This document shows, piece by piece, positions 1 through 64,000 of a stretch of DNA of 64,000 nt; position 1 is the first letter of the stretch; each line of letters opens with the position of its first letter. The position numbers and the translations under genes are program-made. Source of the stretch: Prevotella sp. UBA4217 (GTDB taxonomy: Bacteria; Bacteroidota; Bacteroidia; Bacteroidales; Bacteroidaceae); NCBI GenBank assembly GCA_002379425.1, contig DFTH01000014.1, forward strand, positions 547 to 64,546, given 5' to 3'. The notes under the pieces are model-generated. The model made no database searches. It was not told the DNA's origin and saw only the letters and a list, made by a program, of their open reading frames with translations.

Positions 1-1
1 G

Positions 2-298
2 GCTCTCCAGGAGCGTATTTTCACACGCCTGTTCGAGCAGGCAGAAGTGGCACGCTTCACGCCTGTTGAGCGAGAGGAGTACGTGGCCAGCAAGAAGGAC
101 TACTGGGATTACTACAGCACCATGAAGACCTCCTTTGACAAAGGCAGGGAAGAAGGACGAAAGGAAGGCAGGGAAGAAGGCGAACATAAAAAAGCCCTGG
201 ACACAGCCCGTAAGATGAAGTCGGACGGCATTCCTTTAGAATCCATTGCACGATACACTGGTCTTACAGTCGAAGAGATTGCATCAATATCCGGATAA
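2..298 (+). CDS. Rpn-family PD-(D/E)XK transposase/nuclease, C-terminal part (5' end outside window)
   Basis: The frame is open from base 2 to the stop at 296-298, so the gene starts before the window. The visible residues begin ALQERIFTRLFEQAEVARF and run into a charged GREEGRKEGREEGEHKK stretch and a final helix (DTARKMKSDGIPLESIARYTGL). This is the usual tail of Bacteroidota Rpn/'PD-(D/E)XK nuclease family transposase' proteins, which promote RecA-independent recombination. The nuclease core is not visible. A GTG at 47 is probably not the true start, since homologous sequence continues upstream. Two decayed relatives lie at 1877-2139 and 49259-49521. The family call rests on recall of the tail motif. 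Confidence 0.75.
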   Translation, partial: ALQERIFTRLFEQAEVARFTPVEREEYVASKKDYWDYYSTMKTSFDKGREEGRKEGREEGEHKKALDTARKMKSDGIPLESIARYTGLTVEEIASISG

Positions 299-348
299 TG
301 AGCCGAGATTTGATGCAAGGTAATGGCAATACTTAGTATTAGACTAAA

Positions 349-383
349 GAGGGGATCCCTGTCGGAATCCCCTCAATTTTTAT
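349..383 (+). terminator. Hairpin terminator after the Rpn gene
   Basis: The arms GAGGGGAT (349-356) and ATCCCCTC (367-374) form an 8-bp stem followed by a T-rich run (377-383). Just before it (334-346) is TTAGTATTAGACTA, which also precedes the hairpin in the Rpn relic at 49.5 kb. This suggests the terminator belongs to the element. Confidence 0.75.
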
Positions 384-499
384 TTACAAAAGAATTTACC
401 TGATAGAATCACGCGGTGACAGGCACGCTGTGACCAGGGGTAGGTTTTTGCCACTTCGTCCGTCTTACTATAAAAGATGTATCACAAAAAGGAACAGAC
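384..499. other. Spacer between Rpn terminator and CotH gene
   Basis: No gene is seen here. A loose promoter-like TAGGTTTTTG (431-440) has two extra bases compared with TAnnTTTG, so I do not call it. The spacer is AT-rich, as is the CotH gene that follows. Confidence 0.4.
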
Positions 500-1876
500 A
501 TGACAATGAAAGAGATTCTATTTGCAGTGACTTCATTCACACGATGCCAGACATGCTGTGACGTGGGACACTTATTTACTGTCCTGTCCTCTTTATTGTT
601 ATGCTTCATCGTGACATCATGTGGGCAGGACAGTTTAGAAGAGACTAGTCCTGAACCAAGTCCGTCACCGTGTATTGACAGTACCCGTCTGTGTTTGGAT
701 ACTGGTTTGCCTGTATGCTATGTTACGACGCGTAATAACATAAGTATTTCTTCAAGAGATGAATATGTGACGGCAACTATGCATATTGTCCATAATGGAA
801 AGTCTCTCTTTGAAGATACTTTACTCAGGATTAAAGGACGTGGGCAGGCTAGTTGGACATCTATGTTCCCGAAGCGCCCCTACAAACTGAAACTGAGTAG
901 TCGTTATGAATTACTTGGAATGCCTGCAAACAAACATTTTGTCTTACTGGCAAATTATACTGATAAATCGCTGATGAGAACAGCGATTGGCTTCAAGGTC
1001 GGAGAACTATTGGAGCGTGAATGGACTCCTCAAAGCCGTTTTGTGGAATTGGTGCTAAATGGGAAGTATCAGGGAAACTATCAACTGACGGAATCTGTGA
1101 GGGCAGGGAAGCATCGGATTAATGTTAGTAATTCTGGCCTGATCTTGGAATACCTATATCCTGAAAGAGTGGTGGAGGAGCCTTTCTATTTCATAACTAA
1201 GAATTTCCAACTAGGCTATGGCTTTAAATATCCAGATGAGGATGATATGACAGAGGAATGCGTAAAATATGCAGCAGACCTGATGGACCGGTTTGAACGA
1301 CAACTGACAGACTCTAATTGCGTAACAGGCTATACCGACTTTATCGACTTGGAATCATGGGCGAAGTGGTACTATCACCTGAACATCCTCATGCAGAGGG
1401 AGTATAATACTTATTTAGTGAAATATGACAATACGGACAATAGCAAAATCTGTCTTGGGCCACTTTGGGATTTCGAATGGAGTCTGGGCGTCGGATATTA
1501 TGACGGGAAGGAGCGACCCTGTCAGGATCATTACTTGGTGACAGAGAAGTATTTCAGAAAGTTGATAGAATCTCCGCTTTTCATAGCAGAGGTCACAAAG
1601 ATACATCGCCAATACGGGAAGCGAGTTAGAGAAGGGGTGCTGCGATACTACGAAGAACTCAGCGACTATCTCCGCATATCTCAGAAATTGAATTTCAAAT
1701 GCTGGCCTATCTTGGATAAACGAATATCTGTCGGCGGCTATCCTCTTGGCTCATGGGAGAAGGAGGTGGAATGTGATCGGCAGTTCTTCATAGACCATTA
1801 CGACTATATAGACATGTTGATAAATTGTAACACAAGGGTTGTCAGAACTTATTATAGCACCAGAAGACATTGTTAG
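500..1876 (+). CDS. CotH-family protein (CotH kinase-like), probable lipoprotein
   Basis: The protein has 458 residues. A hydrophobic segment (about residues 25-40) ends in a lipobox-like IVTSC with Cys41, so it is probably a lipoprotein. The first 20 residues are polar, and a later in-frame GTG at 563 would give a more normal signal peptide. CotH hallmarks are visible: GRGQASW (113-119), KRPYKLKL (125-132), a Q-G-N-Y-Q-L-TE stretch near 191-198, and GPLWDFEWSLG (320-330). Eukaryotic-like CotH proteins are atypical kinases; the substrate here is unknown. The gene is more AT-rich than most neighbours and lies between an Rpn gene and an Rpn relic that begins right at its stop codon, consistent with acquisition. 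Confidence 0.8.
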   Translation: MTMKEILFAVTSFTRCQTCCDVGHLFTVLSSLLLCFIVTSCGQDSLEETSPEPSPSPCIDSTRLCLDTGLPVCYVTTRNNISISSRDEYVTATMHIVHNGKSLFEDTLLRIKGRGQASWTSMFPKRPYKLKLSSRYELLGMPANKHFVLLANYTDKSLMRTAIGFKVGELLEREWTPQSRFVELVLNGKYQGNYQLTESVRAGKHRINVSNSGLILEYLYPERVVEEPFYFITKNFQLGYGFKYPDEDDMTEECVKYAADLMDRFERQLTDSNCVTGYTDFIDLESWAKWYYHLNILMQREYNTYLVKYDNTDNSKICLGPLWDFEWSLGVGYYDGKERPCQDHYLVTEKYFRKLIESPLFIAEVTKIHRQYGKRVREGVLRYYEELSDYLRISQKLNFKCWPILDKRISVGGYPLGSWEKEVECDRQFFIDHYDYIDMLINCNTRVVRTYYSTRRHC

Positions 1877-1917
1877 TAATTGTCCCCATGAGGAACACAC
1901 ACACTTTGAAACTAATG

Positions 1918-1955
1918 GAGAATGCCGCCCCGTCGCTGAGCGGCATTCTCTTGTT
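1918..1955 (+). terminator. Hairpin terminator in Rpn relic copy 1
   Basis: A perfect 11-bp stem, GAGAATGCCGC (1918-1928) with GCGGCATTCTC (1940-1950), is followed by TTGTTT. It can end the CotH transcript. The relic at 49.5 kb has a hairpin in the same place whose arms differ in sequence but still pair, allowing for G-U. Confidence 0.8.
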
Positions 1956-1983
1956 TAGTGGGAGGGAGCCCTGCTGGCGCTGC

Positions 1984-2032
1984 AAGTTTTCCGTGAATTG
2001 TTTGGCGGAATGGAAAACTTGTCGTATCTTTG
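1984..2032 (+). promoter_or_regulatory. Inverted repeat plus -7 promoter element of Rpn relic copy 1
   Basis: AAGTTTTCC (1984-1992) and GGAAAACTT (2012-2020) form a 9-bp inverted repeat 4 bp before the -7 element TATCTTTG (2025-2032). Inner CCG and CGG bases extend the symmetry. The same arrangement is kept at 49364-49412. The position fits an operator overlapping the -33 region. This promoter may now serve the GH97 gene at 2154. Confidence 0.65.
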
Positions 2033-2040
2033 CAAGCGGA

Positions 2041-2139
2041 GCCTTAGACACAGCCCGTAAGATGAGGTCGGACGGCATTCCATTAGAATCCATTGCACGT
2101 TACACTGGTCTTACAATCGAAGAGATACAGGCAGAATAA
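2041..2139 (+). pseudogene. Rpn transposase C-terminal remnant
   Basis: About 33 codons (ALDTARKMRSDGIPLESIARY and onward) match the end of the gene at 2-298 almost residue for residue, ending EEIQAE and a stop at 2137-2139. There is no matching start, core domain or charged linker, so this is a relic and not a gene. Confidence 0.85.
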
Positions 2140-2153
2140 TAATTAGACAACTG

Positions 2154-5403
<3,250 letters not shown>

Positions 5404-5525
5404 TCATTTAGTTGTTAATGAATAATGTGATAATTGTTAGTTTTACACTTCTATCCCCTTTGACACGCGAGAGGCTGAAAAGTAAAATCATCCCTGTCAT
5501 TCTTATGGAAGATTAACATTTTGGG

Positions 5526-5560
5526 GGAAGTCGTCGAAAATATCCCAGGAAGTCGTCGAA
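5526..5560 (+). promoter_or_regulatory. Two 13-bp direct repeats, candidate LytTR regulator site
   Basis: GGAAGTCGTCGAA occurs at 5526-5538 and exactly again at 5548-5560, 22 bp apart from start to start. Pairs of short direct repeats about two helical turns apart are the usual LytTR-domain binding layout. They end about 30 bp before the -7 element of the outer-membrane gene, a normal activator position. A LytTR regulator is encoded 3.7 kb downstream. Confidence 0.6.
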
Positions 5561-5589
5561 GGTTTCTTGATAGCAGAGGATATTCACCT

Positions 5590-5597
5590 TATCTTTG
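5590..5597 (+). promoter_or_regulatory. Promoter -7 element for the outer-membrane beta-barrel gene
   Basis: TATCTTTG matches the Bacteroidota -7 consensus, 42 bp before the start codon at 5640. Confidence 0.7.
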
Positions 5598-5639
5598 CAC
5601 CAGATTTCAAAATCGAATAACAAATAAAAAAGCAAAGAT

Positions 5640-8132
5640 ATGAAACAGTTCAGAATTTTCTTCGTGATGATGATGCTGACGATGTCGGCAGTAGTTATGG
5701 GACAGACCACCGTGAAGGGTGTGCTGATGGATGAGACCTTAGGCGAGGCAGAGCCCTTTGCCACCGTCCGTGTGTTCAAGGCTGGTAAGACGGATAAGCC
5801 CGTCGCCATGTTCCTCACCGACGAGAACGGCCAGTTCTCCCAGGAAGTGAAGGGCAAGGGTAAGTTCGATATCGTGTTCAGCAGTGTCGGCAAGGAGGAT
5901 ATCCGCCAGACGATTACCTTGGGCAGTGAGAACCCGCTCGACCTGGGTACCTTATTAATGAAGGAGAATGCCACCATGCTGAAAGGCGTGGAGGTCGTCG
6001 CCCAGAAGCCGCTGGTGAAGATGGATGTCGATAAGATGAGTTACAACGTGGCCGAGGACGAGGACTCGAAGTCGAACACCGTGCTCGACATGCTCCGCAA
6101 GGTGCCCATGGTAACGGTCGATGGCCAGGACAATATCACCGTCAACGGTTCTTCTTCCTTTAAGGTGTATGTCGACGGCATGCCCAACGTGATGTTCTCC
6201 TCGAACCCTTCGATGGTGTTCAAGAGCATGCCCGCCTCGGCCGTGAAGAGCATTGAGGTGATGACCAACCCGGGGGCCAAGTATGATGCCGAGGGGGCCG
6301 CTGGCGTGCTGAACATCGTGATGAACAAGCAGAATCCCGCTGCTGCCCAGAGCATGAACGGCTTCAACGGTACCGTCAGGGCATCGGCAGGTAACAAGAG
6401 CGTGGGCGGTGGTGCCTTTATCAGCGGACAGCAGGGTAAGTTCTCTTACAGTGCCAATGTGATGACGAACTACAACAAGCCCGGCACCACCAAGACAGAG
6501 GTGGAACAGATTCAGGACAACGGAAGTTCACAACTGACAACCTCTGAGAATGACGTGAAGACACCGTTCACGATGGGAAGTCTGACACTCGGCTACCAGA
6601 TAGACCCCATGAGCAGTCTGAACCTGACGGCCTCTGTCAATACGTTGAACATGAAGAGCACAGGCACTTCGACAACCCTGATGAATGGCGGACTCTATGG
6701 CAACGGCTTCGACTATAGCAGCAATACCGATATGAAGAACTCGCGTACCTCCTTCAGCGGCAGCCTCGACTACCAGCGCTTCTTCAACAAGGAGCACACC
6801 CAGTCGCTGGCACTCACCTACCAGTTGAACTACAGTCCCGCCTCCACGGAGATGACTTCCAACTTTGGCAACACCTCTTCTCTCATCGACCTGACAGACC
6901 GTTTCTCTGACAACTCGGAGAAGACCACCAACCACACGTTCCAACTTGACTATACGATGCCCCTCGGCACTGGTCAGACACTGAGTCTCGGTGGCAAACT
7001 CCAACTCCACGACGCCACCTCTGATTCTAAGTACTACCTGAAAGGTATCTATGATGCTGGCTCCAGCAGCGACTACGAATACAAGAACTCCATCCTTGCC
7101 GGCTACGGTGAGTATGCAGGTAACTTCAATAAGCTTGGTGTCAAGGCCGGTCTGCGCTATGAACATACCTGGCAGGATGTGGAGTATCACCTGGGACGCG
7201 GCGAGGACTTCAGCAAGAACTACGGCAGTCTCGTGCCTACCGCCAGCCTGCAATATAACCTCGGTACTGGCAGCAACCTCGGCCTGACCTACAATATGCG
7301 TATCTCACGTCCTGGCATCTCCTACCTGAACCCATACATGGATAAGTCGAACCCCATTGCACTGACCTATGGTAATCCTGACCTTGACGTGGAGAAGGCT
7401 CACAATATCTCGATGGTCTATAACCTCTTCACCCCGAAACTGATGGTGAACCTCAACCTGCACCACAACTTCGTTGACAATGCCATCTCGCAATACAGTT
7501 TCTATGATGCTGACAACCTGCTGAACACCACATACGGTAATGTCGTGAAGAGTCATCAGACAGGCCTGAACGCCTACGTCAACTACCTCTTGACCAAGGA
7601 TACCCGACTCTTCCTGAATGGTGGCGTGAACTATATCGACCTGCGCAGCGATGCCCTCAGTCAGAGCAACAGCGGATGGACGGCAAATGCGATGATCGGT
7701 CTGCAGCAGACATTGCCCTGGAACCTCAAACTCAGCGCCTTCGCCATCACCTCTACGAAATCGTACTCTCTCCAGGGATGGAACGGTGGTTTCAACCTTA
7801 TCACGGCCAACCTCTCGAAGTCACTGCTGAAGGACAAACTCAACATCAGCGTGATGGGTATGATGGGTCTGAACAAGGGCGGCAATATCCAGATCGAGAG
7901 TTACAGCAAGGGTAGCAACTTCTCGACACACTCTCTGACCAAGGTGCCCCTCTACGGCTTCACCGTCACACTCAGTTACACCTTCGGTAATTCCAAGACC
8001 ATGGCCAAGCAGCATACTAACCGCGTACAGAACGACTTCATTGAACAGCAGTCGCAGGGTGAGATGCTCAACAACATGGGATCCGGCAATACTGGTTCTG
8101 GCTCAGGTAATGGCACCATGCCTCAGCAATAA
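5640..8132 (+). CDS. Outer-membrane beta-barrel family protein (TonB-dependent-receptor-like)
   Basis: The protein has 830 residues. Order: signal peptide (1-22), a carboxypeptidase-regulatory-like beta-sandwich (about 23-110), a plug-like domain (about 115-235, with the VYVDGMPNV and IEVMTNPGAKYDAEGAAGVLNIV signatures) and a long barrel with many alternating aromatic strands (about 240-790). A hydrophilic Gly/Ser/Gln/Asn tail follows the last strand (YTFGNSKTM), which is unusual because most barrels end at the final strand. It matches the 'outer membrane beta-barrel family protein' group (PF14905-like), whose substrates are mostly unknown. Repeats at 5526-5560 and the LytS/LytTR pair downstream suggest two-component control. 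A strong terminator follows. Confidence 0.85.
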   Translation: MKQFRIFFVMMMLTMSAVVMGQTTVKGVLMDETLGEAEPFATVRVFKAGKTDKPVAMFLTDENGQFSQEVKGKGKFDIVFSSVGKEDIRQTITLGSENPLDLGTLLMKENATMLKGVEVVAQKPLVKMDVDKMSYNVAEDEDSKSNTVLDMLRKVPMVTVDGQDNITVNGSSSFKVYVDGMPNVMFSSNPSMVFKSMPASAVKSIEVMTNPGAKYDAEGAAGVLNIVMNKQNPAAAQSMNGFNGTVRASAGNKSVGGGAFISGQQGKFSYSANVMTNYNKPGTTKTEVEQIQDNGSSQLTTSENDVKTPFTMGSLTLGYQIDPMSSLNLTASVNTLNMKSTGTSTTLMNGGLYGNGFDYSSNTDMKNSRTSFSGSLDYQRFFNKEHTQSLALTYQLNYSPASTEMTSNFGNTSSLIDLTDRFSDNSEKTTNHTFQLDYTMPLGTGQTLSLGGKLQLHDATSDSKYYLKGIYDAGSSSDYEYKNSILAGYGEYAGNFNKLGVKAGLRYEHTWQDVEYHLGRGEDFSKNYGSLVPTASLQYNLGTGSNLGLTYNMRISRPGISYLNPYMDKSNPIALTYGNPDLDVEKAHNISMVYNLFTPKLMVNLNLHHNFVDNAISQYSFYDADNLLNTTYGNVVKSHQTGLNAYVNYLLTKDTRLFLNGGVNYIDLRSDALSQSNSGWTANAMIGLQQTLPWNLKLSAFAITSTKSYSLQGWNGGFNLITANLSKSLLKDKLNISVMGMMGLNKGGNIQIESYSKGSNFSTHSLTKVPLYGFTVTLSYTFGNSKTMAKQHTNRVQNDFIEQQSQGEMLNNMGSGNTGSGSGNGTMPQQ

Positions 8133-8151
8133 TAAATTCCACATGACAATC

Positions 8152-8188
8152 CTCTCCCGCAACAGAAATAATGCGGGAGAGATTTTGT
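8152..8188 (+). terminator. Hairpin terminator after the outer-membrane gene
   Basis: A perfect 9-bp stem, CTCTCCCGC (8152-8160) with GCGGGAGAG (8173-8181), is followed by ATTTTGTT. Confidence 0.85.
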
Positions 8189-8206
8189 TAATTCAGAATT
8201 AATCCT

Positions 8207-8214
8207 TAACTTTG
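8207..8214 (+). promoter_or_regulatory. Promoter -7 element for the LytS-type kinase (near-leaderless)
   Basis: TAACTTTG ends only 6 bp before the ATG at 8221, so transcription would begin at or within a few bases of the start codon. Confidence 0.65.
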
Positions 8215-8220
8215 CAAGCG

Positions 8221-9261
8221 ATGAAGAGAATAGAGAAGAAAGATATCTGGTTGTTCCTGGCGCAAGTAGGCATCTGGGCCTTGATGATCCTGGTGTTCCC
8301 ACTGGCGATGCTGATCAGTACGCGCAACTGGGAATCGGCCTCCACTTCCCTGTTGATGGTGTGGCAGTTGCTTAGAGCCCCGATGGTCATCTACTTTGCC
8401 AATTTCTACATCTTCGGCCCCTACCTGTTCTTCCACCAGAAATATTGGTTCTTTGCACTTTGCAACCTGGTCCTGATCACTGCCGTCAACTCCGGCTTCT
8501 TCTTCGGCTATTTCATGATGAAGGAGCATGTGCCCCAGATGTCGCCTAATGCCTGGATCGGCTTCTTCTCGGGGGCCTTTATGTTCTTCCTCCTCAACTG
8601 TGTCATGGCGGCCGTAGCCATCGGTATCCGCCACTTCATCCGCACCCGTAAGATCAAGGATCAACTGAAGGAGGAGAAAGCGAAGAATACGGAGGCAGAA
8701 CTGGCATGGCTGAAAAACCAGATCAACCCCCATTTCCTCTTTAATACATTGAACAACATCTCCAGTCTGACGCAGATCGATCCCGATGCCGCTCAGGATG
8801 CCATCGCCCAACTCTCCGACCTGCTGCGCTATGCGATGTACGAGACTAACAAGCCTACGGTACCTATCCAGGGCGAGGTGGAGTTCATGCGCAACTATAT
8901 CTCGCTGATGGAACTGCGCTGTAACGACAAGACTGAGGTAAGTTCAGAGTTCAGGGTTCAGAGTTCAAAGTTAGAGATTGCCCCCCTGCTCTTCATCTCG
9001 CTCATCGAGAATGCCTTCAAGCACGGTATCAGCAGTAGCCGACCCTCGAAGATCGATATCCGTGTGTTACAGGAGGACAACCAACTGATCTTCGTCTGCG
9101 ACAACACCAATTTCCCCAAGGATGATGCCGACCGCAGTGGCTCTGGTATCGGTCTGGAGAATACCCGCCGGCGCCTGGACCTGATGTATGCTGGCCGCTA
9201 CACCTGGGAACAATCGCTCAATGACGATATATATCACGTTAAAATCACCCTTACACCATGA
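8221..9261 (+). CDS. LytS/YehU-type sensor histidine kinase
   Basis: The protein has 346 residues from the ATG at 8221; a TTG nine bases earlier lies inside the promoter. Four hydrophobic segments (about 11-33, 48-70, 77-98, 112-136) are followed by a short coiled coil and the His_kinase domain. The NPHFLFNTLNNI motif carries the phosphoacceptor His171, and ENAFKHG (263-269) and GSGIGLENTRRR form the ATP-binding site. No periplasmic sensor domain is seen. Between these motifs (codons 241-252) is a tandem heptanucleotide repeat that reads as SSEFRVQSSKLE. The stop overlaps the next start (ATGA), so kinase and regulator are translationally coupled. Confidence 0.93.
   Translation: MKRIEKKDIWLFLAQVGIWALMILVFPLAMLISTRNWESASTSLLMVWQLLRAPMVIYFANFYIFGPYLFFHQKYWFFALCNLVLITAVNSGFFFGYFMMKEHVPQMSPNAWIGFFSGAFMFFLLNCVMAAVAIGIRHFIRTRKIKDQLKEEKAKNTEAELAWLKNQINPHFLFNTLNNISSLTQIDPDAAQDAIAQLSDLLRYAMYETNKPTVPIQGEVEFMRNYISLMELRCNDKTEVSSEFRVQSSKLEIAPLLFISLIENAFKHGISSSRPSKIDIRVLQEDNQLIFVCDNTNFPKDDADRSGSGIGLENTRRRLDLMYAGRYTWEQSLNDDIYHVKITLTP
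8941..8975 (+). repeat. Heptanucleotide tandem repeat inside the kinase gene (5 units)
   Basis: Units of 7 nt: agttcag, agttcag, ggttcag, agttcaa, agttaga. They lie in the linker before the ATP-binding N box. Related 7-nt arrays occur at 10974, 12823, 33280, 35935 and 59157. Confidence 0.85.
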
Positions 9262-10028
9262 TCCTCACTTGTATCATCGTCGATGACGAGCCACTGGCCG
9301 TCCGCCTACTGGAGTCGTTTGTCAACAAGACGCCCGACCTCCAGTTGCTGGGTTCCTTTACCGACTCCGTGGAGGCCATCAATGCCATCAGGGAACAGAA
9401 GCCCAACCTGCTCTTCCTCGATATCCAGATGCCCGACCTCAACGGGATGGAACTGGCCCACATGCTCCCCGAGGGCACGAAGGTCATCTTCACCACAGCC
9501 TTCAAGGAGTATGCCTATGAGAGTTATGAGGTCAGCGCCCTCGACTTCCTGTTGAAGCCCATCCGCTATAATAAGTTCATCACTGCCGTGGAGAAGGCTC
9601 GTGAATGGTTCGATTTGGAGAATCGGGGGGGACGCGGAGGTACGGAGGCACGGGAGCACGAGGATATATCTGCCAGCATGACAAGCCCCGCACCTTCGAC
9701 CATTTTCCTCAAGGTCGATGGCGAATACCGCCAAGTAGCGCTCGACAAGATTCTCTATGTGGCAGGGATGAAGGATTACGTGATGTTCTATCTTGAAGAC
9801 CAGAAGCGGCCGCTCGTCACTCACCTGACGATGAAATCGGTGGAGGACATGCTGCCCACCTCACAGTTCATGCGCGTACACCGCTCCTATATCGTTGCCC
9901 TCGACAAGATCCGTAGTGTCGATCGCAACGACTGTATCTATATCGGTGAGGAGATTATCCGCGTCACAGAGGCCTTCCGCGATAAGTTCATACAGTACCT
10001 GAACTCGAAGTTCCCTGGCGGCAAGTAG
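9258..10028 (+). CDS. LytTR-family response regulator
   Basis: The protein has 256 residues. The receiver domain (1-118) has the acidic pair D9-D10, phosphoacceptor Asp55 (LLFLDIQMP), the conserved Thr in FTTAF and Lys in LKPI. The LytTR DNA-binding domain (about 155-250) contains FLKVDGEYRQV and FMRVHRSYIV. The linker holds a Gly/Arg/Glu stretch from a tandem repeat at 9627-9661. It overlaps the kinase gene by 4 bp. LytTR proteins bind paired direct repeats; the pair at 5526-5560 is a good candidate target. Its stop is 1 bp from the convergent EamA stop. Confidence 0.93.
   Translation: MILTCIIVDDEPLAVRLLESFVNKTPDLQLLGSFTDSVEAINAIREQKPNLLFLDIQMPDLNGMELAHMLPEGTKVIFTTAFKEYAYESYEVSALDFLLKPIRYNKFITAVEKAREWFDLENRGGRGGTEAREHEDISASMTSPAPSTIFLKVDGEYRQVALDKILYVAGMKDYVMFYLEDQKRPLVTHLTMKSVEDMLPTSQFMRVHRSYIVALDKIRSVDRNDCIYIGEEIIRVTEAFRDKFIQYLNSKFPGGK
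9627..9661 (+). repeat. Degenerate tandem repeat in the regulator linker
   Basis: An approximately 8-nt unit recurs (gcggaggt, acggaggc, acgggagc, acgagg) between the receiver and LytTR domains, encoding a Gly/Arg/Glu-rich linker. Its period differs from the 7-nt arrays elsewhere. Confidence 0.6.
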
Positions 10029-10029
10029 G

Positions 10030-10947
10030 TTATCCGAGGAAGAACAGGGACACGCCAATCACGGAGATGACAGCACCCACGACGGCTTTCCACGTGATCT
10101 TCTGGTGGAACAGCCAGTAGGAGGGCAGGATGATGATGATCGGGGTGAGTGCCATCAGCGTCGAGGCGATGCCCGCCTCCGTATATTGCACGGCCATCAA
10201 GGAGAAGCCCACCCCCACAAACGGCCCGAAGATGGTAGTTGCCGTGGCGACGGTCAAGCCTTTCTTGTCGTGCAGTGCCTCTCGCAATGGAGTCAGTCCC
10301 TCGCGTACATATAGTAAGATACCGAAGCCGACGATACCAGCCACACAACGGAAGAAATTGGCACTGAAGGGCACCAGCCATTCTGGCATGGTGCCCGTCG
10401 GATAGTGGTCCATGCCTATCTTGCTCAGTACCAGTCCGATACCTTGGCATAGTGCTGCGGCGACAGCATAGAGCACACCGTTGAGCGGCAGTTTCAGCGA
10501 CACCTTGTGGTGTTCTCCTCGTCCGAGTACGGAGATCGATATGCCAACGAGCGTCACGAGCATTGCCAGGATGCTCATGGGGTTCATCTCCTGCCCCAGC
10601 GTCATCCACGCCATGATGGCAGCGGCTGGCGGGGCGAGCGTCATGAACAGTTGGCCGTAACGCGAGCCGATGATGATATAGCACTGGAACAGACAGAAGT
10701 CACCGATCACATAGCCCACCAGTCCTGAGAGCAGCATCCAGCCGTAGGCCTCCATCGTACCACCGGCAGGCAGGGGCGAGCCCATCACCACCCAGAACAT
10801 CAGCATCGCGAAAAGCAGGGCTAAGCCCATACGCAGCACGTTGAGCGTCAGGTTGCCCAGACGCTTGCTGCCAAACTCACTCAGCAGGGCAGTCGCCGTC
10901 CAAGAGAAAGCCACGCCAATGGAAATCAGTTCGCCTAGATAGTTCAT
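10030..10947 (-). CDS. EamA/DMT-superfamily transporter
   Basis: The protein has 305 residues and about ten hydrophobic helices in two similar halves (about 1-145 and 155-300), the drug/metabolite transporter fold. Typical motifs are the N-terminal GVAFSWTATALLSEFGSKR and PPAAAIMAWMTLGQE in helix 4-5. The substrate cannot be told. The stop abuts the convergent LytTR gene, with no room for a terminator. It diverges from the MscS gene. Confidence 0.88.
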   Translation of the reverse strand: MNYLGELISIGVAFSWTATALLSEFGSKRLGNLTLNVLRMGLALLFAMLMFWVVMGSPLPAGGTMEAYGWMLLSGLVGYVIGDFCLFQCYIIIGSRYGQLFMTLAPPAAAIMAWMTLGQEMNPMSILAMLVTLVGISISVLGRGEHHKVSLKLPLNGVLYAVAAALCQGIGLVLSKIGMDHYPTGTMPEWLVPFSANFFRCVAGIVGFGILLYVREGLTPLREALHDKKGLTVATATTIFGPFVGVGFSLMAVQYTEAGIASTLMALTPIIIILPSYWLFHQKITWKAVVGAVISVIGVSLFFLG

Positions 10948-10955
10948 ACAGCCTG

Positions 10956-10963
10956 CAAAATTA
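10956..10963 (-). promoter_or_regulatory. Promoter -7 element for the EamA gene
   Basis: On the minus strand this reads TAATTTTG, 8 bp before the ATG at 10947. Confidence 0.6.
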
Positions 10964-10973
10964 CAAAAAATCT

Positions 10974-11001
10974 GAATTAAGAATTAAGAATTATGAATTA
11001 T
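10974..11001 (+). repeat. Heptanucleotide tandem repeat between two divergent promoters (4 units)
   Basis: Units: gaattaa, gaattaa, gaattat, gaattat. The array fills the space between the EamA promoter (10956-10963, minus) and the MscS promoter (11006-11013, plus), where both -33 elements would lie. Confidence 0.85.
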
Positions 11002-11005
11002 TTCG

Positions 11006-11013
11006 TATCTTTG
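11006..11013 (+). promoter_or_regulatory. Promoter -7 element for the MscS gene
   Basis: TATCTTTG, 26 bp before the ATG at 11040. Confidence 0.7.
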
Positions 11014-11039
11014 TAGCCGAATTACTAATCTGACCAGAC

Positions 11040-12776
11040 ATGAGACAACTCTTTTTCTCCCTTTTGCTGCTTGGAAGTATATTCACTGGCAGTGCCTTGC
11101 CACAGGCGGACCAGCCTGCGAGCGTCGTCGTGCCCGACTCCGTGCAGATGCTGGTCGATTCCCTGATCCGGGAACTACAGGAGGCGAAGATCCACGAACT
11201 CTCCATGCGCGATAAACTCGATGCCAGTGGGCAGACGGCCTACGAGGACTCTGTCAGGAAGGCTCTCCAGCGACAGCGTATCGACTCCCTCCGTCGTATC
11301 ACGCCGGGCGTGCCTCTGGTGATTGAGGGCGACACTCTCTTCTATATCTATGCCAGCCTGGGCGGTGAGGACCCCACGCATCGCGTGCTGTCTGCCACCC
11401 GTAGGATCACGAGCATCGGCAAGAGCCTGCGACTGGCTCCTTCCGACACCCTCCATGTCTTTGAGAGTGAATATACGGCCGACATCATGTGCGGGGAAAA
11501 CGTGCTGCTGCGCGTAAGCGACCTCGACGGCCTGTGGAACAGTCTCTCCCGCGAGGCCTTGGCACAGGAGCGGATGGGCATCATCAATGCGGAGATCCAG
11601 AAACTCCAGTCGCACTATGGCATGCAGGCCAAACTGCACGGCTTCGGCTGGGCAGTCTCCGTCATCATCATCCAGATTATCTTCTTCCTGCTCACTGCCT
11701 GGTTTATCCGCCATCTGCGGCAGAAGATCAGATGGGGCGCGGGCGGCAGGATCCGTCCGCTGGTCATGAAGGACTACGAACTGCTGAGTCTCCGCCAGGT
11801 GAAGCGGATACTGCTGTTCCTGACGCGCGTGCTACAGGTGGTGCTCGTCATCATCCAACTTATCATCTCCCTACCCCTGCTCTTCAGTATCTTCCCTGAG
11901 ACGGAGAAGTTCACGTGGCAGATGATCAACTACGTGTGGGAGCCGCTGCGCGACATTGCCATCGCCATCTTCCACTATATCCCCAACCTGGTGAGGATCA
12001 TCGTGGTCATCCTCCTGGTGCGCTGGATTCTGAAAGGTCTGCGCCATATCACCGACGCCATTGCCTCAGGAAGCCTGAAGTTTGATAAGTTCTATCAGGA
12101 CTGGGCGGAGCCCACCTATCAGATTATCCGCATCTTTATCATCACCTTCACACTGGTGGTCATCTGGCCGTGGCTGCCTGGTTCCGACACGGGAATCTTC
12201 AAGGGCGTAAGCATCTTCGTGGCTGCCCTCTTCTCACTGGGATCGACGACCACCGTGGGCAACCTGATCTCAGGCATTATCATCACCTATATGCGCCCCT
12301 TCATCGTGGGCGACTACGTGCGCATCGGCGAGCGCGAGGGTGAAGTGGTCGAGAAAAATGCCTTCATCACCCGTCTGAAGGATATCAAGGGCAATCTCAT
12401 CACGGTGCCCAACAACTCCATCCTCTCGCAGCAGACCGTCAATTATACGGCAGCCCTGCGCCATGGTGAGGGATCCATCGTGCACTCCGACTTCACCTTT
12501 ACCTATAAGGTGCCACGCGCCACCATCGAGACCTATCTGCTCGAAGGAGCCGCCCGCTGTCAGTTGCTGCTGAAGGAGCCCAAGCCCTTCGTGCTCGTCA
12601 CGGCACTCGAGGATTTCTATACGCGCTATGAGATCAACGCCTATACGAAGGAGACGGAGCGCCTCTTCGAGGTGTATTCCGAATTACACAAGAACATCAT
12701 CGACGTGTTCCGCGAGCATGACCTCGACCCGACCTCGTCGCACTTCGTCAAGATGGAGGAAATCAATAAAGAATAA
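11040..12776 (+). CDS. MscS-family mechanosensitive channel with a periplasmic N-terminal domain
   Basis: The protein has 578 residues: signal peptide (1-19), a polar periplasmic region (about 20-200), then about five membrane helices from residue 205. The last is the Gly/Ala/Ser-rich pore helix and beta domain typical of MscS (FVAALFSLGSTTTVGNLISG, then RPFIVGDYVRIGEREGEVVE). The periplasmic extension and extra helices make it a larger MscS-like protein than the E. coli minimal channel. It probably releases solutes on osmotic downshock. The CE2 esterase gene starts 4 bp after its stop, so they are probably co-transcribed. Confidence 0.92.
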   Translation: MRQLFFSLLLLGSIFTGSALPQADQPASVVVPDSVQMLVDSLIRELQEAKIHELSMRDKLDASGQTAYEDSVRKALQRQRIDSLRRITPGVPLVIEGDTLFYIYASLGGEDPTHRVLSATRRITSIGKSLRLAPSDTLHVFESEYTADIMCGENVLLRVSDLDGLWNSLSREALAQERMGIINAEIQKLQSHYGMQAKLHGFGWAVSVIIIQIIFFLLTAWFIRHLRQKIRWGAGGRIRPLVMKDYELLSLRQVKRILLFLTRVLQVVLVIIQLIISLPLLFSIFPETEKFTWQMINYVWEPLRDIAIAIFHYIPNLVRIIVVILLVRWILKGLRHITDAIASGSLKFDKFYQDWAEPTYQIIRIFIITFTLVVIWPWLPGSDTGIFKGVSIFVAALFSLGSTTTVGNLISGIIITYMRPFIVGDYVRIGEREGEVVEKNAFITRLKDIKGNLITVPNNSILSQQTVNYTAALRHGEGSIVHSDFTFTYKVPRATIETYLLEGAARCQLLLKEPKPFVLVTALEDFYTRYEINAYTKETERLFEVYSELHKNIIDVFREHDLDPTSSHFVKMEEINKE

Positions 12777-12780
12777 GAAT

Positions 12781-13929
12781 ATGAAAAAGTACCATTTCAT
12801 CGCTACACTACTGGCGCTCTTGACTATCCACTGCCCACTATCCACTGCCTCTGCCACAGAGACTATCCCCATCCGTGGTACTGTCGTCAGTCCCACCGAC
12901 CCGCATATCCAATATGCTGGCCGTATCAGTTTCGCCAATCCTGAGCGCCCGGCGTGGAACTTCCCTGGCATCCAGATCATGGCGGCCTTCGAGGGTACGT
13001 CGCTCAAGATGATCGCCAAGCCGAAAAGCGGCTATTTCATGGCGCAGATCGATCAGGCCAAGCCGTTCAAGGTGGCCTTCACCAGCGAGAAGGACTCTAT
13101 CGTCACACTTGCCACCGCCCTCTCCGACGGCCGTCACCTCGTCCGCCTGATGTATGCCATCGAGGGCTACGAGTACTATCCCGAGTTCTGGGGCTTTGTA
13201 CTCGACAAGGGGCGCCGGCTCATCGATGGTCCGTCGTTCCCTGGCAGGAAACTCGAATTCATCGGCAACTCCATCACCTGTGGCTACGGCAACGAAGGCA
13301 CGAACAAGGAAGAGCATTTCGACTATGCCACGGAGAACCACTACTATTCCTATGCCGCCATCACCGCCCGCAACCTGGAGGCACAGCACTGGGTGTGCGC
13401 CCGCAGTGGCATCGGGGCCTATCGCAACTACGGAGAGTCCAAGACGGGCTCTCCCAAGAACAATATCCAGGTACAATACGAATATACGGGCTATGCCCTG
13501 TCGCCGGAACTGCGCCAGAAGACTGGTTTCGATTCGATGAAATGGGACTTCTCGCGCTATCAGCCCGATGCCGTCTGCATCAATCTCGGCACGAACGACC
13601 TCTCCACGAACAACTACGATACGAAGTTGCTGAAACAAGGCTATCAATCGCTGCTGAAGATGGTGCGCCAGCACAACCCGCAGGCGAAGATCGTGTTCCT
13701 CTGCGGCTCGATGCTTGGCGACAAGGAACTGGAAATTGCCAAGCAGATTCTCAACGAAGTGGCTGCCGAAGCCAACAAGGCTGGCGACAAGGAGGTCTAT
13801 CGCTTCGACTTCACCCCGCAGAACGGAGACCTTGGCTATGGCAATGACTATCACCCCAGCCTTTGGCAGCACGAGAAGATGGCTGCCGAACTCACAGCCT
13901 ATCTTCGCGCGCTGATGCAGTGGTTCTGA
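12781..13929 (+). CDS. Carbohydrate esterase family 2-like SGNH hydrolase (acetylxylan-esterase type)
   Basis: The protein has 382 residues. The ATG at 12781 is chosen because it follows the MscS stop and begins a signal peptide (MKKYHFIATLLALLTIHC); the frame is open upstream only as an overlap with MscS. A jelly-roll N domain (about 30-140) is followed by an SGNH domain: GNSITCGYG with Ser164, NLGTNDL, and the Asp/His pair in DYHPS (356-358). This two-domain layout is CE2, which deacetylates xylan or other sugars. The signal-peptide cleavage region is made by a 7-nt tandem repeat (12823-12850). Confidence 0.88.
   Translation: MKKYHFIATLLALLTIHCPLSTASATETIPIRGTVVSPTDPHIQYAGRISFANPERPAWNFPGIQIMAAFEGTSLKMIAKPKSGYFMAQIDQAKPFKVAFTSEKDSIVTLATALSDGRHLVRLMYAIEGYEYYPEFWGFVLDKGRRLIDGPSFPGRKLEFIGNSITCGYGNEGTNKEEHFDYATENHYYSYAAITARNLEAQHWVCARSGIGAYRNYGESKTGSPKNNIQVQYEYTGYALSPELRQKTGFDSMKWDFSRYQPDAVCINLGTNDLSTNNYDTKLLKQGYQSLLKMVRQHNPQAKIVFLCGSMLGDKELEIAKQILNEVAAEANKAGDKEVYRFDFTPQNGDLGYGNDYHPSLWQHEKMAAELTAYLRALMQWF
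12823..12850 (+). repeat. Heptanucleotide tandem repeat in the CE2 signal peptide (4 units)
   Basis: Units: actatcc, actgccc, actatcc, actgcct. They encode the region around HCPLSTAS, close to the likely cleavage site. Confidence 0.85.
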
Positions 13930-13932
13930 TGA

Positions 13933-15207
13933 CTACTCCGTATATTGCTTGATCAGGCGGATGAGGAGCCTGTTAAGTTGTTCCACCTCATAGTCGCCCA
14001 CAGAGGCCGCGATGTGATCCAGCCCTACACCACTATCGTTGGTCAGGAACACGTATGTGCCCCCAGTGGCGATGCTGAAGAAGCGCAGCATGAATTCCGT
14101 GTTCTTATCCACGCCGCTGGCAGCGACGGGAATCAGTCGTATGCCCTGACGGGCGCAACGGGCCACAGACTCTTGCAGTGAGGCGATGATGTCCGTCTCA
14201 TGGTGGGCAGGTGCGTCGAGCAGCATGAATGCCAGACGGGTGCGGGCTTTGCCGTTCCACGACAGGTCTGTCAGCATCTTCTCCAGTGCGGTGTGCACGG
14301 CTTCGGGGTAGTCACCGCCTCCATCTGCCTGTTGATTCCCTACGAAGTCCTTGGTCGTAGTGACATCAGCGGTGAAGTCTGAGTGGCGGGTCAGGTATTC
14401 GTCACCCTCGTCACGGTAGAACAAGGCCGCCGTGCGGATGGTCTGGTCGGGGCGGAGTTCTTTCACTTGATTAATAATGTCCGTGAGGTCGTTCTTCAGG
14501 AAGTCTATCTCGTCGCTCATCGATCCCGTGGCATCCACCACAAAGGCAATGTCTGTCTGCATGTCCGGGGCTGTCGCAGGCGTCACGGCATACGTGTTCA
14601 CCGTCATCTGTTCGGGTGCTTCCCATGAGGTAAGACTGGGATGGCCCTCCATCTGTTGTCCATCCACACTGATGCTTAGGGCGGAGGCTACGAAATTCTC
14701 CTGTTGCCAAAGACCTGCCCAACAGTCGGCCAGTCCGTGATTATCAGTCACTGCCTCCCAGAGTGTCCTTATCCCGTCGTCTGTCTGGCGCTGCAGTTTC
14801 ACGCTGATGCCGGCCAGTGGGTTGCCACTGGGGTCAGTCACCTTCACTGCCACGCGGTTGTTGGTATAGCACATCCAGTAACTACTCTTGTCGCTAAAGT
14901 CTTCCGACTGCATCAGTCCTGCCCAGAACGTCCAGTTGCCCAGGTCGCTCCACTCTCCGGCTGTCACCACACCAGCCTGAGTGTTACCACCTTGTCCTGT
15001 ACCTGAACTGCCGCCAGGGACGCCTGGCATGGCTTCGTCAGCAAGACTTTCCGTAGGACCGCCATCTGAATAAACGTTCGATTTTTCCTCCGTATAGTCG
15101 GTAACGGCTTCTTTGCTATCATCACTTTTTGAGCAAGAAGCCAGAAACATCGTCGCAGCGAACAACAATGCCGTGACGAATCCAAACGTTACTGATAATC
15201 TTTTCAT
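13933..15207 (-). CDS. VWA-domain lipoprotein
   Basis: The protein has 424 residues. The signal peptide ends in the lipobox FLASC (Cys25), followed by a polar Gly/Ser/Asp/Glu linker to about 85. A region at 85-185 resembles a beta-sandwich carrying a Trp-rich segment. The von Willebrand A domain (about 218-420) has a MIDAS-like DATGSMS (D225, T227, S229). Later acidic positions include GGDYPEAV. Such proteins usually bind a metal and mediate protein-protein contact at the cell surface; the partner is unknown. It converges on the CE2 gene with 3 bp between them. Confidence 0.85.
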   Translation of the reverse strand: MKRLSVTFGFVTALLFAATMFLASCSKSDDSKEAVTDYTEEKSNVYSDGGPTESLADEAMPGVPGGSSGTGQGGNTQAGVVTAGEWSDLGNWTFWAGLMQSEDFSDKSSYWMCYTNNRVAVKVTDPSGNPLAGISVKLQRQTDDGIRTLWEAVTDNHGLADCWAGLWQQENFVASALSISVDGQQMEGHPSLTSWEAPEQMTVNTYAVTPATAPDMQTDIAFVVDATGSMSDEIDFLKNDLTDIINQVKELRPDQTIRTAALFYRDEGDEYLTRHSDFTADVTTTKDFVGNQQADGGGDYPEAVHTALEKMLTDLSWNGKARTRLAFMLLDAPAHHETDIIASLQESVARCARQGIRLIPVAASGVDKNTEFMLRFFSIATGGTYVFLTNDSGVGLDHIAASVGDYEVEQLNRLLIRLIKQYTE

Positions 15208-15320
15208 ATTGCATACATTTTAGAGTTCTTTCTACAGATAGAACTCCAGCAGGACTGAATCCTTGTATGACATTCGGGAACTTTAACCTAATTTAACACT
15301 TCCTCGCCAGAGCATGCGTC
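15208..15320. other. Spacer between VWA lipoprotein and dusB
   Basis: It contains a 7-bp inverted repeat, GAGTTCT (15223-15229) and AGAACTC (15240-15246), in the VWA leader. No TAnnTTTG promoter or other gene is seen. Confidence 0.4.
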
Positions 15321-16268
15321 TCACCCCAGTCTCTTCCTGATTTCTTCGAGGATGCCGAGGAGTTCGGGCATCGTTTCTGCGCGAAGCATGGCGATGCGCG
15401 TCTGGCGGAAGTCGGGGATGCCCTTGAAGATGGGGGTCGCTGCCAGGTGGCGGCGCGTATGCAGGATGCCTCGCTTCTCGTCTATCCTTTCAACATTGAT
15501 GCGCAGCAGTTCTTCGAGGATGTCGAGTTTAGCGTTGAAATCGAGGTTTTCTCTGCTGAAGATCCAGGGACAGCCGAAGGTAGCACGACCGATCATCACA
15601 GCATCCACACCGTAGGTCTCGAAGGCCTTGTCGGCCTCTTCAATGGAGTGGATATCCCCGTTGCCGATGATGGGGATATGGATGCGTGGATTGCGCTTCA
15701 CCTCACCGATGAGTGTCCAGTCGGCCTCGCCAGTGTACATCTGTGAGCGCGTCCTGCCGTGGATGGTCAGTGCCTGGATGCCGCAGTCCTGTAGTTGCTC
15801 CGCCAACTCGGTGATGATCAGTTGCTCGTGGTTCCAGCCCAGGCGCGTCTTCACCGTCACGGGCAGTTTCACGGCCTCCACCACCTTGCGCGTGATCTCC
15901 AGCATCTTGGGGATGTTCTGCAGCATGCCTGCCCCAGCGCCCTTGCCAGCCACCTTCTTCACAGGACAGCCGAAGTTCAGGTCGATGAGGTCGGGCCTAG
16001 CCTGTTCCACGATCTTCGCGGCCTCCACCATCGCCTCCACGTCGCGCCCGTAGATCTGTATGCCCACGGGCCGCTCCTCTTCGGCTATGGTCAGTTTCGA
16101 GATGGTCGATTTCACGTCGCGTATCAGAGCCTCTGCCGATACGAACTCCGTATAGACCATCGCTGCCCCGAAGCGCTTGCACAGCGTACGGAAGCCGATG
16201 TCCGTCACATCCTCCATGGGCGCCAGGAACACGGGGCGCTCGCCGAATTCTATGTCTCCAATCTTCAT
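15321..16268 (-). CDS. dusB: tRNA-dihydrouridine synthase DusB
   Basis: The protein has 315 residues from the ATG at 16268. This start begins the family's normal MKIGDIEFGERPVFLAPMEDVT, whereas the open frame upstream covers the promoter. The FMN-binding TIM barrel shows APMEDVT (16-22), LNFGCPVKK with the catalytic Cys101, and the TVKTRLGW and GRTR motifs. It reduces uridine in the D-loop of tRNA using NADPH. A near-leaderless promoter lies 8 bp upstream. Confidence 0.95.
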   Translation of the reverse strand: MKIGDIEFGERPVFLAPMEDVTDIGFRTLCKRFGAAMVYTEFVSAEALIRDVKSTISKLTIAEEERPVGIQIYGRDVEAMVEAAKIVEQARPDLIDLNFGCPVKKVAGKGAGAGMLQNIPKMLEITRKVVEAVKLPVTVKTRLGWNHEQLIITELAEQLQDCGIQALTIHGRTRSQMYTGEADWTLIGEVKRNPRIHIPIIGNGDIHSIEEADKAFETYGVDAVMIGRATFGCPWIFSRENLDFNAKLDILEELLRINVERIDEKRGILHTRRHLAATPIFKGIPDFRQTRIAMLRAETMPELLGILEEIRKRLG

Positions 16269-16276
16269 TTCGCCTG

Positions 16277-16284
16277 CAAAGGTA
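16277..16284 (-). promoter_or_regulatory. Promoter -7 element for dusB (near-leaderless)
   Basis: On the minus strand this reads TACCTTTG, ending 8 bp before the ATG at 16268. It argues against any start further upstream. Confidence 0.7.
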
Positions 16285-16430
16285 CTCATAATTTTTAAGA
16301 AAATAATAGGGATATTCAAAATAAAAACCATTCACCTTTCAGCCCGTGGATAACTGCCTGGTTTTCAGGAGTTTCGACTGAAAGGTGTTTCCGATGTGCT
16401 TTTTACGGAGAAGGGATGCAGACTATGGAT

Positions 16431-16580
16431 GAATAAGTGGCATCCTGTGACTAATAAGTGCCTACTTTCTGGAAATAAGTGGCTCTTTACGCTGCTAAAA
16501 TGCCTCCTCTCGTGGCTAAAGAGGCTCTTTTCGCGGCTAAAGAGCCTCCTAATTCTGGTCCCAGGCCTTGGGATAAGCGC
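16431..16580 (+). repeat. Degenerate 21-nt-period array, copy A1
   Basis: About seven units of 20-22 nt follow each other, for example gctaaagaggctcttttcgcg (16515-16535) and taataagtgcctactttctgg (16452-16472). Shared features are a run of A, then a GCCT/GGCT core, a T-rich or C-rich part and CGYGG/CTGG. The array ends at the near-palindrome TCCCAGGCCTTGGGA (16559-16573). Related arrays lie at 28200-28440 and 52060-52290. Confidence 0.8.
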
Positions 16581-16802
16581 CCAAAAACATGTCGGAACAA
16601 ACTCTTAGATACGCGTGGATGTTGACTGGCTGCCTGACAATCTGCACCACTAATATCCCTTCAGCCGGAAGCACTGAGAATCAGTCGGTTAGCCGTTGGC
16701 TGAAAGGAAAAGTCGTTAAGCGATCCCTTTGTAAACAGGTGTGGGTGGGCTTAAATTAATGTTTTTCTTGGGTTTTTCTTTGGTGGTTTCAAAAGAAACT
16801 AT
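16581..16802. other. Spacer upstream of the DUF2851 gene
   Basis: No gene is seen. GGCTGAAAGG (16699-16708) is the exact reverse complement of CCTTTCAGCC (16335-16344), so this 10-bp pair brackets array A1. A second pair, CACCTTTCAG (16333-16342) and CTGAAAGGTG (16378-16387), lies at the left edge. Confidence 0.5.
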
Positions 16803-16810
16803 TACCTTTG
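16803..16810 (+). promoter_or_regulatory. Promoter -7 element for the DUF2851 gene
   Basis: TACCTTTG, 37 bp before the ATG at 16848. Confidence 0.65.
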
Positions 16811-16847
16811 CAGCATCTTTCTTTGGTTTAACGCTAAATTTGACACT

Positions 16848-18143
16848 ATGGAGCAACTACTGCATTATGTCTGGAGGCATAGGCTGTTCCCCCTGCGGGA
16901 ACTCAAGACGAGCGACGGTGATACCGTCGAGGTGATCGATTCGGGACTGCACAATCGCAACGCGGGCCCCGACTTCTTCAATGCGAAGGTCAGGATAGGC
17001 CGCACGCTGTGGGTGGGCAACGTGGAGATCCACGACAAGTCAAGCGACTGGTATCTGCATGGCCACGACAAGGACCCGCGCTACAATAATGTGATCCTCC
17101 ACGTGGCGAGCGTGCTCGATGCGGAGGTGATGAACACTAACGGTGAATTCATCCGACAGATGCAACTCGACGTGCCCGAGCCGATCAGGGAGAACTACGC
17201 CGAACTGCTGAAGACAGACTGTTACCCGCCCTGCTACAAGGTCATCCCAGAACTGACGCGGCTGCTGGTACATTCGTGGATGGCTGCCCTTCAGACGGAA
17301 CGGCTGGAGCAGAAGACGGAGGCCATCCGCCGACGGGCAGAACAGACAGGCGGCTCGTGGGAAGGGGCCTATTTCGTGACCCTCGCCCGCAACTATGGCT
17401 TCGGCATCAATGGCGACGTGTTTGAACAGTGGGCGCAGAACATCCCGCTCTCGGCAGTGGCCCACCATCGCGACGACCTGTTCCAGATAGAGGCCGTCTT
17501 CATGGGACAGGCAGGACTGCTCGAACTGGAGGCCGTGCCAGCGTACTACCAGAAGGAGGCGCTCAACGAGGGCTACTTCGCCAAACTGCGCAACGAATAC
17601 CTCTATCTGGCCCATAAGTTCTCGATGAAACCGATCGATTTCCACCTGTGGCGCTTCCTCCGGCTCCGTCCGCAGAACTTCCCGCATATCCGCATCTCCC
17701 AGTTGGCCAACCTCTACTACCAGCAGAAGGCCGGACTGAGCCAACTCGTGGCCTGCGAGACCATCGAACAGTTGAAGGAACTGCTCTCCTCGCACGTCAC
17801 GCCCTACTGGGAGACCCACTATACGTTCGGCTCCACCAGTTCGAAGAACGAGAAGCACCTGGCATACGGCTCGCTGAACCTGCTGATGATCAATACGGCC
17901 ATCCCCATGCTCTTCGCCTACGGGCGGCATCGCTCGAAGGAGGTGCTCTGCGATCGTGCCTTCGACCTCCTGGAACAGTTGAAGGCGGAGAACAACCATA
18001 TCATCCGCATGTGGCAACAGGTAGGACTGCCCGTGGAGACGGCTGGCGACTCCCAGGCACTCATCCAACTCAAGAAAGAATACTGCGACAAGAAGGAGTG
18101 CCTCCGCTGTCGCTTTGGCTATGAATATCTTAAACGCAAATAA
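16848..18143 (+). CDS. DUF2851 family protein
   Basis: The protein has 431 residues with no signal peptide or membrane helix, so it is probably cytoplasmic. The start MEQLLHYVWRHRLFPLRELK and the NAGPDFFNAKVRIG / VGNVEIHDKSSDW block (about 40-70) are the DUF2851 hallmarks. These conserved Asp/Glu/His/Lys residues resemble a nuclease-like active site, though I know of no proven activity. The C-terminus has four clustered cysteines (about 402-412: C-x4-C-x2-C pattern around CDKKECLRCRFGY). dprA begins 1 bp after its stop, so it is likely linked to DNA uptake or processing through a shared transcript. Confidence 0.9.
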   Translation: MEQLLHYVWRHRLFPLRELKTSDGDTVEVIDSGLHNRNAGPDFFNAKVRIGRTLWVGNVEIHDKSSDWYLHGHDKDPRYNNVILHVASVLDAEVMNTNGEFIRQMQLDVPEPIRENYAELLKTDCYPPCYKVIPELTRLLVHSWMAALQTERLEQKTEAIRRRAEQTGGSWEGAYFVTLARNYGFGINGDVFEQWAQNIPLSAVAHHRDDLFQIEAVFMGQAGLLELEAVPAYYQKEALNEGYFAKLRNEYLYLAHKFSMKPIDFHLWRFLRLRPQNFPHIRISQLANLYYQQKAGLSQLVACETIEQLKELLSSHVTPYWETHYTFGSTSSKNEKHLAYGSLNLLMINTAIPMLFAYGRHRSKEVLCDRAFDLLEQLKAENNHIIRMWQQVGLPVETAGDSQALIQLKKEYCDKKECLRCRFGYEYLKRK

Positions 18144-18144
18144 T

Positions 18145-19269
18145 ATGAAAGACGAAACATTCTACACGATGGCCTTGACGCGCCTGACGAACTTTAACTA
18201 CCAGCAGGCATTGACTTTGTATCGTACAATTGGCAGTGCTCAACTTCTTTATGAATATCGCCATCATATCGGGGATATCCTGAAAGACTCCTCGCCCAGA
18301 CTCGTTGAGGCCCTGAAAGACTGGGATGACGCGATGAAACGGGCAGATTTTGAGATAAAATACATGGAGGAGCACCAGATCCGTGCCCTGACTCTCACTG
18401 ATGACGACTATCCCCAGCGGCTCGCGGAATGCCCTGATGCACCCATCGTACTCTATTATACTGGCAATGCCGATTTGAACCAGGCGAAGATCGTCAGCAT
18501 CGTTGGCACCAGGAGATGCACCTCCTACGGGCAGGACCTGATCAGGCGGTTTATCAGCGACCTCAAGAGATACTGTCCGCAGGTGCTCATCGTCAGCGGA
18601 CTGGCCTACGGGGTGGATATCCATGCCCACCGCGAGGCCCTGGCAAGCGGTTATCCCACCATTGGCGTGCTGGCTCACGGACTGGACCAGATATATCCGT
18701 ATCGCCACCGTGATACGGCTGCAGAAATGCTCAGTCATGGTGGGTTGCTCACGGAGTTCATGACACAGACGAATGCCGACAAGCCCAATTTCGTGCGTCG
18801 CAACCGCATCGTGGCAGGGATGGCAGACAGCGTCGTGGTCGTTGAGAGTGCGGAAAAAGGGGGAAGCCTCATCACGGCAGAGATTGCGCAGAGTTACAAC
18901 CGTGCCGTCTTCGCCTTCCCTGGACATGTCAATGCTGAGTTCTCAAAAGGCTGCAATAATCTGATTCGCGACAATGGAGCGGCTCTAATCTCTAATGCCG
19001 AGGACTTTGTCAAGGCGATGGACTGGCAGGATGAGGCGCGCAGGCAGCAGGCACTTACCGATGGAATCGAGCGAAACCTCTTTCCAGACCTCTCTGCGGA
19101 AGAGCAGAAAATCGTCAGTCTCCTCCAACAGACCAACGACCTGCAACTGAACATCCTCAGCGTAAAGTCAGGCCTCCCAATCGGTCAGTTGACAGCCCTA
19201 CTCTTCCAACTGGAGATGAAGGGTATCATCAAGCCCCTCGCTGGCGGCATGTATCACCTTCTGTTGTAG
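18145..19269 (+). CDS. dprA: DNA-processing protein DprA
   Basis: The protein has 374 residues from the ATG at 18145, 1 bp after the DUF2851 stop. It shows an N-terminal helical SAM-like region (1-85), the DprA Rossmann fold (about 95-300; SIVGTRRCTSYG, VSGLAYGVDIHAHREAL, GLDQIYPYRH, NRIVAGMADSVVVVE, GSLITAEIA, FPGHV) and a C-terminal winged-helix domain (about 315-374). In transformation DprA protects incoming single-stranded DNA and loads RecA. Other competence genes are not in the window. Confidence 0.95.
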   Translation: MKDETFYTMALTRLTNFNYQQALTLYRTIGSAQLLYEYRHHIGDILKDSSPRLVEALKDWDDAMKRADFEIKYMEEHQIRALTLTDDDYPQRLAECPDAPIVLYYTGNADLNQAKIVSIVGTRRCTSYGQDLIRRFISDLKRYCPQVLIVSGLAYGVDIHAHREALASGYPTIGVLAHGLDQIYPYRHRDTAAEMLSHGGLLTEFMTQTNADKPNFVRRNRIVAGMADSVVVVESAEKGGSLITAEIAQSYNRAVFAFPGHVNAEFSKGCNNLIRDNGAALISNAEDFVKAMDWQDEARRQQALTDGIERNLFPDLSAEEQKIVSLLQQTNDLQLNILSVKSGLPIGQLTALLFQLEMKGIIKPLAGGMYHLLL

Positions 19270-19339
19270 GGTTATGCCATTGAGGGATATGCCTATAAGC
19301 CGATTTTTAGGTTTTTAAAGGTGTTTTCAGGCGATTAAG

Positions 19340-19371
19340 TTTGGCAGGTAATGGATTTCTGCCTAAATTTG
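19340..19371 (+). promoter_or_regulatory. Full promoter (-33 TTTG and -7 TAAATTTG) for the TPR regulator
   Basis: TTTG (19340-19343) and TAAATTTG (19364-19371) are 20 bp apart, the textbook Bacteroidota spacing. Confidence 0.75.
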
Positions 19372-19453
19372 CAGCAGGTTTCGATAATGGATTTGTTGTA
19401 ATGAAAAAGAAAATCATAAAGAAGTGATAGAAAAGGTACGTTGCATGGCCGAT

Positions 19454-21091
19454 ATGAAGAAAGTATCGTCTTTTATCCTATGGCTTATGACCTTCTGCCT
19501 GTTGCTGGGTTGTAACGGCGGACAGGAGCAGCACCGTCTGCTGGCAGACCTGGAGCGGCGCGACAGTGCCCGAGAGTCCATCACGAACGACTCGCTGGCA
19601 GAGGCTCTGGTGACCTACTTCGACCATCACGGAAGCCGTAACGAACGGATGCGCTCCAAGTATATCCTCGGACGTACCTATTTCTTCCTGGGTGAACTCC
19701 CGCACGCCCTTGAGACTCTCTATGAGGCTGCCGACTGTGCTGATACAACTGCTGCCGACTGTGACTTCATCACCCTGAGCAATATCCATAAGCAGAGTGC
19801 ATCGATTTTTTATGAACAAGTACAGCCGCGCAGCCAGTTGAAGGAGTTAAGGCTGGCGGAGTATTACGCATGGAAAGGCGGAGACACGCTGAAAGCCATC
19901 AATTCCTTTTCCCTTCAGGCCAGTGCGTATGACTACCTTAAGATGCATGACTCGATTATTGCCGTGGTCGAGAAAGCGACTGACTGGTATTAAAGGATTG
20001 GCAGAAAGGATCGGGCTTCCCAAGTGCTGGGCCTTGCCATATCCTCATTGGTGGAAACGGGAGACATCACAAAGGCAAAAGCCTATATCAAGGGGTACGA
20101 ATCCTCTCCGGAGTATTTTGATAAGGATGGTAACATCGTTGCCAACAGGGTTATCTACTATTACATAAAGGGAGGGTATTACCTGGCTGTCAACATGCTC
20201 GATTCTGCCGAGTATCTATATAGGCGAGAACTACGAGAGGGGAAAGACATCAATAACCAGGTGGCAGGCTGTAAGGGACTGCAGATGGTGTTTGAGAAAA
20301 GGGGGAATATAGACTCTATCGCGAAATATGCCAATCTGGGATATATACTGAACGATTCTGCCTATTCCTTGTCTGAGATGCAGAACATCCAGAAACTACA
20401 GGCATCCTATAACTACAACCATAACAAGCAAATTGCGGAAGAGAGCAAACTTCAGGCACAACGAGGCTGGAATGCTTTCCTGGCCATCCTCGTCTTTGTG
20501 ATACTCATGGCTGCAACCGTCTTCTATAGGTTCCTCCATTATAAGGCGAAGAGAGACAGTGAGTTGAAAGACTATCTGCATAACCAGCACGCACTGGAAA
20601 AGGCGCAGTCAGAGTTGCTGGAACTCAGGGAAGAAAATGCCAATGTCTCTGCATTGATAGAAAAGAGAAGTCGGGAGATTGACAGACTACAGGATGTCAT
20701 CAAGCAATACCAACAGCGGCAGTCTGTCAAGAATGCCGCTACCCTGGAGACACGGCTTGACGAATCCGATATAAAACGGCATCTGGAGAATCTCCTGAAG
20801 GCCAATCCCTATCAGGAAGCCACGCAGGAGGATTTCAAACGACTGAAAATGCTCATCAACGAAGAGATTCCCTCATTCTATGGTATCCTTAACAGCCAGG
20901 GTATCTTACGACCTATTGAATATGACGTATGTATCTTAATTCGCTGCCACTTCTATCCTGCCGCCATCTGTAAACTGACAGGCAGGAGTGACAGTTATAT
21001 CGCTAATATCAGGAAAGGCGTACTACTGAAGGTGTATGGCATTAAAGGTACCCCCAGGGACTTGGATGAACGCCTTCTTACTATCAAATAA
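19454..21091 (+). pseudogene. TPR lipoprotein/membrane regulator split by an in-frame stop
   Basis: One reading frame runs from ATG 19454 to 21091 with a single TAA at 19991-19993; both halves are in the same frame. The first half has a lipobox (LLLGC) and the start of TPR-like helices. The second half (apparent GTG start 20024) continues the TPRs, then a membrane helix (about 20467-20530), a coiled coil and a C-terminal region (TGRSDSYIANIRKGVLLKVYG) resembling an HTH in Bacteroidota TPR regulators. A change of TTA (Leu) to TAA fits the surrounding residues (WY-stop-RIGRKDRASQVLG). It may be a true nonsense mutation, an assembly error or readthrough. Intact relatives act as membrane-bound regulators. 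Confidence 0.8.
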
Positions 21092-21145
21092 GGCTATTCC
21101 CACTTTCTGCGACATGCGTGCCGGTAGGATTTTACTGGCTAAAAA

Positions 21146-21177
21146 TTTGGTGGTATAGTAGAAATTGCCTACCTTTG
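21146..21177 (+). promoter_or_regulatory. Full promoter (-33 TTTG and -7 TACCTTTG) for the yicC operon
   Basis: TTTG (21146-21149) and TACCTTTG (21170-21177) are 20 bp apart, 29 bp before the yicC start. It is the only good promoter I find for the seven genes to 28085. Confidence 0.75.
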
Positions 21178-21206
21178 CATCCCGAACATTCTATAAATAG
21201 GTACGT

Positions 21207-22082
21207 ATGATACAATCAATGACGGGCTATGGCAAGGCTGTCGTAGCCTATAGTGACAAGAAAATCCATGTGGAAGTGAAGTCGCTCAACTCCAAGCAAC
21301 TTGACCTGAACACACGTATTGCCCCACTCTATCGCGAGAAGGAGATGGAGATGCGCCAGATGGTGGCCGAAGCCCTGATCCGGGGTAAGGTCGATATGAG
21401 CGTATGGATAGAGAAGGACACTCTGGTGGATGCCACCCCCATCAATGCAGCCCTGGTGGAGAACTACTACCAGCAGATCCAGACGATCTCCGACAAGACA
21501 GGCATTCCCCTGCCTGGCGACTGGTTCTATACCCTGCTGCGCATGCCTGATGTGCTGACGAAGACAGAGATGGAGGAACTTGATGAAGCAGAGTGGCTGG
21601 CCGTGAAAGGGGCTGTCAAGGAGGCGCTCGACAATCTGGTGGCTTTCCGCACTCAGGAGGGTGCCGCCCTGCAGAAGAAGTTTGCAGAGAAGATTGACAA
21701 CATAGAGGTGCTGCTGGCCGAGATTGAGCCATACGAACAGGGGCGCGTGGAGAAGATCAGGGCGCGCATCGTCGATGGACTGCAGCAGATTCCTGGTGTG
21801 GATTACGACAAGAACCGTCTGGAGCAGGAACTGATCTACTATATCGAGAAACTCGACATCAGTGAGGAGAAGCAGCGCCTGACCAACCACCTGAAATACT
21901 TCCGCGACACGATGAACGAACCTGCCGGACAGGGCAAGAAACTCGGATTCATCGCTCAGGAGATGGGTCGCGAGATCAACACCACGGGCTCGAAGTCGAA
22001 CCAGGCTGAGATGCAGAATATCGTCGTCAAGATGAAGGACGAACTGGAACAGATCAAGGAGCAGGTGCTGAACGCCCTATAA
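21207..22082 (+). CDS. yicC: YicC-family endoribonuclease
   Basis: The protein has 291 residues and spans the whole YicC family length. It shows the conserved N-terminal MIQSMTGYGKA and VEVKSLNSKQLDL, and the C-terminal EQELIYYIEKLDISEEKQRLTNH and GKKLGFIAQEMGREINTTGSKS blocks (the latter is the DUF1732 region). E. coli YicC is a metal-dependent endoribonuclease. It opens an operon with gmk 16 bp downstream, a pairing common in many bacteria. Confidence 0.94.
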   Translation: MIQSMTGYGKAVVAYSDKKIHVEVKSLNSKQLDLNTRIAPLYREKEMEMRQMVAEALIRGKVDMSVWIEKDTLVDATPINAALVENYYQQIQTISDKTGIPLPGDWFYTLLRMPDVLTKTEMEELDEAEWLAVKGAVKEALDNLVAFRTQEGAALQKKFAEKIDNIEVLLAEIEPYEQGRVEKIRARIVDGLQQIPGVDYDKNRLEQELIYYIEKLDISEEKQRLTNHLKYFRDTMNEPAGQGKKLGFIAQEMGREINTTGSKSNQAEMQNIVVKMKDELEQIKEQVLNAL

Positions 22083-22098
22083 TTCAAAACCCATAATT

Positions 22099-22668
22099 AT
22101 GAGAGGAAAACTGATCATATTCTCTGCGCCAAGCGGTACTGGCAAGAGCACCATTATCTCCTGGCTGATGAGAGAGCACAAGGAACTGAACCTGTCGTTT
22201 TCAATCTCCTGCACCTCACGGGCTCCGCGAGGCACTGAGCAGGACGGTGTGGAATATTTCTTCCTGACGCCGGAGGAGTTCCGACAAAGGATTGAGCACA
22301 ATGAGTTCCTGGAGTACGAAGAGGTCTATCAGGATCGCTTCTATGGCACGCTGAAATCTCAGGTGGAACGGCAGTTGGAGGCAGGACAGAACGTGGTGTT
22401 TGACGTCGATGTGAAAGGTGGCGTGAACATCAAGGACTATTATGGTGATGAAGCCCTGAGCATCTTTATCCAGCCCCCGTCGATCCAGGAGTTGCGCCGT
22501 CGGCTGGAACACAGGGCCACGGATGCACCCGAGGTGATCGACCAGCGCATCGCCAGGGCCGAGTTTGAACTGACCTTCGCGGAAAAGTTCGACAAGATCG
22601 TGATCAACGATATCCTCGACAATGCCAAGGCCGATGCACTGGCATTAGTAAAAGACTTCCTGAAGTAA
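22099..22668 (+). CDS. gmk: Guanylate kinase
   Basis: The protein has 189 residues, the normal length. The P-loop SAPSGTGKST (9-18) is followed by the GMP-binding region (SCTSRAPRGTEQDGVEYFF) and the lid (RRRLEHRATDAPEVIDQRI). It converts GMP and ATP to GDP and ADP. nadD follows after 1 bp. Confidence 0.97.
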   Translation: MRGKLIIFSAPSGTGKSTIISWLMREHKELNLSFSISCTSRAPRGTEQDGVEYFFLTPEEFRQRIEHNEFLEYEEVYQDRFYGTLKSQVERQLEAGQNVVFDVDVKGGVNIKDYYGDEALSIFIQPPSIQELRRRLEHRATDAPEVIDQRIARAEFELTFAEKFDKIVINDILDNAKADALALVKDFLK

Positions 22669-22669
22669 T

Positions 22670-23203
22670 ATGAAACGGACGGGCATCTTCGGCGGATCCT
22701 TCAATCCCATCCACAACGGGCACATCTCTCTGGCCCGGCAACTGAAGGAGCGGGCACTGCTCGATGAGGTGTGGCTGATGGTGTCGCCGCAGAACCCTTT
22801 GAAACGGGGTGCCGACCTGCTCTGCGATGAGGCGCGGCTGGAGATGGCAAAGGCTGCCCTTCAGGATGAACAGGGCATCGTGGCAAGCGACTTTGAGATG
22901 TACCTGCCCAGACCGTCATACACCTGGCACACGCTGCAAGCCCTGAGCCGCGACTATCCCGACCGTCAGTTCGTGCTGATGATTGGTGGTGACAACTGGC
23001 AACTCTTCGACCGCTGGTACAAGGCAGATGAGATTAAGGCAAACTATGAGATCGTGGTCTATACCCGCACCCCCGGCGATCCTGGCTTCATCGATATCTC
23101 CAGTACGGCGATTCGCCAGCGCATCCATGATGGCAGGAGTATCCACGGACTGGTACCAGACGTCGTGGAAGAGATTATCCTAAAGAATGGCTATTATGCT
23201 TAG
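22670..23203 (+). CDS. nadD: Nicotinate-nucleotide adenylyltransferase
   Basis: The protein has 177 residues. The nucleotidyltransferase motif GGSFNPIHNGH (8-18) and the C-terminal ISSTAIRQRI are present. It makes deamido-NAD from nicotinate mononucleotide and ATP. It is slightly shorter than typical NadD but complete at both ends. Its 3' end overlaps the next gene. Confidence 0.95.
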   Translation: MKRTGIFGGSFNPIHNGHISLARQLKERALLDEVWLMVSPQNPLKRGADLLCDEARLEMAKAALQDEQGIVASDFEMYLPRPSYTWHTLQALSRDYPDRQFVLMIGGDNWQLFDRWYKADEIKANYEIVVYTRTPGDPGFIDISSTAIRQRIHDGRSIHGLVPDVVEEIILKNGYYA

Positions 23204-25034
23204 GCGATTCAACATATTCAAATGGATAGGATGGCTGTTTGCACCAATAGAGCGTAACGGTGCCTTCTTCGTGTTCATGTTCATCTTAGGCTGGGTCTGC
23301 ACACAGGTGGAGATTCCCCTGCACGTGAACAATGCCGAGCCATACGACCTGTCGGCCCTTGAATTGTTTTTCGACCTCTATATCGTCTGTACACTACTGG
23401 TACTCATTCCCAGGAAGATCCGCTTCTGGGCAAGGATTCCACTATATATGCTTCTCTACGGGGTCGCCATTGTCGATATGTACTGTTATGTACGCTTCGA
23501 ATCGACGCTGACGCCGACGATGCTGATGCTGGTGGGGGAAACGAACAGCCAGGAGGCAGGCGAATTCCTGTCAGCCTATCTCGACTGGGATGTCCTCACC
23601 TCCCCTCTGGGCTATATCCTCCTCATCTTCCTGACACACATCCTATGGACAATCACCCGAATGGTCATGGGGCATCTGAAGAAGCGCATGATTCTGCCGA
23701 CACTGAATCCTGCAGTGATGAGCGTAACCCGCACGACCGTCAGATGTATCCTTGGTATCTGTACGGTCCTCCTGATGGTCCATGCCTGGCAGGAATGCCA
23801 GTTGAACAAGGAGGCCATCTACAGACTGATGACAAAGCGGTCTATCGGAGAGGTGGAGCACCAACTGACACAGAAGCCGAAGGCAGAACTCTACCTGCCT
23901 GTCTATCGACTGGCATTCAGTCTCTATGCCAACAGTCTCGCCTCGCGCCAGTTGGAGACCCTCATCACGGTGAAGGACAGGGTATCAGTAGATAGTTGTA
24001 CCTACCGCGTGCCCAACATCGTACTGGTGATAGGCGAGAGTTACAATAAGCACCACTCCCAACTCTACGGCTATAATATGCCGACGACGCCCCGTCAGTT
24101 GGCAATGGCCGAGGCAGGTAGCCTGGTACCATTTTCAGATGTCGTGGCACCATGGAACCTGACGAGTTATGTCTTTAAGAACGTGCTGTCACTCCATACC
24201 GTCGGCGACCCGGGAGAGTGGTGTGACTATCCACTCTTCCCGGAGGTGTTCCGCAAGGCGGGCTACCATGTGACGTTTATCACCAACCAGTTCTTGCCTG
24301 AGGCTGGCGAGGCGGTCTATGACTTTAGCGGAGGCTTCTTCCTGAACAATCCCATACTGAGCAAGGCACAGTTCGACACCCGCAACGAACGGCTCCACCG
24401 TTTCGACGAAGGCGTGCTGGAGGAATATAAGAACTTGAAGAAAGAGGACAAGGCGCACAACCTGATCATCCTCCACCTGATGGGACAGCACGTGATGTAT
24501 AAGTCGCGCTACCCGCAGTGGAGCCGCAAGCACCTGCTGGCACCGATGTACGACCGCCCCGACCTGACCAACAAGCAGAAACTGATCGTGGCCGACTACG
24601 ATAACTCCGTACTCTATAATGACTCCATCGTGGCAGCCGTCACGCAGCAATTCACCGACAAGGAAGCAGTGGTAATCTATATGCCTGACCACGGGGAGGA
24701 AATCTACAACGGACGGCCCTATATGTATGGGAGGATGCATTCACCTGACATCGACTACCGTCTGGCACGCGAGGAATTTGAGATCCCGTTCTGGATATGG
24801 GGATCGCTGAAATACATTGAGAACCACCCATACGGCTGGCAGGCGATACAGGCTGCCAAGGACCGTCCGATGATGACCGACTGTCTGGCTCACCTGCTGC
24901 TCTACCTCGGAGGCATCCACACAAAGGACTATCGCGAGAAATACAATGTCATCAGTCCGAAGTACGACATGAACCGTCCTCGTATCCTAAAAGGGACGAC
25001 CGACTATAACAAACTGAAGCAGAGGAGGCGATGA
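23187..25034 (+). CDS. Phosphoethanolamine transferase-like membrane sulfatase-fold protein
   Basis: The protein has 615 residues, or 612 from the alternative ATG at 23196; both overlap nadD. Five hydrophobic helices lie in the first 200 residues, followed by a periplasmic alkaline-phosphatase-fold domain. EptA/MCR-type metal and nucleophile positions are recognisable: GESYNKHHSQLYGY (Glu284), APWNLTSYVF (probable nucleophile Thr326) and PDHGEE near 496. Such enzymes move phosphoethanolamine from phosphatidylethanolamine to lipid A or a surface glycan. The neighbours, an acyltransferase and a phosphatase, fit envelope modification. The acceptor is not known. Confidence 0.85.
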   Translation: MAIMLRRFNIFKWIGWLFAPIERNGAFFVFMFILGWVCTQVEIPLHVNNAEPYDLSALELFFDLYIVCTLLVLIPRKIRFWARIPLYMLLYGVAIVDMYCYVRFESTLTPTMLMLVGETNSQEAGEFLSAYLDWDVLTSPLGYILLIFLTHILWTITRMVMGHLKKRMILPTLNPAVMSVTRTTVRCILGICTVLLMVHAWQECQLNKEAIYRLMTKRSIGEVEHQLTQKPKAELYLPVYRLAFSLYANSLASRQLETLITVKDRVSVDSCTYRVPNIVLVIGESYNKHHSQLYGYNMPTTPRQLAMAEAGSLVPFSDVVAPWNLTSYVFKNVLSLHTVGDPGEWCDYPLFPEVFRKAGYHVTFITNQFLPEAGEAVYDFSGGFFLNNPILSKAQFDTRNERLHRFDEGVLEEYKNLKKEDKAHNLIILHLMGQHVMYKSRYPQWSRKHLLAPMYDRPDLTNKQKLIVADYDNSVLYNDSIVAAVTQQFTDKEAVVIYMPDHGEEIYNGRPYMYGRMHSPDIDYRLAREEFEIPFWIWGSLKYIENHPYGWQAIQAAKDRPMMTDCLAHLLLYLGGIHTKDYREKYNVISPKYDMNRPRILKGTTDYNKLKQRRR

Positions 25035-26098
25035 GTGACAGACTACTGACACGGCAGGAGTGTACGGCGATGAAGGGCATCGCCATCTTGGGCATCATGC
25101 TCCATAACTATTGCCACTGGCTGAAGGATATCGCCCGTGAGAACGAATATACCTGGCTGGCATGGAAGACGGACCGCCTCTGGGATGTGGTGCAACAGCC
25201 GGATAGCCTGCTGCCGATACACCTGCTCTCCTTCTTCGGGCATTATGGCGTGCCCGTATTCCTCTTCCTCAGCGGCTTCGGCATGGTGATGAAGTATGAG
25301 GGAACGAAGAGTGACGTAGGAATCTGGCGCTTCGCACGATACAACTATCTGAAACTGTTCCGCATCCTCATCGTGGGCTTCGTGCTCTTTACGCTGCTCG
25401 ATGCCGTCACACCTGGCATGCATCGCTATCAGGCCAGTGAGGTGGTGGCGATGCTGGGTATGTATGCGAACTTCCTGGACCATCCGTCACAGGTGGTCTG
25501 GCCAGGGCCCTACTGGTATTTCAGCGTGACGCTGCAACTGTACCTGCTCTACCGTCTGTTGATGTACCGTCGCCACTGGGGAGTCGTCGCTATACTCATC
25601 GCCGCCTGCTGGCTATGGCAAGTGTTCTATCTCGATGACACCGAGGCACTGGAGCGCCTGCGCTATAACTTCATCGGCAGTATGCTGCCCTTCGGCATGG
25701 GCGTGCTGCTGGCGAGGAGTGAGGCATCAGGAGTGAAAAGCGGAGAATCCTGGCGAGGCCAGACTATTGCCCTGCTCGTCCTTCTCCTGTCCGCATCCAT
25801 CACTTTTTACTTTTCTCTCCTGTCTCCCAACCTATGGCTGTGGGTACCCATCTTCATCATTACAGGAACCATTGCACTGGTAAAACTGATTCCCAAGTCA
25901 GTGATGCCGTACGTGCTCTGGCTGGGCAATATCTCGGCAGTCATCTTCGTGATGCACCCATTGGTACGCAAGATCTTTGTCAGGCCTTACATCTATGAGG
26001 ATATGTATGCGGGCCTGTTACTCTATACGGTGGCGACACTTGTCGTCTCCTGGCTCGTCAAGAAACTTATCGACCAGATACCCAGTCCGAAGTTATGA
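25031..26098 (+). CDS. Acyltransferase family protein (AT3-like membrane O-acyltransferase)
   Basis: The protein has 355 residues and about ten hydrophobic segments. The N-terminal AMKGIAILGIMLHNYCHW carries the conserved His expected in AT3 proteins; RLLMYRRHWG and HPLVRKIF are further typical spots. It probably O-acylates a surface sugar or lipid. The start overlaps the upstream stop by 4 bp (ATGA), and its own end overlaps the next gene likewise. A weak 7/14-nt repeat (ggagtga at 25716 and 25730) lies in a cytoplasmic loop. Confidence 0.82.
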   Translation: MSDRLLTRQECTAMKGIAILGIMLHNYCHWLKDIARENEYTWLAWKTDRLWDVVQQPDSLLPIHLLSFFGHYGVPVFLFLSGFGMVMKYEGTKSDVGIWRFARYNYLKLFRILIVGFVLFTLLDAVTPGMHRYQASEVVAMLGMYANFLDHPSQVVWPGPYWYFSVTLQLYLLYRLLMYRRHWGVVAILIAACWLWQVFYLDDTEALERLRYNFIGSMLPFGMGVLLARSEASGVKSGESWRGQTIALLVLLLSASITFYFSLLSPNLWLWVPIFIITGTIALVKLIPKSVMPYVLWLGNISAVIFVMHPLVRKIFVRPYIYEDMYAGLLLYTVATLVVSWLVKKLIDQIPSPKL

Positions 26099-26679
26099 GA
26101 AAGATTTGCGCCTTTGACTTCGACGGCACACTGACCAGGCAGGATACGCTGCTGGCCTTTATCCGTTATGCCAAAGGCACGCGGGCTTTCCTGTGGGGCT
26201 TCCTGCGCCATGCCCATCTGCTGGTGTTGATGACACTGGGGCTCTACCCCAACTGGAAGGCAAAGCAGCGGGTGTTCTCTTATTTCTTCAAGGGCACGGA
26301 GGCAGAGGCTTTCGACAGACTATGCCGACAATTTGCCATCGACAACAGCCATCTGCTGCGCCCTGAGGGCGTCAAGACTGTGGAACAGGCAATAGCCGCG
26401 GGAATGGAGGTGCTCATCGTGAGCGCCAGCATCGACAACTGGGTGCAGCCCTTTTTCCCGACAGTGAAAGTCGTGGGCACTCAGGTAGAGGTAAGAGATG
26501 ACCGCCTGACGGGCCGTTTTCTGACGCCCAACTGCTACGGACAGGAGAAGGTCAACCGTCTTCTCGCCCTGCATCCTGACCGCCATGCCTATCATCTGAC
26601 AGCATACGGCGACAGTCGCGGTGACAAGGAACTGCTGGCCTTTGCCGACGAAGCACATTATAAACCCTTCCGCCTATGA
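26095..26679 (+). CDS. HAD-IB family hydrolase (phosphatase-like)
   Basis: The protein has 194 residues. Motif I FDFDGTLT (Asp8, Asp10), motif II VSAS and motif IV GDSRGDKELL are present. Length and layout match HAD subfamily IB phosphoserine-phosphatase-like proteins, which in lipid loci may act on lysophosphatidic acid or phosphatidylglycerol phosphate. Overlaps of 4 bp on both sides show tight coupling to the acyltransferase and the membrane protein. The substrate is inferred only from neighbours. Confidence 0.88.
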   Translation: MRKICAFDFDGTLTRQDTLLAFIRYAKGTRAFLWGFLRHAHLLVLMTLGLYPNWKAKQRVFSYFFKGTEAEAFDRLCRQFAIDNSHLLRPEGVKTVEQAIAAGMEVLIVSASIDNWVQPFFPTVKVVGTQVEVRDDRLTGRFLTPNCYGQEKVNRLLALHPDRHAYHLTAYGDSRGDKELLAFADEAHYKPFRL

Positions 26680-28085
26680 ATCCCTTTAAGATTTTCAGAG
26701 TCAGACCAAAGGAGCGACTTCAGTCCACGATCATGATGGGTGCCATCATCGTCTTCAACGTACTGTTCATCTACCGGATGCACGACCTGTTCATGCAGGA
26801 GGGCTTCGGCCCTTACTGGAAGGTGTTCGAGCGGGAGTTCCACCTGGCGGGCTATGATCCGCTGACCTATCTGGGCGTGACAGACTGGGACACGGTCTAT
26901 AACGTGGTGCGCCATCCGCTGCTGGCCTTTATGATATGGCCATTGTGGCTGTTGAATCAGGGGTTGTCTGCGCTGCTGGGTGTCAACTGCGTGCAGTATC
27001 TCGTGGCCATACCCGTGATGCTGTGCTCATTCTATTCCTACCTGTTTATCTATAGGATTAACCGCGAGGTGATCCGCCTGGAACCATACGATGCGACACT
27101 GTTGTCGGCTTTCTATTTCTCCATGGCCTATATCATGCTGTCAGTGATAGTGCCAGACCATTTCACCGTGTCCATGTTCCTCCTGACGATGACGCTCTAT
27201 ATCTCTGGCAGGCTCATCATGAAGGGCAAGGAGATGAGTTGGCAGCAGACGGCTCTGCTCTTTGTCATCACGGCAGGTGTGACACTGAGCAACGGCGTGA
27301 AGACCTTCCTCTCTGGCCTGCTGGTCAATGGCAAGGGCTTCTTCCGTCCGAAGTACCTGTTGCTGGCCGTCATCCTTCCTACCGTATTGATCGGAGGCAT
27401 CGCCGTGTGGGAAAACCATGCCTTCGTCTTGCCCAAGGAGCAAGCGAAACGAGAGGCGAAGGCGTCAGCGGCGAAGCAGGAAGAGGCACGCGTCGCCCGG
27501 ATGTCTCCAGAGCAGCAGAAGGCCTATCAGGCCAAGAAGGCGCGAAGGGCGGAGGTGCTCAGGCGCCAGGCGGCAAAGTCGGGAACACCCGTCAAGAACG
27601 AAGGCTACTGGAAGTGGACGGACATCACCACGTCGCGCCTTGAGACCGTCTATGAGAACCTGTTTGGTGAGACCATCCAGTTCCATCGCCAGCACTTCCT
27701 GGAGGACACGCTGGTGTTCCGGCCCGTCTTTGTGAGGTACGACTGGATATGGAGTTATGTCGTTGAGGCCATCATCCTGCTGCTCACAGCCATCGGCATC
27801 TGGTGCGGTCGCAGGAGCCGTTTCCTGTGGCTGGTCTTGTCGTATCTGGGCTTCGACATGGTTATCCACTTGATACTGGGCTTTGGCATCAATGAGATCT
27901 TCATCATGGCACCCCACTGGCTGTTCTTTATCCCCTTATCCATAGCCTACGCCTTCCATGCGACAAAGGGCAACCAGCACAAAGCCCTCCAGTTGGCAGT
28001 CCTTGCACTGACATGCTACCTCTGGGTCTATAACGGGTGGCTCCTTGTGGATTTCCTCCGCTCCCCCATCAACGCAGTGCTGTAA
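26676..28085 (+). CDS. Multi-spanning membrane protein (DUF6080-like)
   Basis: The protein has 469 residues and around ten hydrophobic helices. A periplasmic first loop includes FEREFHLAGYDPLTYLGVTDWDTVYNVVRHP, which resembles loops of GT-C glycosyltransferase-like proteins. A highly charged Lys/Ala/Arg/Glu stretch (about 248-308) interrupts the membrane part and looks like a coiled insertion. I recall similar Bacteroidota proteins as DUF6080, without proven function. As last gene of the yicC operon it probably works with the transferases before it. Confidence 0.75.
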   Translation: MNPFKIFRVRPKERLQSTIMMGAIIVFNVLFIYRMHDLFMQEGFGPYWKVFEREFHLAGYDPLTYLGVTDWDTVYNVVRHPLLAFMIWPLWLLNQGLSALLGVNCVQYLVAIPVMLCSFYSYLFIYRINREVIRLEPYDATLLSAFYFSMAYIMLSVIVPDHFTVSMFLLTMTLYISGRLIMKGKEMSWQQTALLFVITAGVTLSNGVKTFLSGLLVNGKGFFRPKYLLLAVILPTVLIGGIAVWENHAFVLPKEQAKREAKASAAKQEEARVARMSPEQQKAYQAKKARRAEVLRRQAAKSGTPVKNEGYWKWTDITTSRLETVYENLFGETIQFHRQHFLEDTLVFRPVFVRYDWIWSYVVEAIILLLTAIGIWCGRRSRFLWLVLSYLGFDMVIHLILGFGINEIFIMAPHWLFFIPLSIAYAFHATKGNQHKALQLAVLALTCYLWVYNGWLLVDFLRSPINAVL

Positions 28086-28120
28086 ACAAGTTCCATATAG
28101 TAAGGAAAAGCCGAAAAAAA

Positions 28121-28177
28121 GTGTCCTACCTGTCCTACCTGTCCACGGCGTGGGGGCAGATGGGACAGGTGGGACAC
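28121..28177 (+). repeat. Long inverted repeat, copy B1
   Basis: The left arm (28121-28144) is built of TGTCCTACC repeats and the right arm (28157-28177) of GGGACAGGTGGGACAC. The two pair along most of their length, with G-U pairs where left T meets right G. ATATTTTCTGG and then GACAACTA follow. A closely related, perfectly paired copy is at 52338-52406. It may act as a terminator for the yicC operon. Confidence 0.8.
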
Positions 28178-28199
28178 ATATTTTCTGGATAAGACAACT

Positions 28200-28440
28200 A
28201 TATTATAAGAGGCTATCTATCTCGGAAAAAGGCTCTCTTCCCGGAAAAGGAGGCACTTCCCTCCAGAAAAGAGCCTCTTTACGAACGTGAGGAGCCTCTT
28301 TAGAAACGCGAGGAGGCTCCTCACATTCGTAAAGTGCCTTCTCAGTTTGTTCCCAGGCCTTGGGAATTCAGAAAACAGCCTTCCTATTCAGGAAAAGTGC
28401 CTCTCGATGTCGCACCCGACTGTTCACCTGACAAATTCTC
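28200..28440 (+). repeat. Degenerate 21-nt-period array, copy A2
   Basis: About ten units of 17-26 nt, mostly 21 (for example aaaacagccttcctattcagg at 28375-28395 and aaaagtgcctctcgatgtcgc next to it), include the near-palindrome TCCCAGGCCTTGGGA (28351-28365). From about 28265 onward it aligns closely with copy A3 at 52120-52290. It fills the spacer between the yicC operon and the convergent GH36 gene. Confidence 0.82.
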
Positions 28441-28464
28441 TATATGCGCGCGTGTAGTGATTTC

Positions 28465-30654
28465 CTACTCGGCTTCGAGCAGGAGCACACGGCTCGACCA
28501 GTCGTTCTTCTTCGACCAGTCGGCAGGCTCATTACGATACGGCATTTCCAGACCGTGGTTCATCAGATAGGCACCGCTGAAACTCTTGCCCTCGACATCC
28601 ATCGGATTCTTGTCGATGCGGTTCAGTTCGTGGATCCTATACATCTTACCCGGGTCGAGACCAGCCATCTTTACCCGTGGCAGGTGCTCGTTCTGGAACG
28701 ACTCCGTCTTCCACCAGAAGAAGACGCTCTTCGACTTAGCCTCATCGACGTACATCAGCGAGGCCAGGCCCTGCTTGTCGTAGGGTGAGACGAGACGGTA
28801 GATGTCGCCAAACTGTACGATGGGACGAATCTGCTTGTATTCCTTGATGGCCTGACGACAGAGGGCCTTCTCGTCGTCGCTCATGTTCTTGGGCTGAATC
28901 TCCATGCCCAGGCGTCCGCTCATGGCCACGTCGATGCGGTACTTCATGGCTGTGGTACGGAAGACGGTGTGGTTGGGCGTAGCAGAGATATGCGATGCCT
29001 GGGCGATGGCGGGGAAGAAGTAACTCGTGCCCCACTGCATATAGATGCGCTGGAGGGCATCGGTATTGTCGCTGACCCAGAACTCATCGAACCAGGGCAG
29101 CACGCCCCAGTTGGCACGTCCGCCACCAGAGGCACAGGCCTGGATGGTCAGGTCGGGGTACTTGTCGCGGATGCGCTCACAGGTCTTCTGGAAGCCACGG
29201 TGATACTCGATATACAGGTGGCTCTGATCGGCCATGTTCAGGTATTGTGAGCCATGGTTCATGATGGCCATATTGGCATCCCACTTGATATAGTCGATCT
29301 CCGGATACTTCGTCATGAGGTTATCCACGATGGAGAACACGAAGTCCTGCACCTTTGGGTTGGCCATATCGAGCACCACCTGGGTGCCGCCACGCCCCAG
29401 GACAGCGTCGCGCTTCGGGGCCTTCACGATCCAGTCAGGATGCTGCTCGTAGAGTTCACTCACGGTGTTCGACATCTCCGGTTCAATCCAGATGCCGAAC
29501 TTGATGCCATGCTTCTTGGCATCCCGCAACAGGCCCTCGATGCCCTCGGGCAGTTTGTTCTTATCTACCACCCAGTCGCCAAGCGAACTATTGTCCGTCT
29601 TGCGAGGATACTTATCGCCAAACCAGCCGTCGTCCATCACGAAGAGTTCACCGCCCATCGAGGCGATGTCGCCCATCATCTGGTCCATGCCCTGCTGGTT
29701 GATGTCGAAATACACACCCTCCCAGGAGTTCAGCAGTATCTTCCGTTCCTTGTCGCCGTGGGCCAGCATATAGGTACGACCCCACTTGTGGAAGTTGCGG
29801 CTGACACCAGAGAGACCGCACTTGGAGAAACTCAGCGCTACCTTTGGTGTGGAGAATATCTCGCCTTTCTTCAGGTGATACTCCGAGTTATCGGGGTTGA
29901 TGCCAGCAAAGAAGTAGTGGTAGTCGGTATCGTCGGTTTCCACTTTCAACTGGAAGTTGCCGCTATAGCAGAGAGCGGCGCCGATCACGTCGCCGTGGTT
30001 TTCCTGTCCCTTGCCGTCGAGGGAGAACATCACCTCGGCATGGTCGGTATGGGAGTTACGCACCCCATCCTTATTCTTGATGACTTTCTCGCCTGGGGTA
30101 ATCGGCTCCTCGCAGAGCCTTGCCTCATTACCCCATGAGCCGTAGAGATGGGAAAGCCATACGTTGCCGCGGCGGATGGGCAGGCAGATGGAGGCAAACT
30201 GCGTCAGGGTGACAGGCTTGGCCTCACCATTCTCAATCTCCGTCCACACCTCGATCATATCCACCTCAGGGCGAGGCATGTAGCACAGATTAACGGTAAC
30301 CGGATAGACAGTATCCTTCAGAGGGATGCGCGTGATCATTCCCTCATGCTTCACCTGGCCCGTCGCCACCAGTTGAGTTGACATGTTACCATCTGCATGG
30401 CGCATGGCGATGGCAGCCTCCGCCGGACAGTCCATGCCGTATGCAGGATAGGCATTCATGCGGCCTGCGCCATGGCTCTGTAGATGCTGCAAGTCGTAGT
30501 CACTCAATTTCGCCCCATAATACACATACTGTGGTTGTTTCCCTTCATCCACGTTCAGAACCATCGTCGTGTTCTTGGTCTGGATTGTCACCTGTTCTGC
30601 CATTGCCGTCTGGGCACCGGCCATCAGGAAGGCAAAGAAAAGTAGTTTCTTCAT
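28465..30654 (-). CDS. Alpha-galactosidase, glycoside hydrolase family 36
   Basis: The protein has 729 residues with a signal peptide (1-19). The N-terminal beta-super-sandwich is followed by the catalytic barrel with DDGWFGDKYPRKTDNSSLGDW, GIWIEPEMSN, nucleophile Asp459 in YIKWDAN, and acid/base Asp529 in SDNTDA. This is the classical GH36 set, and the length matches the family. It hydrolyses alpha-1,6-galactosides such as raffinose or galactomannan side chains, probably in the periplasm. It has its own promoter and is convergent with the yicC operon. Confidence 0.95.
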   Translation of the reverse strand: MKKLLFFAFLMAGAQTAMAEQVTIQTKNTTMVLNVDEGKQPQYVYYGAKLSDYDLQHLQSHGAGRMNAYPAYGMDCPAEAAIAMRHADGNMSTQLVATGQVKHEGMITRIPLKDTVYPVTVNLCYMPRPEVDMIEVWTEIENGEAKPVTLTQFASICLPIRRGNVWLSHLYGSWGNEARLCEEPITPGEKVIKNKDGVRNSHTDHAEVMFSLDGKGQENHGDVIGAALCYSGNFQLKVETDDTDYHYFFAGINPDNSEYHLKKGEIFSTPKVALSFSKCGLSGVSRNFHKWGRTYMLAHGDKERKILLNSWEGVYFDINQQGMDQMMGDIASMGGELFVMDDGWFGDKYPRKTDNSSLGDWVVDKNKLPEGIEGLLRDAKKHGIKFGIWIEPEMSNTVSELYEQHPDWIVKAPKRDAVLGRGGTQVVLDMANPKVQDFVFSIVDNLMTKYPEIDYIKWDANMAIMNHGSQYLNMADQSHLYIEYHRGFQKTCERIRDKYPDLTIQACASGGGRANWGVLPWFDEFWVSDNTDALQRIYMQWGTSYFFPAIAQASHISATPNHTVFRTTAMKYRIDVAMSGRLGMEIQPKNMSDDEKALCRQAIKEYKQIRPIVQFGDIYRLVSPYDKQGLASLMYVDEAKSKSVFFWWKTESFQNEHLPRVKMAGLDPGKMYRIHELNRIDKNPMDVEGKSFSGAYLMNHGLEMPYRNEPADWSKKNDWSSRVLLLEAE

Positions 30655-30690
30655 AAGGAATGTTTTTGGTTATTGACTTTAATGATGATG

Positions 30691-30698
30691 CAAAGGTA
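30691..30698 (-). promoter_or_regulatory. Promoter -7 element for the GH36 gene
   Basis: On the minus strand this reads TACCTTTG, 36 bp before the ATG at 30654. Confidence 0.7.
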
Positions 30699-30774
30699 AG
30701 AAAAAATTTGGTTATGTCAAAAAAATGTTGTTATTTTGCAGCCAAAGTACAAGAATTCGGCAAACAAATACAAG

Positions 30775-31362
30775 ATGAACCCACTGGATATATGGATGTT
30801 GGCTGTGGCACTGGCGATGGACTGCTTCACTGTTTCCATCGTCAGCGGCGTCATCGTGCGCCGCCATCTGTGGGGCCTGATACTCCGCATCGCCTTCCTC
30901 TTTGGCGCCTTCCAGGCCCTGATGCCGCTGATAGGATGGGTTGCCACCAGTCATTTCAGCCAGCAGTTGGAGGCCATCGACCACTGGATAGCCTTCGGAT
31001 TGCTGGCCTTCATTGGCGGGAAGATGATCAAGGAGTCGCTGTCGCAGGAGGAAGAGCAGGAGCACACATTCAACCCGCAGAACCTCCGCACCCAACTATT
31101 GCTGGCTGTGGCTACGAGTATCGATGCACTCGCCGTGGGCATCTCATTTGCATGTATGGGCTATCAGCAGATAGCCCAACTCACCTATTCCTTATTAGTG
31201 ATAGGCTTTGTATCCTTCCTGTTCAGCGTGACGGGCTATCTGCTTGGCGCGCATTTCGGCAAGACCATCGTGAACCGCCTGAAGCCGGAACTTCTTGGCG
31301 GCATCATCCTGATAGTTATAGGTGTAAAGATCCTGGTGACGCACCTGCTTGGTTTGTCATGA
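30775..31362 (+). CDS. mntP: MntP-type manganese efflux pump
   Basis: The protein has 195 residues from the ATG at 30775. An earlier in-frame start would lie in the promoter region. Six hydrophobic helices form two repeats. The Asp-bearing motifs AMDCFTVS (helix 1) and SIDALAVG (helix 4) are the MntP signature. It exports Mn2+ across the inner membrane. The Bacteroidota promoter before it is imperfect (TATTTTGCA at about 30733-30741). No yybP-ykoY-type riboswitch is recognisable in the short leader. Confidence 0.92.
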   Translation: MNPLDIWMLAVALAMDCFTVSIVSGVIVRRHLWGLILRIAFLFGAFQALMPLIGWVATSHFSQQLEAIDHWIAFGLLAFIGGKMIKESLSQEEEQEHTFNPQNLRTQLLLAVATSIDALAVGISFACMGYQQIAQLTYSLLVIGFVSFLFSVTGYLLGAHFGKTIVNRLKPELLGGIILIVIGVKILVTHLLGLS

Positions 31363-31380
31363 AACAATATAATCGAAGAT

Positions 31381-33021
31381 ATGGACCGTTTTTTTTCGAC
31401 AGTTTACAAGTTCCTGGACAGATATTCCTACCCTCTGTTACTGGCCTGCTTCATCCTGTGGATGTGCATCGGCATTTTCCCCTTGCGCTGCTACGAGACC
31501 GATGGTCAGGAGATAACCCTCGCCTGTGACGTACTCTACCGTGAGGGCTGGTCGTTCCCTCCTGTCTATGCCTACGAGTACAGGATGCAACCGCTTACCC
31601 TCATCGTGGTGACAGCCTTGAAGCACCTGTTACCCTTCTTTACCTGCGAACAGATTTATGGTTTCCTGACGGTCGTGTTCAGTCTGGTCTTCCTGTCGGG
31701 CTGCATCTCCTTTGCCTGTCATGTCACGAAGGCTGCCAAGGTGAAGGCGCTGTTGGCCGCTATGCTCCTGCCAGAGATGTATGCCATAGCCATGTATTCC
31801 AACACGGCCATTCCCGCCGCGGCCTGCTTCATCTGGGCAATGGTGATGATCACCAAGAAGCGCTACTGGCTGGCGGGGCTGCTCATGTCCATAGCCGTAC
31901 TGTTCCGCCTCGACGTGGTCATCGTATTCCCCACCCTTCTGCCTTTATTCCTGTTTGAAGGGAAGTCATGGAAACAGGCCCTGCTGTCATCGGCAGCCAT
32001 CGGGGCCATGGTCGTGGCTGCTGGCCTGTTCGGCTTCTGGCTGGTGGGGGCTGAGGCCTTAGGCACTTTTGGAGCCTTCCAGAAGTGGAACGGTATCATT
32101 ACCCCATCAGAGCGGCTCCTGGCCATACTGGGCTTCTATTCACTGGCCTACGTCTTGCTGCTGCCACTGGGCATCGGCAGGATGGTCGCCAAGAGGTGGT
32201 GGAAGGAGTTGTTCCTGGTAGCGCTCCCCATCCTGACGTCGCACGTGGTCTTCGCCTCTTTTGGCAATGCCTCCAAGCATTTCCTCTATAACGCACCTTT
32301 CGTTATCATAGCAGGCATACGCGCTATGGAATGGATGAGGCAACTGCTGCGGAACCGTCCTCTGCTGAAGTGGGCTACCGTGGTGGGAGTGGTGCTCTTC
32401 ATGACCGTGTCTGTGCGCAAGGGCAATCCCAATATGCCGTGGATCTACAACAATCCGCTGACCAAGACGGGTGTCGTCTTACCCCTCTATGAGACGGAGC
32501 AAGGCGGTACGGACTACCTTGTAGGACTGGGGGCCGGTTTCCAACTTATCACTGGCGATGAGTACATGCTGCTGACAGGTCATCTGTTCTATCCCTGGTA
32601 TATCCACACTGTCAAGCAGATAACTGGTGACTGGCGCAGACAGCAAAAGGCCGTGATTGACACTCTCCCTACTTCAAATATCCTGACCTTTGAATATGGC
32701 GCATCGGCTCCCATCTCATACGAGTATCTGTCGGAGGGCTATCATTTCCGTCAGATGGAGAAGATGCCAGAGTCATACCGTTTCACCTTGTCTGGTCCTC
32801 AGCGTCAACTCCATTTCTTCCGTGTCGTCTTGTGGAGTCCTATCTCAAGCAAGCAGCAGGCGCTCTCCTTAATCAAGAAGATCTGTCCTGATTTCCTGGA
32901 GGGCGATCACTATATCCTTTCTGCTCCCAACCACTACGGAGCCTGCTATTTCATGGACGAACTGGTGGCTGACGGCTGCTTGGAGAAGAAGGCCGAACGT
33001 CTCTATCAGATAAAAAAATAG
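31381..33021 (+). CDS. Multi-spanning membrane protein, GT-C glycosyltransferase-like topology
   Basis: The protein has 546 residues. About ten hydrophobic helices in residues 15-360 are followed by a soluble C-terminal domain (about 370-546). The first extracytoplasmic loop has an acidic YETDGQE, placed where GT-C enzymes carry a catalytic acidic residue. I do not recognise a named family. It starts 18 bp after mntP and may share its transcript. Function is open; a polyprenyl-phosphate-sugar-dependent transferase is one possibility. Confidence 0.65.
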   Translation: MDRFFSTVYKFLDRYSYPLLLACFILWMCIGIFPLRCYETDGQEITLACDVLYREGWSFPPVYAYEYRMQPLTLIVVTALKHLLPFFTCEQIYGFLTVVFSLVFLSGCISFACHVTKAAKVKALLAAMLLPEMYAIAMYSNTAIPAAACFIWAMVMITKKRYWLAGLLMSIAVLFRLDVVIVFPTLLPLFLFEGKSWKQALLSSAAIGAMVVAAGLFGFWLVGAEALGTFGAFQKWNGIITPSERLLAILGFYSLAYVLLLPLGIGRMVAKRWWKELFLVALPILTSHVVFASFGNASKHFLYNAPFVIIAGIRAMEWMRQLLRNRPLLKWATVVGVVLFMTVSVRKGNPNMPWIYNNPLTKTGVVLPLYETEQGGTDYLVGLGAGFQLITGDEYMLLTGHLFYPWYIHTVKQITGDWRRQQKAVIDTLPTSNILTFEYGASAPISYEYLSEGYHFRQMEKMPESYRFTLSGPQRQLHFFRVVLWSPISSKQQALSLIKKICPDFLEGDHYILSAPNHYGACYFMDELVADGCLEKKAERLYQIKK

Positions 33022-33052
33022 GTAAAAAAGTTCGGGCAAAGAAAAAAAGTAT

Positions 33053-33060
33053 TATCTTTG
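33053..33060 (+). promoter_or_regulatory. Promoter -7 element for the B12 ATPase operon (short leader)
   Basis: TATCTTTG, 10 bp before the ATG at 33071. The short leader leaves no room for a cobalamin riboswitch. Confidence 0.7.
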
Positions 33061-33070
33061 CAGCACGAAG

Positions 33071-33886
33071 ATGTACAACGGAACGATACAACTGACGAAC
33101 CTCAGCATAGGCTACCAGACGAAACATGGCGTGAAATTGGTGGCCGAAGGTATCAACGGGTCGATCCACAGTGGTGAACTGACATGCCTGTTGGGAGCCA
33201 ATGGCGTCGGGAAATCGACGTTGCTGCGCACGCTATCTGCCTTTCAGCCAAAGATGGCAGGGAAGATCGTACTCATAGAGGAGAAAGGAGAAAGGAGAGA
33301 GGAGAAAGATATCTCTGACTATACTGACAAGGAACTGAGCCGGAGGATTGGAGTGGTACTGACGGAGAAGCCTGATGTCAGGAATATGTCGGTACGCGAA
33401 CTGGTCAGCCTGGGCCGTTCTCCCTATACGGGCTTCTGGGGCACTTACTCGAAAGAAGACCTGCTCGTGGTGGATGAGGCCATCGCCCAGGTGGGCATTG
33501 AGGCCTTGAGCCAGCGGATGGTACATACGCTGAGCGATGGCGAGCGACAGAAGGTGATGATAGCCAAGGCACTGGCACAACAGACTCCCGTGATATACCT
33601 CGACGAGCCGACGGCCTTCCTCGACTATCCCAGTAAGGTGGAAGTACTACAGTTACTCCGCCGCATCAGTCGTGAGGCGGGAAAGACCATCTTCCTCTCT
33701 ACCCATGACGTAGAACTGGCCCTTCAATTGGCTGACACCATCTGGCTGATGAACCGGGGAGAGAATGTGATCATCGGTTCACCGAGACAACTGGCCCAAG
33801 AGGGTGCTCTCGGCCGATTCATCGAGCGTGAGGGTATCACCTTCGATCCTGAGACACTGGCTATCAAGATTATCTGTAATAACTAA
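33071..33886 (+). CDS. btuD: ABC transporter ATPase (BtuD/FecE type), probable cobalamin importer subunit
   Basis: The protein has 271 residues. Walker A is LGANGVGKST (41-50), the signature LSDGERQ (154-160), Walker B VIYLDEP (174-180), and the switch His lies in STHDVE. It belongs to the iron/B12 importer ATPases. The neighbouring cob genes indicate corrinoids, and its permease is probably BtuC at 48.2 kb, which has no ATPase beside it. Codons 70-79 (EEKGERREEK) are made by a 7-nt tandem repeat and look inserted before the usual DISDYTDKELSRRIGVV. Symbol inferred from context. Confidence 0.85.
   Translation: MYNGTIQLTNLSIGYQTKHGVKLVAEGINGSIHSGELTCLLGANGVGKSTLLRTLSAFQPKMAGKIVLIEEKGERREEKDISDYTDKELSRRIGVVLTEKPDVRNMSVRELVSLGRSPYTGFWGTYSKEDLLVVDEAIAQVGIEALSQRMVHTLSDGERQKVMIAKALAQQTPVIYLDEPTAFLDYPSKVEVLQLLRRISREAGKTIFLSTHDVELALQLADTIWLMNRGENVIIGSPRQLAQEGALGRFIEREGITFDPETLAIKIICNN
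33280..33307 (+). repeat. Heptanucleotide tandem repeat in the ATPase gene (4 units)
   Basis: Units: ggagaaa, ggagaaa, ggagaga, ggagaaa. They encode a Glu/Arg/Lys stretch in the surface beta-region after Walker A. Confidence 0.88.
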
Positions 33887-33891
33887 AGACT

Positions 33892-34923
33892 ATGATATAC
33901 GGACACGGTGACGACGCTTTTCGCTACGGCGACAAGATTAAGATGAACTTCAGTTCCAATGTCTATGATGGGGCTGACCTCTCTGCGCTGAAAGAGCACC
34001 TGATGCAGCACTTCGACGTGGTGAGCCACTATCCCGAGCCACAGCCATACGAACTGGAAAGATTATTGGCCAGACACTTAGACGTTCCCGAAAATACGGT
34101 AATAGTCACCAGTGGGGCCAATGAAGCCATCTATCTGATAGCACAACTCTATAAAGGCTGGGCATCAGTCATCCCTCAGCCGACGTTCAATGAGTACGAG
34201 GATGCCTGTAAGGCATATAATCACCTGATCTCATACGACTCCGCTGACGAACTGGAAGTGCTTCCTGAAGACCGCCTGTACTGGCTATGCAATCCCAATA
34301 ATCCGACAGGCAACGTATTGCTGAAGAACCTGCTGAGCCATATCATCCGCCAGCATCCCCGCTACCTCTATGTCGTCGATCAGTCGTATGCCGACTATAC
34401 ACTGAGCCCCACTCTGGAACCAAAGGAGATGGCCGGCTGCTTCAACGTGATGCTGATCCATTCACTCTCCAAGAAATACTGTATTCCCGGTCTGCGCCTG
34501 GGCTATATCTTCAGTTCGCCGATCATCATTGACAGGCTGCGCCAGATACGGCAGCCATGGACGGTGAACGCCATGGCCATAGAGGCGGGGAAGTTCCTTG
34601 TGAAGAATAACATACAGATGATTCCCGACCTCGAAGGCTATCTGGCTGAGGCCAAACGGCTCTACCATGCCCTTTCTGCTATTGAGGGACTGATGGTGAT
34701 GGATTCAGGTACGAACTTCATGCTGGCCAACATGGACTTCGGCGATACGGCAGAACTGAAAAACTGGCTCATCGAGAATTACGGCATCCTTATCCGCGAT
34801 GCCTCAAACTTCATGGGACTGGACAACCACTGCTTCCGTGTGACAGCCCGGACACCAGAGGAAGATGACCAACTGGTGGAGGCTATCAAGGCATACAAGG
34901 CGTGGAAACAGGAAAAACAATAG
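33892..34923 (+). CDS. cobD: Threonine-phosphate decarboxylase-like PLP enzyme (cobalamin aminopropanol arm)
   Basis: The protein has 343 residues, an aminotransferase class I fold. It shows FSSNVY near the N-terminus, SGANEAIY, CNPNNPTG (133-140), DQSYADY, PLP-lysine K194 in HSLSKKYCIPGLRLGY, and a C-terminal RVTARTPEE. The layout matches CobD/CobC-type L-threonine-O-3-phosphate decarboxylase, which makes (R)-1-amino-2-propanol phosphate. The genes before and after it (ATPase, cobS, cbiB) support the call. A histidinol-phosphate aminotransferase is the main alternative. The symbol follows Salmonella usage. Confidence 0.85.
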   Translation: MIYGHGDDAFRYGDKIKMNFSSNVYDGADLSALKEHLMQHFDVVSHYPEPQPYELERLLARHLDVPENTVIVTSGANEAIYLIAQLYKGWASVIPQPTFNEYEDACKAYNHLISYDSADELEVLPEDRLYWLCNPNNPTGNVLLKNLLSHIIRQHPRYLYVVDQSYADYTLSPTLEPKEMAGCFNVMLIHSLSKKYCIPGLRLGYIFSSPIIIDRLRQIRQPWTVNAMAIEAGKFLVKNNIQMIPDLEGYLAEAKRLYHALSAIEGLMVMDSGTNFMLANMDFGDTAELKNWLIENYGILIRDASNFMGLDNHCFRVTARTPEEDDQLVEAIKAYKAWKQEKQ

Positions 34924-34927
34924 GACT

Positions 34928-35728
34928 ATGGAGGTGAACATCGACCAAACCCACTGGTACGACCGCATTTGGGCAGCACTGATCTTCTTCACCCGTCTGC
35001 CATTCTGGCGCCTGCACGAGCCTCCCAAGGAATGCTACAAGGCCGTCGTGGAGTTCTGGCCGCTTGTAGGTTGGCTCACGGGAGGCATCATGGCTGCCAC
35101 GCTCTGGCTGGGTGAACAGGTATTACCCTATTCCATAGCCGTCCTACTGGCCATCATGATGCGTCTGCTGGTGACGGGGGCGCTCCATGAGGACGGACTG
35201 GCCGACTTCCTCGACGGCTTTGGGGGCGGGGGCAACAACCGTCAGCGCATCCTCGACATCATGAAGGACTCGCATATCGGCACATACGGTGTCATTGGCC
35301 TCATCCTCTATGTGCTCCTGCTCTACTTCTGTCTCCAATCGATGCCACCCCAGATGGCGGCCCTCTCTATCCTGGCTGCCGACCCATACGCCAAGATGCT
35401 CACGGCCCAGATGGTATCGATGATGCCCTACGCCCGTCGAGAGGAGGAATCGAAGGCGAAGGTCATCTATCGCAGACTCACCGTCGCCAGCGGTATCGCC
35501 CTGGCAGTGCAGGGGCTGTTGCCGATAGGCCTGTTCATCTGGTACACAGGTACTGCGTGGGAGACGTTGATCTTCATCCCCGCCCTCGTGATGTATTTCC
35601 TCTACCTGCTTATATGGCGTAAGATACAGGGCTACACTGGCGACTGCTGCGGGGCCGTCTGCCTGCTCGTCGAACTCTCCGTCTATCTCACGCTGATAGC
35701 AAGTTCAACCCTCATGGCGCAGATATGA
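34928..35728 (+). CDS. cobS: Adenosylcobinamide-GDP ribazoletransferase (cobalamin synthase)
   Basis: The protein has 266 residues from the ATG at 34928, 4 bp after the previous stop; the open frame upstream overlaps the decarboxylase. Six or more membrane helices carry the conserved HEDGLADFLDGFGGG and DSHIGTYG motifs (about 77-115). It joins adenosylcobinamide-GDP with alpha-ribazole as the last step of nucleotide-loop assembly. It overlaps cbiB by 4 bp. Confidence 0.95.
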   Translation: MEVNIDQTHWYDRIWAALIFFTRLPFWRLHEPPKECYKAVVEFWPLVGWLTGGIMAATLWLGEQVLPYSIAVLLAIMMRLLVTGALHEDGLADFLDGFGGGGNNRQRILDIMKDSHIGTYGVIGLILYVLLLYFCLQSMPPQMAALSILAADPYAKMLTAQMVSMMPYARREEESKAKVIYRRLTVASGIALAVQGLLPIGLFIWYTGTAWETLIFIPALVMYFLYLLIWRKIQGYTGDCCGAVCLLVELSVYLTLIASSTLMAQI

Positions 35729-36666
35729 ACAGTGCTATAGCCCTGGTTGTCGGATGGCTGCTCGACCTTGTCTTTGGCGACCCTGCAAGGATGCCACATC
35801 CGATTGTATGGTTCGGACGGATGATTGCCTTTGGGGAGCATCACCTAAACCACGGGGCGTATCGCAAACTGAAGGGAGCCCTGCTGGCCGTCGGCCTGAT
35901 ACTGTCGGTCTTTGTCCTGACATGGTTCCTCCGCTCTCAAATCTCAACTCTCATCCCTCAACTATTGCTCGCGTTCGATGCCATTATCATCTTCTATTGT
36001 CTGGCAGGCACGACCCTGATCCGCGAAGTGCGCGAGGTATTCCTGGCGCTCGACCGATCACTCGATGAAGGCAGGAGGCAGGTGGCGAGGATCGTGGGTC
36101 GCGACACGTCGGAACTCTCTGCCCTGGAGGTGCGGAAGGCAGCCTTGGAGACGCTGGCGGAGAATCTGAGCGACGGGGTCATCGCCCCACTCTTCTGGCT
36201 GGCACTGTTAGGTACCCCGGGGATGCTGGCCTATAAGATGGTGAACACGCTCGACTCGATGATCGGCTATCATACGGAGCGATACAAAAACTTCGGCTGT
36301 TGGGCCGCCCGTATCGACGACGTGGCCAACTATCTCCCCGCCCGTCTGACGGCTCTGTTGATGGTGCTCTCTTCTGGCAGACTGAGCCTCTTGCGCTTCG
36401 TAAAGAAGTACGGCCGCTGCCATGCCAGTCCCAACAGTGGTTATCCCGAGGCCGCCCTGGCGGGTATCCTCGACTGCCGGTTCGGTGGTCCCCACTACTA
36501 TTTCGGCGAACGCTTCGACAAGCCCTTCATCGGTGAGAACGACCGTGAACTCTCAACGGCCGACATGAAGACAGCCGTCCGCATCAATCGGACGGCCGAG
36601 GTATTGATGGTCGCCTTGGTGATTATCATCCAACTTTGCATCATTGGATTAAAGATAGTACATTGA
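35725..36666 (+). CDS. cbiB: Adenosylcobinamide-phosphate synthase
   Basis: The protein has 313 residues. The N-terminal DLVFGDPARMPHPIVWFGRMI and the RDTSEL / ALETLAENLSDGVIAPLFW block (about 130-155) are CbiB hallmarks. It attaches aminopropanol phosphate, the product of the decarboxylase two genes upstream, to the corrin ring. A 7-nt tandem repeat (35935-35962) encodes RSQISTLIPQ in a loop between hydrophobic segments. cobU and cobT, needed for a full nucleotide loop, are not in view. Confidence 0.94.
   Translation: MNSAIALVVGWLLDLVFGDPARMPHPIVWFGRMIAFGEHHLNHGAYRKLKGALLAVGLILSVFVLTWFLRSQISTLIPQLLLAFDAIIIFYCLAGTTLIREVREVFLALDRSLDEGRRQVARIVGRDTSELSALEVRKAALETLAENLSDGVIAPLFWLALLGTPGMLAYKMVNTLDSMIGYHTERYKNFGCWAARIDDVANYLPARLTALLMVLSSGRLSLLRFVKKYGRCHASPNSGYPEAALAGILDCRFGGPHYYFGERFDKPFIGENDRELSTADMKTAVRINRTAEVLMVALVIIIQLCIIGLKIVH
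35935..35962 (+). repeat. Heptanucleotide tandem repeat in cbiB (4 units)
   Basis: Units: tctcaaa, tctcaac, tctcatc, cctcaac, in frame within the coding sequence. Confidence 0.82.
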
Positions 36667-36673
36667 AATAGAA

Positions 36674-36710
36674 AAAGTCCTGAGTTTATCTTAACCCAGG
36701 ACTTTTCTTT
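36674..36710. terminator. Bidirectional terminator between cbiB and the aldo/keto reductase gene
   Basis: AAAGTCCTG (36674-36682) pairs with CAGGACTTT (36697-36705), and GTT/AAC extends the stem inward. It is A-rich on the left and T-rich on the right, so it can stop both converging operons. Confidence 0.85.
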
Positions 36711-36724
36711 GGAGAGCCAAACTT

Positions 36725-37696
36725 TTATAATGCCTCGTCGAAAGGTGAGGCGGTGACGCACTTCAGGTTCTTTTCGAGTTGTGCGGTCGAACTGGCACCG
36801 ATCAGGACGGAGGTGACGGCCTTCTGGTGAAGGATCCAGGCGAGGGCCATCTCGGCAAGGGTCTCACCACGGCTCTGTGCCACCTCGTTGTAGTGCCTCA
36901 GTTTGGCCAGCAACTCCGGGGTGAGCATCTCTTCTCTCAGGAACTTACCCTTGGCCATACGGCTGTCGGCAGGGATGCCGCTCAGATAGCGGTCTGTCAA
37001 CAGGCCCTGCGCCAGAGGCGAGAAGGCGATGAAGCCCACACCCTTCTCGGCACAGAAGTCGAGGATACCCTCCTCCTGCGGCTTGCGGTCGAGCATGTTC
37101 AGACGACCCTGATAGATCAGCAGGGGCACGTCATGGGCCTTCAGGTAGTCATAGCCAAACTTCAGGGGCTCCAGCGGCCAATTGGAGATACCCACATAGA
37201 GCGCCTTACCCTGACGTACGATATCGACGAGTGCCTGTAGCGTCTCCTCCAGCGGCGTCTCCGGGTCGTAGCGATGGCTATAGAACAGATCGACATAGTC
37301 AATCTTCATCCGTTTCAGACTCTGGTCGAGCGAGGCCATCAGATATTTCCGTGAACCCCAGTTGCCGTATGGGCCAGGCCACATGTCGTAACCAGCCTTC
37401 GACGAGATGAAGAGTTCATCGCGATAGGGGCGGAAGTCTTCGTCCATCAGACGTCCCATCGTTTCCTCGGCAGAGCCATAGACAGGCCCGTAGTTGTTGG
37501 CCAGGTCGAAATGGGTAATGCCGTGATCGAAGGCGTAGTGGGTAATCTCACGACTGCGCTCGTAGGGATCCACACTTCCGAAGTTATGCCAGAAGCCGAG
37601 GCTCACCTTGGGCAGTAACACGCCCGAGCGGCCGCAGCGCTCATATTCCATCCCGTTGTCGTAGCGGTCTTTCCCCGCAAAATATAACTCTTTCAT
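36725..37696 (-). CDS. Aldo/keto reductase (YghZ-like)
   Basis: The protein has 323 residues, an AKR TIM barrel. Catalytic residues are recognisable: Asp in FDLANNYG with Tyr, Lys in SSKAGYDMWPGPYG, and His in YSHRYDPETPLEE. The long NWGSRKYLMASLDQSLKRM segment is typical of the E. coli YghZ group, NADPH-dependent reductases of small aldehydes such as L-glyceraldehyde-3-phosphate. It lies 23 bp after GH51 on the same strand, so it may take part in pentose or sugar-aldehyde metabolism. The substrate is not shown. Confidence 0.9.
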   Translation of the reverse strand: MKELYFAGKDRYDNGMEYERCGRSGVLLPKVSLGFWHNFGSVDPYERSREITHYAFDHGITHFDLANNYGPVYGSAEETMGRLMDEDFRPYRDELFISSKAGYDMWPGPYGNWGSRKYLMASLDQSLKRMKIDYVDLFYSHRYDPETPLEETLQALVDIVRQGKALYVGISNWPLEPLKFGYDYLKAHDVPLLIYQGRLNMLDRKPQEEGILDFCAEKGVGFIAFSPLAQGLLTDRYLSGIPADSRMAKGKFLREEMLTPELLAKLRHYNEVAQSRGETLAEMALAWILHQKAVTSVLIGASSTAQLEKNLKCVTASPFDEAL

Positions 37697-37719
37697 CTCG
37701 TCGAGGTTTGGTTGCTGTT

Positions 37720-39756
37720 TTAGAGTGAATACTGAAGCATCACGAATGAGTAGGGAGCCAGGTCGAGTGAGAACTTCTTCTGGGCCTTAATCTGTTCCTT
37801 CACGGGGACGATGGGCTGGGCCTCGTAGTTGTTCTCGTCGTTGGCATTACCGGCAATCGTGATCTTCGTAGCCATTTTCTTCAGGCCGAAGCGGCTGAGG
37901 TTGACGTTGGCCTTCTTCGTCTCACCACTGGCATTACAGAGTTTCACGAAGAGTTGGCGCGTCTTGGTATTGAGCACGACACTCTGATCCTGCAGGTTTC
38001 CGCTCTTTTGCTCTTGAGAGAGTTTTTCCCAGCGAGGAGCGACATCGGGATTCTCTATCGTCACGCAGTCACCATAGTAATAGTTGCCACTCGACTGTCC
38101 GAAGAGTTGCTGCACATAATAACTGCAGGTCAGATACGGACGCTCGTTATCGAAGTAGATCATGTCGGGGTTCCAGTTCGTGGCATTCTTACGGGCGAAG
38201 AGAGGGGCGTATGAGGTCATGCAGACCACGTCGGCATTACGCTCCACATGGAGCAGGTACAGTCCTTCTGCCAGGGCATCGATGAGTTTCTTGTCCTTTG
38301 AGGCGTACTCGCCGAGATACACCTTCGTCTTACGGTCACGGGGATAATAGTCATACTGGCGACTGCTGAGGAAATAGTTGTTGGGCTCGTAGTAGTGCTC
38401 ATCGATAATGGGCATGGCTGTCTCGTCGGCCAGTTTCCATCCTGCCTGGAAGTCGGGGTTGTCAGGGTGAGAACCAGGACCGGCAGTACCCACGATTACG
38501 ATCTCGGGATGCGCCTTCGTTACGCGCTCATACATATACTTGAAACGCTCGGCAAACTCAGGTGATATCTTCTCCTCATTGCCAAGACCAAGGTATTTCA
38601 GGTTGAAGGGAGCGGGATGGCCCTGGTCGGCACGCATCTTAGCCCACTTCGAGGTGGCGGGGTCACCGTTGGCCCACTCGATAAGGTCGAGGGCATCCTG
38701 TACCCACTCGTCCATCTCCTCCATCGGGCAAACATCCTGAGCCTGTGTGGGCCACATGTTCCAACCACCGTTGGCTCCCTGGCAACTCACACCGCAAGGC
38801 AGGATGGGCAGAGGCTCCATACCAAGGTCCTCACAGAACTGGAAATACTCAAAGTAGCCCAGACCCATCGACTGGTGGTAGCCCCAGGTATTCTTCAACT
38901 GACGGCGCTGCTCCTTCGGACCAATGGTGGTCTTCCAACGGTAGGTATTCCAGAAACCGTCGCCACCGCCATGCACCACGCAACCACCAGGGAAGCGCAG
39001 GAACTTGGGCTGGAGGTCGGCCAGTGCCTGGGCGAGATCCTTGCGCAGACCATGCCCCTTATAGGTATCCTCCGGCATCAGTGAGATCATGTCGATATCA
39101 ACGGCGCCAGTGTTCAGGACGAGAATCTGGAGCGAGGCATTCTTACAAGTGGAGTCGGGTGTCAGCACGGCCTCATACTTCTTCCATGCCTTATCCTCGA
39201 CACTGATGACTGCCTCAGCCAGCAACTTCGGGTCTTTGGGAGGCCATCCCTTCAACTGTTCCACGAGGGCCACACGTACCTGCTTGGCATTGCCCGACAC
39301 GTTGCGGAGGAACACAGAGAAATCATATTTCTCACCGGCCTTCACCGAGATTCCATCAAAGCCGCTGTTCTGCAGACCAAAGCCTTTCCAGCCCCTATAG
39401 TCGTAGTACTCCTTTACACGCTCAATGTACAAACGCATGTAGTTCGGGTTATTGGGATGGATGGGACTGTCCATGCGCTGTTCCGCATGACCCAGTGAGT
39501 GACCAGGACGAATCATCTGCCAGGCGGTACCGGCTCCCCAGCCGTCACGCTCAGTGAGGTTGAACTCGAAAGAGCCGTTCTGTATCAGTTCGGCATAGAG
39601 TCCACCGTCTGCCGAACTGCTGATGTCCTCGAAGAAGATACCGATCAATTCATCACTGATAGCCTTGCCGCCAGCAGGGGCCGACATAGGTTTCTGGGCA
39701 CTGATACCCAGTGTGGCTGCCATGAAAAAGGCAGCGAATGTTGTACGTTTGTTCAT
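37720..39756 (-). CDS. Alpha-L-arabinofuranosidase, glycoside hydrolase family 51
   Basis: The protein has 678 residues from the ATG at 39756, which begins a signal peptide (MNKRTTFAAFFMAATLGISA). The N-terminal DELIGIFFEDISSSADGGLYAELIQNGSFE and an intervening carbohydrate-binding-like beta domain (about 90-215) are followed by the barrel. The acid/base Glu lies in GLGNEEK and the nucleophile Glu in VYLGEYAS. A C-terminal beta-sandwich follows. It removes arabinofuranose from arabinan or arabinoxylan. The gene diverges from GH127 and is followed by the aldo/keto reductase. Confidence 0.94.
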   Translation of the reverse strand: MNKRTTFAAFFMAATLGISAQKPMSAPAGGKAISDELIGIFFEDISSSADGGLYAELIQNGSFEFNLTERDGWGAGTAWQMIRPGHSLGHAEQRMDSPIHPNNPNYMRLYIERVKEYYDYRGWKGFGLQNSGFDGISVKAGEKYDFSVFLRNVSGNAKQVRVALVEQLKGWPPKDPKLLAEAVISVEDKAWKKYEAVLTPDSTCKNASLQILVLNTGAVDIDMISLMPEDTYKGHGLRKDLAQALADLQPKFLRFPGGCVVHGGGDGFWNTYRWKTTIGPKEQRRQLKNTWGYHQSMGLGYFEYFQFCEDLGMEPLPILPCGVSCQGANGGWNMWPTQAQDVCPMEEMDEWVQDALDLIEWANGDPATSKWAKMRADQGHPAPFNLKYLGLGNEEKISPEFAERFKYMYERVTKAHPEIVIVGTAGPGSHPDNPDFQAGWKLADETAMPIIDEHYYEPNNYFLSSRQYDYYPRDRKTKVYLGEYASKDKKLIDALAEGLYLLHVERNADVVCMTSYAPLFARKNATNWNPDMIYFDNERPYLTCSYYVQQLFGQSSGNYYYGDCVTIENPDVAPRWEKLSQEQKSGNLQDQSVVLNTKTRQLFVKLCNASGETKKANVNLSRFGLKKMATKITIAGNANDENNYEAQPIVPVKEQIKAQKKFSLDLAPYSFVMLQYSL

Positions 39757-39788
39757 ATAGTTTTTGATGTTAATGAATAATCTGAGGG

Positions 39789-39796
39789 CAAAGATA
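39789..39796 (-). promoter_or_regulatory. Promoter -7 element for the GH51 gene
   Basis: On the minus strand this reads TATCTTTG, 32 bp before the ATG at 39756. Confidence 0.7.
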
Positions 39797-39858
39797 ACCA
39801 TTTTTAGTGAGAATAACACCTTTTTTTACTTTTTTCTTGTTTATTTAGGAAAAAGAGT

Positions 39859-39866
39859 TATCTTTG
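39859..39866 (+). promoter_or_regulatory. Promoter -7 element for the GH127 gene
   Basis: TATCTTTG, 20 bp before the ATG at 39887. A TTG at 39837-39839 sits at -33 spacing. The two divergent -7 elements are 62 bp apart, so one regulator could control both. Confidence 0.7.
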
Positions 39867-39886
39867 CAAACAAAAACAAGACCTAC

Positions 39887-41941
39887 ATGAAACGGACTAT
39901 TATTGCAACGATGATCCTGACAGCCAGTGCCACCACCGGTATGGCGCAGGTTAGCGGGTATCCTTATACCCAAGTACCCTTTACCTCAGTGAAGATCACG
40001 CCTAACACGTTCTGGGGCGACCGTATCCAGGCAGCCAGAGAGGTGACTATCCCGCTGGCCTTCTCAAAGTGCGAGAGTGAGCACCGCTACAAGAACTTTG
40101 AGATGGCAGCCTATACTTTGCAGCACCCAGGTCATGAGGGGTTGCAGACACCCGAATGGGATGTGGCGAAGTTCATGGGCTTCTCGTTCGATGACACCGA
40201 TGTATATAAGACCATCGAGGGAGCCTCATACGTATTGCAGACCTTCCCTGATAATAAACTAAAGGCCTACATCGACAGTGTACTCGATGTGGTGGGAGCA
40301 GCCCAGGAGCCTGACGGCTATCTCTACACCGCCCGCACCATCAATCCCCAGCATCCGCATGGCTGGAGTGGAGAGAAGCGCTGGGAGAAAGAGGACTTCC
40401 TGAGCCACGAACTCTACAACCTCGGCCACATGGTGGATGCTGCCTGTGCCCACTATCAGGCCACGGGCTCTACAAAGTTTCTCGACATCGCCCGCCGCTA
40501 TGCCGACTGTGTGGTGCGCGAGGTAGGACCGAATGCCGGTCAGGCCTGTATCGTGCCTGGTCACCAGATTGCCGAGATGGCTCTGGCCCGCCTCTATGTG
40601 CTCACTGGCGAGAAGAAGTATCTCGACGAGGCTAAGTTCCTGCTCGACTACCGTGGAAAGACGGGACGCCTCGATATCTACTCACAAAGCGACAAGCCCG
40701 TGGTAGAGCAGACAGAGGCCTGGGGACATGCCGTGCGTGCCGGCTATATGTATGCCGGTATGGCTGATGTGGCTGCCCTGACAGGCGACTCCGCCTATAT
40801 CAAGGCCATCGATACCATCTATGAGAATATCGTCGGCCGTAAGTACTACCTGACGGGGGGCGTCGGAGCACGCCATGCTGGCGAGGCTTTCGGTGCAGAC
40901 TACGAACTGCCGAACCTGACGGCCTACAACGAGACCTGCGCTGCCATTTCCATGGTATATCTCTTCGAGCGTATGTTCCTGTTGCACGGCGATGCGAAGT
41001 ATATCGACTGTCTGGAGCGCACCTTGTACAACGGTGTCATCAGTGGCATGAGTGTCGATGGCGGTAAGTTCTTCTACCCCAACCCACTGTCGAGCAATGG
41101 CGAATATGCCTTCAATGCCGACCGCACGAAAACCCGTCAGCCATGGTTCGGCTGTGCCTGCTGTCCGTCGAACCTCTGTCGCTTCATTCCCTCAATGCCC
41201 GGCTATATGTACGGTGTGCATGGCAGCAATCTCTACGTGAACCTCTACGCTGCCAATACCGCCAACATCACCGTGAATGGCAAGAACGTAACTCTGGAAG
41301 AATCAACCCAGTATCCCTGGGATGGAGACATCAGCATCAAGGTGCTTCAGAACAAGGCCAAGGCGTTCAACATGATGATCCGCATTCCCGGTTGGGTGCA
41401 GAACCAAGTGGTGCCCAGCAGTCTTTACTCCTTTAGCGACGACATCCTCTCTGGCTATGAGGTGAGTGTCAACGGCCAGCCAGTGGATGGTGAGTTGCAG
41501 AACGGTTACCTTGTCATCAACCGCAACTGGAAGAAGGGCGACATCATCCGCATCCACTTCGACATGCCTGTACGCACGGTGATTGCCAGTCCGAGGGTAG
41601 CCGACGACCGTGGCCGTGTGGCCGTGGAGCGCGGACCGCTGGTGTATTGTGCCGAATGGGCGGATAATGAAGGGATCAACCCCCATCACTTGCTGCTTGC
41701 TGCCCAACCACAGTTCGAGGTGAAGCCAGCCTACGGTATCACCAATACAGAGGGTGATGGTCAGACCTTCCACGTGACCGCCATCACCGCCAAGGCCCAG
41801 GAGGCCGCCATTACAGCCGAGGGCAGGCTGTCTGCCAAGGATGTGACGGTGACACTGATTCCTTATTATGCCTGGAACCATCGTGGGGCTGGTAAGATGG
41901 ACGTGTGGCTTGCCCGCAGTCTCAGTGGACTGGAGGATTGA
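39887..41941 (+). CDS. Beta-L-arabinofuranosidase, glycoside hydrolase family 127
   Basis: The protein has 684 residues with a signal peptide (MKRTIIATMILTASATTGMA). The (alpha/alpha)6 barrel shows FGADYELPNLTAYNETCAA, where Glu and Cys match the GH127 catalytic/Zn positions, and FGCACCPSN, which supplies the two further cysteines. A C-terminal beta domain ends near FDMPVRTV. Characterised relatives remove beta-L-arabinofuranose using a Cys nucleophile. It diverges from GH51; a nuclease-like gene and the B12 uptake operon follow with very short spacers. Confidence 0.94.
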   Translation: MKRTIIATMILTASATTGMAQVSGYPYTQVPFTSVKITPNTFWGDRIQAAREVTIPLAFSKCESEHRYKNFEMAAYTLQHPGHEGLQTPEWDVAKFMGFSFDDTDVYKTIEGASYVLQTFPDNKLKAYIDSVLDVVGAAQEPDGYLYTARTINPQHPHGWSGEKRWEKEDFLSHELYNLGHMVDAACAHYQATGSTKFLDIARRYADCVVREVGPNAGQACIVPGHQIAEMALARLYVLTGEKKYLDEAKFLLDYRGKTGRLDIYSQSDKPVVEQTEAWGHAVRAGYMYAGMADVAALTGDSAYIKAIDTIYENIVGRKYYLTGGVGARHAGEAFGADYELPNLTAYNETCAAISMVYLFERMFLLHGDAKYIDCLERTLYNGVISGMSVDGGKFFYPNPLSSNGEYAFNADRTKTRQPWFGCACCPSNLCRFIPSMPGYMYGVHGSNLYVNLYAANTANITVNGKNVTLEESTQYPWDGDISIKVLQNKAKAFNMMIRIPGWVQNQVVPSSLYSFSDDILSGYEVSVNGQPVDGELQNGYLVINRNWKKGDIIRIHFDMPVRTVIASPRVADDRGRVAVERGPLVYCAEWADNEGINPHHLLLAAQPQFEVKPAYGITNTEGDGQTFHVTAITAKAQEAAITAEGRLSAKDVTVTLIPYYAWNHRGAGKMDVWLARSLSGLED

Positions 41942-41943
41942 AG

Positions 41944-42777
41944 ATGAATGCAGAATTAGCCAAGAAGATGCAGGCGTTCACGGACGCCGGACTATACGAG
42001 CAAGACAAGTACATCGACTTTGAGCCTGAAGGACACATCTACACCTATCAGGGACAGACGCGGCTGCTTCCTGTCAGTTCGCTGATTGCCCATTTCTTCG
42101 AACCGTTCGATGCGCAGGCCGTCGCCAGACGGCAGTGGGAGCGCTATCGTATCCCCATCGAGGAGTCGCTGACCAAATGGGAGCGCATAGGGTGCATGGC
42201 CAGTGAGGTTGGCACCTTCATGCACGAACAGACGGAACACTACTTCCAGAAGGGATTCTTTGATACGGAATACACCTTCCGCTTCCATGGAGAAGAGGAG
42301 CAGGTCAGCATCACGAAGGAGAAGCAGCATTTCCTCCATTTTGTGGAGGACTTTAAGATCAGCCCCTACCGTCAGGAATGGCCCGTCTATGACACCGACC
42401 TGAACATCGCGGGCACGATCGACCTGATTTGCAGGAATGAGGAGGATGGCTCCTTTACCATCTACGACTGGAAGCGCAGCGGGAAGGTGGTCAACCCTCA
42501 GGGACAGCCTATCGTCGAAGGTTTCAATGGTAAGATGAGTATCAATGGCATCCATCTGCCCGACACGTCTTTCTACCATTACTGTATCCAGCAGAATCTC
42601 TACCGCTATATGCTCGAGGCTCACTACGGCATCCGTGTCAGGGCCATGAACCTCGTTGTGCTCTGTCCTGACTATCCCACCTATTACGTGGCGCAGGTGC
42701 CGAGGATGGAAGAGGTCGTCCGGCAGATTGCCATTATCTGTCATCAGCAGGATTTGGGACATCGGCTACTATCCTGA
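41944..42777 (+). CDS. PD-(D/E)XK nuclease-superfamily protein
   Basis: The protein has 277 residues from the ATG at 41944, 2 bp after the GH127 stop. A His in GTFMHEQTEHYF (about 86-97), then Glu/Asp, GTIDLICR (about 156) and TIYDWKRSG (about 171-179) form the conserved order H...D...D-x-K of RecB/Cas4/phage-exonuclease-like nucleases. The start YIDFEPEGHIYTYQGQTRLLPVSSLI is typical of this 'PD-(D/E)XK superfamily exonuclease' group. No Cys cluster for an Fe-S centre is seen, so it is not Cas4. Why it lies between a glycosidase and btuB is unclear. Confidence 0.82.
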   Translation: MNAELAKKMQAFTDAGLYEQDKYIDFEPEGHIYTYQGQTRLLPVSSLIAHFFEPFDAQAVARRQWERYRIPIEESLTKWERIGCMASEVGTFMHEQTEHYFQKGFFDTEYTFRFHGEEEQVSITKEKQHFLHFVEDFKISPYRQEWPVYDTDLNIAGTIDLICRNEEDGSFTIYDWKRSGKVVNPQGQPIVEGFNGKMSINGIHLPDTSFYHYCIQQNLYRYMLEAHYGIRVRAMNLVVLCPDYPTYYVAQVPRMEEVVRQIAIICHQQDLGHRLLS

Positions 42778-42800
42778 AGCAATTTTTAGGGAATGCGACT

Positions 42801-44789
42801 ATGTTCAAGGGATACCGAATAGCATTTGTTCTGCCCTGTCTGCTGTCATCGGCAGCATCAGGACAGACATTCCGTAGCGATACCGTGACGGACAGGACGC
42901 ACCAACTCCGTGAGGTGACGGTGACGGAGACCAGGCGTCACCACGAAGTGACGAGCACGGCTCCCCTGCATATCATCGACCAAGAAGAGATACTCACTCT
43001 GGGAATCACCGACATGGCCGATGCCCTTCACCGTATCCCGGGCGTCACCCTGCGCGACTATGGGGGCGCTGGTGGCATGAAGACCGTCTCCGTGCGTGGT
43101 TTCGGGACCAAGCACACCGGCGTCAGTTATGATGGCATCCTGCTGAGCGACTGCCAGAGCGGAGAGATCGACCTCTCACGCTACAGCCTTGACAACGTGG
43201 AACGACTATCGCTGGTGATAGGCGACAATGACGATATCTTCATCCCTGCCAGAAATGCCTCCTCTCCCGCCTTGTTGAACATCCAGACCACCGGTCTGCC
43301 GACGGATGATGTCAGACCCCATCTCACCGCACAACTGAAGATGGGCTCCTTTGGATATGTCAGTCCTTTCCTAAAATACGAACAGAGCCTCTCCGAGCGG
43401 TTGGTACTCTCGGCCATGGGGGAATACACATACGCGGAAAACGACTATCCCTACAGGTTGCTGGATAGCGAGTCACGCCGCACGAACAGCCGGATGAACA
43501 GCGGACATGGGGAGATGAACTTTGTCTGGCATGCAGATGCCTTCAACCGACTGAGTGGAAAACTCTACTATTATGACAACGACAGGCAACTGCCGGGCGT
43601 CGTCCACTACAATACCAATCTGAGCAAAGAGACACTCCACGACCGAAATTTCTTCGGGCAACTGCAATATCTGACGCATAACCGCTCGGGCTGGTCGCTG
43701 AAGTGGAATGCCAAGTTCAACTGGAACGGTTCGGTCTATGAGGACCCGCTCATCCCCAACCACAACTATGACGCCAGTTACTGGCAACGAGAGTGGTACA
43801 CCTCCGCCTCCGTGCTTTATGTCATGTCGGAGCAGTGGGCCTTCGACTATTCTGCCGACTACAGTTTCAACAACCTGAACAGTTCCTCGCCCCGTACGAT
43901 AGGGAGCCGCCCCTACCGGCATACCGCTCTCCAGTCGGCATCAGCGAAATATCACGGATCCCGTCTCACTGTCTTAGCCCGCCTGCTCTACTCACTCTAC
44001 CTCAACGATGCCCAAGACGGTGAGAGTGCCCACAATATGCGACGGCTGTCACCATCAGTCTCCCTGTCGTATAGGCTGCTGCCGGAAGAGGCTTTGTTCC
44101 TGCGCGCTTCGTATAAGAACATCTTCCGCTCACCGACATTCAATGAGAGTTACTATTTCCACTATGGCAGTGCAGACCTTCTGCCAGAGAGCACCGACCA
44201 GTATAACCTCGGACTGACTTACGAGTCCCACACTGGTCTGATGGACATTCAATGTACGCTTGACGGCTATTATAACCATGTGAAAGACATGATTGTGGCC
44301 GTTCCCTACAATATGTTTATATGGACATGCGTTAATGTAGGAAAGGTCAGTGTCTATGGTGCTGATGCCACGGTGAGTGCCTCCTGCCGGATCAGCGACC
44401 GTCACGCGCTCCAGTTGTCGGGCAGTTACAGTTATCAACAGGCAGAAAACCGCACGAATGAGACATCGCCCTTCTATGGCAATCAGATAGCCTATATCCC
44501 CCTGCATTCGGGCAGTATCGCCCTGGGCTGGGAGAACCCGTGGGTCAGTCTGTCGCTTCATGGCTCCGGCATCAGCCGGCGGTGGGCGAACAACCAGCAC
44601 ACGGAGGGTTCTGGGATTGACGGCTACTGGGACACAGGGCTGACCCTCTGGCACACGTTCCGCTGGGGCCGACAGCAGTTGGAGGCACGTTTCGACGTGA
44701 AAAACCTCTTCGACAAGCAATATGAGATAGTCCACTTCTACCCCATGCCGGGCAGGAGTTGGCAGTTATCCTTGAAATATCAACTTTAA
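42801..44789 (+). CDS. btuB: TonB-dependent receptor, probable cobalamin receptor BtuB
   Basis: The protein has 662 residues: signal peptide (1-20), a short N-terminal stretch with a TonB-box-like LREVTVTE (34-41), plug (about 45-165, with DALHRIPGVTLRDYGGAGGMKTVSVRGF) and a 22-strand barrel (about 170-662). Its last strand ends WQLSLKYQL. The ligand is inferred from the BtuG-like lipoprotein and BtuF/BtuC genes that follow at once. A siderophore or haem receptor is the alternative. No promoter or B12 riboswitch is seen in the 23-bp spacer upstream. Confidence 0.85.
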   Translation: MFKGYRIAFVLPCLLSSAASGQTFRSDTVTDRTHQLREVTVTETRRHHEVTSTAPLHIIDQEEILTLGITDMADALHRIPGVTLRDYGGAGGMKTVSVRGFGTKHTGVSYDGILLSDCQSGEIDLSRYSLDNVERLSLVIGDNDDIFIPARNASSPALLNIQTTGLPTDDVRPHLTAQLKMGSFGYVSPFLKYEQSLSERLVLSAMGEYTYAENDYPYRLLDSESRRTNSRMNSGHGEMNFVWHADAFNRLSGKLYYYDNDRQLPGVVHYNTNLSKETLHDRNFFGQLQYLTHNRSGWSLKWNAKFNWNGSVYEDPLIPNHNYDASYWQREWYTSASVLYVMSEQWAFDYSADYSFNNLNSSSPRTIGSRPYRHTALQSASAKYHGSRLTVLARLLYSLYLNDAQDGESAHNMRRLSPSVSLSYRLLPEEALFLRASYKNIFRSPTFNESYYFHYGSADLLPESTDQYNLGLTYESHTGLMDIQCTLDGYYNHVKDMIVAVPYNMFIWTCVNVGKVSVYGADATVSASCRISDRHALQLSGSYSYQQAENRTNETSPFYGNQIAYIPLHSGSIALGWENPWVSLSLHGSGISRRWANNQHTEGSGIDGYWDTGLTLWHTFRWGRQQLEARFDVKNLFDKQYEIVHFYPMPGRSWQLSLKYQL

Positions 44790-44804
44790 AATAACAACGA
44801 CAAA

Positions 44805-45989
44805 ATGAAAAAGTATGTATTTAGTATGATGATGATGGTGCTGGGTTCAGCACTTTTCACTTCGTGTCTTAAAGACGACGACAGCGACAGTAACAAAGAC
44901 CAGAAAGTAGCCGTCACCACGGGTGCCTATGTGGTGAATAACGGTTCTTTTAACCAGAACAACGGTAGTCTGACCTATTTCGACTATCAGACGTTGAAGG
45001 CACAGCAGTTGCTTAGCGGTGGAAGCGGTCTTGGAGATACACCCAACGATGCCTACACCAAGGGTGACACGATCTTTATCGTAGGTTCCTCGGAAAATAC
45101 GATTTTCGTGGTGGACAAGAAGGACTTCAGCATCATCAGCCGTGTGAGCACCACCGCAGAGATGGGTGAGGCCGAAGGTGTCAACCCGCGGCATATCATC
45201 GGCAGTGGCGACAACCTCTATTTCACGACCTACGGCGGCTATGTGGGAGTGCTGAACACCAGGAGCCTGAAGGTGACACAGAAGTTCCAGGTAGGTTCTG
45301 TGCCAGAGGGACTGGCCCTGAGCAACTCCGGAACGGACAAATTCCTCTATGTGGCCAACAGCGACTACGGCAATGGCAATGCCTCCATCTCGAAGATCAA
45401 CCTGGCTACGGCTGAGGTAGAGGAGATCAAGAATGAGCATATCCAGAACCCGCAGGAGATCCTTGCCATTGGCGAGGAACTCTTCGTGCTCGACTGGGGT
45501 CACTACACGGAGGACTTCTCCCAGCAGTTGGATGCTGGTCTGTATCGCATCTATAACGGTACTGCCGTCAAGGTTATTCCCGATGCTACGGGCATGGGCG
45601 TCGGACTCGTTTATTACAACAATTATCCCGTAGGCTATCTGATTGTCACATTCAACTATCCTTACGGTTCATCGAAACCCACCTATACGAAGTTTAACAC
45701 CTTTACCGGTTCTGTGGAGAGTCTGACGCTGTCAGGCGACACAGGGATTGAGATATTCAGTCCTGCAGCCCTCGCCGTGGATCCCATAACGGGCAATATC
45801 CTCATCGCCTCGCGTGCCAAGGATCCTGATTCACCCGCCGATGCACCGTATGCCAGTTTCTCACTGCCTGGCTACGTCAATATATACACCAACGGAGGAG
45901 CGTACATCAAGGACTCTCACTTTGAGACAGGCATTGAACCTCACATGATCGGCTTCACCCTCGGTCTGCAGACGATTACCTATAAATGA
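44805..45989 (+). CDS. btuG: BtuG-like surface beta-propeller lipoprotein
   Basis: The protein has 394 residues. The signal peptide ends FTSC (Cys21), followed by LKDDDSDSN; acidic residues right after the lipid cysteine match the Bacteroidota surface-export signal. The rest is a beta-propeller of about seven blades with GAYVVNNGSFNQNNGSLTYFDYQT and repeated LYVANSDYGNG-type turns (YncE/DUF5074-like). In Bacteroides, BtuG caps BtuB and binds B12 very tightly. The position directly after btuB and before btuF supports this. The start of btuF overlaps by 4 bp. Confidence 0.85.
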   Translation: MKKYVFSMMMMVLGSALFTSCLKDDDSDSNKDQKVAVTTGAYVVNNGSFNQNNGSLTYFDYQTLKAQQLLSGGSGLGDTPNDAYTKGDTIFIVGSSENTIFVVDKKDFSIISRVSTTAEMGEAEGVNPRHIIGSGDNLYFTTYGGYVGVLNTRSLKVTQKFQVGSVPEGLALSNSGTDKFLYVANSDYGNGNASISKINLATAEVEEIKNEHIQNPQEILAIGEELFVLDWGHYTEDFSQQLDAGLYRIYNGTAVKVIPDATGMGVGLVYYNNYPVGYLIVTFNYPYGSSKPTYTKFNTFTGSVESLTLSGDTGIEIFSPAALAVDPITGNILIASRAKDPDSPADAPYASFSLPGYVNIYTNGGAYIKDSHFETGIEPHMIGFTLGLQTITYK

Positions 45990-47104
45990 GACAGATCTTA
46001 GGGCTACTGGTCGCACTATCACTCCTTTCCTGCGGTGGTCAGACTGCCCGCCAGCAGGGAGGGAGTGACAGTATCGTCTTCCGCTATGCCACGCTGCCCA
46101 GTATCACTACGTACGACGGCTATACGGTGGTGACCCTCGCCAATCCCTGGAAGGAGGGCAAGGCGCTCCACACGTATGTCCTCGTGCCTCGAGAGTCGCC
46201 GCTGCCCGTCCATCTGCCCAAGGGGACGGTCATCCGCACACCCTTGCAGAAGGCCGTTGTCTTCACGACCGTCCACAGTGCGCTACTGATGACCTTTGGC
46301 TGTCAGGACAGGATAGCCGGCGTGGCAGACCTGAAGTACATCAAGATCCCGTGGATCCATGATCAGGTGGAGAAGGGCATGATCGCCGATTGCGGCGACG
46401 GGATGAGTCCTGTCGTAGAGAAGATCATCGACCTGCACCCGGATGCCATCCTGCTGTCGCCCTTCGAGAACAGTGGCGGCTATGGCAAACTGGAGGATAT
46501 CGACATTCCCCTGGTGGAGTGTGCCGAGTATATGGAGGTGTCGCCGCTGGCACGTGCGGAGTGGATGCGCTTCTACGGTCTGCTCTTTGGCTGCGAGGCA
46601 AAGGCCGACAGTCTGTTTGCCGTCGTTGAGGCCAACTACCAAGCGCTGAGGCAACGGGCCCAGACCGCCGGTAAGGGGCGCTCCGTGATGATCGACAAGC
46701 AGGTAGGCTCCGTCTGGTATGTCCCTGGCGGGCGCAGCACCATCGGTCAGATGGTGAAGGATGCCGGTGGGCGATATCCCTGGGCGTCTGACGACCATAG
46801 CGGCTCCCTGTCACTGCCCTTCGAGTCGGTGCTGGAGAAGGCAGGCGATGCCGAGGTGTGGCTGTTCCGCTATGACAGTGACCAGCCGATGACGCGCAGG
46901 CAACTCCTGGCCGAAAAGGAGGGCTACGACCAGTTTGCAGCCTTCCAGACGGGCGAGGTCTATGGCTGCAACGTGGCCCGTTCCCTCTTCTATGAGGAGT
47001 CACCCTTCCGCCCTGACTGGCTGTTGGGCGACTTCATCCATCTCATCCATCCGGAGTTGCAACAGACGGATTCACTCAAGTATTATCATCAGTTAGAACC
47101 ATGA
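45986..47104 (+). CDS. ABC transporter substrate-binding lipoprotein, BtuF-like, paralogue 1
   Basis: The protein has 372 residues. The lipobox is LLSC (Cys16). The periplasmic-binding fold of iron/B12 importers is recognisable (VVFTTVHSALLMTFGCQDRIAGVADL; LHPDAILLSPFENSGGYG; PLARAEWMRFYGLLFGCEAKADSLF). It should pass corrinoid from BtuB to BtuC. It shares motifs with the next gene (SPF...GGY, PL-x-x-AEW) and is clearly its paralogue. It overlaps both neighbours by 4 bp. Confidence 0.85.
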   Translation: MRQILGLLVALSLLSCGGQTARQQGGSDSIVFRYATLPSITTYDGYTVVTLANPWKEGKALHTYVLVPRESPLPVHLPKGTVIRTPLQKAVVFTTVHSALLMTFGCQDRIAGVADLKYIKIPWIHDQVEKGMIADCGDGMSPVVEKIIDLHPDAILLSPFENSGGYGKLEDIDIPLVECAEYMEVSPLARAEWMRFYGLLFGCEAKADSLFAVVEANYQALRQRAQTAGKGRSVMIDKQVGSVWYVPGGRSTIGQMVKDAGGRYPWASDDHSGSLSLPFESVLEKAGDAEVWLFRYDSDQPMTRRQLLAEKEGYDQFAAFQTGEVYGCNVARSLFYEESPFRPDWLLGDFIHLIHPELQQTDSLKYYHQLEP

Positions 47105-48222
47105 GATTGAAACTATACAAAGGACTATCCCTCATCATGCTACTGGCCCTCTGTGCTTGTGGAGGATGCCATAGCCAGAGGAGATCGGGTGCGCTGGCAG
47201 AGGGAGCAGACTCCCTCGTCGCCGTCTCGCCCAAGTATGCCACAGGCTTCACTGTCAGGGATACGGCTGGTATCCGCCTGGTGGATGTGGGCGGCAACGA
47301 CCATTTCGCACTCGTCGCCTCAGAGGCAGTGACGGTGCCCGAAGGCTATACAAAGGTGGTAGTGCCCATCCGCAGTACGATCTGCATGACGGCCTTGCAA
47401 CTGTCGAACTTCACCGCGCTCAATGCCCATGACGTGGTGAAAGGGCTGACAGGCACGAAAAACCTATACAATCAGGATATCCTCCAACGCGTGAAGGACG
47501 GTCGCATCGTGAAGATCGGCATGGAGGGGAATTTCGACACGGAGATGGTTCTGGCGGCCAATCCCGACGTGATCTTCATCTCGCCCTTCAAGCGCGGCGG
47601 CTACGAGCCTATCAAGGAGACGGGCATCACACTGGTGCCCCACCTCGGCTATAAGGAACTCGACCCGCTGGGACAAGCCGAATGGATCAAGTTCGTAGGC
47701 ATGTTCATCGGCAAGGAACGGGAAGCCAACGAACTGTTTGCGAACATCGAACAGCGCTATAACGATATCAAGCAGTTGGCCAACAAGGCCGGACAACGGC
47801 CCAAAGTGTTCAGCGGCGAGATGCACAGTGGCACCTGGCACGCCGTAGGCGGCAAGAACTACCTGGCGCAGATCTTCCGCGATGCAGGAGCCGACTACGT
47901 GATCAGCGATGACGAGACGGCCGGCGAGAACCTGGAGTTTGAGAAGATGTACGCCCTCGCTGCCAAGGCCGACTACTGGCGCATCCTGAACAGTTACCCC
48001 GGGGAGTTCTCCTACGAGGCCCTGAAAGCCTCTGAACCACGCAACGAACTCTTCCAGGCCTTCAAGCAACGGAAGGTGATCTACTGTAACATGAAGGAAA
48101 CGCCCTACTACGAGATATCTCCCGTGAAGCCAGATGTGCTGCTGAAGGACTTCGTGGCCATCTTCCATCCAGAACTGGTGGAGCACGACTATCAGCCCAC
48201 CTTCTACCACCTACTGAGATAA
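47101..48222 (+). CDS. ABC transporter substrate-binding lipoprotein, BtuF-like, paralogue 2
   Basis: The protein has 373 residues. The signal peptide ends LCAC (Cys20). Binding-protein motifs include STICMTALQLSNFTALNA, ANPDVIFISPFKRGGYE, DPLGQAEWIKFVGMFIGKE and FSGEMHSGTWHAVGGKNYLAQIFRDAG. This copy has more conserved family signatures than paralogue 1. Two binding proteins in tandem before one permease is unusual. They may bind different corrinoids, or one may bind cobinamide. Confidence 0.87.
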   Translation: MRLKLYKGLSLIMLLALCACGGCHSQRRSGALAEGADSLVAVSPKYATGFTVRDTAGIRLVDVGGNDHFALVASEAVTVPEGYTKVVVPIRSTICMTALQLSNFTALNAHDVVKGLTGTKNLYNQDILQRVKDGRIVKIGMEGNFDTEMVLAANPDVIFISPFKRGGYEPIKETGITLVPHLGYKELDPLGQAEWIKFVGMFIGKEREANELFANIEQRYNDIKQLANKAGQRPKVFSGEMHSGTWHAVGGKNYLAQIFRDAGADYVISDDETAGENLEFEKMYALAAKADYWRILNSYPGEFSYEALKASEPRNELFQAFKQRKVIYCNMKETPYYEISPVKPDVLLKDFVAIFHPELVEHDYQPTFYHLLR

Positions 48223-48223
48223 G

Positions 48224-49258
48224 ATGAGAAAGACATTGCCCCTGATAATCCTGCTGCTGATGGTGATCGTCGCCCTGATGATTGCCAATCTGCTGATTGG
48301 CTCCGTCAGCATCCCCATCGTAGAGACATGTAGAATCCTTGTGGGAGACAGTGATCACGAGATCTGGTCGAACATCATCTTCCAGTCGCGCCTGCCCCAG
48401 ACATTGACGGCCATCGTTGCTGGAGCCGGACTGGCCGTGAGCGGTCTGCAGATGCAGACGGTATTCCGCAATCCGCTGGCAGGACCCTCCGTATTAGGTA
48501 TCTCCAACGGTTCCGCCCTGGGTGTCGCCTTCGTCGTACTGCTCTCTGGCCGGATCGGCGGTGTGGCACTGAGCCGTCTGGGCTATCTGGGTGATGCGGC
48601 GATGTCCGTTGCCGCCATCATCGGGGCCCTGGCCGTGATGATGCTCATCGTATGGATCTCTCAGAAGGTGAAGGGTAATGTCACTTTATTAATTATTGGC
48701 GTCATGATCGGCTACCTGGCCAACGCCATCATCGGTGTACTGAAGTTCCTGTCGCCCGAGGAGGATGTGAAGGCCTTCGTGGTGTGGGGACTGGGCTCCT
48801 TCTCGAGAGTCTCTGGCGATGAAATGGCACTTTTCGTCATTCTGATGTGCATACTGCTGCCCCTGAGTTGCCTGCTGGTAAAGTCGATGAACCTCCTGTT
48901 GCTGGGCGACCGCTATGCGGCCAACCTCGGCCTGAACATCCCTCGTGCGCGGCTGTTGGTGATCCTGAGTTCAGGCATACTGGTGGCGATCGTCACGGCC
49001 TACTGCGGCCCCATCATGTTCATCGGACTGGCTGTGCCCCACCTGGCGCGCGCCATCTTCCGCACCAGCGACCACCGTGTGCTGATGCCCGCCACGATGC
49101 TCTGCGGGGCAGCCCTGGCACTGGTGTGCAACCTCATCGCACGCATGCCTGGTTTCGAGGGCGCACTGCCCGTCAACTCCGTCACCGCTCTCGTGGGAGC
49201 GCCCGTCATCGCTGCCGTTCTATTCCGCCGCCGCAAGGATGAAGTCGGGGATTATTAA
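48224..49258 (+). CDS. btuC: FecCD-family ABC permease, probable BtuC
   Basis: The protein has 344 residues and about ten helices. The family motifs SRLPQTLTAIVAGAGLAVSGLQMQTVFRNPLAGPSVLGISNG (about 52-95) and FIGLAVPHLARAIFRTSDHR (about 267-286, the ATPase-coupling loop) are intact. No ATPase gene follows; the next sequence is an Rpn relic on the other strand. The ATPase at 33071 is the best candidate partner. Confidence 0.92.
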   Translation: MRKTLPLIILLLMVIVALMIANLLIGSVSIPIVETCRILVGDSDHEIWSNIIFQSRLPQTLTAIVAGAGLAVSGLQMQTVFRNPLAGPSVLGISNGSALGVAFVVLLSGRIGGVALSRLGYLGDAAMSVAAIIGALAVMMLIVWISQKVKGNVTLLIIGVMIGYLANAIIGVLKFLSPEEDVKAFVVWGLGSFSRVSGDEMALFVILMCILLPLSCLLVKSMNLLLLGDRYAANLGLNIPRARLLVILSSGILVAIVTAYCGPIMFIGLAVPHLARAIFRTSDHRVLMPATMLCGAALALVCNLIARMPGFEGALPVNSVTALVGAPVIAAVLFRRRKDEVGDY

Positions 49259-49273
49259 AGCGCCTCAATCTCT

Positions 49274-49321
49274 TTAGTACTTCTTGCTGGCCACGTAACG
49301 CTCGCTGATTTCCACTTCCAT
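49274..49321 (-). pseudogene. Internally deleted Rpn transposase (15 codons left)
   Basis: ATG at 49321 gives MEVEISERYVASKKY and a stop at 49276-49274. It keeps the start and RBS-like AAAGGAGAAAAG of an Rpn gene but no domain. Confidence 0.8.
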
Positions 49322-49363
49322 CGCCTTTTCTCCTTTCACTTTTTTGTCCTCATGCTCCGCTTG

Positions 49364-49412
49364 CAAAGATACGACAAGTTTTCCATTCCGCCAAATAATT
49401 CACGGAAAACTT
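49364..49412 (-). promoter_or_regulatory. Inverted repeat plus -7 element of Rpn relic copy 2
   Basis: On the minus strand AAGTTTTCC (49412-49404), GGAAAACTT (49384-49376) and TATCTTTG (49371-49364) keep the exact spacing seen at 1984-2032. The promoter now points at the end of btuC. Confidence 0.65.
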
Positions 49413-49445
49413 GCAATGCCAGCAGGACTCCCACCCACTAAACAA

Positions 49446-49478
49446 GAGAGTGCCACCCCATCACAGGGCGGCACCCTC
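49446..49478 (-). terminator. Hairpin terminator in Rpn relic copy 2
   Basis: The arms GAGAGTGCCACCC (49446-49458) and GGGCGGCACCCTC (49466-49478) pair with two G-U-type positions. On the minus strand TTGTTT follows. It would end the GT2 transcript. Confidence 0.75.
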
Positions 49479-49521
49479 CACTAGTCTAATACTATGTGTT
49501 CATCATGGGGCAATTGCTAAG

Positions 49522-50283
49522 TCACTGAAGATATTTTGATATTCCATTCTGGCACCATGTCGAGCACCGTGCTATCGTGTCACGCTGTATGTCATAGTTG
49601 CGTGACTTGCTGTCCATGGAAGGCGCTTCATGATAGATATGCCTGACGATGCCTCCAAACTTCAGCCGACGTTCCTTGACACCGCGATGGAGCAGTCGGT
49701 AAACCATCTCCCTGTCCTCGTGTCCCCATCCTGTAATGTCTTCGTTATAGCCGTTAATGGCGATGAAGTCGTCTCGCCAGAAAGCGAGGTTGCACCCGCG
49801 CACATGCCGTTCGGAGAACTTCGGTTCAACTGCGGCTACCATCTTTCTAAGCCATCTCGAGCGGCACAGGTTGACGACATGAGAAAGTCTTACGGCACCA
49901 TTCTCTTGAAACATCACACGTCCACCACACACGAAATAGCCTTTCTCCATGATGTCAACATGGTCCTGAATGAAATGGCGCTCAGGTACAACGTCACCAT
50001 CGATCTCTATGATATAGTCGCCCTTTGCCTTCGCGATTGACTTGTTGAGTATGACGGTTCGTCGGAAGCCGCAATCCTCATGCCAGACGTGATTGACTGG
50101 TACGGGAAAGGCATGTCTGATATGGTCAATAAAGTCCTTCGTGTCAGTGCGCGATCCGTCATCTGCTATAATGACTTCATCAGGCAGCACGGTTTGCAGT
50201 CGCACTCCGTCTAATACTCGTTCCAGGGCTTCAACCCAGTTGTAGGTTGAAATAACCAGAGTAATCCGTGCGTGTCCTTTCAT
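49522..50283 (-). CDS. Glycosyltransferase family 2 with a galactosyltransferase-like C-terminal motif
   Basis: The protein has 253 residues. The GT-A nucleotide-sugar fold is clear: TLVISTYNWVEALERVLDGVRLQ, EVIIADDGSRTDT, and IEIDGDVVPERHF with the metal-binding DGD. The C-terminal GYNEDITGWGHEDREMVYRLL (about 188-208) is the WGxED-type motif of Glyco_transf_7C proteins. It probably adds a hexose to a surface polysaccharide, though no glycan cluster surrounds it. It is somewhat AT-richer than neighbours, and an Rpn relic begins at its stop codon, as for the CotH gene. Confidence 0.9.
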   Translation of the reverse strand: MKGHARITLVISTYNWVEALERVLDGVRLQTVLPDEVIIADDGSRTDTKDFIDHIRHAFPVPVNHVWHEDCGFRRTVILNKSIAKAKGDYIIEIDGDVVPERHFIQDHVDIMEKGYFVCGGRVMFQENGAVRLSHVVNLCRSRWLRKMVAAVEPKFSERHVRGCNLAFWRDDFIAINGYNEDITGWGHEDREMVYRLLHRGVKERRLKFGGIVRHIYHEAPSMDSKSRNYDIQRDTIARCSTWCQNGISKYLQ

Positions 50284-50343
50284 TGGTGGGTTAATAGTAC
50301 GCCAAAGAATATCTGAGCCCCCTGTAGTAATTTACATCTCCGT

Positions 50344-50442
50344 CTATATGGTTATAGGAACTTCCCCATTTTCATTCCCCTCTACAGAACCAGAACATGC
50401 ACAGAACATACCAAGGCAAAGTACAAAATAAATCTTTTTCAT
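50344..50442 (-). pseudogene. Small lipoprotein-like fragment (32 codons)
   Basis: ATG at 50442 gives MKKIYFVLCLGMFCACSGS, a signal peptide with a perfect-looking lipobox (FCAC), but the frame stops after 13 more residues. It could be a truncated lipoprotein gene or a very small real lipoprotein. It lies upstream of the GT2 gene on the same strand. Confidence 0.45.
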
Positions 50443-50526
50443 AACTCATGTTTTTAGAAATCCTCTTTACTTATTAAACCCGTTATTGCCAAAACTTTGC
50501 ATTAAAACAAGAACAATTATGTTTTA

Positions 50527-50745
50527 TTAACCAATAGTGATATATTCTCTATAGTAATAGGTGGCAGAGAAGGGTATGAGGCGGAGTTCATATTCGCCTG
50601 AGAGCGCTGAGGGCAGTACAGTCTGGGTCTGTGCAGAATAGACAACGGTAGTATAAACAGTATCACCGTCCTCATCTTTGATATTAAGGACATAATCTGG
50701 ATGACCAGTCAATAGCATCCAAGCCTTAGTATAGCAAAATTGCAC
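50527..50745 (-). pseudogene. Truncated gene fragment, DUF3244-like C-terminal beta-sandwich
   Basis: An open stretch of 72 codons ends LSGEYELRLIPFSATYYYREYITIG. The part YVLNIKDEDGDTVYTTVVYSAQTQTVLP alternates like the C-terminal strands of small secreted DUF3244/SusF-like Bacteroidota domains. There is no signal peptide, and its 5' end runs into the tandem palindromes before the AAA gene. It looks like a gene cut off by arrival of the ATPase cassette. The family call is weak. Confidence 0.45.
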
Positions 50746-50788
50746 TACTTTAGTGCATTTTTCTTAAAATTTTGCACTACTTTAGTGC
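50741..50788 (+). promoter_or_regulatory. Tandem 17-bp palindromes (candidate operators) before the AAA ATPase gene
   Basis: TGCACTACTTTAGTGCA occurs at 50741-50757 and exactly again at 50773-50789, each with flanking TTTT-rich sequence. The arms TGCACTA/TAGTGCA pair perfectly around CTT. The centres are 32 bp apart (three helical turns), and the second copy ends 7 bp before the -7 element, where a bound protein would block transcription. Confidence 0.75.
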
Positions 50789-50796
50789 ATTTTTAG

Positions 50797-50804
50797 TATC
50801 TTTG
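50797..50804 (+). promoter_or_regulatory. Promoter -7 element for the AAA ATPase gene
   Basis: TATCTTTG, 26 bp before the ATG at 50831. Confidence 0.7.
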
Positions 50805-50830
50805 CACCGCAAACGGTAAAGACAAAGCGT

Positions 50831-52003
50831 ATGGATATAGCACTTGTTGAGTTTATGGAAGTACAGTTGAAGCAGACCACCTCAACATTCCACAGGTATA
50901 TGTACGGACAGATAAGTTGGGAGTCGCGCATGTTCGGGCTGGTAGGCCCGCGTGGCGTTGGGAAGTCCACACTGATACTCCAGTACATCAAGGAGCATCG
51001 GGAGCAGCAGCGCATGCTGTATGTGGCTGCCGACCACCTGTATTTCTCATCGCATACGCTGGCAGAGACGGTCGATGAGTTTGTGAAGGAAGGGGGTGAA
51101 CATATCTTCATCGATGAAATCCATAAATACGAGGACTGGTCGAGGGAACTGAAACAGATTTACGACTCATACCCCAGCCTGAAAGTAGGCTTCACAGGAT
51201 CGTCGGTGCTCGACATCTATAAGGGGTTTGCCGACCTGAGCCGGCGGGCCCCAGTGTTCATGATGCAGGGACTCAGTTTCAGGGAATACCTGATGCTGCG
51301 CCACAATATCGCGACACCAGTCTATACCCTGAGCGACATCCTCGCCCAGAAGGCGGTGTTGGAGGGCGTAGAGCATCCCCTGCCACTATTCAGGGATTAT
51401 CTCCAGAAAGGCTACTACCCCTTCTCTGACGACAATGACTTTGAGATGCGTCTGAGGCAGGTCGTCAACCAGACGATGGAGGTTGACATCCCCCAGTATG
51501 CCAATATGACGGCCTCTACAGGCCGCAAGTTGAAGAAGTTGCTGGCTGTCATTGCCAAGAGCGTACCATTCAAGCCTGTAATGGATTCCCTGTCAACTGT
51601 TATTGGGGTCAGCAGAAATGCACTGCCCGACTACTTCCTCTACATGGAGCAGGCTGGCATGATAGGCCAGTTGCGCGATGACACAGGCGGCATCCGTGGC
51701 ATCGGCAAAGTGGAGAAGGTATATCTCGACAATACGAGCCTCGCCTATCTGTTAGGCAATGAGGCAGCGGACATCGGCAACATCCGAGAGACGTTCTTCT
51801 TTAACCAGATGCGAGTAACACAGGATGTCATCAGTTCACGTATCAGTGATTTTGAGATTGACGGCAAGACCTTTGAGGTCGGTGGCAGAAGGAAGGGCAA
51901 GAAGCAAATCTCCGATGCCGCGGAGGGTTACGTGGTCAGGGATGACATCGAGATAGGCTCCAGCAACATCATCCCCCTTTGGGCGTTTGGGCTGACCTAT
52001 TAA
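50831..52003 (+). CDS. AAA ATPase with DUF4143-like C-terminal domain
   Basis: The protein has 390 residues. Walker A is GPRGVGKST (39-47), Walker B HIFIDEIHKY (about 88-97), and a sensor-like FTGSS follows. The middle contains a winged-helix-like region (LKKLLAVIAKSVPFKPVMDSLSTVIG). The C-terminus has DFEIDGKTFEVGGRRKGKKQI, the D-x(n)-E-x-G...K arrangement of the nuclease-like domain of the AAA_14/DUF4143 family. These proteins are very common in Bacteroidota, often mobile, and of unknown job. Tandem palindromes precede it. Confidence 0.88.
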   Translation: MDIALVEFMEVQLKQTTSTFHRYMYGQISWESRMFGLVGPRGVGKSTLILQYIKEHREQQRMLYVAADHLYFSSHTLAETVDEFVKEGGEHIFIDEIHKYEDWSRELKQIYDSYPSLKVGFTGSSVLDIYKGFADLSRRAPVFMMQGLSFREYLMLRHNIATPVYTLSDILAQKAVLEGVEHPLPLFRDYLQKGYYPFSDDNDFEMRLRQVVNQTMEVDIPQYANMTASTGRKLKKLLAVIAKSVPFKPVMDSLSTVIGVSRNALPDYFLYMEQAGMIGQLRDDTGGIRGIGKVEKVYLDNTSLAYLLGNEAADIGNIRETFFFNQMRVTQDVISSRISDFEIDGKTFEVGGRRKGKKQISDAAEGYVVRDDIEIGSSNIIPLWAFGLTY

Positions 52004-52059
52004 ACCGGAAGAACGGTGCGCCACGCGCGCGGGCGCACTCACAGGATTAAGGCTACTAC
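52004..52059. other. Spacer after the AAA gene with GC-rich hairpin
   Basis: GTGCGCC (52016-52022) and GGCGCAC (52032-52038) form a 7-bp stem without a T-run. The repeat array A3 follows. Confidence 0.4.
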
Positions 52060-52290
52060 ACTATGAAAAGGCTCTCTCCTTTCGGAAAAAGAGTTACTTT
52101 TCGCGAAATAAGAGGCTCTTTACGAAAATGAGGAGCCTCTTTACGAACGTGAGGAGCCTCCTCAGTTCCGTAAAGTGCCTTCTCATTCTGGTCCCAGGCC
52201 TTGGGAATTCAGAAAACAGCCTTCCTGTTCAGGAAAAGTGCCTCTCTATGCCGCACCTGACCATTCACCTGACGAAATCTCTACATGCGC
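52060..52290 (+). repeat. Degenerate 21-nt-period array, copy A3
   Basis: About ten units of 19-25 nt run from about 52060, for example aaaacagccttcctgttcagg and aaaagtgcctctctatgccgc (52210-52251). They include the shared TCCCAGGCCTTGGGA (52193-52207). It aligns with copy A2 over about 170 bp and more loosely with A1. Confidence 0.82.
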
Positions 52291-52337
52291 GCACATACGC
52301 CCGCGCATATATTATAGTTGCCATACCCACTTTTTAT

Positions 52338-52415
52338 GTGTCCCACCTGTCCCATCTGTCCCTGGTGGGAACTATCCTTCTTGGACAGATGGGACAGGTG
52401 GGACACTTGTTTTTG
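52338..52415 (+). repeat. Perfect 24-bp inverted repeat with T-run, copy B2
   Basis: Left arm 52338-52361 and right arm 52383-52406 are exact reverse complements over 24 bp around a 21-nt loop. They are built from TGTCCCACC/TGTCCCATC units. TTGTTTTTGG follows, so it can act as a strong terminator for the AAA gene. Copy B1 is at 28121-28177. The GACAACTA motif follows both copies. Confidence 0.88.
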
Positions 52416-52504
52416 GCTTGAGACAACTACTACGCCTGCGCACGCGAAGGGACCACTCTATTCATTTTTGTGAACGGAAAAGCGTAAATTCAAAGATTTA
52501 TTCG

Positions 52505-52512
52505 TATTTTTG
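52505..52512 (+). promoter_or_regulatory. Promoter -7 element for the phosphatase gene
   Basis: TATTTTTG, 30 bp before the ATG at 52543. Confidence 0.65.
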
Positions 52513-52542
52513 CAGTCTGGAACCAATAAAACCAAGCGTATC

Positions 52543-53856
52543 ATGAGACAAGTGTTTATGATTATGGCCGTCGGATGTGCGATGACCATACAGGTGCAGG
52601 CACAGAAGGCACCCGTGTTTGAAACCTCAGCGAAAGACGAGATTGCCGCCAACCACTATCTGGCGGGCAGTAACTACCTGGACTACGACCGCCAGTTGAC
52701 AGACAAGCCACTGACTCCCAGTCCGAAGGGCTACGAGCCTTACTACATGAGCCACTACGGGCGGCACGGCTCGCGCTGGCTGATCTGGAACGGGGAGTAC
52801 TCGCTGCCCATGAACACGCTGAAGGAAGCCCGAGAGGCTGGGAAACTGACTGCTACGGGAGAGGAAACCCTGAAGAAACTGGAAGCCTTCTACCCCACCA
52901 CCGTCAAACGGCTGGGCGACCTGACGACCGTCGGAGAGCGCCAGCACCACGGCATCGGCAAGCGCATGGTGAAGAACTTCCCGGAGATCTTCAAGACAAA
53001 GGACCTGCCTATCGACGCACGCAGTACGGTGGTGACGCGCTGCATCCTCTCGATGGTTGCGGAATGCGAGGAACTGGCGGCCGCCAACCCTACGGCACGC
53101 ATCCACAACGACGTGAGCGAATCGCTACAGTACTACCTGAACCAGCCCTGGGAGGGCATTGTGAAGGAACAGGGCAAGACGGGCGACAAGGAGGACAACG
53201 CCTACAGGCAGAAATACACCCATCCCGAGCGACTGATGAAGGTGCTCTTCAACGATCAAGAGTGGGTATATGACAATGTCAGGGCAGGAGACTTCATGCG
53301 CCGCCTCTTCGACGTGGCCGCCAACATGCAGAGCCATGATACCGACATCGAACTGCTGTCGCTCTTCACCGACGAGGAACTCTACGACCAGTGGCGCATC
53401 CGAAACATCGGCTGGTACCTCGACTACGGTGCCTCGCCCGTCTCTGGCAGTAAGATGCCTTTCAGCCAACTGAACCTGCTAAAGAACATCATCGAAACTG
53501 CCGACACCGTGACGCAGACACAAGCCACGCTGCGCTTCGGACATGAGGTATGCGTGATGCCACTGGCCTGCCTGCTGGAACTCGACAACTGCGGGATGGC
53601 CGTGGAGAACCTCGACGAACTGGATACCTACTGGCGCAACTACCGCATCTTCCCCATGGGATGCAACATACAACTGGTGTTCTACCGGCAGAAGAAGGGG
53701 GGCAATGGAGATGTCCTCGTGAAAGCCCTGCTCAACGAGCGCGAGGCCTACCTGCCCGTCAGTACCGACCAGTGGCCCTATTACAAGTGGCAGGACCTGC
53801 GACAATACTATCTCAACAAAATCGCAGCCTTTGAGAAGGAGGCTGCGAGCAAGTAG
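52543..53856 (+). CDS. Histidine-type phosphatase, MINPP/phytase-like
   Basis: The protein has 437 residues from the ATG at 52543, which starts a signal peptide (MRQVFMIMAVGCAMTIQVQA). The catalytic motif SHYGRHGSRW (70-79; Arg74, His75) and the distal LRFGHEV, with an HE acid pair as in multiple inositol polyphosphate phosphatases, place it in branch 2 histidine phosphatases. The helical insert between them is long. It probably dephosphorylates phytate in the periplasm; related Bacteroides enzymes do so. It is convergent with the DUF3108 gene 17 bp away. Confidence 0.9.
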   Translation: MRQVFMIMAVGCAMTIQVQAQKAPVFETSAKDEIAANHYLAGSNYLDYDRQLTDKPLTPSPKGYEPYYMSHYGRHGSRWLIWNGEYSLPMNTLKEAREAGKLTATGEETLKKLEAFYPTTVKRLGDLTTVGERQHHGIGKRMVKNFPEIFKTKDLPIDARSTVVTRCILSMVAECEELAAANPTARIHNDVSESLQYYLNQPWEGIVKEQGKTGDKEDNAYRQKYTHPERLMKVLFNDQEWVYDNVRAGDFMRRLFDVAANMQSHDTDIELLSLFTDEELYDQWRIRNIGWYLDYGASPVSGSKMPFSQLNLLKNIIETADTVTQTQATLRFGHEVCVMPLACLLELDNCGMAVENLDELDTYWRNYRIFPMGCNIQLVFYRQKKGGNGDVLVKALLNEREAYLPVSTDQWPYYKWQDLRQYYLNKIAAFEKEAASK

Positions 53857-53873
53857 GGTCTGGGGGCGAAGGC

Positions 53874-54695
53874 TTAATTGATCTTCGCCGTCATCGGACT
53901 CCTTACACCCTTATAGTTCTTCAGGTACGCCTTGGCCGATCCGAAACTCAGGAACAGGTCGAGGCGTACTGGTATGTGGTTCTGGTCGTCGGTGACGTAG
54001 AAACGGATCAGTTCGCGGCTCTTCTTGTCGCCGTCGTCCCACTCATAGAACGAGAATACCAGACAGCGGAACTTCTCCTTGGTGTCGCTCACTTTGAAGT
54101 TCTCCTTTCCCCTGAACTCCAGCCAGGAATTGCTCAGATTGCGGGCATCACTGATGGGCATGGGCACGATATCGCCCTTCTTCATCTTCGACGCATCGAA
54201 ATTACGGGCACGCAGGAAGATGGACATCATATCGTAGATGCACGCCCTGTAGCCCGAGGTCTTCCAGTGCTCCTCGCCGTCGGCATCAATGCGATGCTTC
54301 CTCAGTTTGCTATGGCCGTTGGGATAACTGTACCATATCTCATCCACATAGTAGCGGCTTCCCTCGCGCGCGCCCTTGCGGAAGTAGAGGGGTGAGAGGT
54401 CGGTATTGCAGTACGACAGCAGTGTATCGCGCATCATGAAATACTTGTCGAGCCTGTCATTGCCGCGCGTGATAAGATAGGACTTCCAGGCGTCCTTCCC
54501 CTCAAACTTCGTCATCCTCGTGTCCATGGTGGCCGATCCCACCTTCATCCAGATAAACTTCCAGTTGAAGTAGAGGTCGTAGTTAAGCGACTCACCCGAC
54601 TTGAAAGCGGTGTTCTCGATCCCACACTGCGACTGCGCATGAGATAGCATGGTAAAGCCACAGACAAGGCATACTGTGATTATTATTCTTTTCAT
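53874..54695 (-). CDS. DUF3108 domain-containing secreted protein
   Basis: The protein has 273 residues with a signal peptide (1-20). The DUF3108 pattern is present: FKSGESLNYDLYFNWKFIWMKVGSATM at the start, YFRKGAREGSRYYVDE in the middle and IRFYVTDDQNHIPVRLDLFLSFGSAKAYL at the end. It forms a beta-rich periplasmic fold of unknown function. It overlaps the Big_5 lipoprotein gene by 4 bp, so the two are probably made together. Confidence 0.88.
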   Translation of the reverse strand: MKRIIITVCLVCGFTMLSHAQSQCGIENTAFKSGESLNYDLYFNWKFIWMKVGSATMDTRMTKFEGKDAWKSYLITRGNDRLDKYFMMRDTLLSYCNTDLSPLYFRKGAREGSRYYVDEIWYSYPNGHSKLRKHRIDADGEEHWKTSGYRACIYDMMSIFLRARNFDASKMKKGDIVPMPISDARNLSNSWLEFRGKENFKVSDTKEKFRCLVFSFYEWDDGDKKSRELIRFYVTDDQNHIPVRLDLFLSFGSAKAYLKNYKGVRSPMTAKIN

Positions 54696-56662
54696 TTCGT
54701 TTTGATATTAATCTTATCCTTGTTATACTCTATTCCTAAGTCCTTCGCACGCTTGGCATTGCGGTTCTGGAGTTTCTTCTTCTGGTCGCCCTTCTGCTTG
54801 GTGATGGAGGCGGGTTTCTGCCTGTAGCGCGGGATGGCGGTGAGGTCCCACGGCAGGGTGACGTCGAACTTCTCCTTACACTCTATCACGCGGTTGTAGA
54901 AATAGACATCCTCGGGCTGGCGGTCCTCGTCATAGTCGCCCGTGTCCCAGATAGCATTGCTGTTGGCATCCACGTAGGCACTGACGAAATACTTAGCGGG
55001 AGAGACATAGTCGAAATGGGCCGTGCCGCCTTTGGCCAGGACTTCCTTCACGATATTACCAGAGGCGTTGAGAAGTTGTACCCGCAATGGCAGTGTATCG
55101 GCAATACCGCTGAGATTAAGCGTCAGCGTACTGTATTCATCCAGCGACTTCACCTTGAGACCCTGCTTGTAGGCCTGGGACACCAGGCCGTGGATATCCT
55201 CGAAGGCCGCGGAGTCGATCTCCAGGCTATACTCTATGCCTGGCTGCCATTCCGCCAGGATCTCATAGCGCCGCAACTGATGGGCTACGGGCTGGAAGGT
55301 GAACGGTGCCTCGTACCATAGTGAATCGATCATCGAGTAGAGATGTACGGCCGACGTGTCGCAGCGCACCAGGGGCGCAGGCATCTCGATGGTCACCTTC
55401 TTATCGGGATCCATCTGGCTGGAGACATTATAGGTTGGCTTCAGAGGCGTCACAGGATAGATGGAGTCGTAGGGCTGCTCGCGCTTTTTCTTCTTCTCCT
55501 GCTCCTTCACCCATCTCTCTATCTCCTCTTCTTTCTGCTTCTGCCGCTTTTCGTACGACACCTTTGCCAAGGCCTCCAGCGTGTCGGTCTGGTTCACCAG
55601 GTTACCCAGCGTGTCGGTCATCATATAACTGATCTCCATGTGGAGGGTATCCTGGTTGACGAGCATCGAGTCGCGAAGCCAGTAGTGGATCGTGTCGCGC
55701 TTCTCATTAGCCTCAACGACAAACGCGCTGTCGGCATTGAAGTTAAGGCCTTTGATGACGGGCAGGAGGGAGTCGCCACAACTGAAGTACATGCTGAACT
55801 TGTCGGGCTCGCTGCGCTCCGTCTTCAGGAGGTAGCGCTCCGTCTGTATATGGGTAAATGCCAGGAGCGTGATGTCATCGGGCAGGAAGTGGGTATAGGG
55901 CGTCTGCCTGAACGCGTCGATATGCAGGGAGTCGCGCCAGATGGTATCGATCCTCACGTCGGGCTTGGAACTTGGCGTATATGTCTCATGGTTATAGGCA
56001 ATCATCTCACTCCTCTGCGAGAAACGGAAGTTGCCATCCATCTCCTGCAGGGCATAGACGCGGTAGGTGCCTGGGGCAATGCCCTTGATGACGAAGTGGC
56101 CGTGGCTGTCGGTCCTTGACACACGTATCATCGGCTTGGTCTTGAAGGCTGAGTCGGCCAGGTCGTCGTAAAGGCCTACCAGGATGCCCTTGATAGGCTC
56201 CAGGTTACTGGCATCGAGCACGTAGCCCGCCACCTCCATCGTGTCGATCTGCCCGCCCGTAGAGAAACTGTAGGTATAACTACCCAACGGATTGCCCTCG
56301 TTGTTATCACTGATGGCGTCGCTGAAGTCGATCGTGTAGGTCGTGTTCTCCTTCAGGGAGTCCTGCAGTTCCACCACGATCTTCCTGCCTGCAGCCTTGA
56401 TCTCAGGGACCTCCAACTGGGGCGGAGAGACGATCACCTTGCTCGTGGCATCCTCCAGTTTGATAAACTCATTGAAGAGGATGGTGATCTTCTTACTGCT
56501 GATATTGGTCGATTGGTCGGCCGGGTCGCTGCCGATGACCATGGGCGGATCATCGTCGAACCATCCGCCGTCGGGCTGTCCCATACGGGCACAACCTGCA
56601 ACTGTTGTTGCAATGATAAAATGAAAAAATGTAATAATTAAAAGATATTCTTTTCTTCTCAT
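54692..56662 (-). CDS. Big_5 (SbsA Ig-like) domain lipoprotein
   Basis: The protein has 656 residues. The signal peptide ends VAGC (Cys24). An Ig-like Big_5 domain (about 40-150) has PADQSTNISSKKITILFNEFIKL and NTTYTIDFSDAISDNNEGN. A carboxypeptidase-regulatory-like segment (about 155-215, GTYRVYALQEMDGNFRFS) follows. A Lys/Glu-rich coiled stretch (about 365-395) precedes further beta domains, and the tail is very basic. Such proteins are envelope-associated and of unknown role. It is second in the minus-strand operon GH3-like, Big_5, DUF3108. Confidence 0.85.
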   Translation of the reverse strand: MRRKEYLLIITFFHFIIATTVAGCARMGQPDGGWFDDDPPMVIGSDPADQSTNISSKKITILFNEFIKLEDATSKVIVSPPQLEVPEIKAAGRKIVVELQDSLKENTTYTIDFSDAISDNNEGNPLGSYTYSFSTGGQIDTMEVAGYVLDASNLEPIKGILVGLYDDLADSAFKTKPMIRVSRTDSHGHFVIKGIAPGTYRVYALQEMDGNFRFSQRSEMIAYNHETYTPSSKPDVRIDTIWRDSLHIDAFRQTPYTHFLPDDITLLAFTHIQTERYLLKTERSEPDKFSMYFSCGDSLLPVIKGLNFNADSAFVVEANEKRDTIHYWLRDSMLVNQDTLHMEISYMMTDTLGNLVNQTDTLEALAKVSYEKRQKQKEEEIERWVKEQEKKKKREQPYDSIYPVTPLKPTYNVSSQMDPDKKVTIEMPAPLVRCDTSAVHLYSMIDSLWYEAPFTFQPVAHQLRRYEILAEWQPGIEYSLEIDSAAFEDIHGLVSQAYKQGLKVKSLDEYSTLTLNLSGIADTLPLRVQLLNASGNIVKEVLAKGGTAHFDYVSPAKYFVSAYVDANSNAIWDTGDYDEDRQPEDVYFYNRVIECKEKFDVTLPWDLTAIPRYRQKPASITKQKGDQKKKLQNRNAKRAKDLGIEYNKDKINIKTK

Positions 56663-56672
56663 CCTTGCATTT

Positions 56673-58178
56673 TTACATTTTTATATTGAGTTTCAGCAAT
56701 TGCTCTATCGTCTCTCTGCTGTTGCTCAGGCGCGGGATCTTATGCTGGCCACCCAACTTACCGTGCATCTTCAGCCAGTCGTTGAAGAGGTTGGGACGCG
56801 CCTCGATGATCTCCAGATGCTGGAGCGTGATGTCCTTATAGCGCTTGGCCTCATAGTCGCTGTTGATCTCCTGCAGGCGCTTGTCGAGCAATGAGGCGAA
56901 CTGCTGCATGTCGGCAGGGCGCTTGACAAACTCAATGAGCCACTGATGGCGGCACTTGGCATTGGCATCCATGAACACGGGGGCTGCCGTATATTCGCTC
57001 ACCTCGGCACCCGTCTGCTCACAGGCATAGGCCAGTCCCTGTTCGGCATTATCGACGATCAGTTCCTCGCCAAAGGCGTTGATGAAGTGCTTGGTGCGCC
57101 CGCTGATGATGAACTTATAGGGATTGGTAGATGTGAACTGCACGGTGTCTCCTATCTCATAGCGCCAGAGGCCGCAGGAGGTAGAGATCACCATCGCATA
57201 GTTCTTACCCGTCTCCACCGCCCACAGGGGGATGGGCTCACTATCCTTATCATCCATGGGGATGAACTCGTAGAACACGCCGTAGTCGAGCATCAGCAGC
57301 ATCGACTTGTCGGCAGGATCATCCTGGATGCCGAAGAAGCCCTCACTGGCGTTGTAGGTCTCCATGTAGTGCATGCGCGGCGAGGTGATGAGGCGCTTGT
57401 ACTGTTCGCGGTAAGGCGTGAAGGCCACGCCACCGTGGAAGAACACCTCAATGTTGGGCCATACCTCTTCCAGGTGCGTCTTGCCCGACAGTTCCATCAT
57501 GCAGGTCAGCACAGAGAGCATCCATGAGGGCACGCCCGAGATATTCGTCACATTCTTGTGCATCGCCTCCTCGGCTATCCGCTCGCGCTTTACCTCGAAG
57601 TCGGAGAGCAGGGCCGTCTGCTTCTTGGGCACACGGACAAGGTTAGCCAACGGATTGATGTTCTCGATGAGGATAGCCGAGAGGTCGCCCACCAGGGAGT
57701 CTCTCAGGTTATAATTAGGTGCATGACTGCCGCCAAGGATCAGGGCCCTGCCGTCAAAGAGGCGCGACTGCGGGTTGTTACGCAGGTAAATGGCAACAGA
57801 GTCGAAGCCTCCTGCATAATGGATGTCCTGCAGGCCATCCTTGCTGACGGGGATGAACTTCGACTTGTCGTTGGTGGTTCCCGACGACTTAGCATACCAT
57901 TTCACCCGTCCCGGCCAGAGGATATCCATCTCTCCCTGACGCATACGGTCGATGTCGCCCTTCAGTTCCTCATACGTGTTGACAGGGACATGGTCGATAA
58001 AGTCGTCATACCCCTTGATGCTCTGAAAGGCATGGTTCCGCCCGTATTCCGTGTCCCTTGCCTTACTTAACAATTGGTCGAGCACCGCTCTTTGAAGTGC
58101 CTCCCCCCCATACTGGTACTTCTCCAAAGCACGCTGACGGGGAACGAATATTTTCCTTACGAATTGGGTCAGACTCAT
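56673..58178 (-). CDS. GH3 auxin-responsive-promoter family protein (acyl-adenylate/amide synthetase fold)
   Basis: The protein has 501 residues from the ATG at 58178; a TTG 12 bp upstream is less likely. The ATP-binding YAKSSGTTNDKSKFIPVS (about 92-109), YNASEGFFGIQDD, and the C-terminal RTKHFINAFGEELIVDNAEQGL are the conserved GH3 blocks. Plant GH3 enzymes join amino acids to hormones; bacterial members are widespread in Bacteroidota without known substrate. It leads an operon with the Big_5 lipoprotein 10 bp downstream. Confidence 0.93.
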   Translation of the reverse strand: MSLTQFVRKIFVPRQRALEKYQYGGEALQRAVLDQLLSKARDTEYGRNHAFQSIKGYDDFIDHVPVNTYEELKGDIDRMRQGEMDILWPGRVKWYAKSSGTTNDKSKFIPVSKDGLQDIHYAGGFDSVAIYLRNNPQSRLFDGRALILGGSHAPNYNLRDSLVGDLSAILIENINPLANLVRVPKKQTALLSDFEVKRERIAEEAMHKNVTNISGVPSWMLSVLTCMMELSGKTHLEEVWPNIEVFFHGGVAFTPYREQYKRLITSPRMHYMETYNASEGFFGIQDDPADKSMLLMLDYGVFYEFIPMDDKDSEPIPLWAVETGKNYAMVISTSCGLWRYEIGDTVQFTSTNPYKFIISGRTKHFINAFGEELIVDNAEQGLAYACEQTGAEVSEYTAAPVFMDANAKCRHQWLIEFVKRPADMQQFASLLDKRLQEINSDYEAKRYKDITLQHLEIIEARPNLFNDWLKMHGKLGGQHKIPRLSNSRETIEQLLKLNIKM

Positions 58179-58198
58179 TTTAATGCGCAATTTGGGTG

Positions 58199-58206
58199 CA
58201 AAATTA
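58199..58206 (-). promoter_or_regulatory. Promoter -7 element for the GH3-type operon
   Basis: On the minus strand this reads TAATTTTG, 20 bp before the ATG at 58178. Confidence 0.6.
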
Positions 58207-58282
58207 CGCTAAACTTTCGTAAGGAGGGAAGATTTTACGTTTTTTTTATATAATAAGGCCTAAAGACAACAGTAACCGACAA

Positions 58283-58696
58283 CTATGACTGCATGGCCAG
58301 AGCCTTATTCTCTGCGGCTTCCATGATCTCGCGCTCGCCAGGGCCCTTGTCGTTGATGCCGCAGAGATGGAGGATGCCATGGATAATCACGCGATGGAGT
58401 TCCTCGTCGTAGGGACGACCGAACTGCTGGGCATTGCTGGAGACGGTATCGAGCGAGATGACGATATCGCCGTTGAGCGTATCGCCTTCCGTGTAGTCGA
58501 AGGTGATAATATCGGTATAGTAGTCGTGACCCAGATACTCGTTGTTCACCTCAAGGATCTTGCCGTCGTTGACGAACAGATAGCCGATTTCACCGATCTT
58601 CTTACCGTATGACTCTGCCACGCGACGGATCCAGTTGGTCGTCTCGCGCTTCTTGATATTGGGGAACTTGACCCCTTCTGCACTGTATGAAATCAT
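58283..58696 (-). CDS. ybeY: rRNA maturation endoribonuclease YbeY
   Basis: The protein has 137 residues from the ATG at 58696 (MISYSAEGVKFPNIKKRET). The frame is open further upstream only as a shadow of coaD. The family blocks LEVNNEYLGHDYYTDIITFDY and GDIVISLD are followed by HRVIIHGILHLCGINDKGPGE. Two metal-binding His are kept (HGILH), but the usual third His is replaced in GINDK, a change I recall as common in Bacteroidota YbeY. It matures 16S rRNA 3' ends. It is the last gene of the ruvB-coaD-ybeY operon. Confidence 0.92.
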   Translation of the reverse strand: MISYSAEGVKFPNIKKRETTNWIRRVAESYGKKIGEIGYLFVNDGKILEVNNEYLGHDYYTDIITFDYTEGDTLNGDIVISLDTVSSNAQQFGRPYDEELHRVIIHGILHLCGINDKGPGEREIMEAAENKALAMQS

Positions 58697-58703
58697 AAAC
58701 CTC

Positions 58704-59156
58704 TTATTTCTTTTTGGGAAGATAGGGCGTGACATCCACACCGAAGTGGGCCAGTTCGCGCAGGGCGCTCGATGAGATGCTGACCAGTTCGGGCTCGGTA
58801 TAGAGAAGGATGGTCTCGATACCGCCCAGGCGACGGTTGAAGTCGGCCTGCCACTGCTCGTACTCGAAATCACTGGCATTGCGCACACCCTTGACGATGA
58901 AATGGGCATTTTCCGCCTTAGCAAAGTCCATGGCCAGTCCGTGGTAGGGCTTTACCTCAATACGCTCCTCACTGGCATAGAGGTCGCGAATCACCTGCAT
59001 CCGCTCTTCGGCAGAAGGCATGTCGGGCTTATGCACGTTATCCCCCACCACACCGATCACCAGACGGTCGAACAGCGGCAGGGCGCGGCGCACGATAGAA
59101 TCGTGACCGATGGTAAAGGGATTGAAACTCCCTACAAATATCCCTGTTCTTATCAT
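58704..59156 (-). CDS. coaD: Phosphopantetheine adenylyltransferase
   Basis: The protein has 150 residues, slightly short of the usual 160. GSFNPFTIGH (9-18, the HxGH motif), GVRNASDFEYE and SISSSALREL are present. It makes dephospho-CoA from phosphopantetheine and ATP. The 37 bp between it and ruvB consist of a 7/14-nt tandem repeat. Confidence 0.96.
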   Translation of the reverse strand: MIRTGIFVGSFNPFTIGHDSIVRRALPLFDRLVIGVVGDNVHKPDMPSAEERMQVIRDLYASEERIEVKPYHGLAMDFAKAENAHFIVKGVRNASDFEYEQWQADFNRRLGGIETILLYTEPELVSISSSALRELAHFGVDVTPYLPKKK

Positions 59157-59198
59157 AACTATGAACTCTTAACTATGAACTCTTAACTATGAACTAAT
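59157..59198 (+). repeat. Heptanucleotide tandem repeat between coaD and ruvB (6 units)
   Basis: Units on the plus strand: aactatg, aactctt, aactatg, aactctt, aactatg, aactaat, a 14-nt repeat made of two heptamers. It fills the spacer and enters the last codons of ruvB. On the other strand it resembles the AGTTCA-type array in the kinase at 8941. Confidence 0.88.
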
Positions 59199-60231
59199 CA
59201 AACAAGTTCGGCTCCATGATATTCCCCCCGTATGGATTACGCCCGAAGTGGCGGTAGGCCAACTCCGTCACCATCCGGCCGCGCGGCGTGCGCTTGATGA
59301 AGCCCTCCATGATGAGGAACGGCTCATAGACCTCCTCGACGGTGCCGGCGTCCTCGCCAATGGCCGTGGCGATGGTGGTGATGCCCACAGGACCGCCACG
59401 GAACTTGTCGATGATGGTCAGCAGGATCTTATTGTCGATTTCATCGAGTCCATACTGATCGATGTTCAGGGCTGTCAGGGCTATCTTGGAGATCTTCGTG
59501 TCGATACGGCCGTCACCCTTCACCTGGGCAAAGTCGCGCACACGGCGCAACAGGGCATTGGCGATACGGGGCGTACCACGCGAACGGCCTGCTATCTCCA
59601 GCGCGGCATCCTCCGTGATAGGCACGCCAAGGATGGCCGCCGAGCGCTCGATGATCTTCTGCAGGGTTTCGGGGTCATAGTACTCTAAGTGCATGTTGAT
59701 GCCGAAACGGGCACGGAGCGGTGCCGTGAGCAGTCCACTACGGGTGGTGGCTCCTACGAGCGTAAACGGATTCAGGTCGATCTGTATCGAACGCGCCGAG
59801 GGACCCTTGTCGATCATGATGTCGATACGATAGTCCTCCATCGCAGAGTACAGGTATTCCTCCACGACAGGCGACAGACGGTGGATCTCGTCGATGAAGA
59901 GCACATCGTTCTTCTCCAAGGAGGTCAGGATGCCCGCGAGGTCGCCAGGCTTGTCGAGCACAGGGCCCGACGTAATCTTAAAGCCCACGCCCAGTTCGTT
60001 GGCAATGATATTGGAGAGGGTGGTCTTACCCAGACCTGGAGGCCCATGCAACAGGGTATGGTCGAGGGGCTCGCCCCGGTATTTGGCAGCCTCGACGAAC
60101 ACTTCCAGATTCTCCACCACCTTCTTCTGTCCGCTGAAATCGCGGAAACTCAGGGGGCGCAGTGCGTTCTCGAAGTCCTTCTCTCCCTGGGAGAACCTCT
60201 CTTCGCGTATGTCAAAATCGTCATCCATCAT
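59194..60231 (-). CDS. ruvB: Holliday junction branch-migration ATPase RuvB
   Basis: The protein has 345 residues. Walker A is GPPGLGKT (63-70), Walker [11 protein letters not shown], then [22 protein letters not shown] and the C-terminal [22 protein letters not shown] winged helix. It pumps DNA through RuvA-bound Holliday junctions. The start is ATGATG (60231/60228), 10 bp after the promoter. Confidence 0.97.
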
Positions 60232-60241
60232 ATTCCGAGTG

Positions 60242-60249
60242 CAAAGATA
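60242..60249 (-). promoter_or_regulatory. Promoter -7 element for ruvB (short leader)
   Basis: On the minus strand this reads TATCTTTG, 10 bp before the ATG at 60231. Confidence 0.7.
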
Positions 60250-60291
60250 CGAAAAAGTATTTGATTACACCAAAATATGACCGTTTTCTTT

Positions 60292-62310
60292 TCAATTTGC
60301 CATCACATCGTGAGCAGAGATGCCCGTCACCACGAAACGAGCCCCATTGATATAGTCGGGGTCGAGCGTGATGCTGTAGCCCATGGAGATAGCGAGACGT
60401 CGGGCCAGTGCCAGGCCGATGCCCAGGCTTTGCTCCTCGGGAGAAAGGCGGACGAAGGGGTCGAAGATACGCTCAGCATCGGCAGCAGGGATGACTGGCC
60501 CCTCATTGCTGACGGATATGGCGTAGGTGCCGTCACCAACCGCATGACAACTCATCAGCACGCTGCCGCCCGTGGCATACTTGTCGGCATTGTCGAGCAG
60601 GCAGTTCAGCAGTTCCTGCAGCAGTGGGCTGGTATTGACTATCACGTCATCGCTGACATCAGTCCTGAACTCTGTGCTTAATACGCGGTTCTTGTCTATA
60701 GAAGATGGATGGAGGTCATAACTGTTCAGGATAATGCGTGCCACTTCATTCAGCCCTATCCTGTCAGGCTTGGGAGTCTGGAAATCGTCGCCATAGAGAC
60801 TGAACAGGACGAGTTGATGGGTAGAGGTGGCCACATGGTAGGCATCGCGGCATACATCAGTACGCAGTTGCATGTAATCATCATGGGGAATCTGTCCATT
60901 GCCATCAATGATGACCTCCGACGTGTTAATCAGTGTGGTCAGCGGCGTGCGTAGGGCATTGATGCATATCTGCTTCTCCTCGTCGGTGATGCCAGCCGCC
61001 CCTCGGGCGTAGGAATCAAGCACTGGATCCATCAGCGACTCTATCGTCTGGGCAGCAGCAAGGATATCGTTGTAGCGCTTGGGGCGCTCCTCGGGCTTTA
61101 GGAAGAAGTCTGGGTTATTGAAAATGCGTGCGTAGCCCCTCAACACATTGATGGGCGACTTCAACTTCTCCTGTATCGTACTGACAAAGGCACGACGGAT
61201 GACCTGTCCGGCCTCTGTACTACGACGGGCCTCCTGCAACTGCAGGAACTGCTCCTGCAACCGGCGGTTCTTATTGTGGCGATAGACGAGCAGGCTTACG
61301 AGTAAGCCTATGATGACCAGTGCCATCAGACCGACTATCACCAACTGTCTATGCATCATCTCGGCTTTGTCTTGCTCTGCCTGAAACCTGTCGATGTCGT
61401 GCGACATATCCATCAGGTGCTGGTCCAGGGCCTCGCGCTCATCAATCTGCTTCAGGCTGTCCCTTAACTCAGAGGCACGGAAAGCCCGTTGCCAGTCGCC
61501 CATCTTCTCATAGACGTTGATGCGCAGTTCTGTGGCCGTCTGCAGCACTCCAATGGAGTCGCACCAGGCAAGGGCCTGCTGATAGTCGTTCTGCATGAGG
61601 CTGTGGCACACCATCACTTGCTGGAGGTTGGCAGCATTGAACTGCTCTGGCTGATGCTTGCGGATACTGTCGTACTTGGTGAAATAGCGGTAGAAAGAGG
61701 CGCGATCGTCCATCTTGTTGGCAATAATACACCGATAGCCCAGCACGCCGCTCTCGTACAATGGGTTCTGCAGCATCTGCTGGGGCAGGCTGTCAAGACA
61801 GGCCATGGCCTCGGCAGGACGACTGAAACTGAGCGACTGGGCCAGCGAGAGATATACGTTGAACATAGCCACGGGGTCTTTTTCGGCATCCAGGCCCTGA
61901 AGCGCGCGGCGGAAATACTTCTCACCCATCTCCGGCTGGTTCCTACCGTTATAGAAAAGACCAAGAGCCATGTTGGAAATGTAGAGATACCGCTCCTGAT
62001 GACGCGCCTTGATGTCGTCTGTGATATGATGAATCTCTATAAAGGCGCGATGGAATCGCTTGTGATTCACCTCATATATCACGCGATTCATCCACGTGCG
62101 ATAGTACATATCCCATTCCTTGTGCTGCTCCAGATAGTCCATGTATGCGCGTAACGCGTCATAGAATATGGAGTCCTTACCACCCGCCTGCGCCTCATAA
62201 ATACGCTTTAGCATGGCCTGTTCTTGTGCTGGAGGCTGCTCTTGCTTCTGCTGGGCTTCAAGGGATATGCTCATCACCAGCAGGAGTACAGCAAATACAA
62301 TCTTTTTCAT
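60292..62310 (-). CDS. TPR sensor histidine kinase-like protein with degenerate H-box
   Basis: The protein has 672 residues from the ATG at 62310: signal peptide (1-19), TPR-rich periplasmic region (about 25-310), membrane helix (about 325-345), a coiled coil, then a kinase core. The dimerisation region reads AFVSTIQEKLKSPINVLRGY, where canonical HisKA has S-H-E-x-R-T-P-x-N. The phosphoacceptor His is absent (Glu aligns there). The ATPase part is intact: LLDNADKYA, NEGPVIP, IFDPFVRLSPEEQSLGIGLALARRL. It may be a pseudokinase, an ATP-dependent sensor, or use another residue. No response regulator is adjacent. Confidence 0.85.
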   Translation of the reverse strand: MKKIVFAVLLLVMSISLEAQQKQEQPPAQEQAMLKRIYEAQAGGKDSIFYDALRAYMDYLEQHKEWDMYYRTWMNRVIYEVNHKRFHRAFIEIHHITDDIKARHQERYLYISNMALGLFYNGRNQPEMGEKYFRRALQGLDAEKDPVAMFNVYLSLAQSLSFSRPAEAMACLDSLPQQMLQNPLYESGVLGYRCIIANKMDDRASFYRYFTKYDSIRKHQPEQFNAANLQQVMVCHSLMQNDYQQALAWCDSIGVLQTATELRINVYEKMGDWQRAFRASELRDSLKQIDEREALDQHLMDMSHDIDRFQAEQDKAEMMHRQLVIVGLMALVIIGLLVSLLVYRHNKNRRLQEQFLQLQEARRSTEAGQVIRRAFVSTIQEKLKSPINVLRGYARIFNNPDFFLKPEERPKRYNDILAAAQTIESLMDPVLDSYARGAAGITDEEKQICINALRTPLTTLINTSEVIIDGNGQIPHDDYMQLRTDVCRDAYHVATSTHQLVLFSLYGDDFQTPKPDRIGLNEVARIILNSYDLHPSSIDKNRVLSTEFRTDVSDDVIVNTSPLLQELLNCLLDNADKYATGGSVLMSCHAVGDGTYAISVSNEGPVIPAADAERIFDPFVRLSPEEQSLGIGLALARRLAISMGYSITLDPDYINGARFVVTGISAHDVMAN

Positions 62311-62314
62311 GATG

Positions 62315-62322
62315 CAAAAATA
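62315..62322 (-). promoter_or_regulatory. Promoter -7 element for the TPR kinase (leaderless)
   Basis: On the minus strand this reads TATTTTTG, ending just 4 bp before the ATG at 62310. The transcript would have almost no leader. Confidence 0.6.
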
Positions 62323-62459
62323 CAAAACATCCTTGATACCTGCAATAGCAAAGGTGCCATAAGCCGTGATTATTGCTAATTCTGAAACAATTTTTGCATA
62401 TTCTGAGAATCGGGACCATAAATGATTTCATATAAGCAAAGAAAAACGAAAAAATTAAT

Positions 62460-62467
62460 TATCTTTG
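62460..62467 (+). promoter_or_regulatory. Promoter -7 element for the AlkZ-related gene
   Basis: TATCTTTG, 9 bp before the ATG at 62477. Confidence 0.65.
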
Positions 62468-62476
62468 CAAGCGAAA

Positions 62477-63145
62477 ATGATGAAGACAATTATACACAAC
62501 GAGATTGACCTGATGGAACTGATCCGGCAGATAGGCTTTCTGCCCCTGCTGGACAGTGGGATAGGCGGCTTCTCGGCCATGGAAATGGCGGATGATGACT
62601 GCCGCTATGTGGTGTTCCCCGACGGCGGCTGGGACTGGCCGTTGTGGAAATGGAAAGGTCCTGTGGTGACGGAGGGCAACTGCGTCTATGGCAAGTTCTT
62701 CTCCCAGAAGGCAGGATTCATCAGCCGTGAGTGGTGGCCTGACTTCTGCAACTATCGCCGTAGCACGCACCCGAAGCCCGAAGAAGGGAGCATCGAGGAG
62801 GCCATCCTGCTGACACTTCAGGAGCAGGGCAGCCTGATCACCCGCGAACTGCGCGCCGCCTGCGGATTCACAGGTCCAAAGATGCGCAGTAAGTTTGACG
62901 GCTATGTCACCCGCCTACAGATGGGCTGCTACATCGTGACAGAGGATTTTATCTATCCGCGTGACAAGCACAACAGAGAATACGGTTGGGGATGGTCTCT
63001 GTTGACCACACCCGAACAACTGCTCGGAAGAGACCACTACCGCTGTGAGCGGACGCCAGAGGAGTCGTATCAACGCCTGCTTGACCATTTCCGCCAACTG
63101 CTGCCCGAGGCCTCCGAACAGCAAATCAAGAAACTGCTGAGATAA
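62477..63145 (+). CDS. AlkZ-related winged-helix protein
   Basis: The protein has 222 residues; tandem ATGs at 62477 and 62480. It has no signal peptide. Motifs are FPDGGWDWPLWKWKGPVV, AGFISREWWPDFCNYRRS, GSLITRELRAACGFTGPKMRSKFDGYVTRLQM and YGWGWSLLTTPEQLLG. I recall these from Bacteroidota proteins named AlkZ-related, distant from the AlkZ/YcaQ glycosylase that unhooks interstrand crosslinks. The helical part around 110-150 could be a winged helix. The AlkD-type gene 525 bp downstream supports an alkylation-repair theme. Activity is not shown. Confidence 0.7.
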   Translation: MMKTIIHNEIDLMELIRQIGFLPLLDSGIGGFSAMEMADDDCRYVVFPDGGWDWPLWKWKGPVVTEGNCVYGKFFSQKAGFISREWWPDFCNYRRSTHPKPEEGSIEEAILLTLQEQGSLITRELRAACGFTGPKMRSKFDGYVTRLQMGCYIVTEDFIYPRDKHNREYGWGWSLLTTPEQLLGRDHYRCERTPEESYQRLLDHFRQLLPEASEQQIKKLLR

Positions 63146-63153
63146 GTATTCAA

Positions 63154-63654
63154 ATGAAAGATAACAATCAAGAACTGTTTCCCCTGGTCAATGAGGAAGG
63201 ACACGTCATCGGAAAGGCCACCCGAGGGGAATGCCACAACGGCTCCCACCTGCTGCATCCTGTGGTGCATCTGCATGTGTTCAACTCCCGAGGAGAGGTG
63301 TACCTCCAGAAACGCCCTGAATGGAAGGACATTCAGCCTGGCAAGTGGGATACTGCCGTGGGAGGTCACATCGACTATGGCGAGACACCTGAAAAGGCAC
63401 TATTGAGAGAGGTTCGCGAGGAACTGGGCATCGAGGCTTTCACTCCGGAACGGGTTGGCATGTATGTCTTCGAAAGCAAGCGCGAACGCGAACTGGTCTA
63501 TGTCCACAGGACTACCTACGACGGCCCCATCCGGCCCTCGGCAGAAGAACTTGACGGTGGACGCTTCTGGACCATCCAGGAAATCCGCGATTCCATCGGA
63601 CAACAGATACTCACTCCCAACTTTGAAAGCGAGTTCCAGCGCTTCTTCCTATAA
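63154..63654 (+). CDS. NUDIX hydrolase
   Basis: The protein has 166 residues. The NUDIX box GGHIDYGETPEKALLREVREELGI (about 69-92) fits the consensus at every key Gly, Glu and Arg position. The start FPLVNEEGHVIGKATRGECHNGSHLLHPVVH resembles isopentenyl-diphosphate isomerase-like/YfcD NUDIX proteins. The substrate is not known. It lies 8 bp after the AlkZ-related gene and 16 bp before the AlkD-type gene, so it may belong to a small repair or nucleotide-cleaning operon. Confidence 0.93.
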   Translation: MKDNNQELFPLVNEEGHVIGKATRGECHNGSHLLHPVVHLHVFNSRGEVYLQKRPEWKDIQPGKWDTAVGGHIDYGETPEKALLREVREELGIEAFTPERVGMYVFESKRERELVYVHRTTYDGPIRPSAEELDGGRFWTIQEIRDSIGQQILTPNFESEFQRFFL

Positions 63655-63670
63655 ACATGAAATAAAGACG

Positions 63671-64000
63671 ATGCCAACAGCAAAAGAGATTATAGGCTAC
63701 ATGGAGTCGCTGTGCGATGAGGAGCAGCGGCAGGTGCTGATGCGCTTCTTCAAGACAGGACCTGGTGAGTATGGCGAAGGTGACGAGTTCTTAGGTCTTA
63801 AGGTGCCCCAGACGCGCGAGGTGGTCAAGGCCGCCAAAGACACTCCGCTCAGCGAAGTGCCGGAACTGCTGATGTCACGCTGGCATGAGGTAAGACTCTG
63901 TGGACTGCTCATCATGGTTTCACAATTTGAGAAACAAGCGACAAAACGGTTGCAAGACGATGCCGAAGCCATCCGGAAACGCGATGAGATCGTGGAAATG
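63671..64000 (+). CDS. DNA alkylation repair protein, AlkD-like (3' end outside window)
   Basis: From the ATG at 63671 the frame is open to the window end (110 codons). MPTAKEIIGYMESLCDEEQ, FFKTGPGEYGEGDEFLGLKVPQTREVVKAA and the following LLMSRWHEVRLCGLLIMV match the N-terminal HEAT-like repeats of AlkD DNA glycosylases, which remove bulky or cationic alkylated bases. The active-site Trp/Asp lie in the missing part. Confidence 0.88.
   Translation, partial: MPTAKEIIGYMESLCDEEQRQVLMRFFKTGPGEYGEGDEFLGLKVPQTREVVKAAKDTPLSEVPELLMSRWHEVRLCGLLIMVSQFEKQATKRLQDDAEAIRKRDEIVEM

What the first reader, a model, noticed from the sequence alone, without database searches (positions are those of the whole stretch)
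8941..59198. A scattered family of tandem repeats with a strict 7-nt period, inside genes and spacers
Six arrays of 4-6 heptamers were read directly: 8941-8975 (LytS-type kinase), 10974-11001 (spacer), 12823-12850 (CE2 signal peptide), 33280-33307 (btuD), 35935-35962 (cbiB), 59157-59198 (coaD-ruvB). The unit sequence differs (AGTTCAG, GAATTAA, ACTATCC, GGAGAAA, TCTCAAC, AACTATG) but the period does not. Heptanucleotide tandem repeats (STRR) are known from filamentous cyanobacteria. I know of no described equivalent in Bacteroidota. Gain or loss of one or two units inside a gene shifts the frame, while three units keep it, so these genes could be phase-variable.
Basis: partly seen in the sequence, partly recalled or inferred. 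Interest (0 to 1): 0.8.

Follow-up and report, generated by a model that had tools for sequence, protein, structure and literature searches.

The report
Heptamer repeat arrays and hairpin elements
A rumen Prevotella genome is sprinkled with short tandem repeats of 7 or 8 bases, and repeats of the same kind flank, mostly as matched inverted pairs, a small gene of unknown function (the S23 "four helix bundle" protein) in related bacteria and in cyanobacteria, which hints at a shared origin for a repeat class that has lacked one.

Summary
The six arrays are real. In 464 kb of this rumen Prevotella relative, 7-nt (27) and 8-nt (13) tandem arrays stand out against none of 3-6 or 10 nt (Markov expectation 0); without the window and the stretches holding a known match the counts are 12 and 10, so the period is not strictly 7. 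Heptamer repeats as such are known, in Bacteroidota too. New to me: genes of the S23/23S_rRNA_IVP family (PF05635) sit between such arrays in Bacteroidales, cyanobacteria, Treponema and Chlorohelix. Left and right period agree in 64 of 65 two-sided loci; 57 are inverted. The period follows the cargo: 7-8 nt around S23, 9-11 nt around GxxExxY nuclease genes, so host polymerase slippage alone cannot set it. A Coxiella paper reports heptamers beside one S23 gene; my searches found no general statement. The window's six arrays are solo, without cargo or inverted partner; their link to such elements (orphan arms, or products of the same building process) is inferred, and local slippage is a close rival. 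Phase variation is untested and weakly supported.

The parts
8941..8976 (+). 7-nt array (AGTTCAG, about 5 units) inside a LytS-type histidine kinase gene (8221-9261), just after the His_kinase domain; no inverted partner
   Evidence: Pfam His_kinase at residues 162-240 of the ORF from 8212
10974..11001 (+). 7-nt array (GAATTAA/GAATTAT, 4 units) in the spacer, ending 4 nt before a Bacteroidota -7 box; no inverted partner
11006..11013 (+). -7 promoter box TATCTTTG (TAnnTTTG; consensus recalled) directly downstream of the array, upstream of a MscS channel gene
   Evidence: gene by Pfam
12823..12850 (+). 7/14-nt array (ACTATCC ACTGCCC) in the presumed signal-peptide coding part of a CE2 esterase gene (12781-13929); no inverted partner
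   Evidence: CE2_N by Pfam; N-terminus read
33279..33308 (+). 7-nt array (AGGAGAA, about 4 units) inside an ABC ATPase gene (33071-33886); unit lacks the AACT core; no inverted partner
   Evidence: ABC_tran by Pfam
35935..35962 (+). weak 7-nt array (TCTCAAC) inside cbiB, in a variable stretch; no inverted partner
   Evidence: alignment with relatives; CobD_Cbib by Pfam
59156..59196 (-). 7/14-nt array filling the whole gap between ruvB stop and coaD start (coding-strand units AGTTCAT / AGTTAAG); no inverted partner
   Evidence: the same gap holds other units in some related species
28122..28176 (.). inverted pair of 9-nt arrays (TGTCCTACC ... GGGACAG) with a 9-nt loop; palindrome without cargo, perhaps a related kind
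   Evidence: partner score 13, above all 30 controls but under the flag at 14
52339..52405 (.). inverted pair of 9-nt arrays (TGTCCCACC ... GGACAGATG) with a 20-nt loop; same family as 28122-28176

Best explanation
Shown: the genome carries many 7- and 8-nt tandem arrays, and arrays of these periods flank S23 (PF05635) genes, mostly as two inverted arms, so that the gene would lie in the loop of a hairpin; this holds in Bacteroidales, in cyanobacterial plasmids and in single cases from Treponema and Chlorohelix. A different cargo (GxxExxY nuclease) has 9-11-nt arrays. Inferred: the window's six solo arrays belong to the same class, as orphan arms left after loss of cargo or of the partner arm, or as products of the same array-building process. 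Arm units are gained and lost by slippage; in paired arms, copying from arm to arm across the hairpin would keep sequence and length matched. What sets the period is likely tied to the cargo protein or its nucleic-acid complex, not to the host polymerase.
For: Excess of periods 7 and 8. S23 flanks: inverted-repeat score >=20 in 48 of 62 loci (relatives), 16 of 18 (plasmids) and 22 of 28 (order-wide sample), against 6-10% of cross-paired flanks and 4 of 318 and 3 of 398 ordinary ORFs; arrays on both sides in 38 of 62 against 12 of 318 and 9 of 398. Two-sided arrays have equal period in 40/40, 13/13 and 11/12 loci and are inverted in 57 of 65. Unit numbers left and right correlate (rho 0.52, n 64, near-duplicates out); one Nostoc strain has 3.7/3.7 units where two others have 4.7/4.7. 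S23 arrays are 7-8 nt in 148 of 160, GxxExxY arrays 9-11 nt in 24 of 27, Fisher p 2.5e-18 (the two sides of a locus are not independent; by two-sided locus 59 v 5 and 0 v 7, p 6e-7). At two gene junctions the same site is, by species, short, array only, or array-cargo-array. Arrays beside stop codons have the polarity of a left arm (17 v 1 here; 12 v 2 in relatives).
Against: None of the six window arrays has a cargo gene (profile searches of the whole genome put both S23 hits and the one GxxExxY hit elsewhere and find no DUF559) or an inverted partner within 1.5 kb. In the 464-kb sample 1 of 32 p7 and 0 of 14 p8 arrays is paired, and neither S23 hit lies in it. At least 8 of 80 coaD loci have an array just before coaD, yet no S23 match is there (the one match, in L108, lies elsewhere, a tblastn that can miss divergent S23), and units there often contain ruvB's own stop codon (my reading), which favours growth in place. 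Beside start codons there is no polarity rule (6 v 8; 9 v 6). S23-poor genomes are not clearly array-poor (9 per 283 kb v 26 per 400 kb; G018 without S23 has 5 in 33 kb). The unit AAYTATG goes only weakly with S23 in 198 genomes (21 of 23 v 128 of 175, p 0.04 without correction for kinship); G071 has the arrays and no S23. Six of 65 two-sided S23 loci have direct, not inverted, arrays and two are unclear; in Planktothrix the left arm differs by three units between strains while the inverted right part keeps its length.
Confidence: 0.42

Rival explanations
1. Growth in place by replication slippage: a 7-8-nt slip, suggested in print to match the stretch of DNA that the polymerase holds, builds arrays wherever sequence is free to vary (gene gaps, promoters, signal peptides, loops). 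S23 elements merely share this.
For: Units at the ruvB-coaD gap differ by species and often include the stop codon (my reading); cbiB array is not an insertion relative to several relatives; the polymerase idea is in the literature (passages of PMC4679880 and PMC4692102); window arrays have no cargo or partner.
Against: In the same order arrays are 7-8 nt around S23 but 9-11 nt around GxxExxY genes, so the period is not a host constant. One unit family recurs at dozens of sites in one genome, which independent slippage does not predict.
Confidence: 0.4
2. Functional sites: arrays bind a protein or serve translation or transcription (multiple weak sites before start codons, or the region upstream of the -7 box), and selection keeps them.
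For: Fixed polarity after stop codons, and 6 of 32 (own genome) and 8 of 29 (relatives) intergenic arrays running within 22 nt into TAnnTTTG, against 2.9% of intergenic 22-nt windows of this genome (binomial p 3e-4 and 1e-6); MacGregor 2015 proposes translational control for TAACTGA arrays (PMC4679880, abstract).
Against: Orthologous gaps have other units or none; polarity may only reflect avoidance of ATG codons in transcribed gaps (inference); many of these arrays were fetched by pattern, so the fractions are not genome-wide.
Confidence: 0.1
3. Phase-variable contingency loci: unit gain or loss switches genes on and off.
For: Four of six arrays lie inside genes and 7 is not a multiple of 3.
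Against: Arrays are short and imperfect; most in the sample are intergenic; no strain variation could be tested in this species.
Confidence: 0.05
4. Chance or assembly artefact.
For: The genome is a 58% complete draft.
Against: Expected counts are 0 to 0.1 for period 7; the same pattern is seen in related genomes, and S23-flanking arrays also on complete plasmids.
Confidence: 0.01

Closest known systems
23S rRNA intervening sequence (IVS) with an S23 gene, of Coxiella burnetii (PMC4990558: abstract, passages and one section seen)
   Same: S23 family ORF in the loop of a terminal inverted repeat; heptameric repeats just before the S23 start codon, two or three depending on strain
   Different: That IVS lies in the 23S rRNA gene and is cut out by RNase III; the elements inspected here lie between protein-coding genes, and in most two-sided cases both arms are tandem arrays
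TAACTGA heptamer direct repeats of Beggiatoaceae, cyanobacteria and five Bacteroidetes (MacGregor 2015, PMC4679880)
   Same: 7-nt units, many sites, mainly intergenic, often just before a start codon, other heptamers nearby in some Bacteroidetes
   Different: TAACTGA x2 is absent from the 464-kb sample; that text has no mention of S23 or of four helix proteins (term search)
Cyanobacterial STRR heptanucleotides (Calothrix cited in PMC4692102; the name STRR and Nostoc recalled)
   Same: 7-nt period, tandem
   Different: Here 7-nt arrays are tied to S23 genes, also on Nostoc, Planktothrix, Anabaena and other cyanobacterial plasmids; whether the classic STRRs are such arrays was not tested
GGGAATC heptamers of Xanthomonas and Nostoc (Rehm 2015, PMC4692102, passages seen)
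   Same: 7-nt, intergenic, position bias towards one neighbouring gene, length varies between close relatives
   Different: G-quadruplex forming unit; no mention of S23 (term search)
Avd accessory protein of diversity-generating retroelements (PMC10053308, passages seen)
   Same: That paper says PF05635 resembles Avd, by sequence and structure alignment
   Different: No retroelement was looked for beside the S23 genes here

Membership tests
Heptanucleotide short tandem repeats (STRR/LSSR type) | Tandem 7-nt units at many loci, in excess of chance and of shorter periods | tested here: met
   p7 27, p8 13, p3-6 0 in 464 kb, expectation 0; p7 12, p8 10 in the 320 kb without window or known match
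Heptanucleotide short tandem repeats (STRR/LSSR type) | Mainly intergenic | tested here: met
   24 of 32 p7 arrays intergenic, sample 87% coding
Heptanucleotide short tandem repeats (STRR/LSSR type) | Unit number differs between strains | not testable with these tools
   One genome per species; seen only at S23 loci of Nostoc and Planktothrix strains
TAACTGA repeats | Unit TAACTGA | tested here: not met
   0 copies of TAACTGA x2 in 464 kb
S23/IVS-type hairpin element (for the window arrays) | S23 gene in the loop | tested here: not met
   The two PF05635 hits of this genome lie outside the window
S23/IVS-type hairpin element (for the window arrays) | Inverted partner array | tested here: not met
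   No partner above control within 1.5 kb for any of the six
S23/IVS-type element (for S23 loci found elsewhere) | Terminal inverted repeat around the S23 gene | tested here: met
   86 of 108 loci with score >=20, cross pairs 6-10%
S23/IVS-type element (for S23 loci found elsewhere) | Position inside 23S rRNA | tested here: not met
   The cases inspected lie between protein genes: ychF-lgt, parE-S41 peptidase, glycosyltransferase-radC and the plasmid loci with annotation; the others were not checked
S23/IVS-type element (for S23 loci found elsewhere) | Excision from RNA by RNase III | not testable with these tools
   Folding predicts an arm-to-arm stem in four of four examples tried (L108 was folded on the strand opposite to its S23 gene)
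Phase-variable contingency locus | Unit-number switching that changes expression | not testable with these tools
   No reads or strains of this species

The most novel reading that the evidence does not exclude
S23 and GxxExxY genes are the cargo of a class of small hairpin elements in which the cargo protein, or its nucleic-acid complex, acts as a ruler that builds and maintains tandem arms of fixed period (7-8 nt for S23, 9-11 nt for GxxExxY). Heptamer repeats scattered through S23-bearing bacterial genomes, including the classic cyanobacterial ones, would then be the footprints of these elements rather than polymerase slippage.
Probability: 0.25. Interest if true: 0.9.

Novelty: new variant of a known kind. 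Interest (0 to 1): 0.7.

Why it matters
Heptanucleotide repeats have been noted in bacteria for decades without an accepted cause (in the papers seen, polymerase slippage and translational control are proposals), and S23/23S_rRNA_IVP is a widespread protein family of unknown function. A fixed link between the two, with a period that depends on the cargo family and, in one strain set, arms that changed length together, turns both into one testable question: does the protein or its RNA set the repeat? If only the S23 part holds, it still describes a new architecture for a common small element that sits between genes and appears, in two cases read here, to recode the start of the next gene (RadC, an S41 peptidase).

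Tried and rejected
Idea that units differ at random: rejected, AACTNTN recurs. Idea that one unit marks the genus: AAYTATG x3 is in 15 of 60 genomes, own included, with 0 for the reversed pattern, and in 23 of 198 genomes of the order, own included, where the reversed pattern has matches in 10, so other heptamers are common too. Idea that solo arrays always pair up: rejected for 7/8-mers in this genome; of 17 9-mers 6 are paired. Array density v S23 count in ten relatives: right direction, not clean. DUF559 genes: inverted flanks in 11 of 19 (cross pairs 11%), no array of score 10 or more; 8 of the 19 hits lie in open frames over 300 aa, so this negative is less clean. GxxExxY arrays as inverted arms: only 4 of 7 two-sided loci are inverted, 3 are direct. 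cbiB array as insertion: not supported. Literature: ten full-text searches (listings seen) showed no general statement of the S23-array link; the library lacks most subscription journals.

Rows dropped: of 84 PF05635 hits over the cut-off, 62 were used; the others were not fetched, or lay two to a stretch or near a contig end (L229, L247, L248, L259, L260). In the order sample the 30 loci were the best of most genomes; L164 was already used and L426 was skipped (28 of 29). Of 25 plasmid records 22 were fetched, 20 scored; one search leaves out near-duplicates L344, L349, L412 and L413; L344, L349 and L412 were (there 56 of 56 two-sided loci agree in period). GxxExxY: 54 of 55 loci given were scored (L455 too short); L261, L272, L283, L284 and L285 were not given. 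DUF559: 19 of 28 hits, partial or contig-end ones left out. Plasmid loci under score 20: L342 (18) and L348 (19); Monoglobus and Chlorohelix are at 20, and Bernardetia has an array on one side only.
Full report
OBSERVATION. The six arrays are present as described. The window is part of a 1.92-Mb draft genome in 17 contigs, 58% complete, of a rumen Prevotella relative; its CoaD is 95% identical to that of a Prevotella MAG from roe deer, and Xylanibacter ruminicola strains are among the next hits. An ungapped scan of 464 kb (window plus 20 stretches of 20 kb) gives, at score 14 or more, 27 arrays of period 7, 13 of period 8, 7 of period 9, multiples such as 14, 16, 21 and 24 (partly the same arrays), and none of period 3-6, 10 or 13; a Markov-4 null gives 0 (list at score 12). 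The stretches were laid at round coordinates, but on contigs I knew only from the matches, and four hold such a match; without them and the window, 320 kb give 12, 10 and 5 arrays of period 7, 8 and 9 and none of 3-6 or 10. In coding sequence alone 8 arrays of period 7 (score 12) stand against 0.1 after synonymous codon shuffling. A like spectrum (p7 25, p8 11, p9 3, p3-6 0) is seen in 506 kb from 80 coaD loci of related genomes. So the excess over periods 5 and 6 is clear; over 8 it is small or absent.

PLACE AND POLARITY. Of 32 p7 and 14 p8 arrays at score 12 in the sample, 24 and 11 are intergenic although 87% of the sequence is coding by my gene caller. Among AAYT/ARTT-type heptamer arrays, those nearest to a stop codon read ARTT outward in 17 of 18 cases in this genome and 12 of 14 in relatives; nearest to a start codon there is no rule (6 v 8 and 9 v 6). 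6 of 32 intergenic arrays of this genome and 8 of 29 in relatives run within 22 nt into a Bacteroidota -7 box TAnnTTTG (consensus recalled), among them the window array 10974-11001 with its box at 11006-11013; 2.9% of intergenic 22-nt windows of this genome do. Many of these arrays were fetched by pattern, so the fractions are not genome-wide estimates. In the ruvB-coaD gap some related species have other units (GGAGTGT, TTAGGGG, GAGTGAG, AAAAGGTG, AGTTTAC and so on), often taking in the ruvB stop codon, and others none.

THE LEAD. Some arrays in relatives come as inverted pairs, and in two species a gene of the S23 / 23S_rRNA_IVP family (PF05635) lies between the pair, after ychF; a third species has octamer arms around S23 between parE and an S41 peptidase. 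I then collected S23 genes by profile or protein search regardless of repeats. With 220-nt flanks, the inverted-repeat score between the two sides is 20 or more in 48 of 62 loci of relatives, 16 of 18 loci on plasmids (mostly cyanobacteria; one each of Treponema, Bernardetia, Monoglobus and Chlorohelix) and 22 of 28 loci of an order-wide sample; cross-paired flanks reach this in 6-10%. Ordinary ORFs reach it in 4 of 318 and 3 of 398. The period is the same left and right in 40 of 40, 13 of 13 and 11 of 12 two-sided loci; 57 of these 65 pairs are inverted, 6 direct, 2 unclear. In the overlapping set, 56 of 56 agree where permutation gives 30 on average and 39 at most. Different S23 copies in one genome have different units, mostly matched left and right. 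Unit numbers left and right correlate (rho 0.52, n 64). In one orthologous plasmid locus two Nostoc strains have 4.7 units in both arms and a third has 3.7 in both. Against this, in Planktothrix the left arm differs by three units between strains while the inverted right part keeps its length.

PERIOD FOLLOWS CARGO. GxxExxY (PDDEXK_3, PF13366) genes occur at one of the same sites, and 30 of 54 of their loci have inverted flanks (cross pairs 3.8%), but their arrays are 9-11 nt (24 of 27), against 7-8 nt around S23 (148 of 160), Fisher p 2.5e-18 with both sides of a locus counted, or 59 v 5 and 0 v 7 by two-sided locus, p 6e-7. Three of the seven two-sided GxxExxY loci have direct rather than inverted arrays. 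DUF559 genes have inverted flanks in 11 of 19 loci and no array of score 10 or more. A polymerase-footprint model predicts one period per host and does not explain the difference.

SITES. At ychF-lgt, by species, the gap is short, holds an array alone, or holds array-cargo-array with S23 (G033, G027) or arrays with GxxExxY (G006, G018, G032); at glycosyltransferase-radC it is short in 14 of 24 printed loci, holds S23 with arms in G000, G025 and G031, cargo-less inverted 9-mer arrays in G004, and arrays alone in G008 and G019 (cargo confirmed by tblastn; the short and array-only states were read by eye). In this genome the right arm would encode an N-terminal extension of RadC if the predicted start is right, and in L108 part of the S41 signal peptide.

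WHAT IS NOT SHOWN. The window arrays have no cargo and no inverted partner within 1.5 kb. In the sample only 1 of 32 p7 and 0 of 14 p8 arrays is paired, whereas 6 of 17 9-mers are. Of 80 coaD loci only L108 has an S23 match, and not at the ruvB-coaD gap (the same search missed the divergent S23 of G012, so it can miss others). S23 count and array density are only loosely related in ten relatives. The unit AAYTATG goes with S23 in 10 of 10 genomes that have it against 17 of 30 that do not (p 0.01, not corrected for kinship), and in 21 of 23 against 128 of 175 in the order sample (p 0.04). So the step from S23 arms to the solo arrays of the window rests on shared periods, polarity after stop codons and shared sites, and growth in place by slippage remains nearly as likely.

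PRIOR ART. MacGregor 2015 (PMC4679880) describes TAACTGA heptamers in five Bacteroidetes and cites a survey in which heptanucleotides lead the 5-11-nt class. Rehm 2015 (PMC4692102, passages) describes GGGAATC in Xanthomonas and Nostoc. Warrier 2016 (PMC4990558) reports, in the Coxiella 23S rRNA intervening sequence, heptamers just before the S23 start, two or three by strain, a 28-bp terminal inverted repeat and RNase III excision: an independent single case of the link seen here. A 2023 paper (PMC10053308, passages) notes that PF05635 resembles the Avd protein of diversity-generating retroelements. None of my ten searches showed the general link stated (call numbers under Tried and rejected).

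Noticed in passing
window 28122-28176 and 52339-52405; also L032 17154-17220, L038 5388-5454: A family of palindromes made of inverted 9-nt arrays (TGTCCCACC / GGGACAGRT) with 9-20-nt loops and no room for a gene inside.
   Followed up: partly
window 16459-16550, 28210-28319, 52076-52160: Interspersed 21-nt modules such as GAGCCTCTTTACGNNNNTGAG, with a shared TCCCAGGCCTTGGGAATTCAG segment at about 28350 and 52195; another intergenic repeat family.
   Followed up: no
window 56612-56643 and 56668-56687: Two octamer runs (AATGAAAA and CATTTTTA) that look like a small inverted pair in a gene gap.
   Followed up: no
L342 and L347 (Anabaena and Nostoc plasmids), L333, L343, L344, L412: S23 genes sit between cas2 and cas1, between hsdS and hsdR, and after DISARM or other helicase genes; defence loci may be frequent landing sites.
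   Followed up: no
L180 732-1466 (this genome) and L108 3865-5457: The right arm of an S23 element seems to be translated as an N-terminal extension of RadC, and in another species as part of the signal peptide of an S41 peptidase.
   Followed up: partly
L098 5553-5921: At the same parE-S41 site a DUF559 gene (Pfam) is inserted in another species, with CCCTCCC-type inverted repeats that reach into the S41 N-terminus.
   Followed up: partly
L043 17626-17701: A long 9-nt array (CTAGGRNTA-like, about 8 units) of unknown nature.
   Followed up: no
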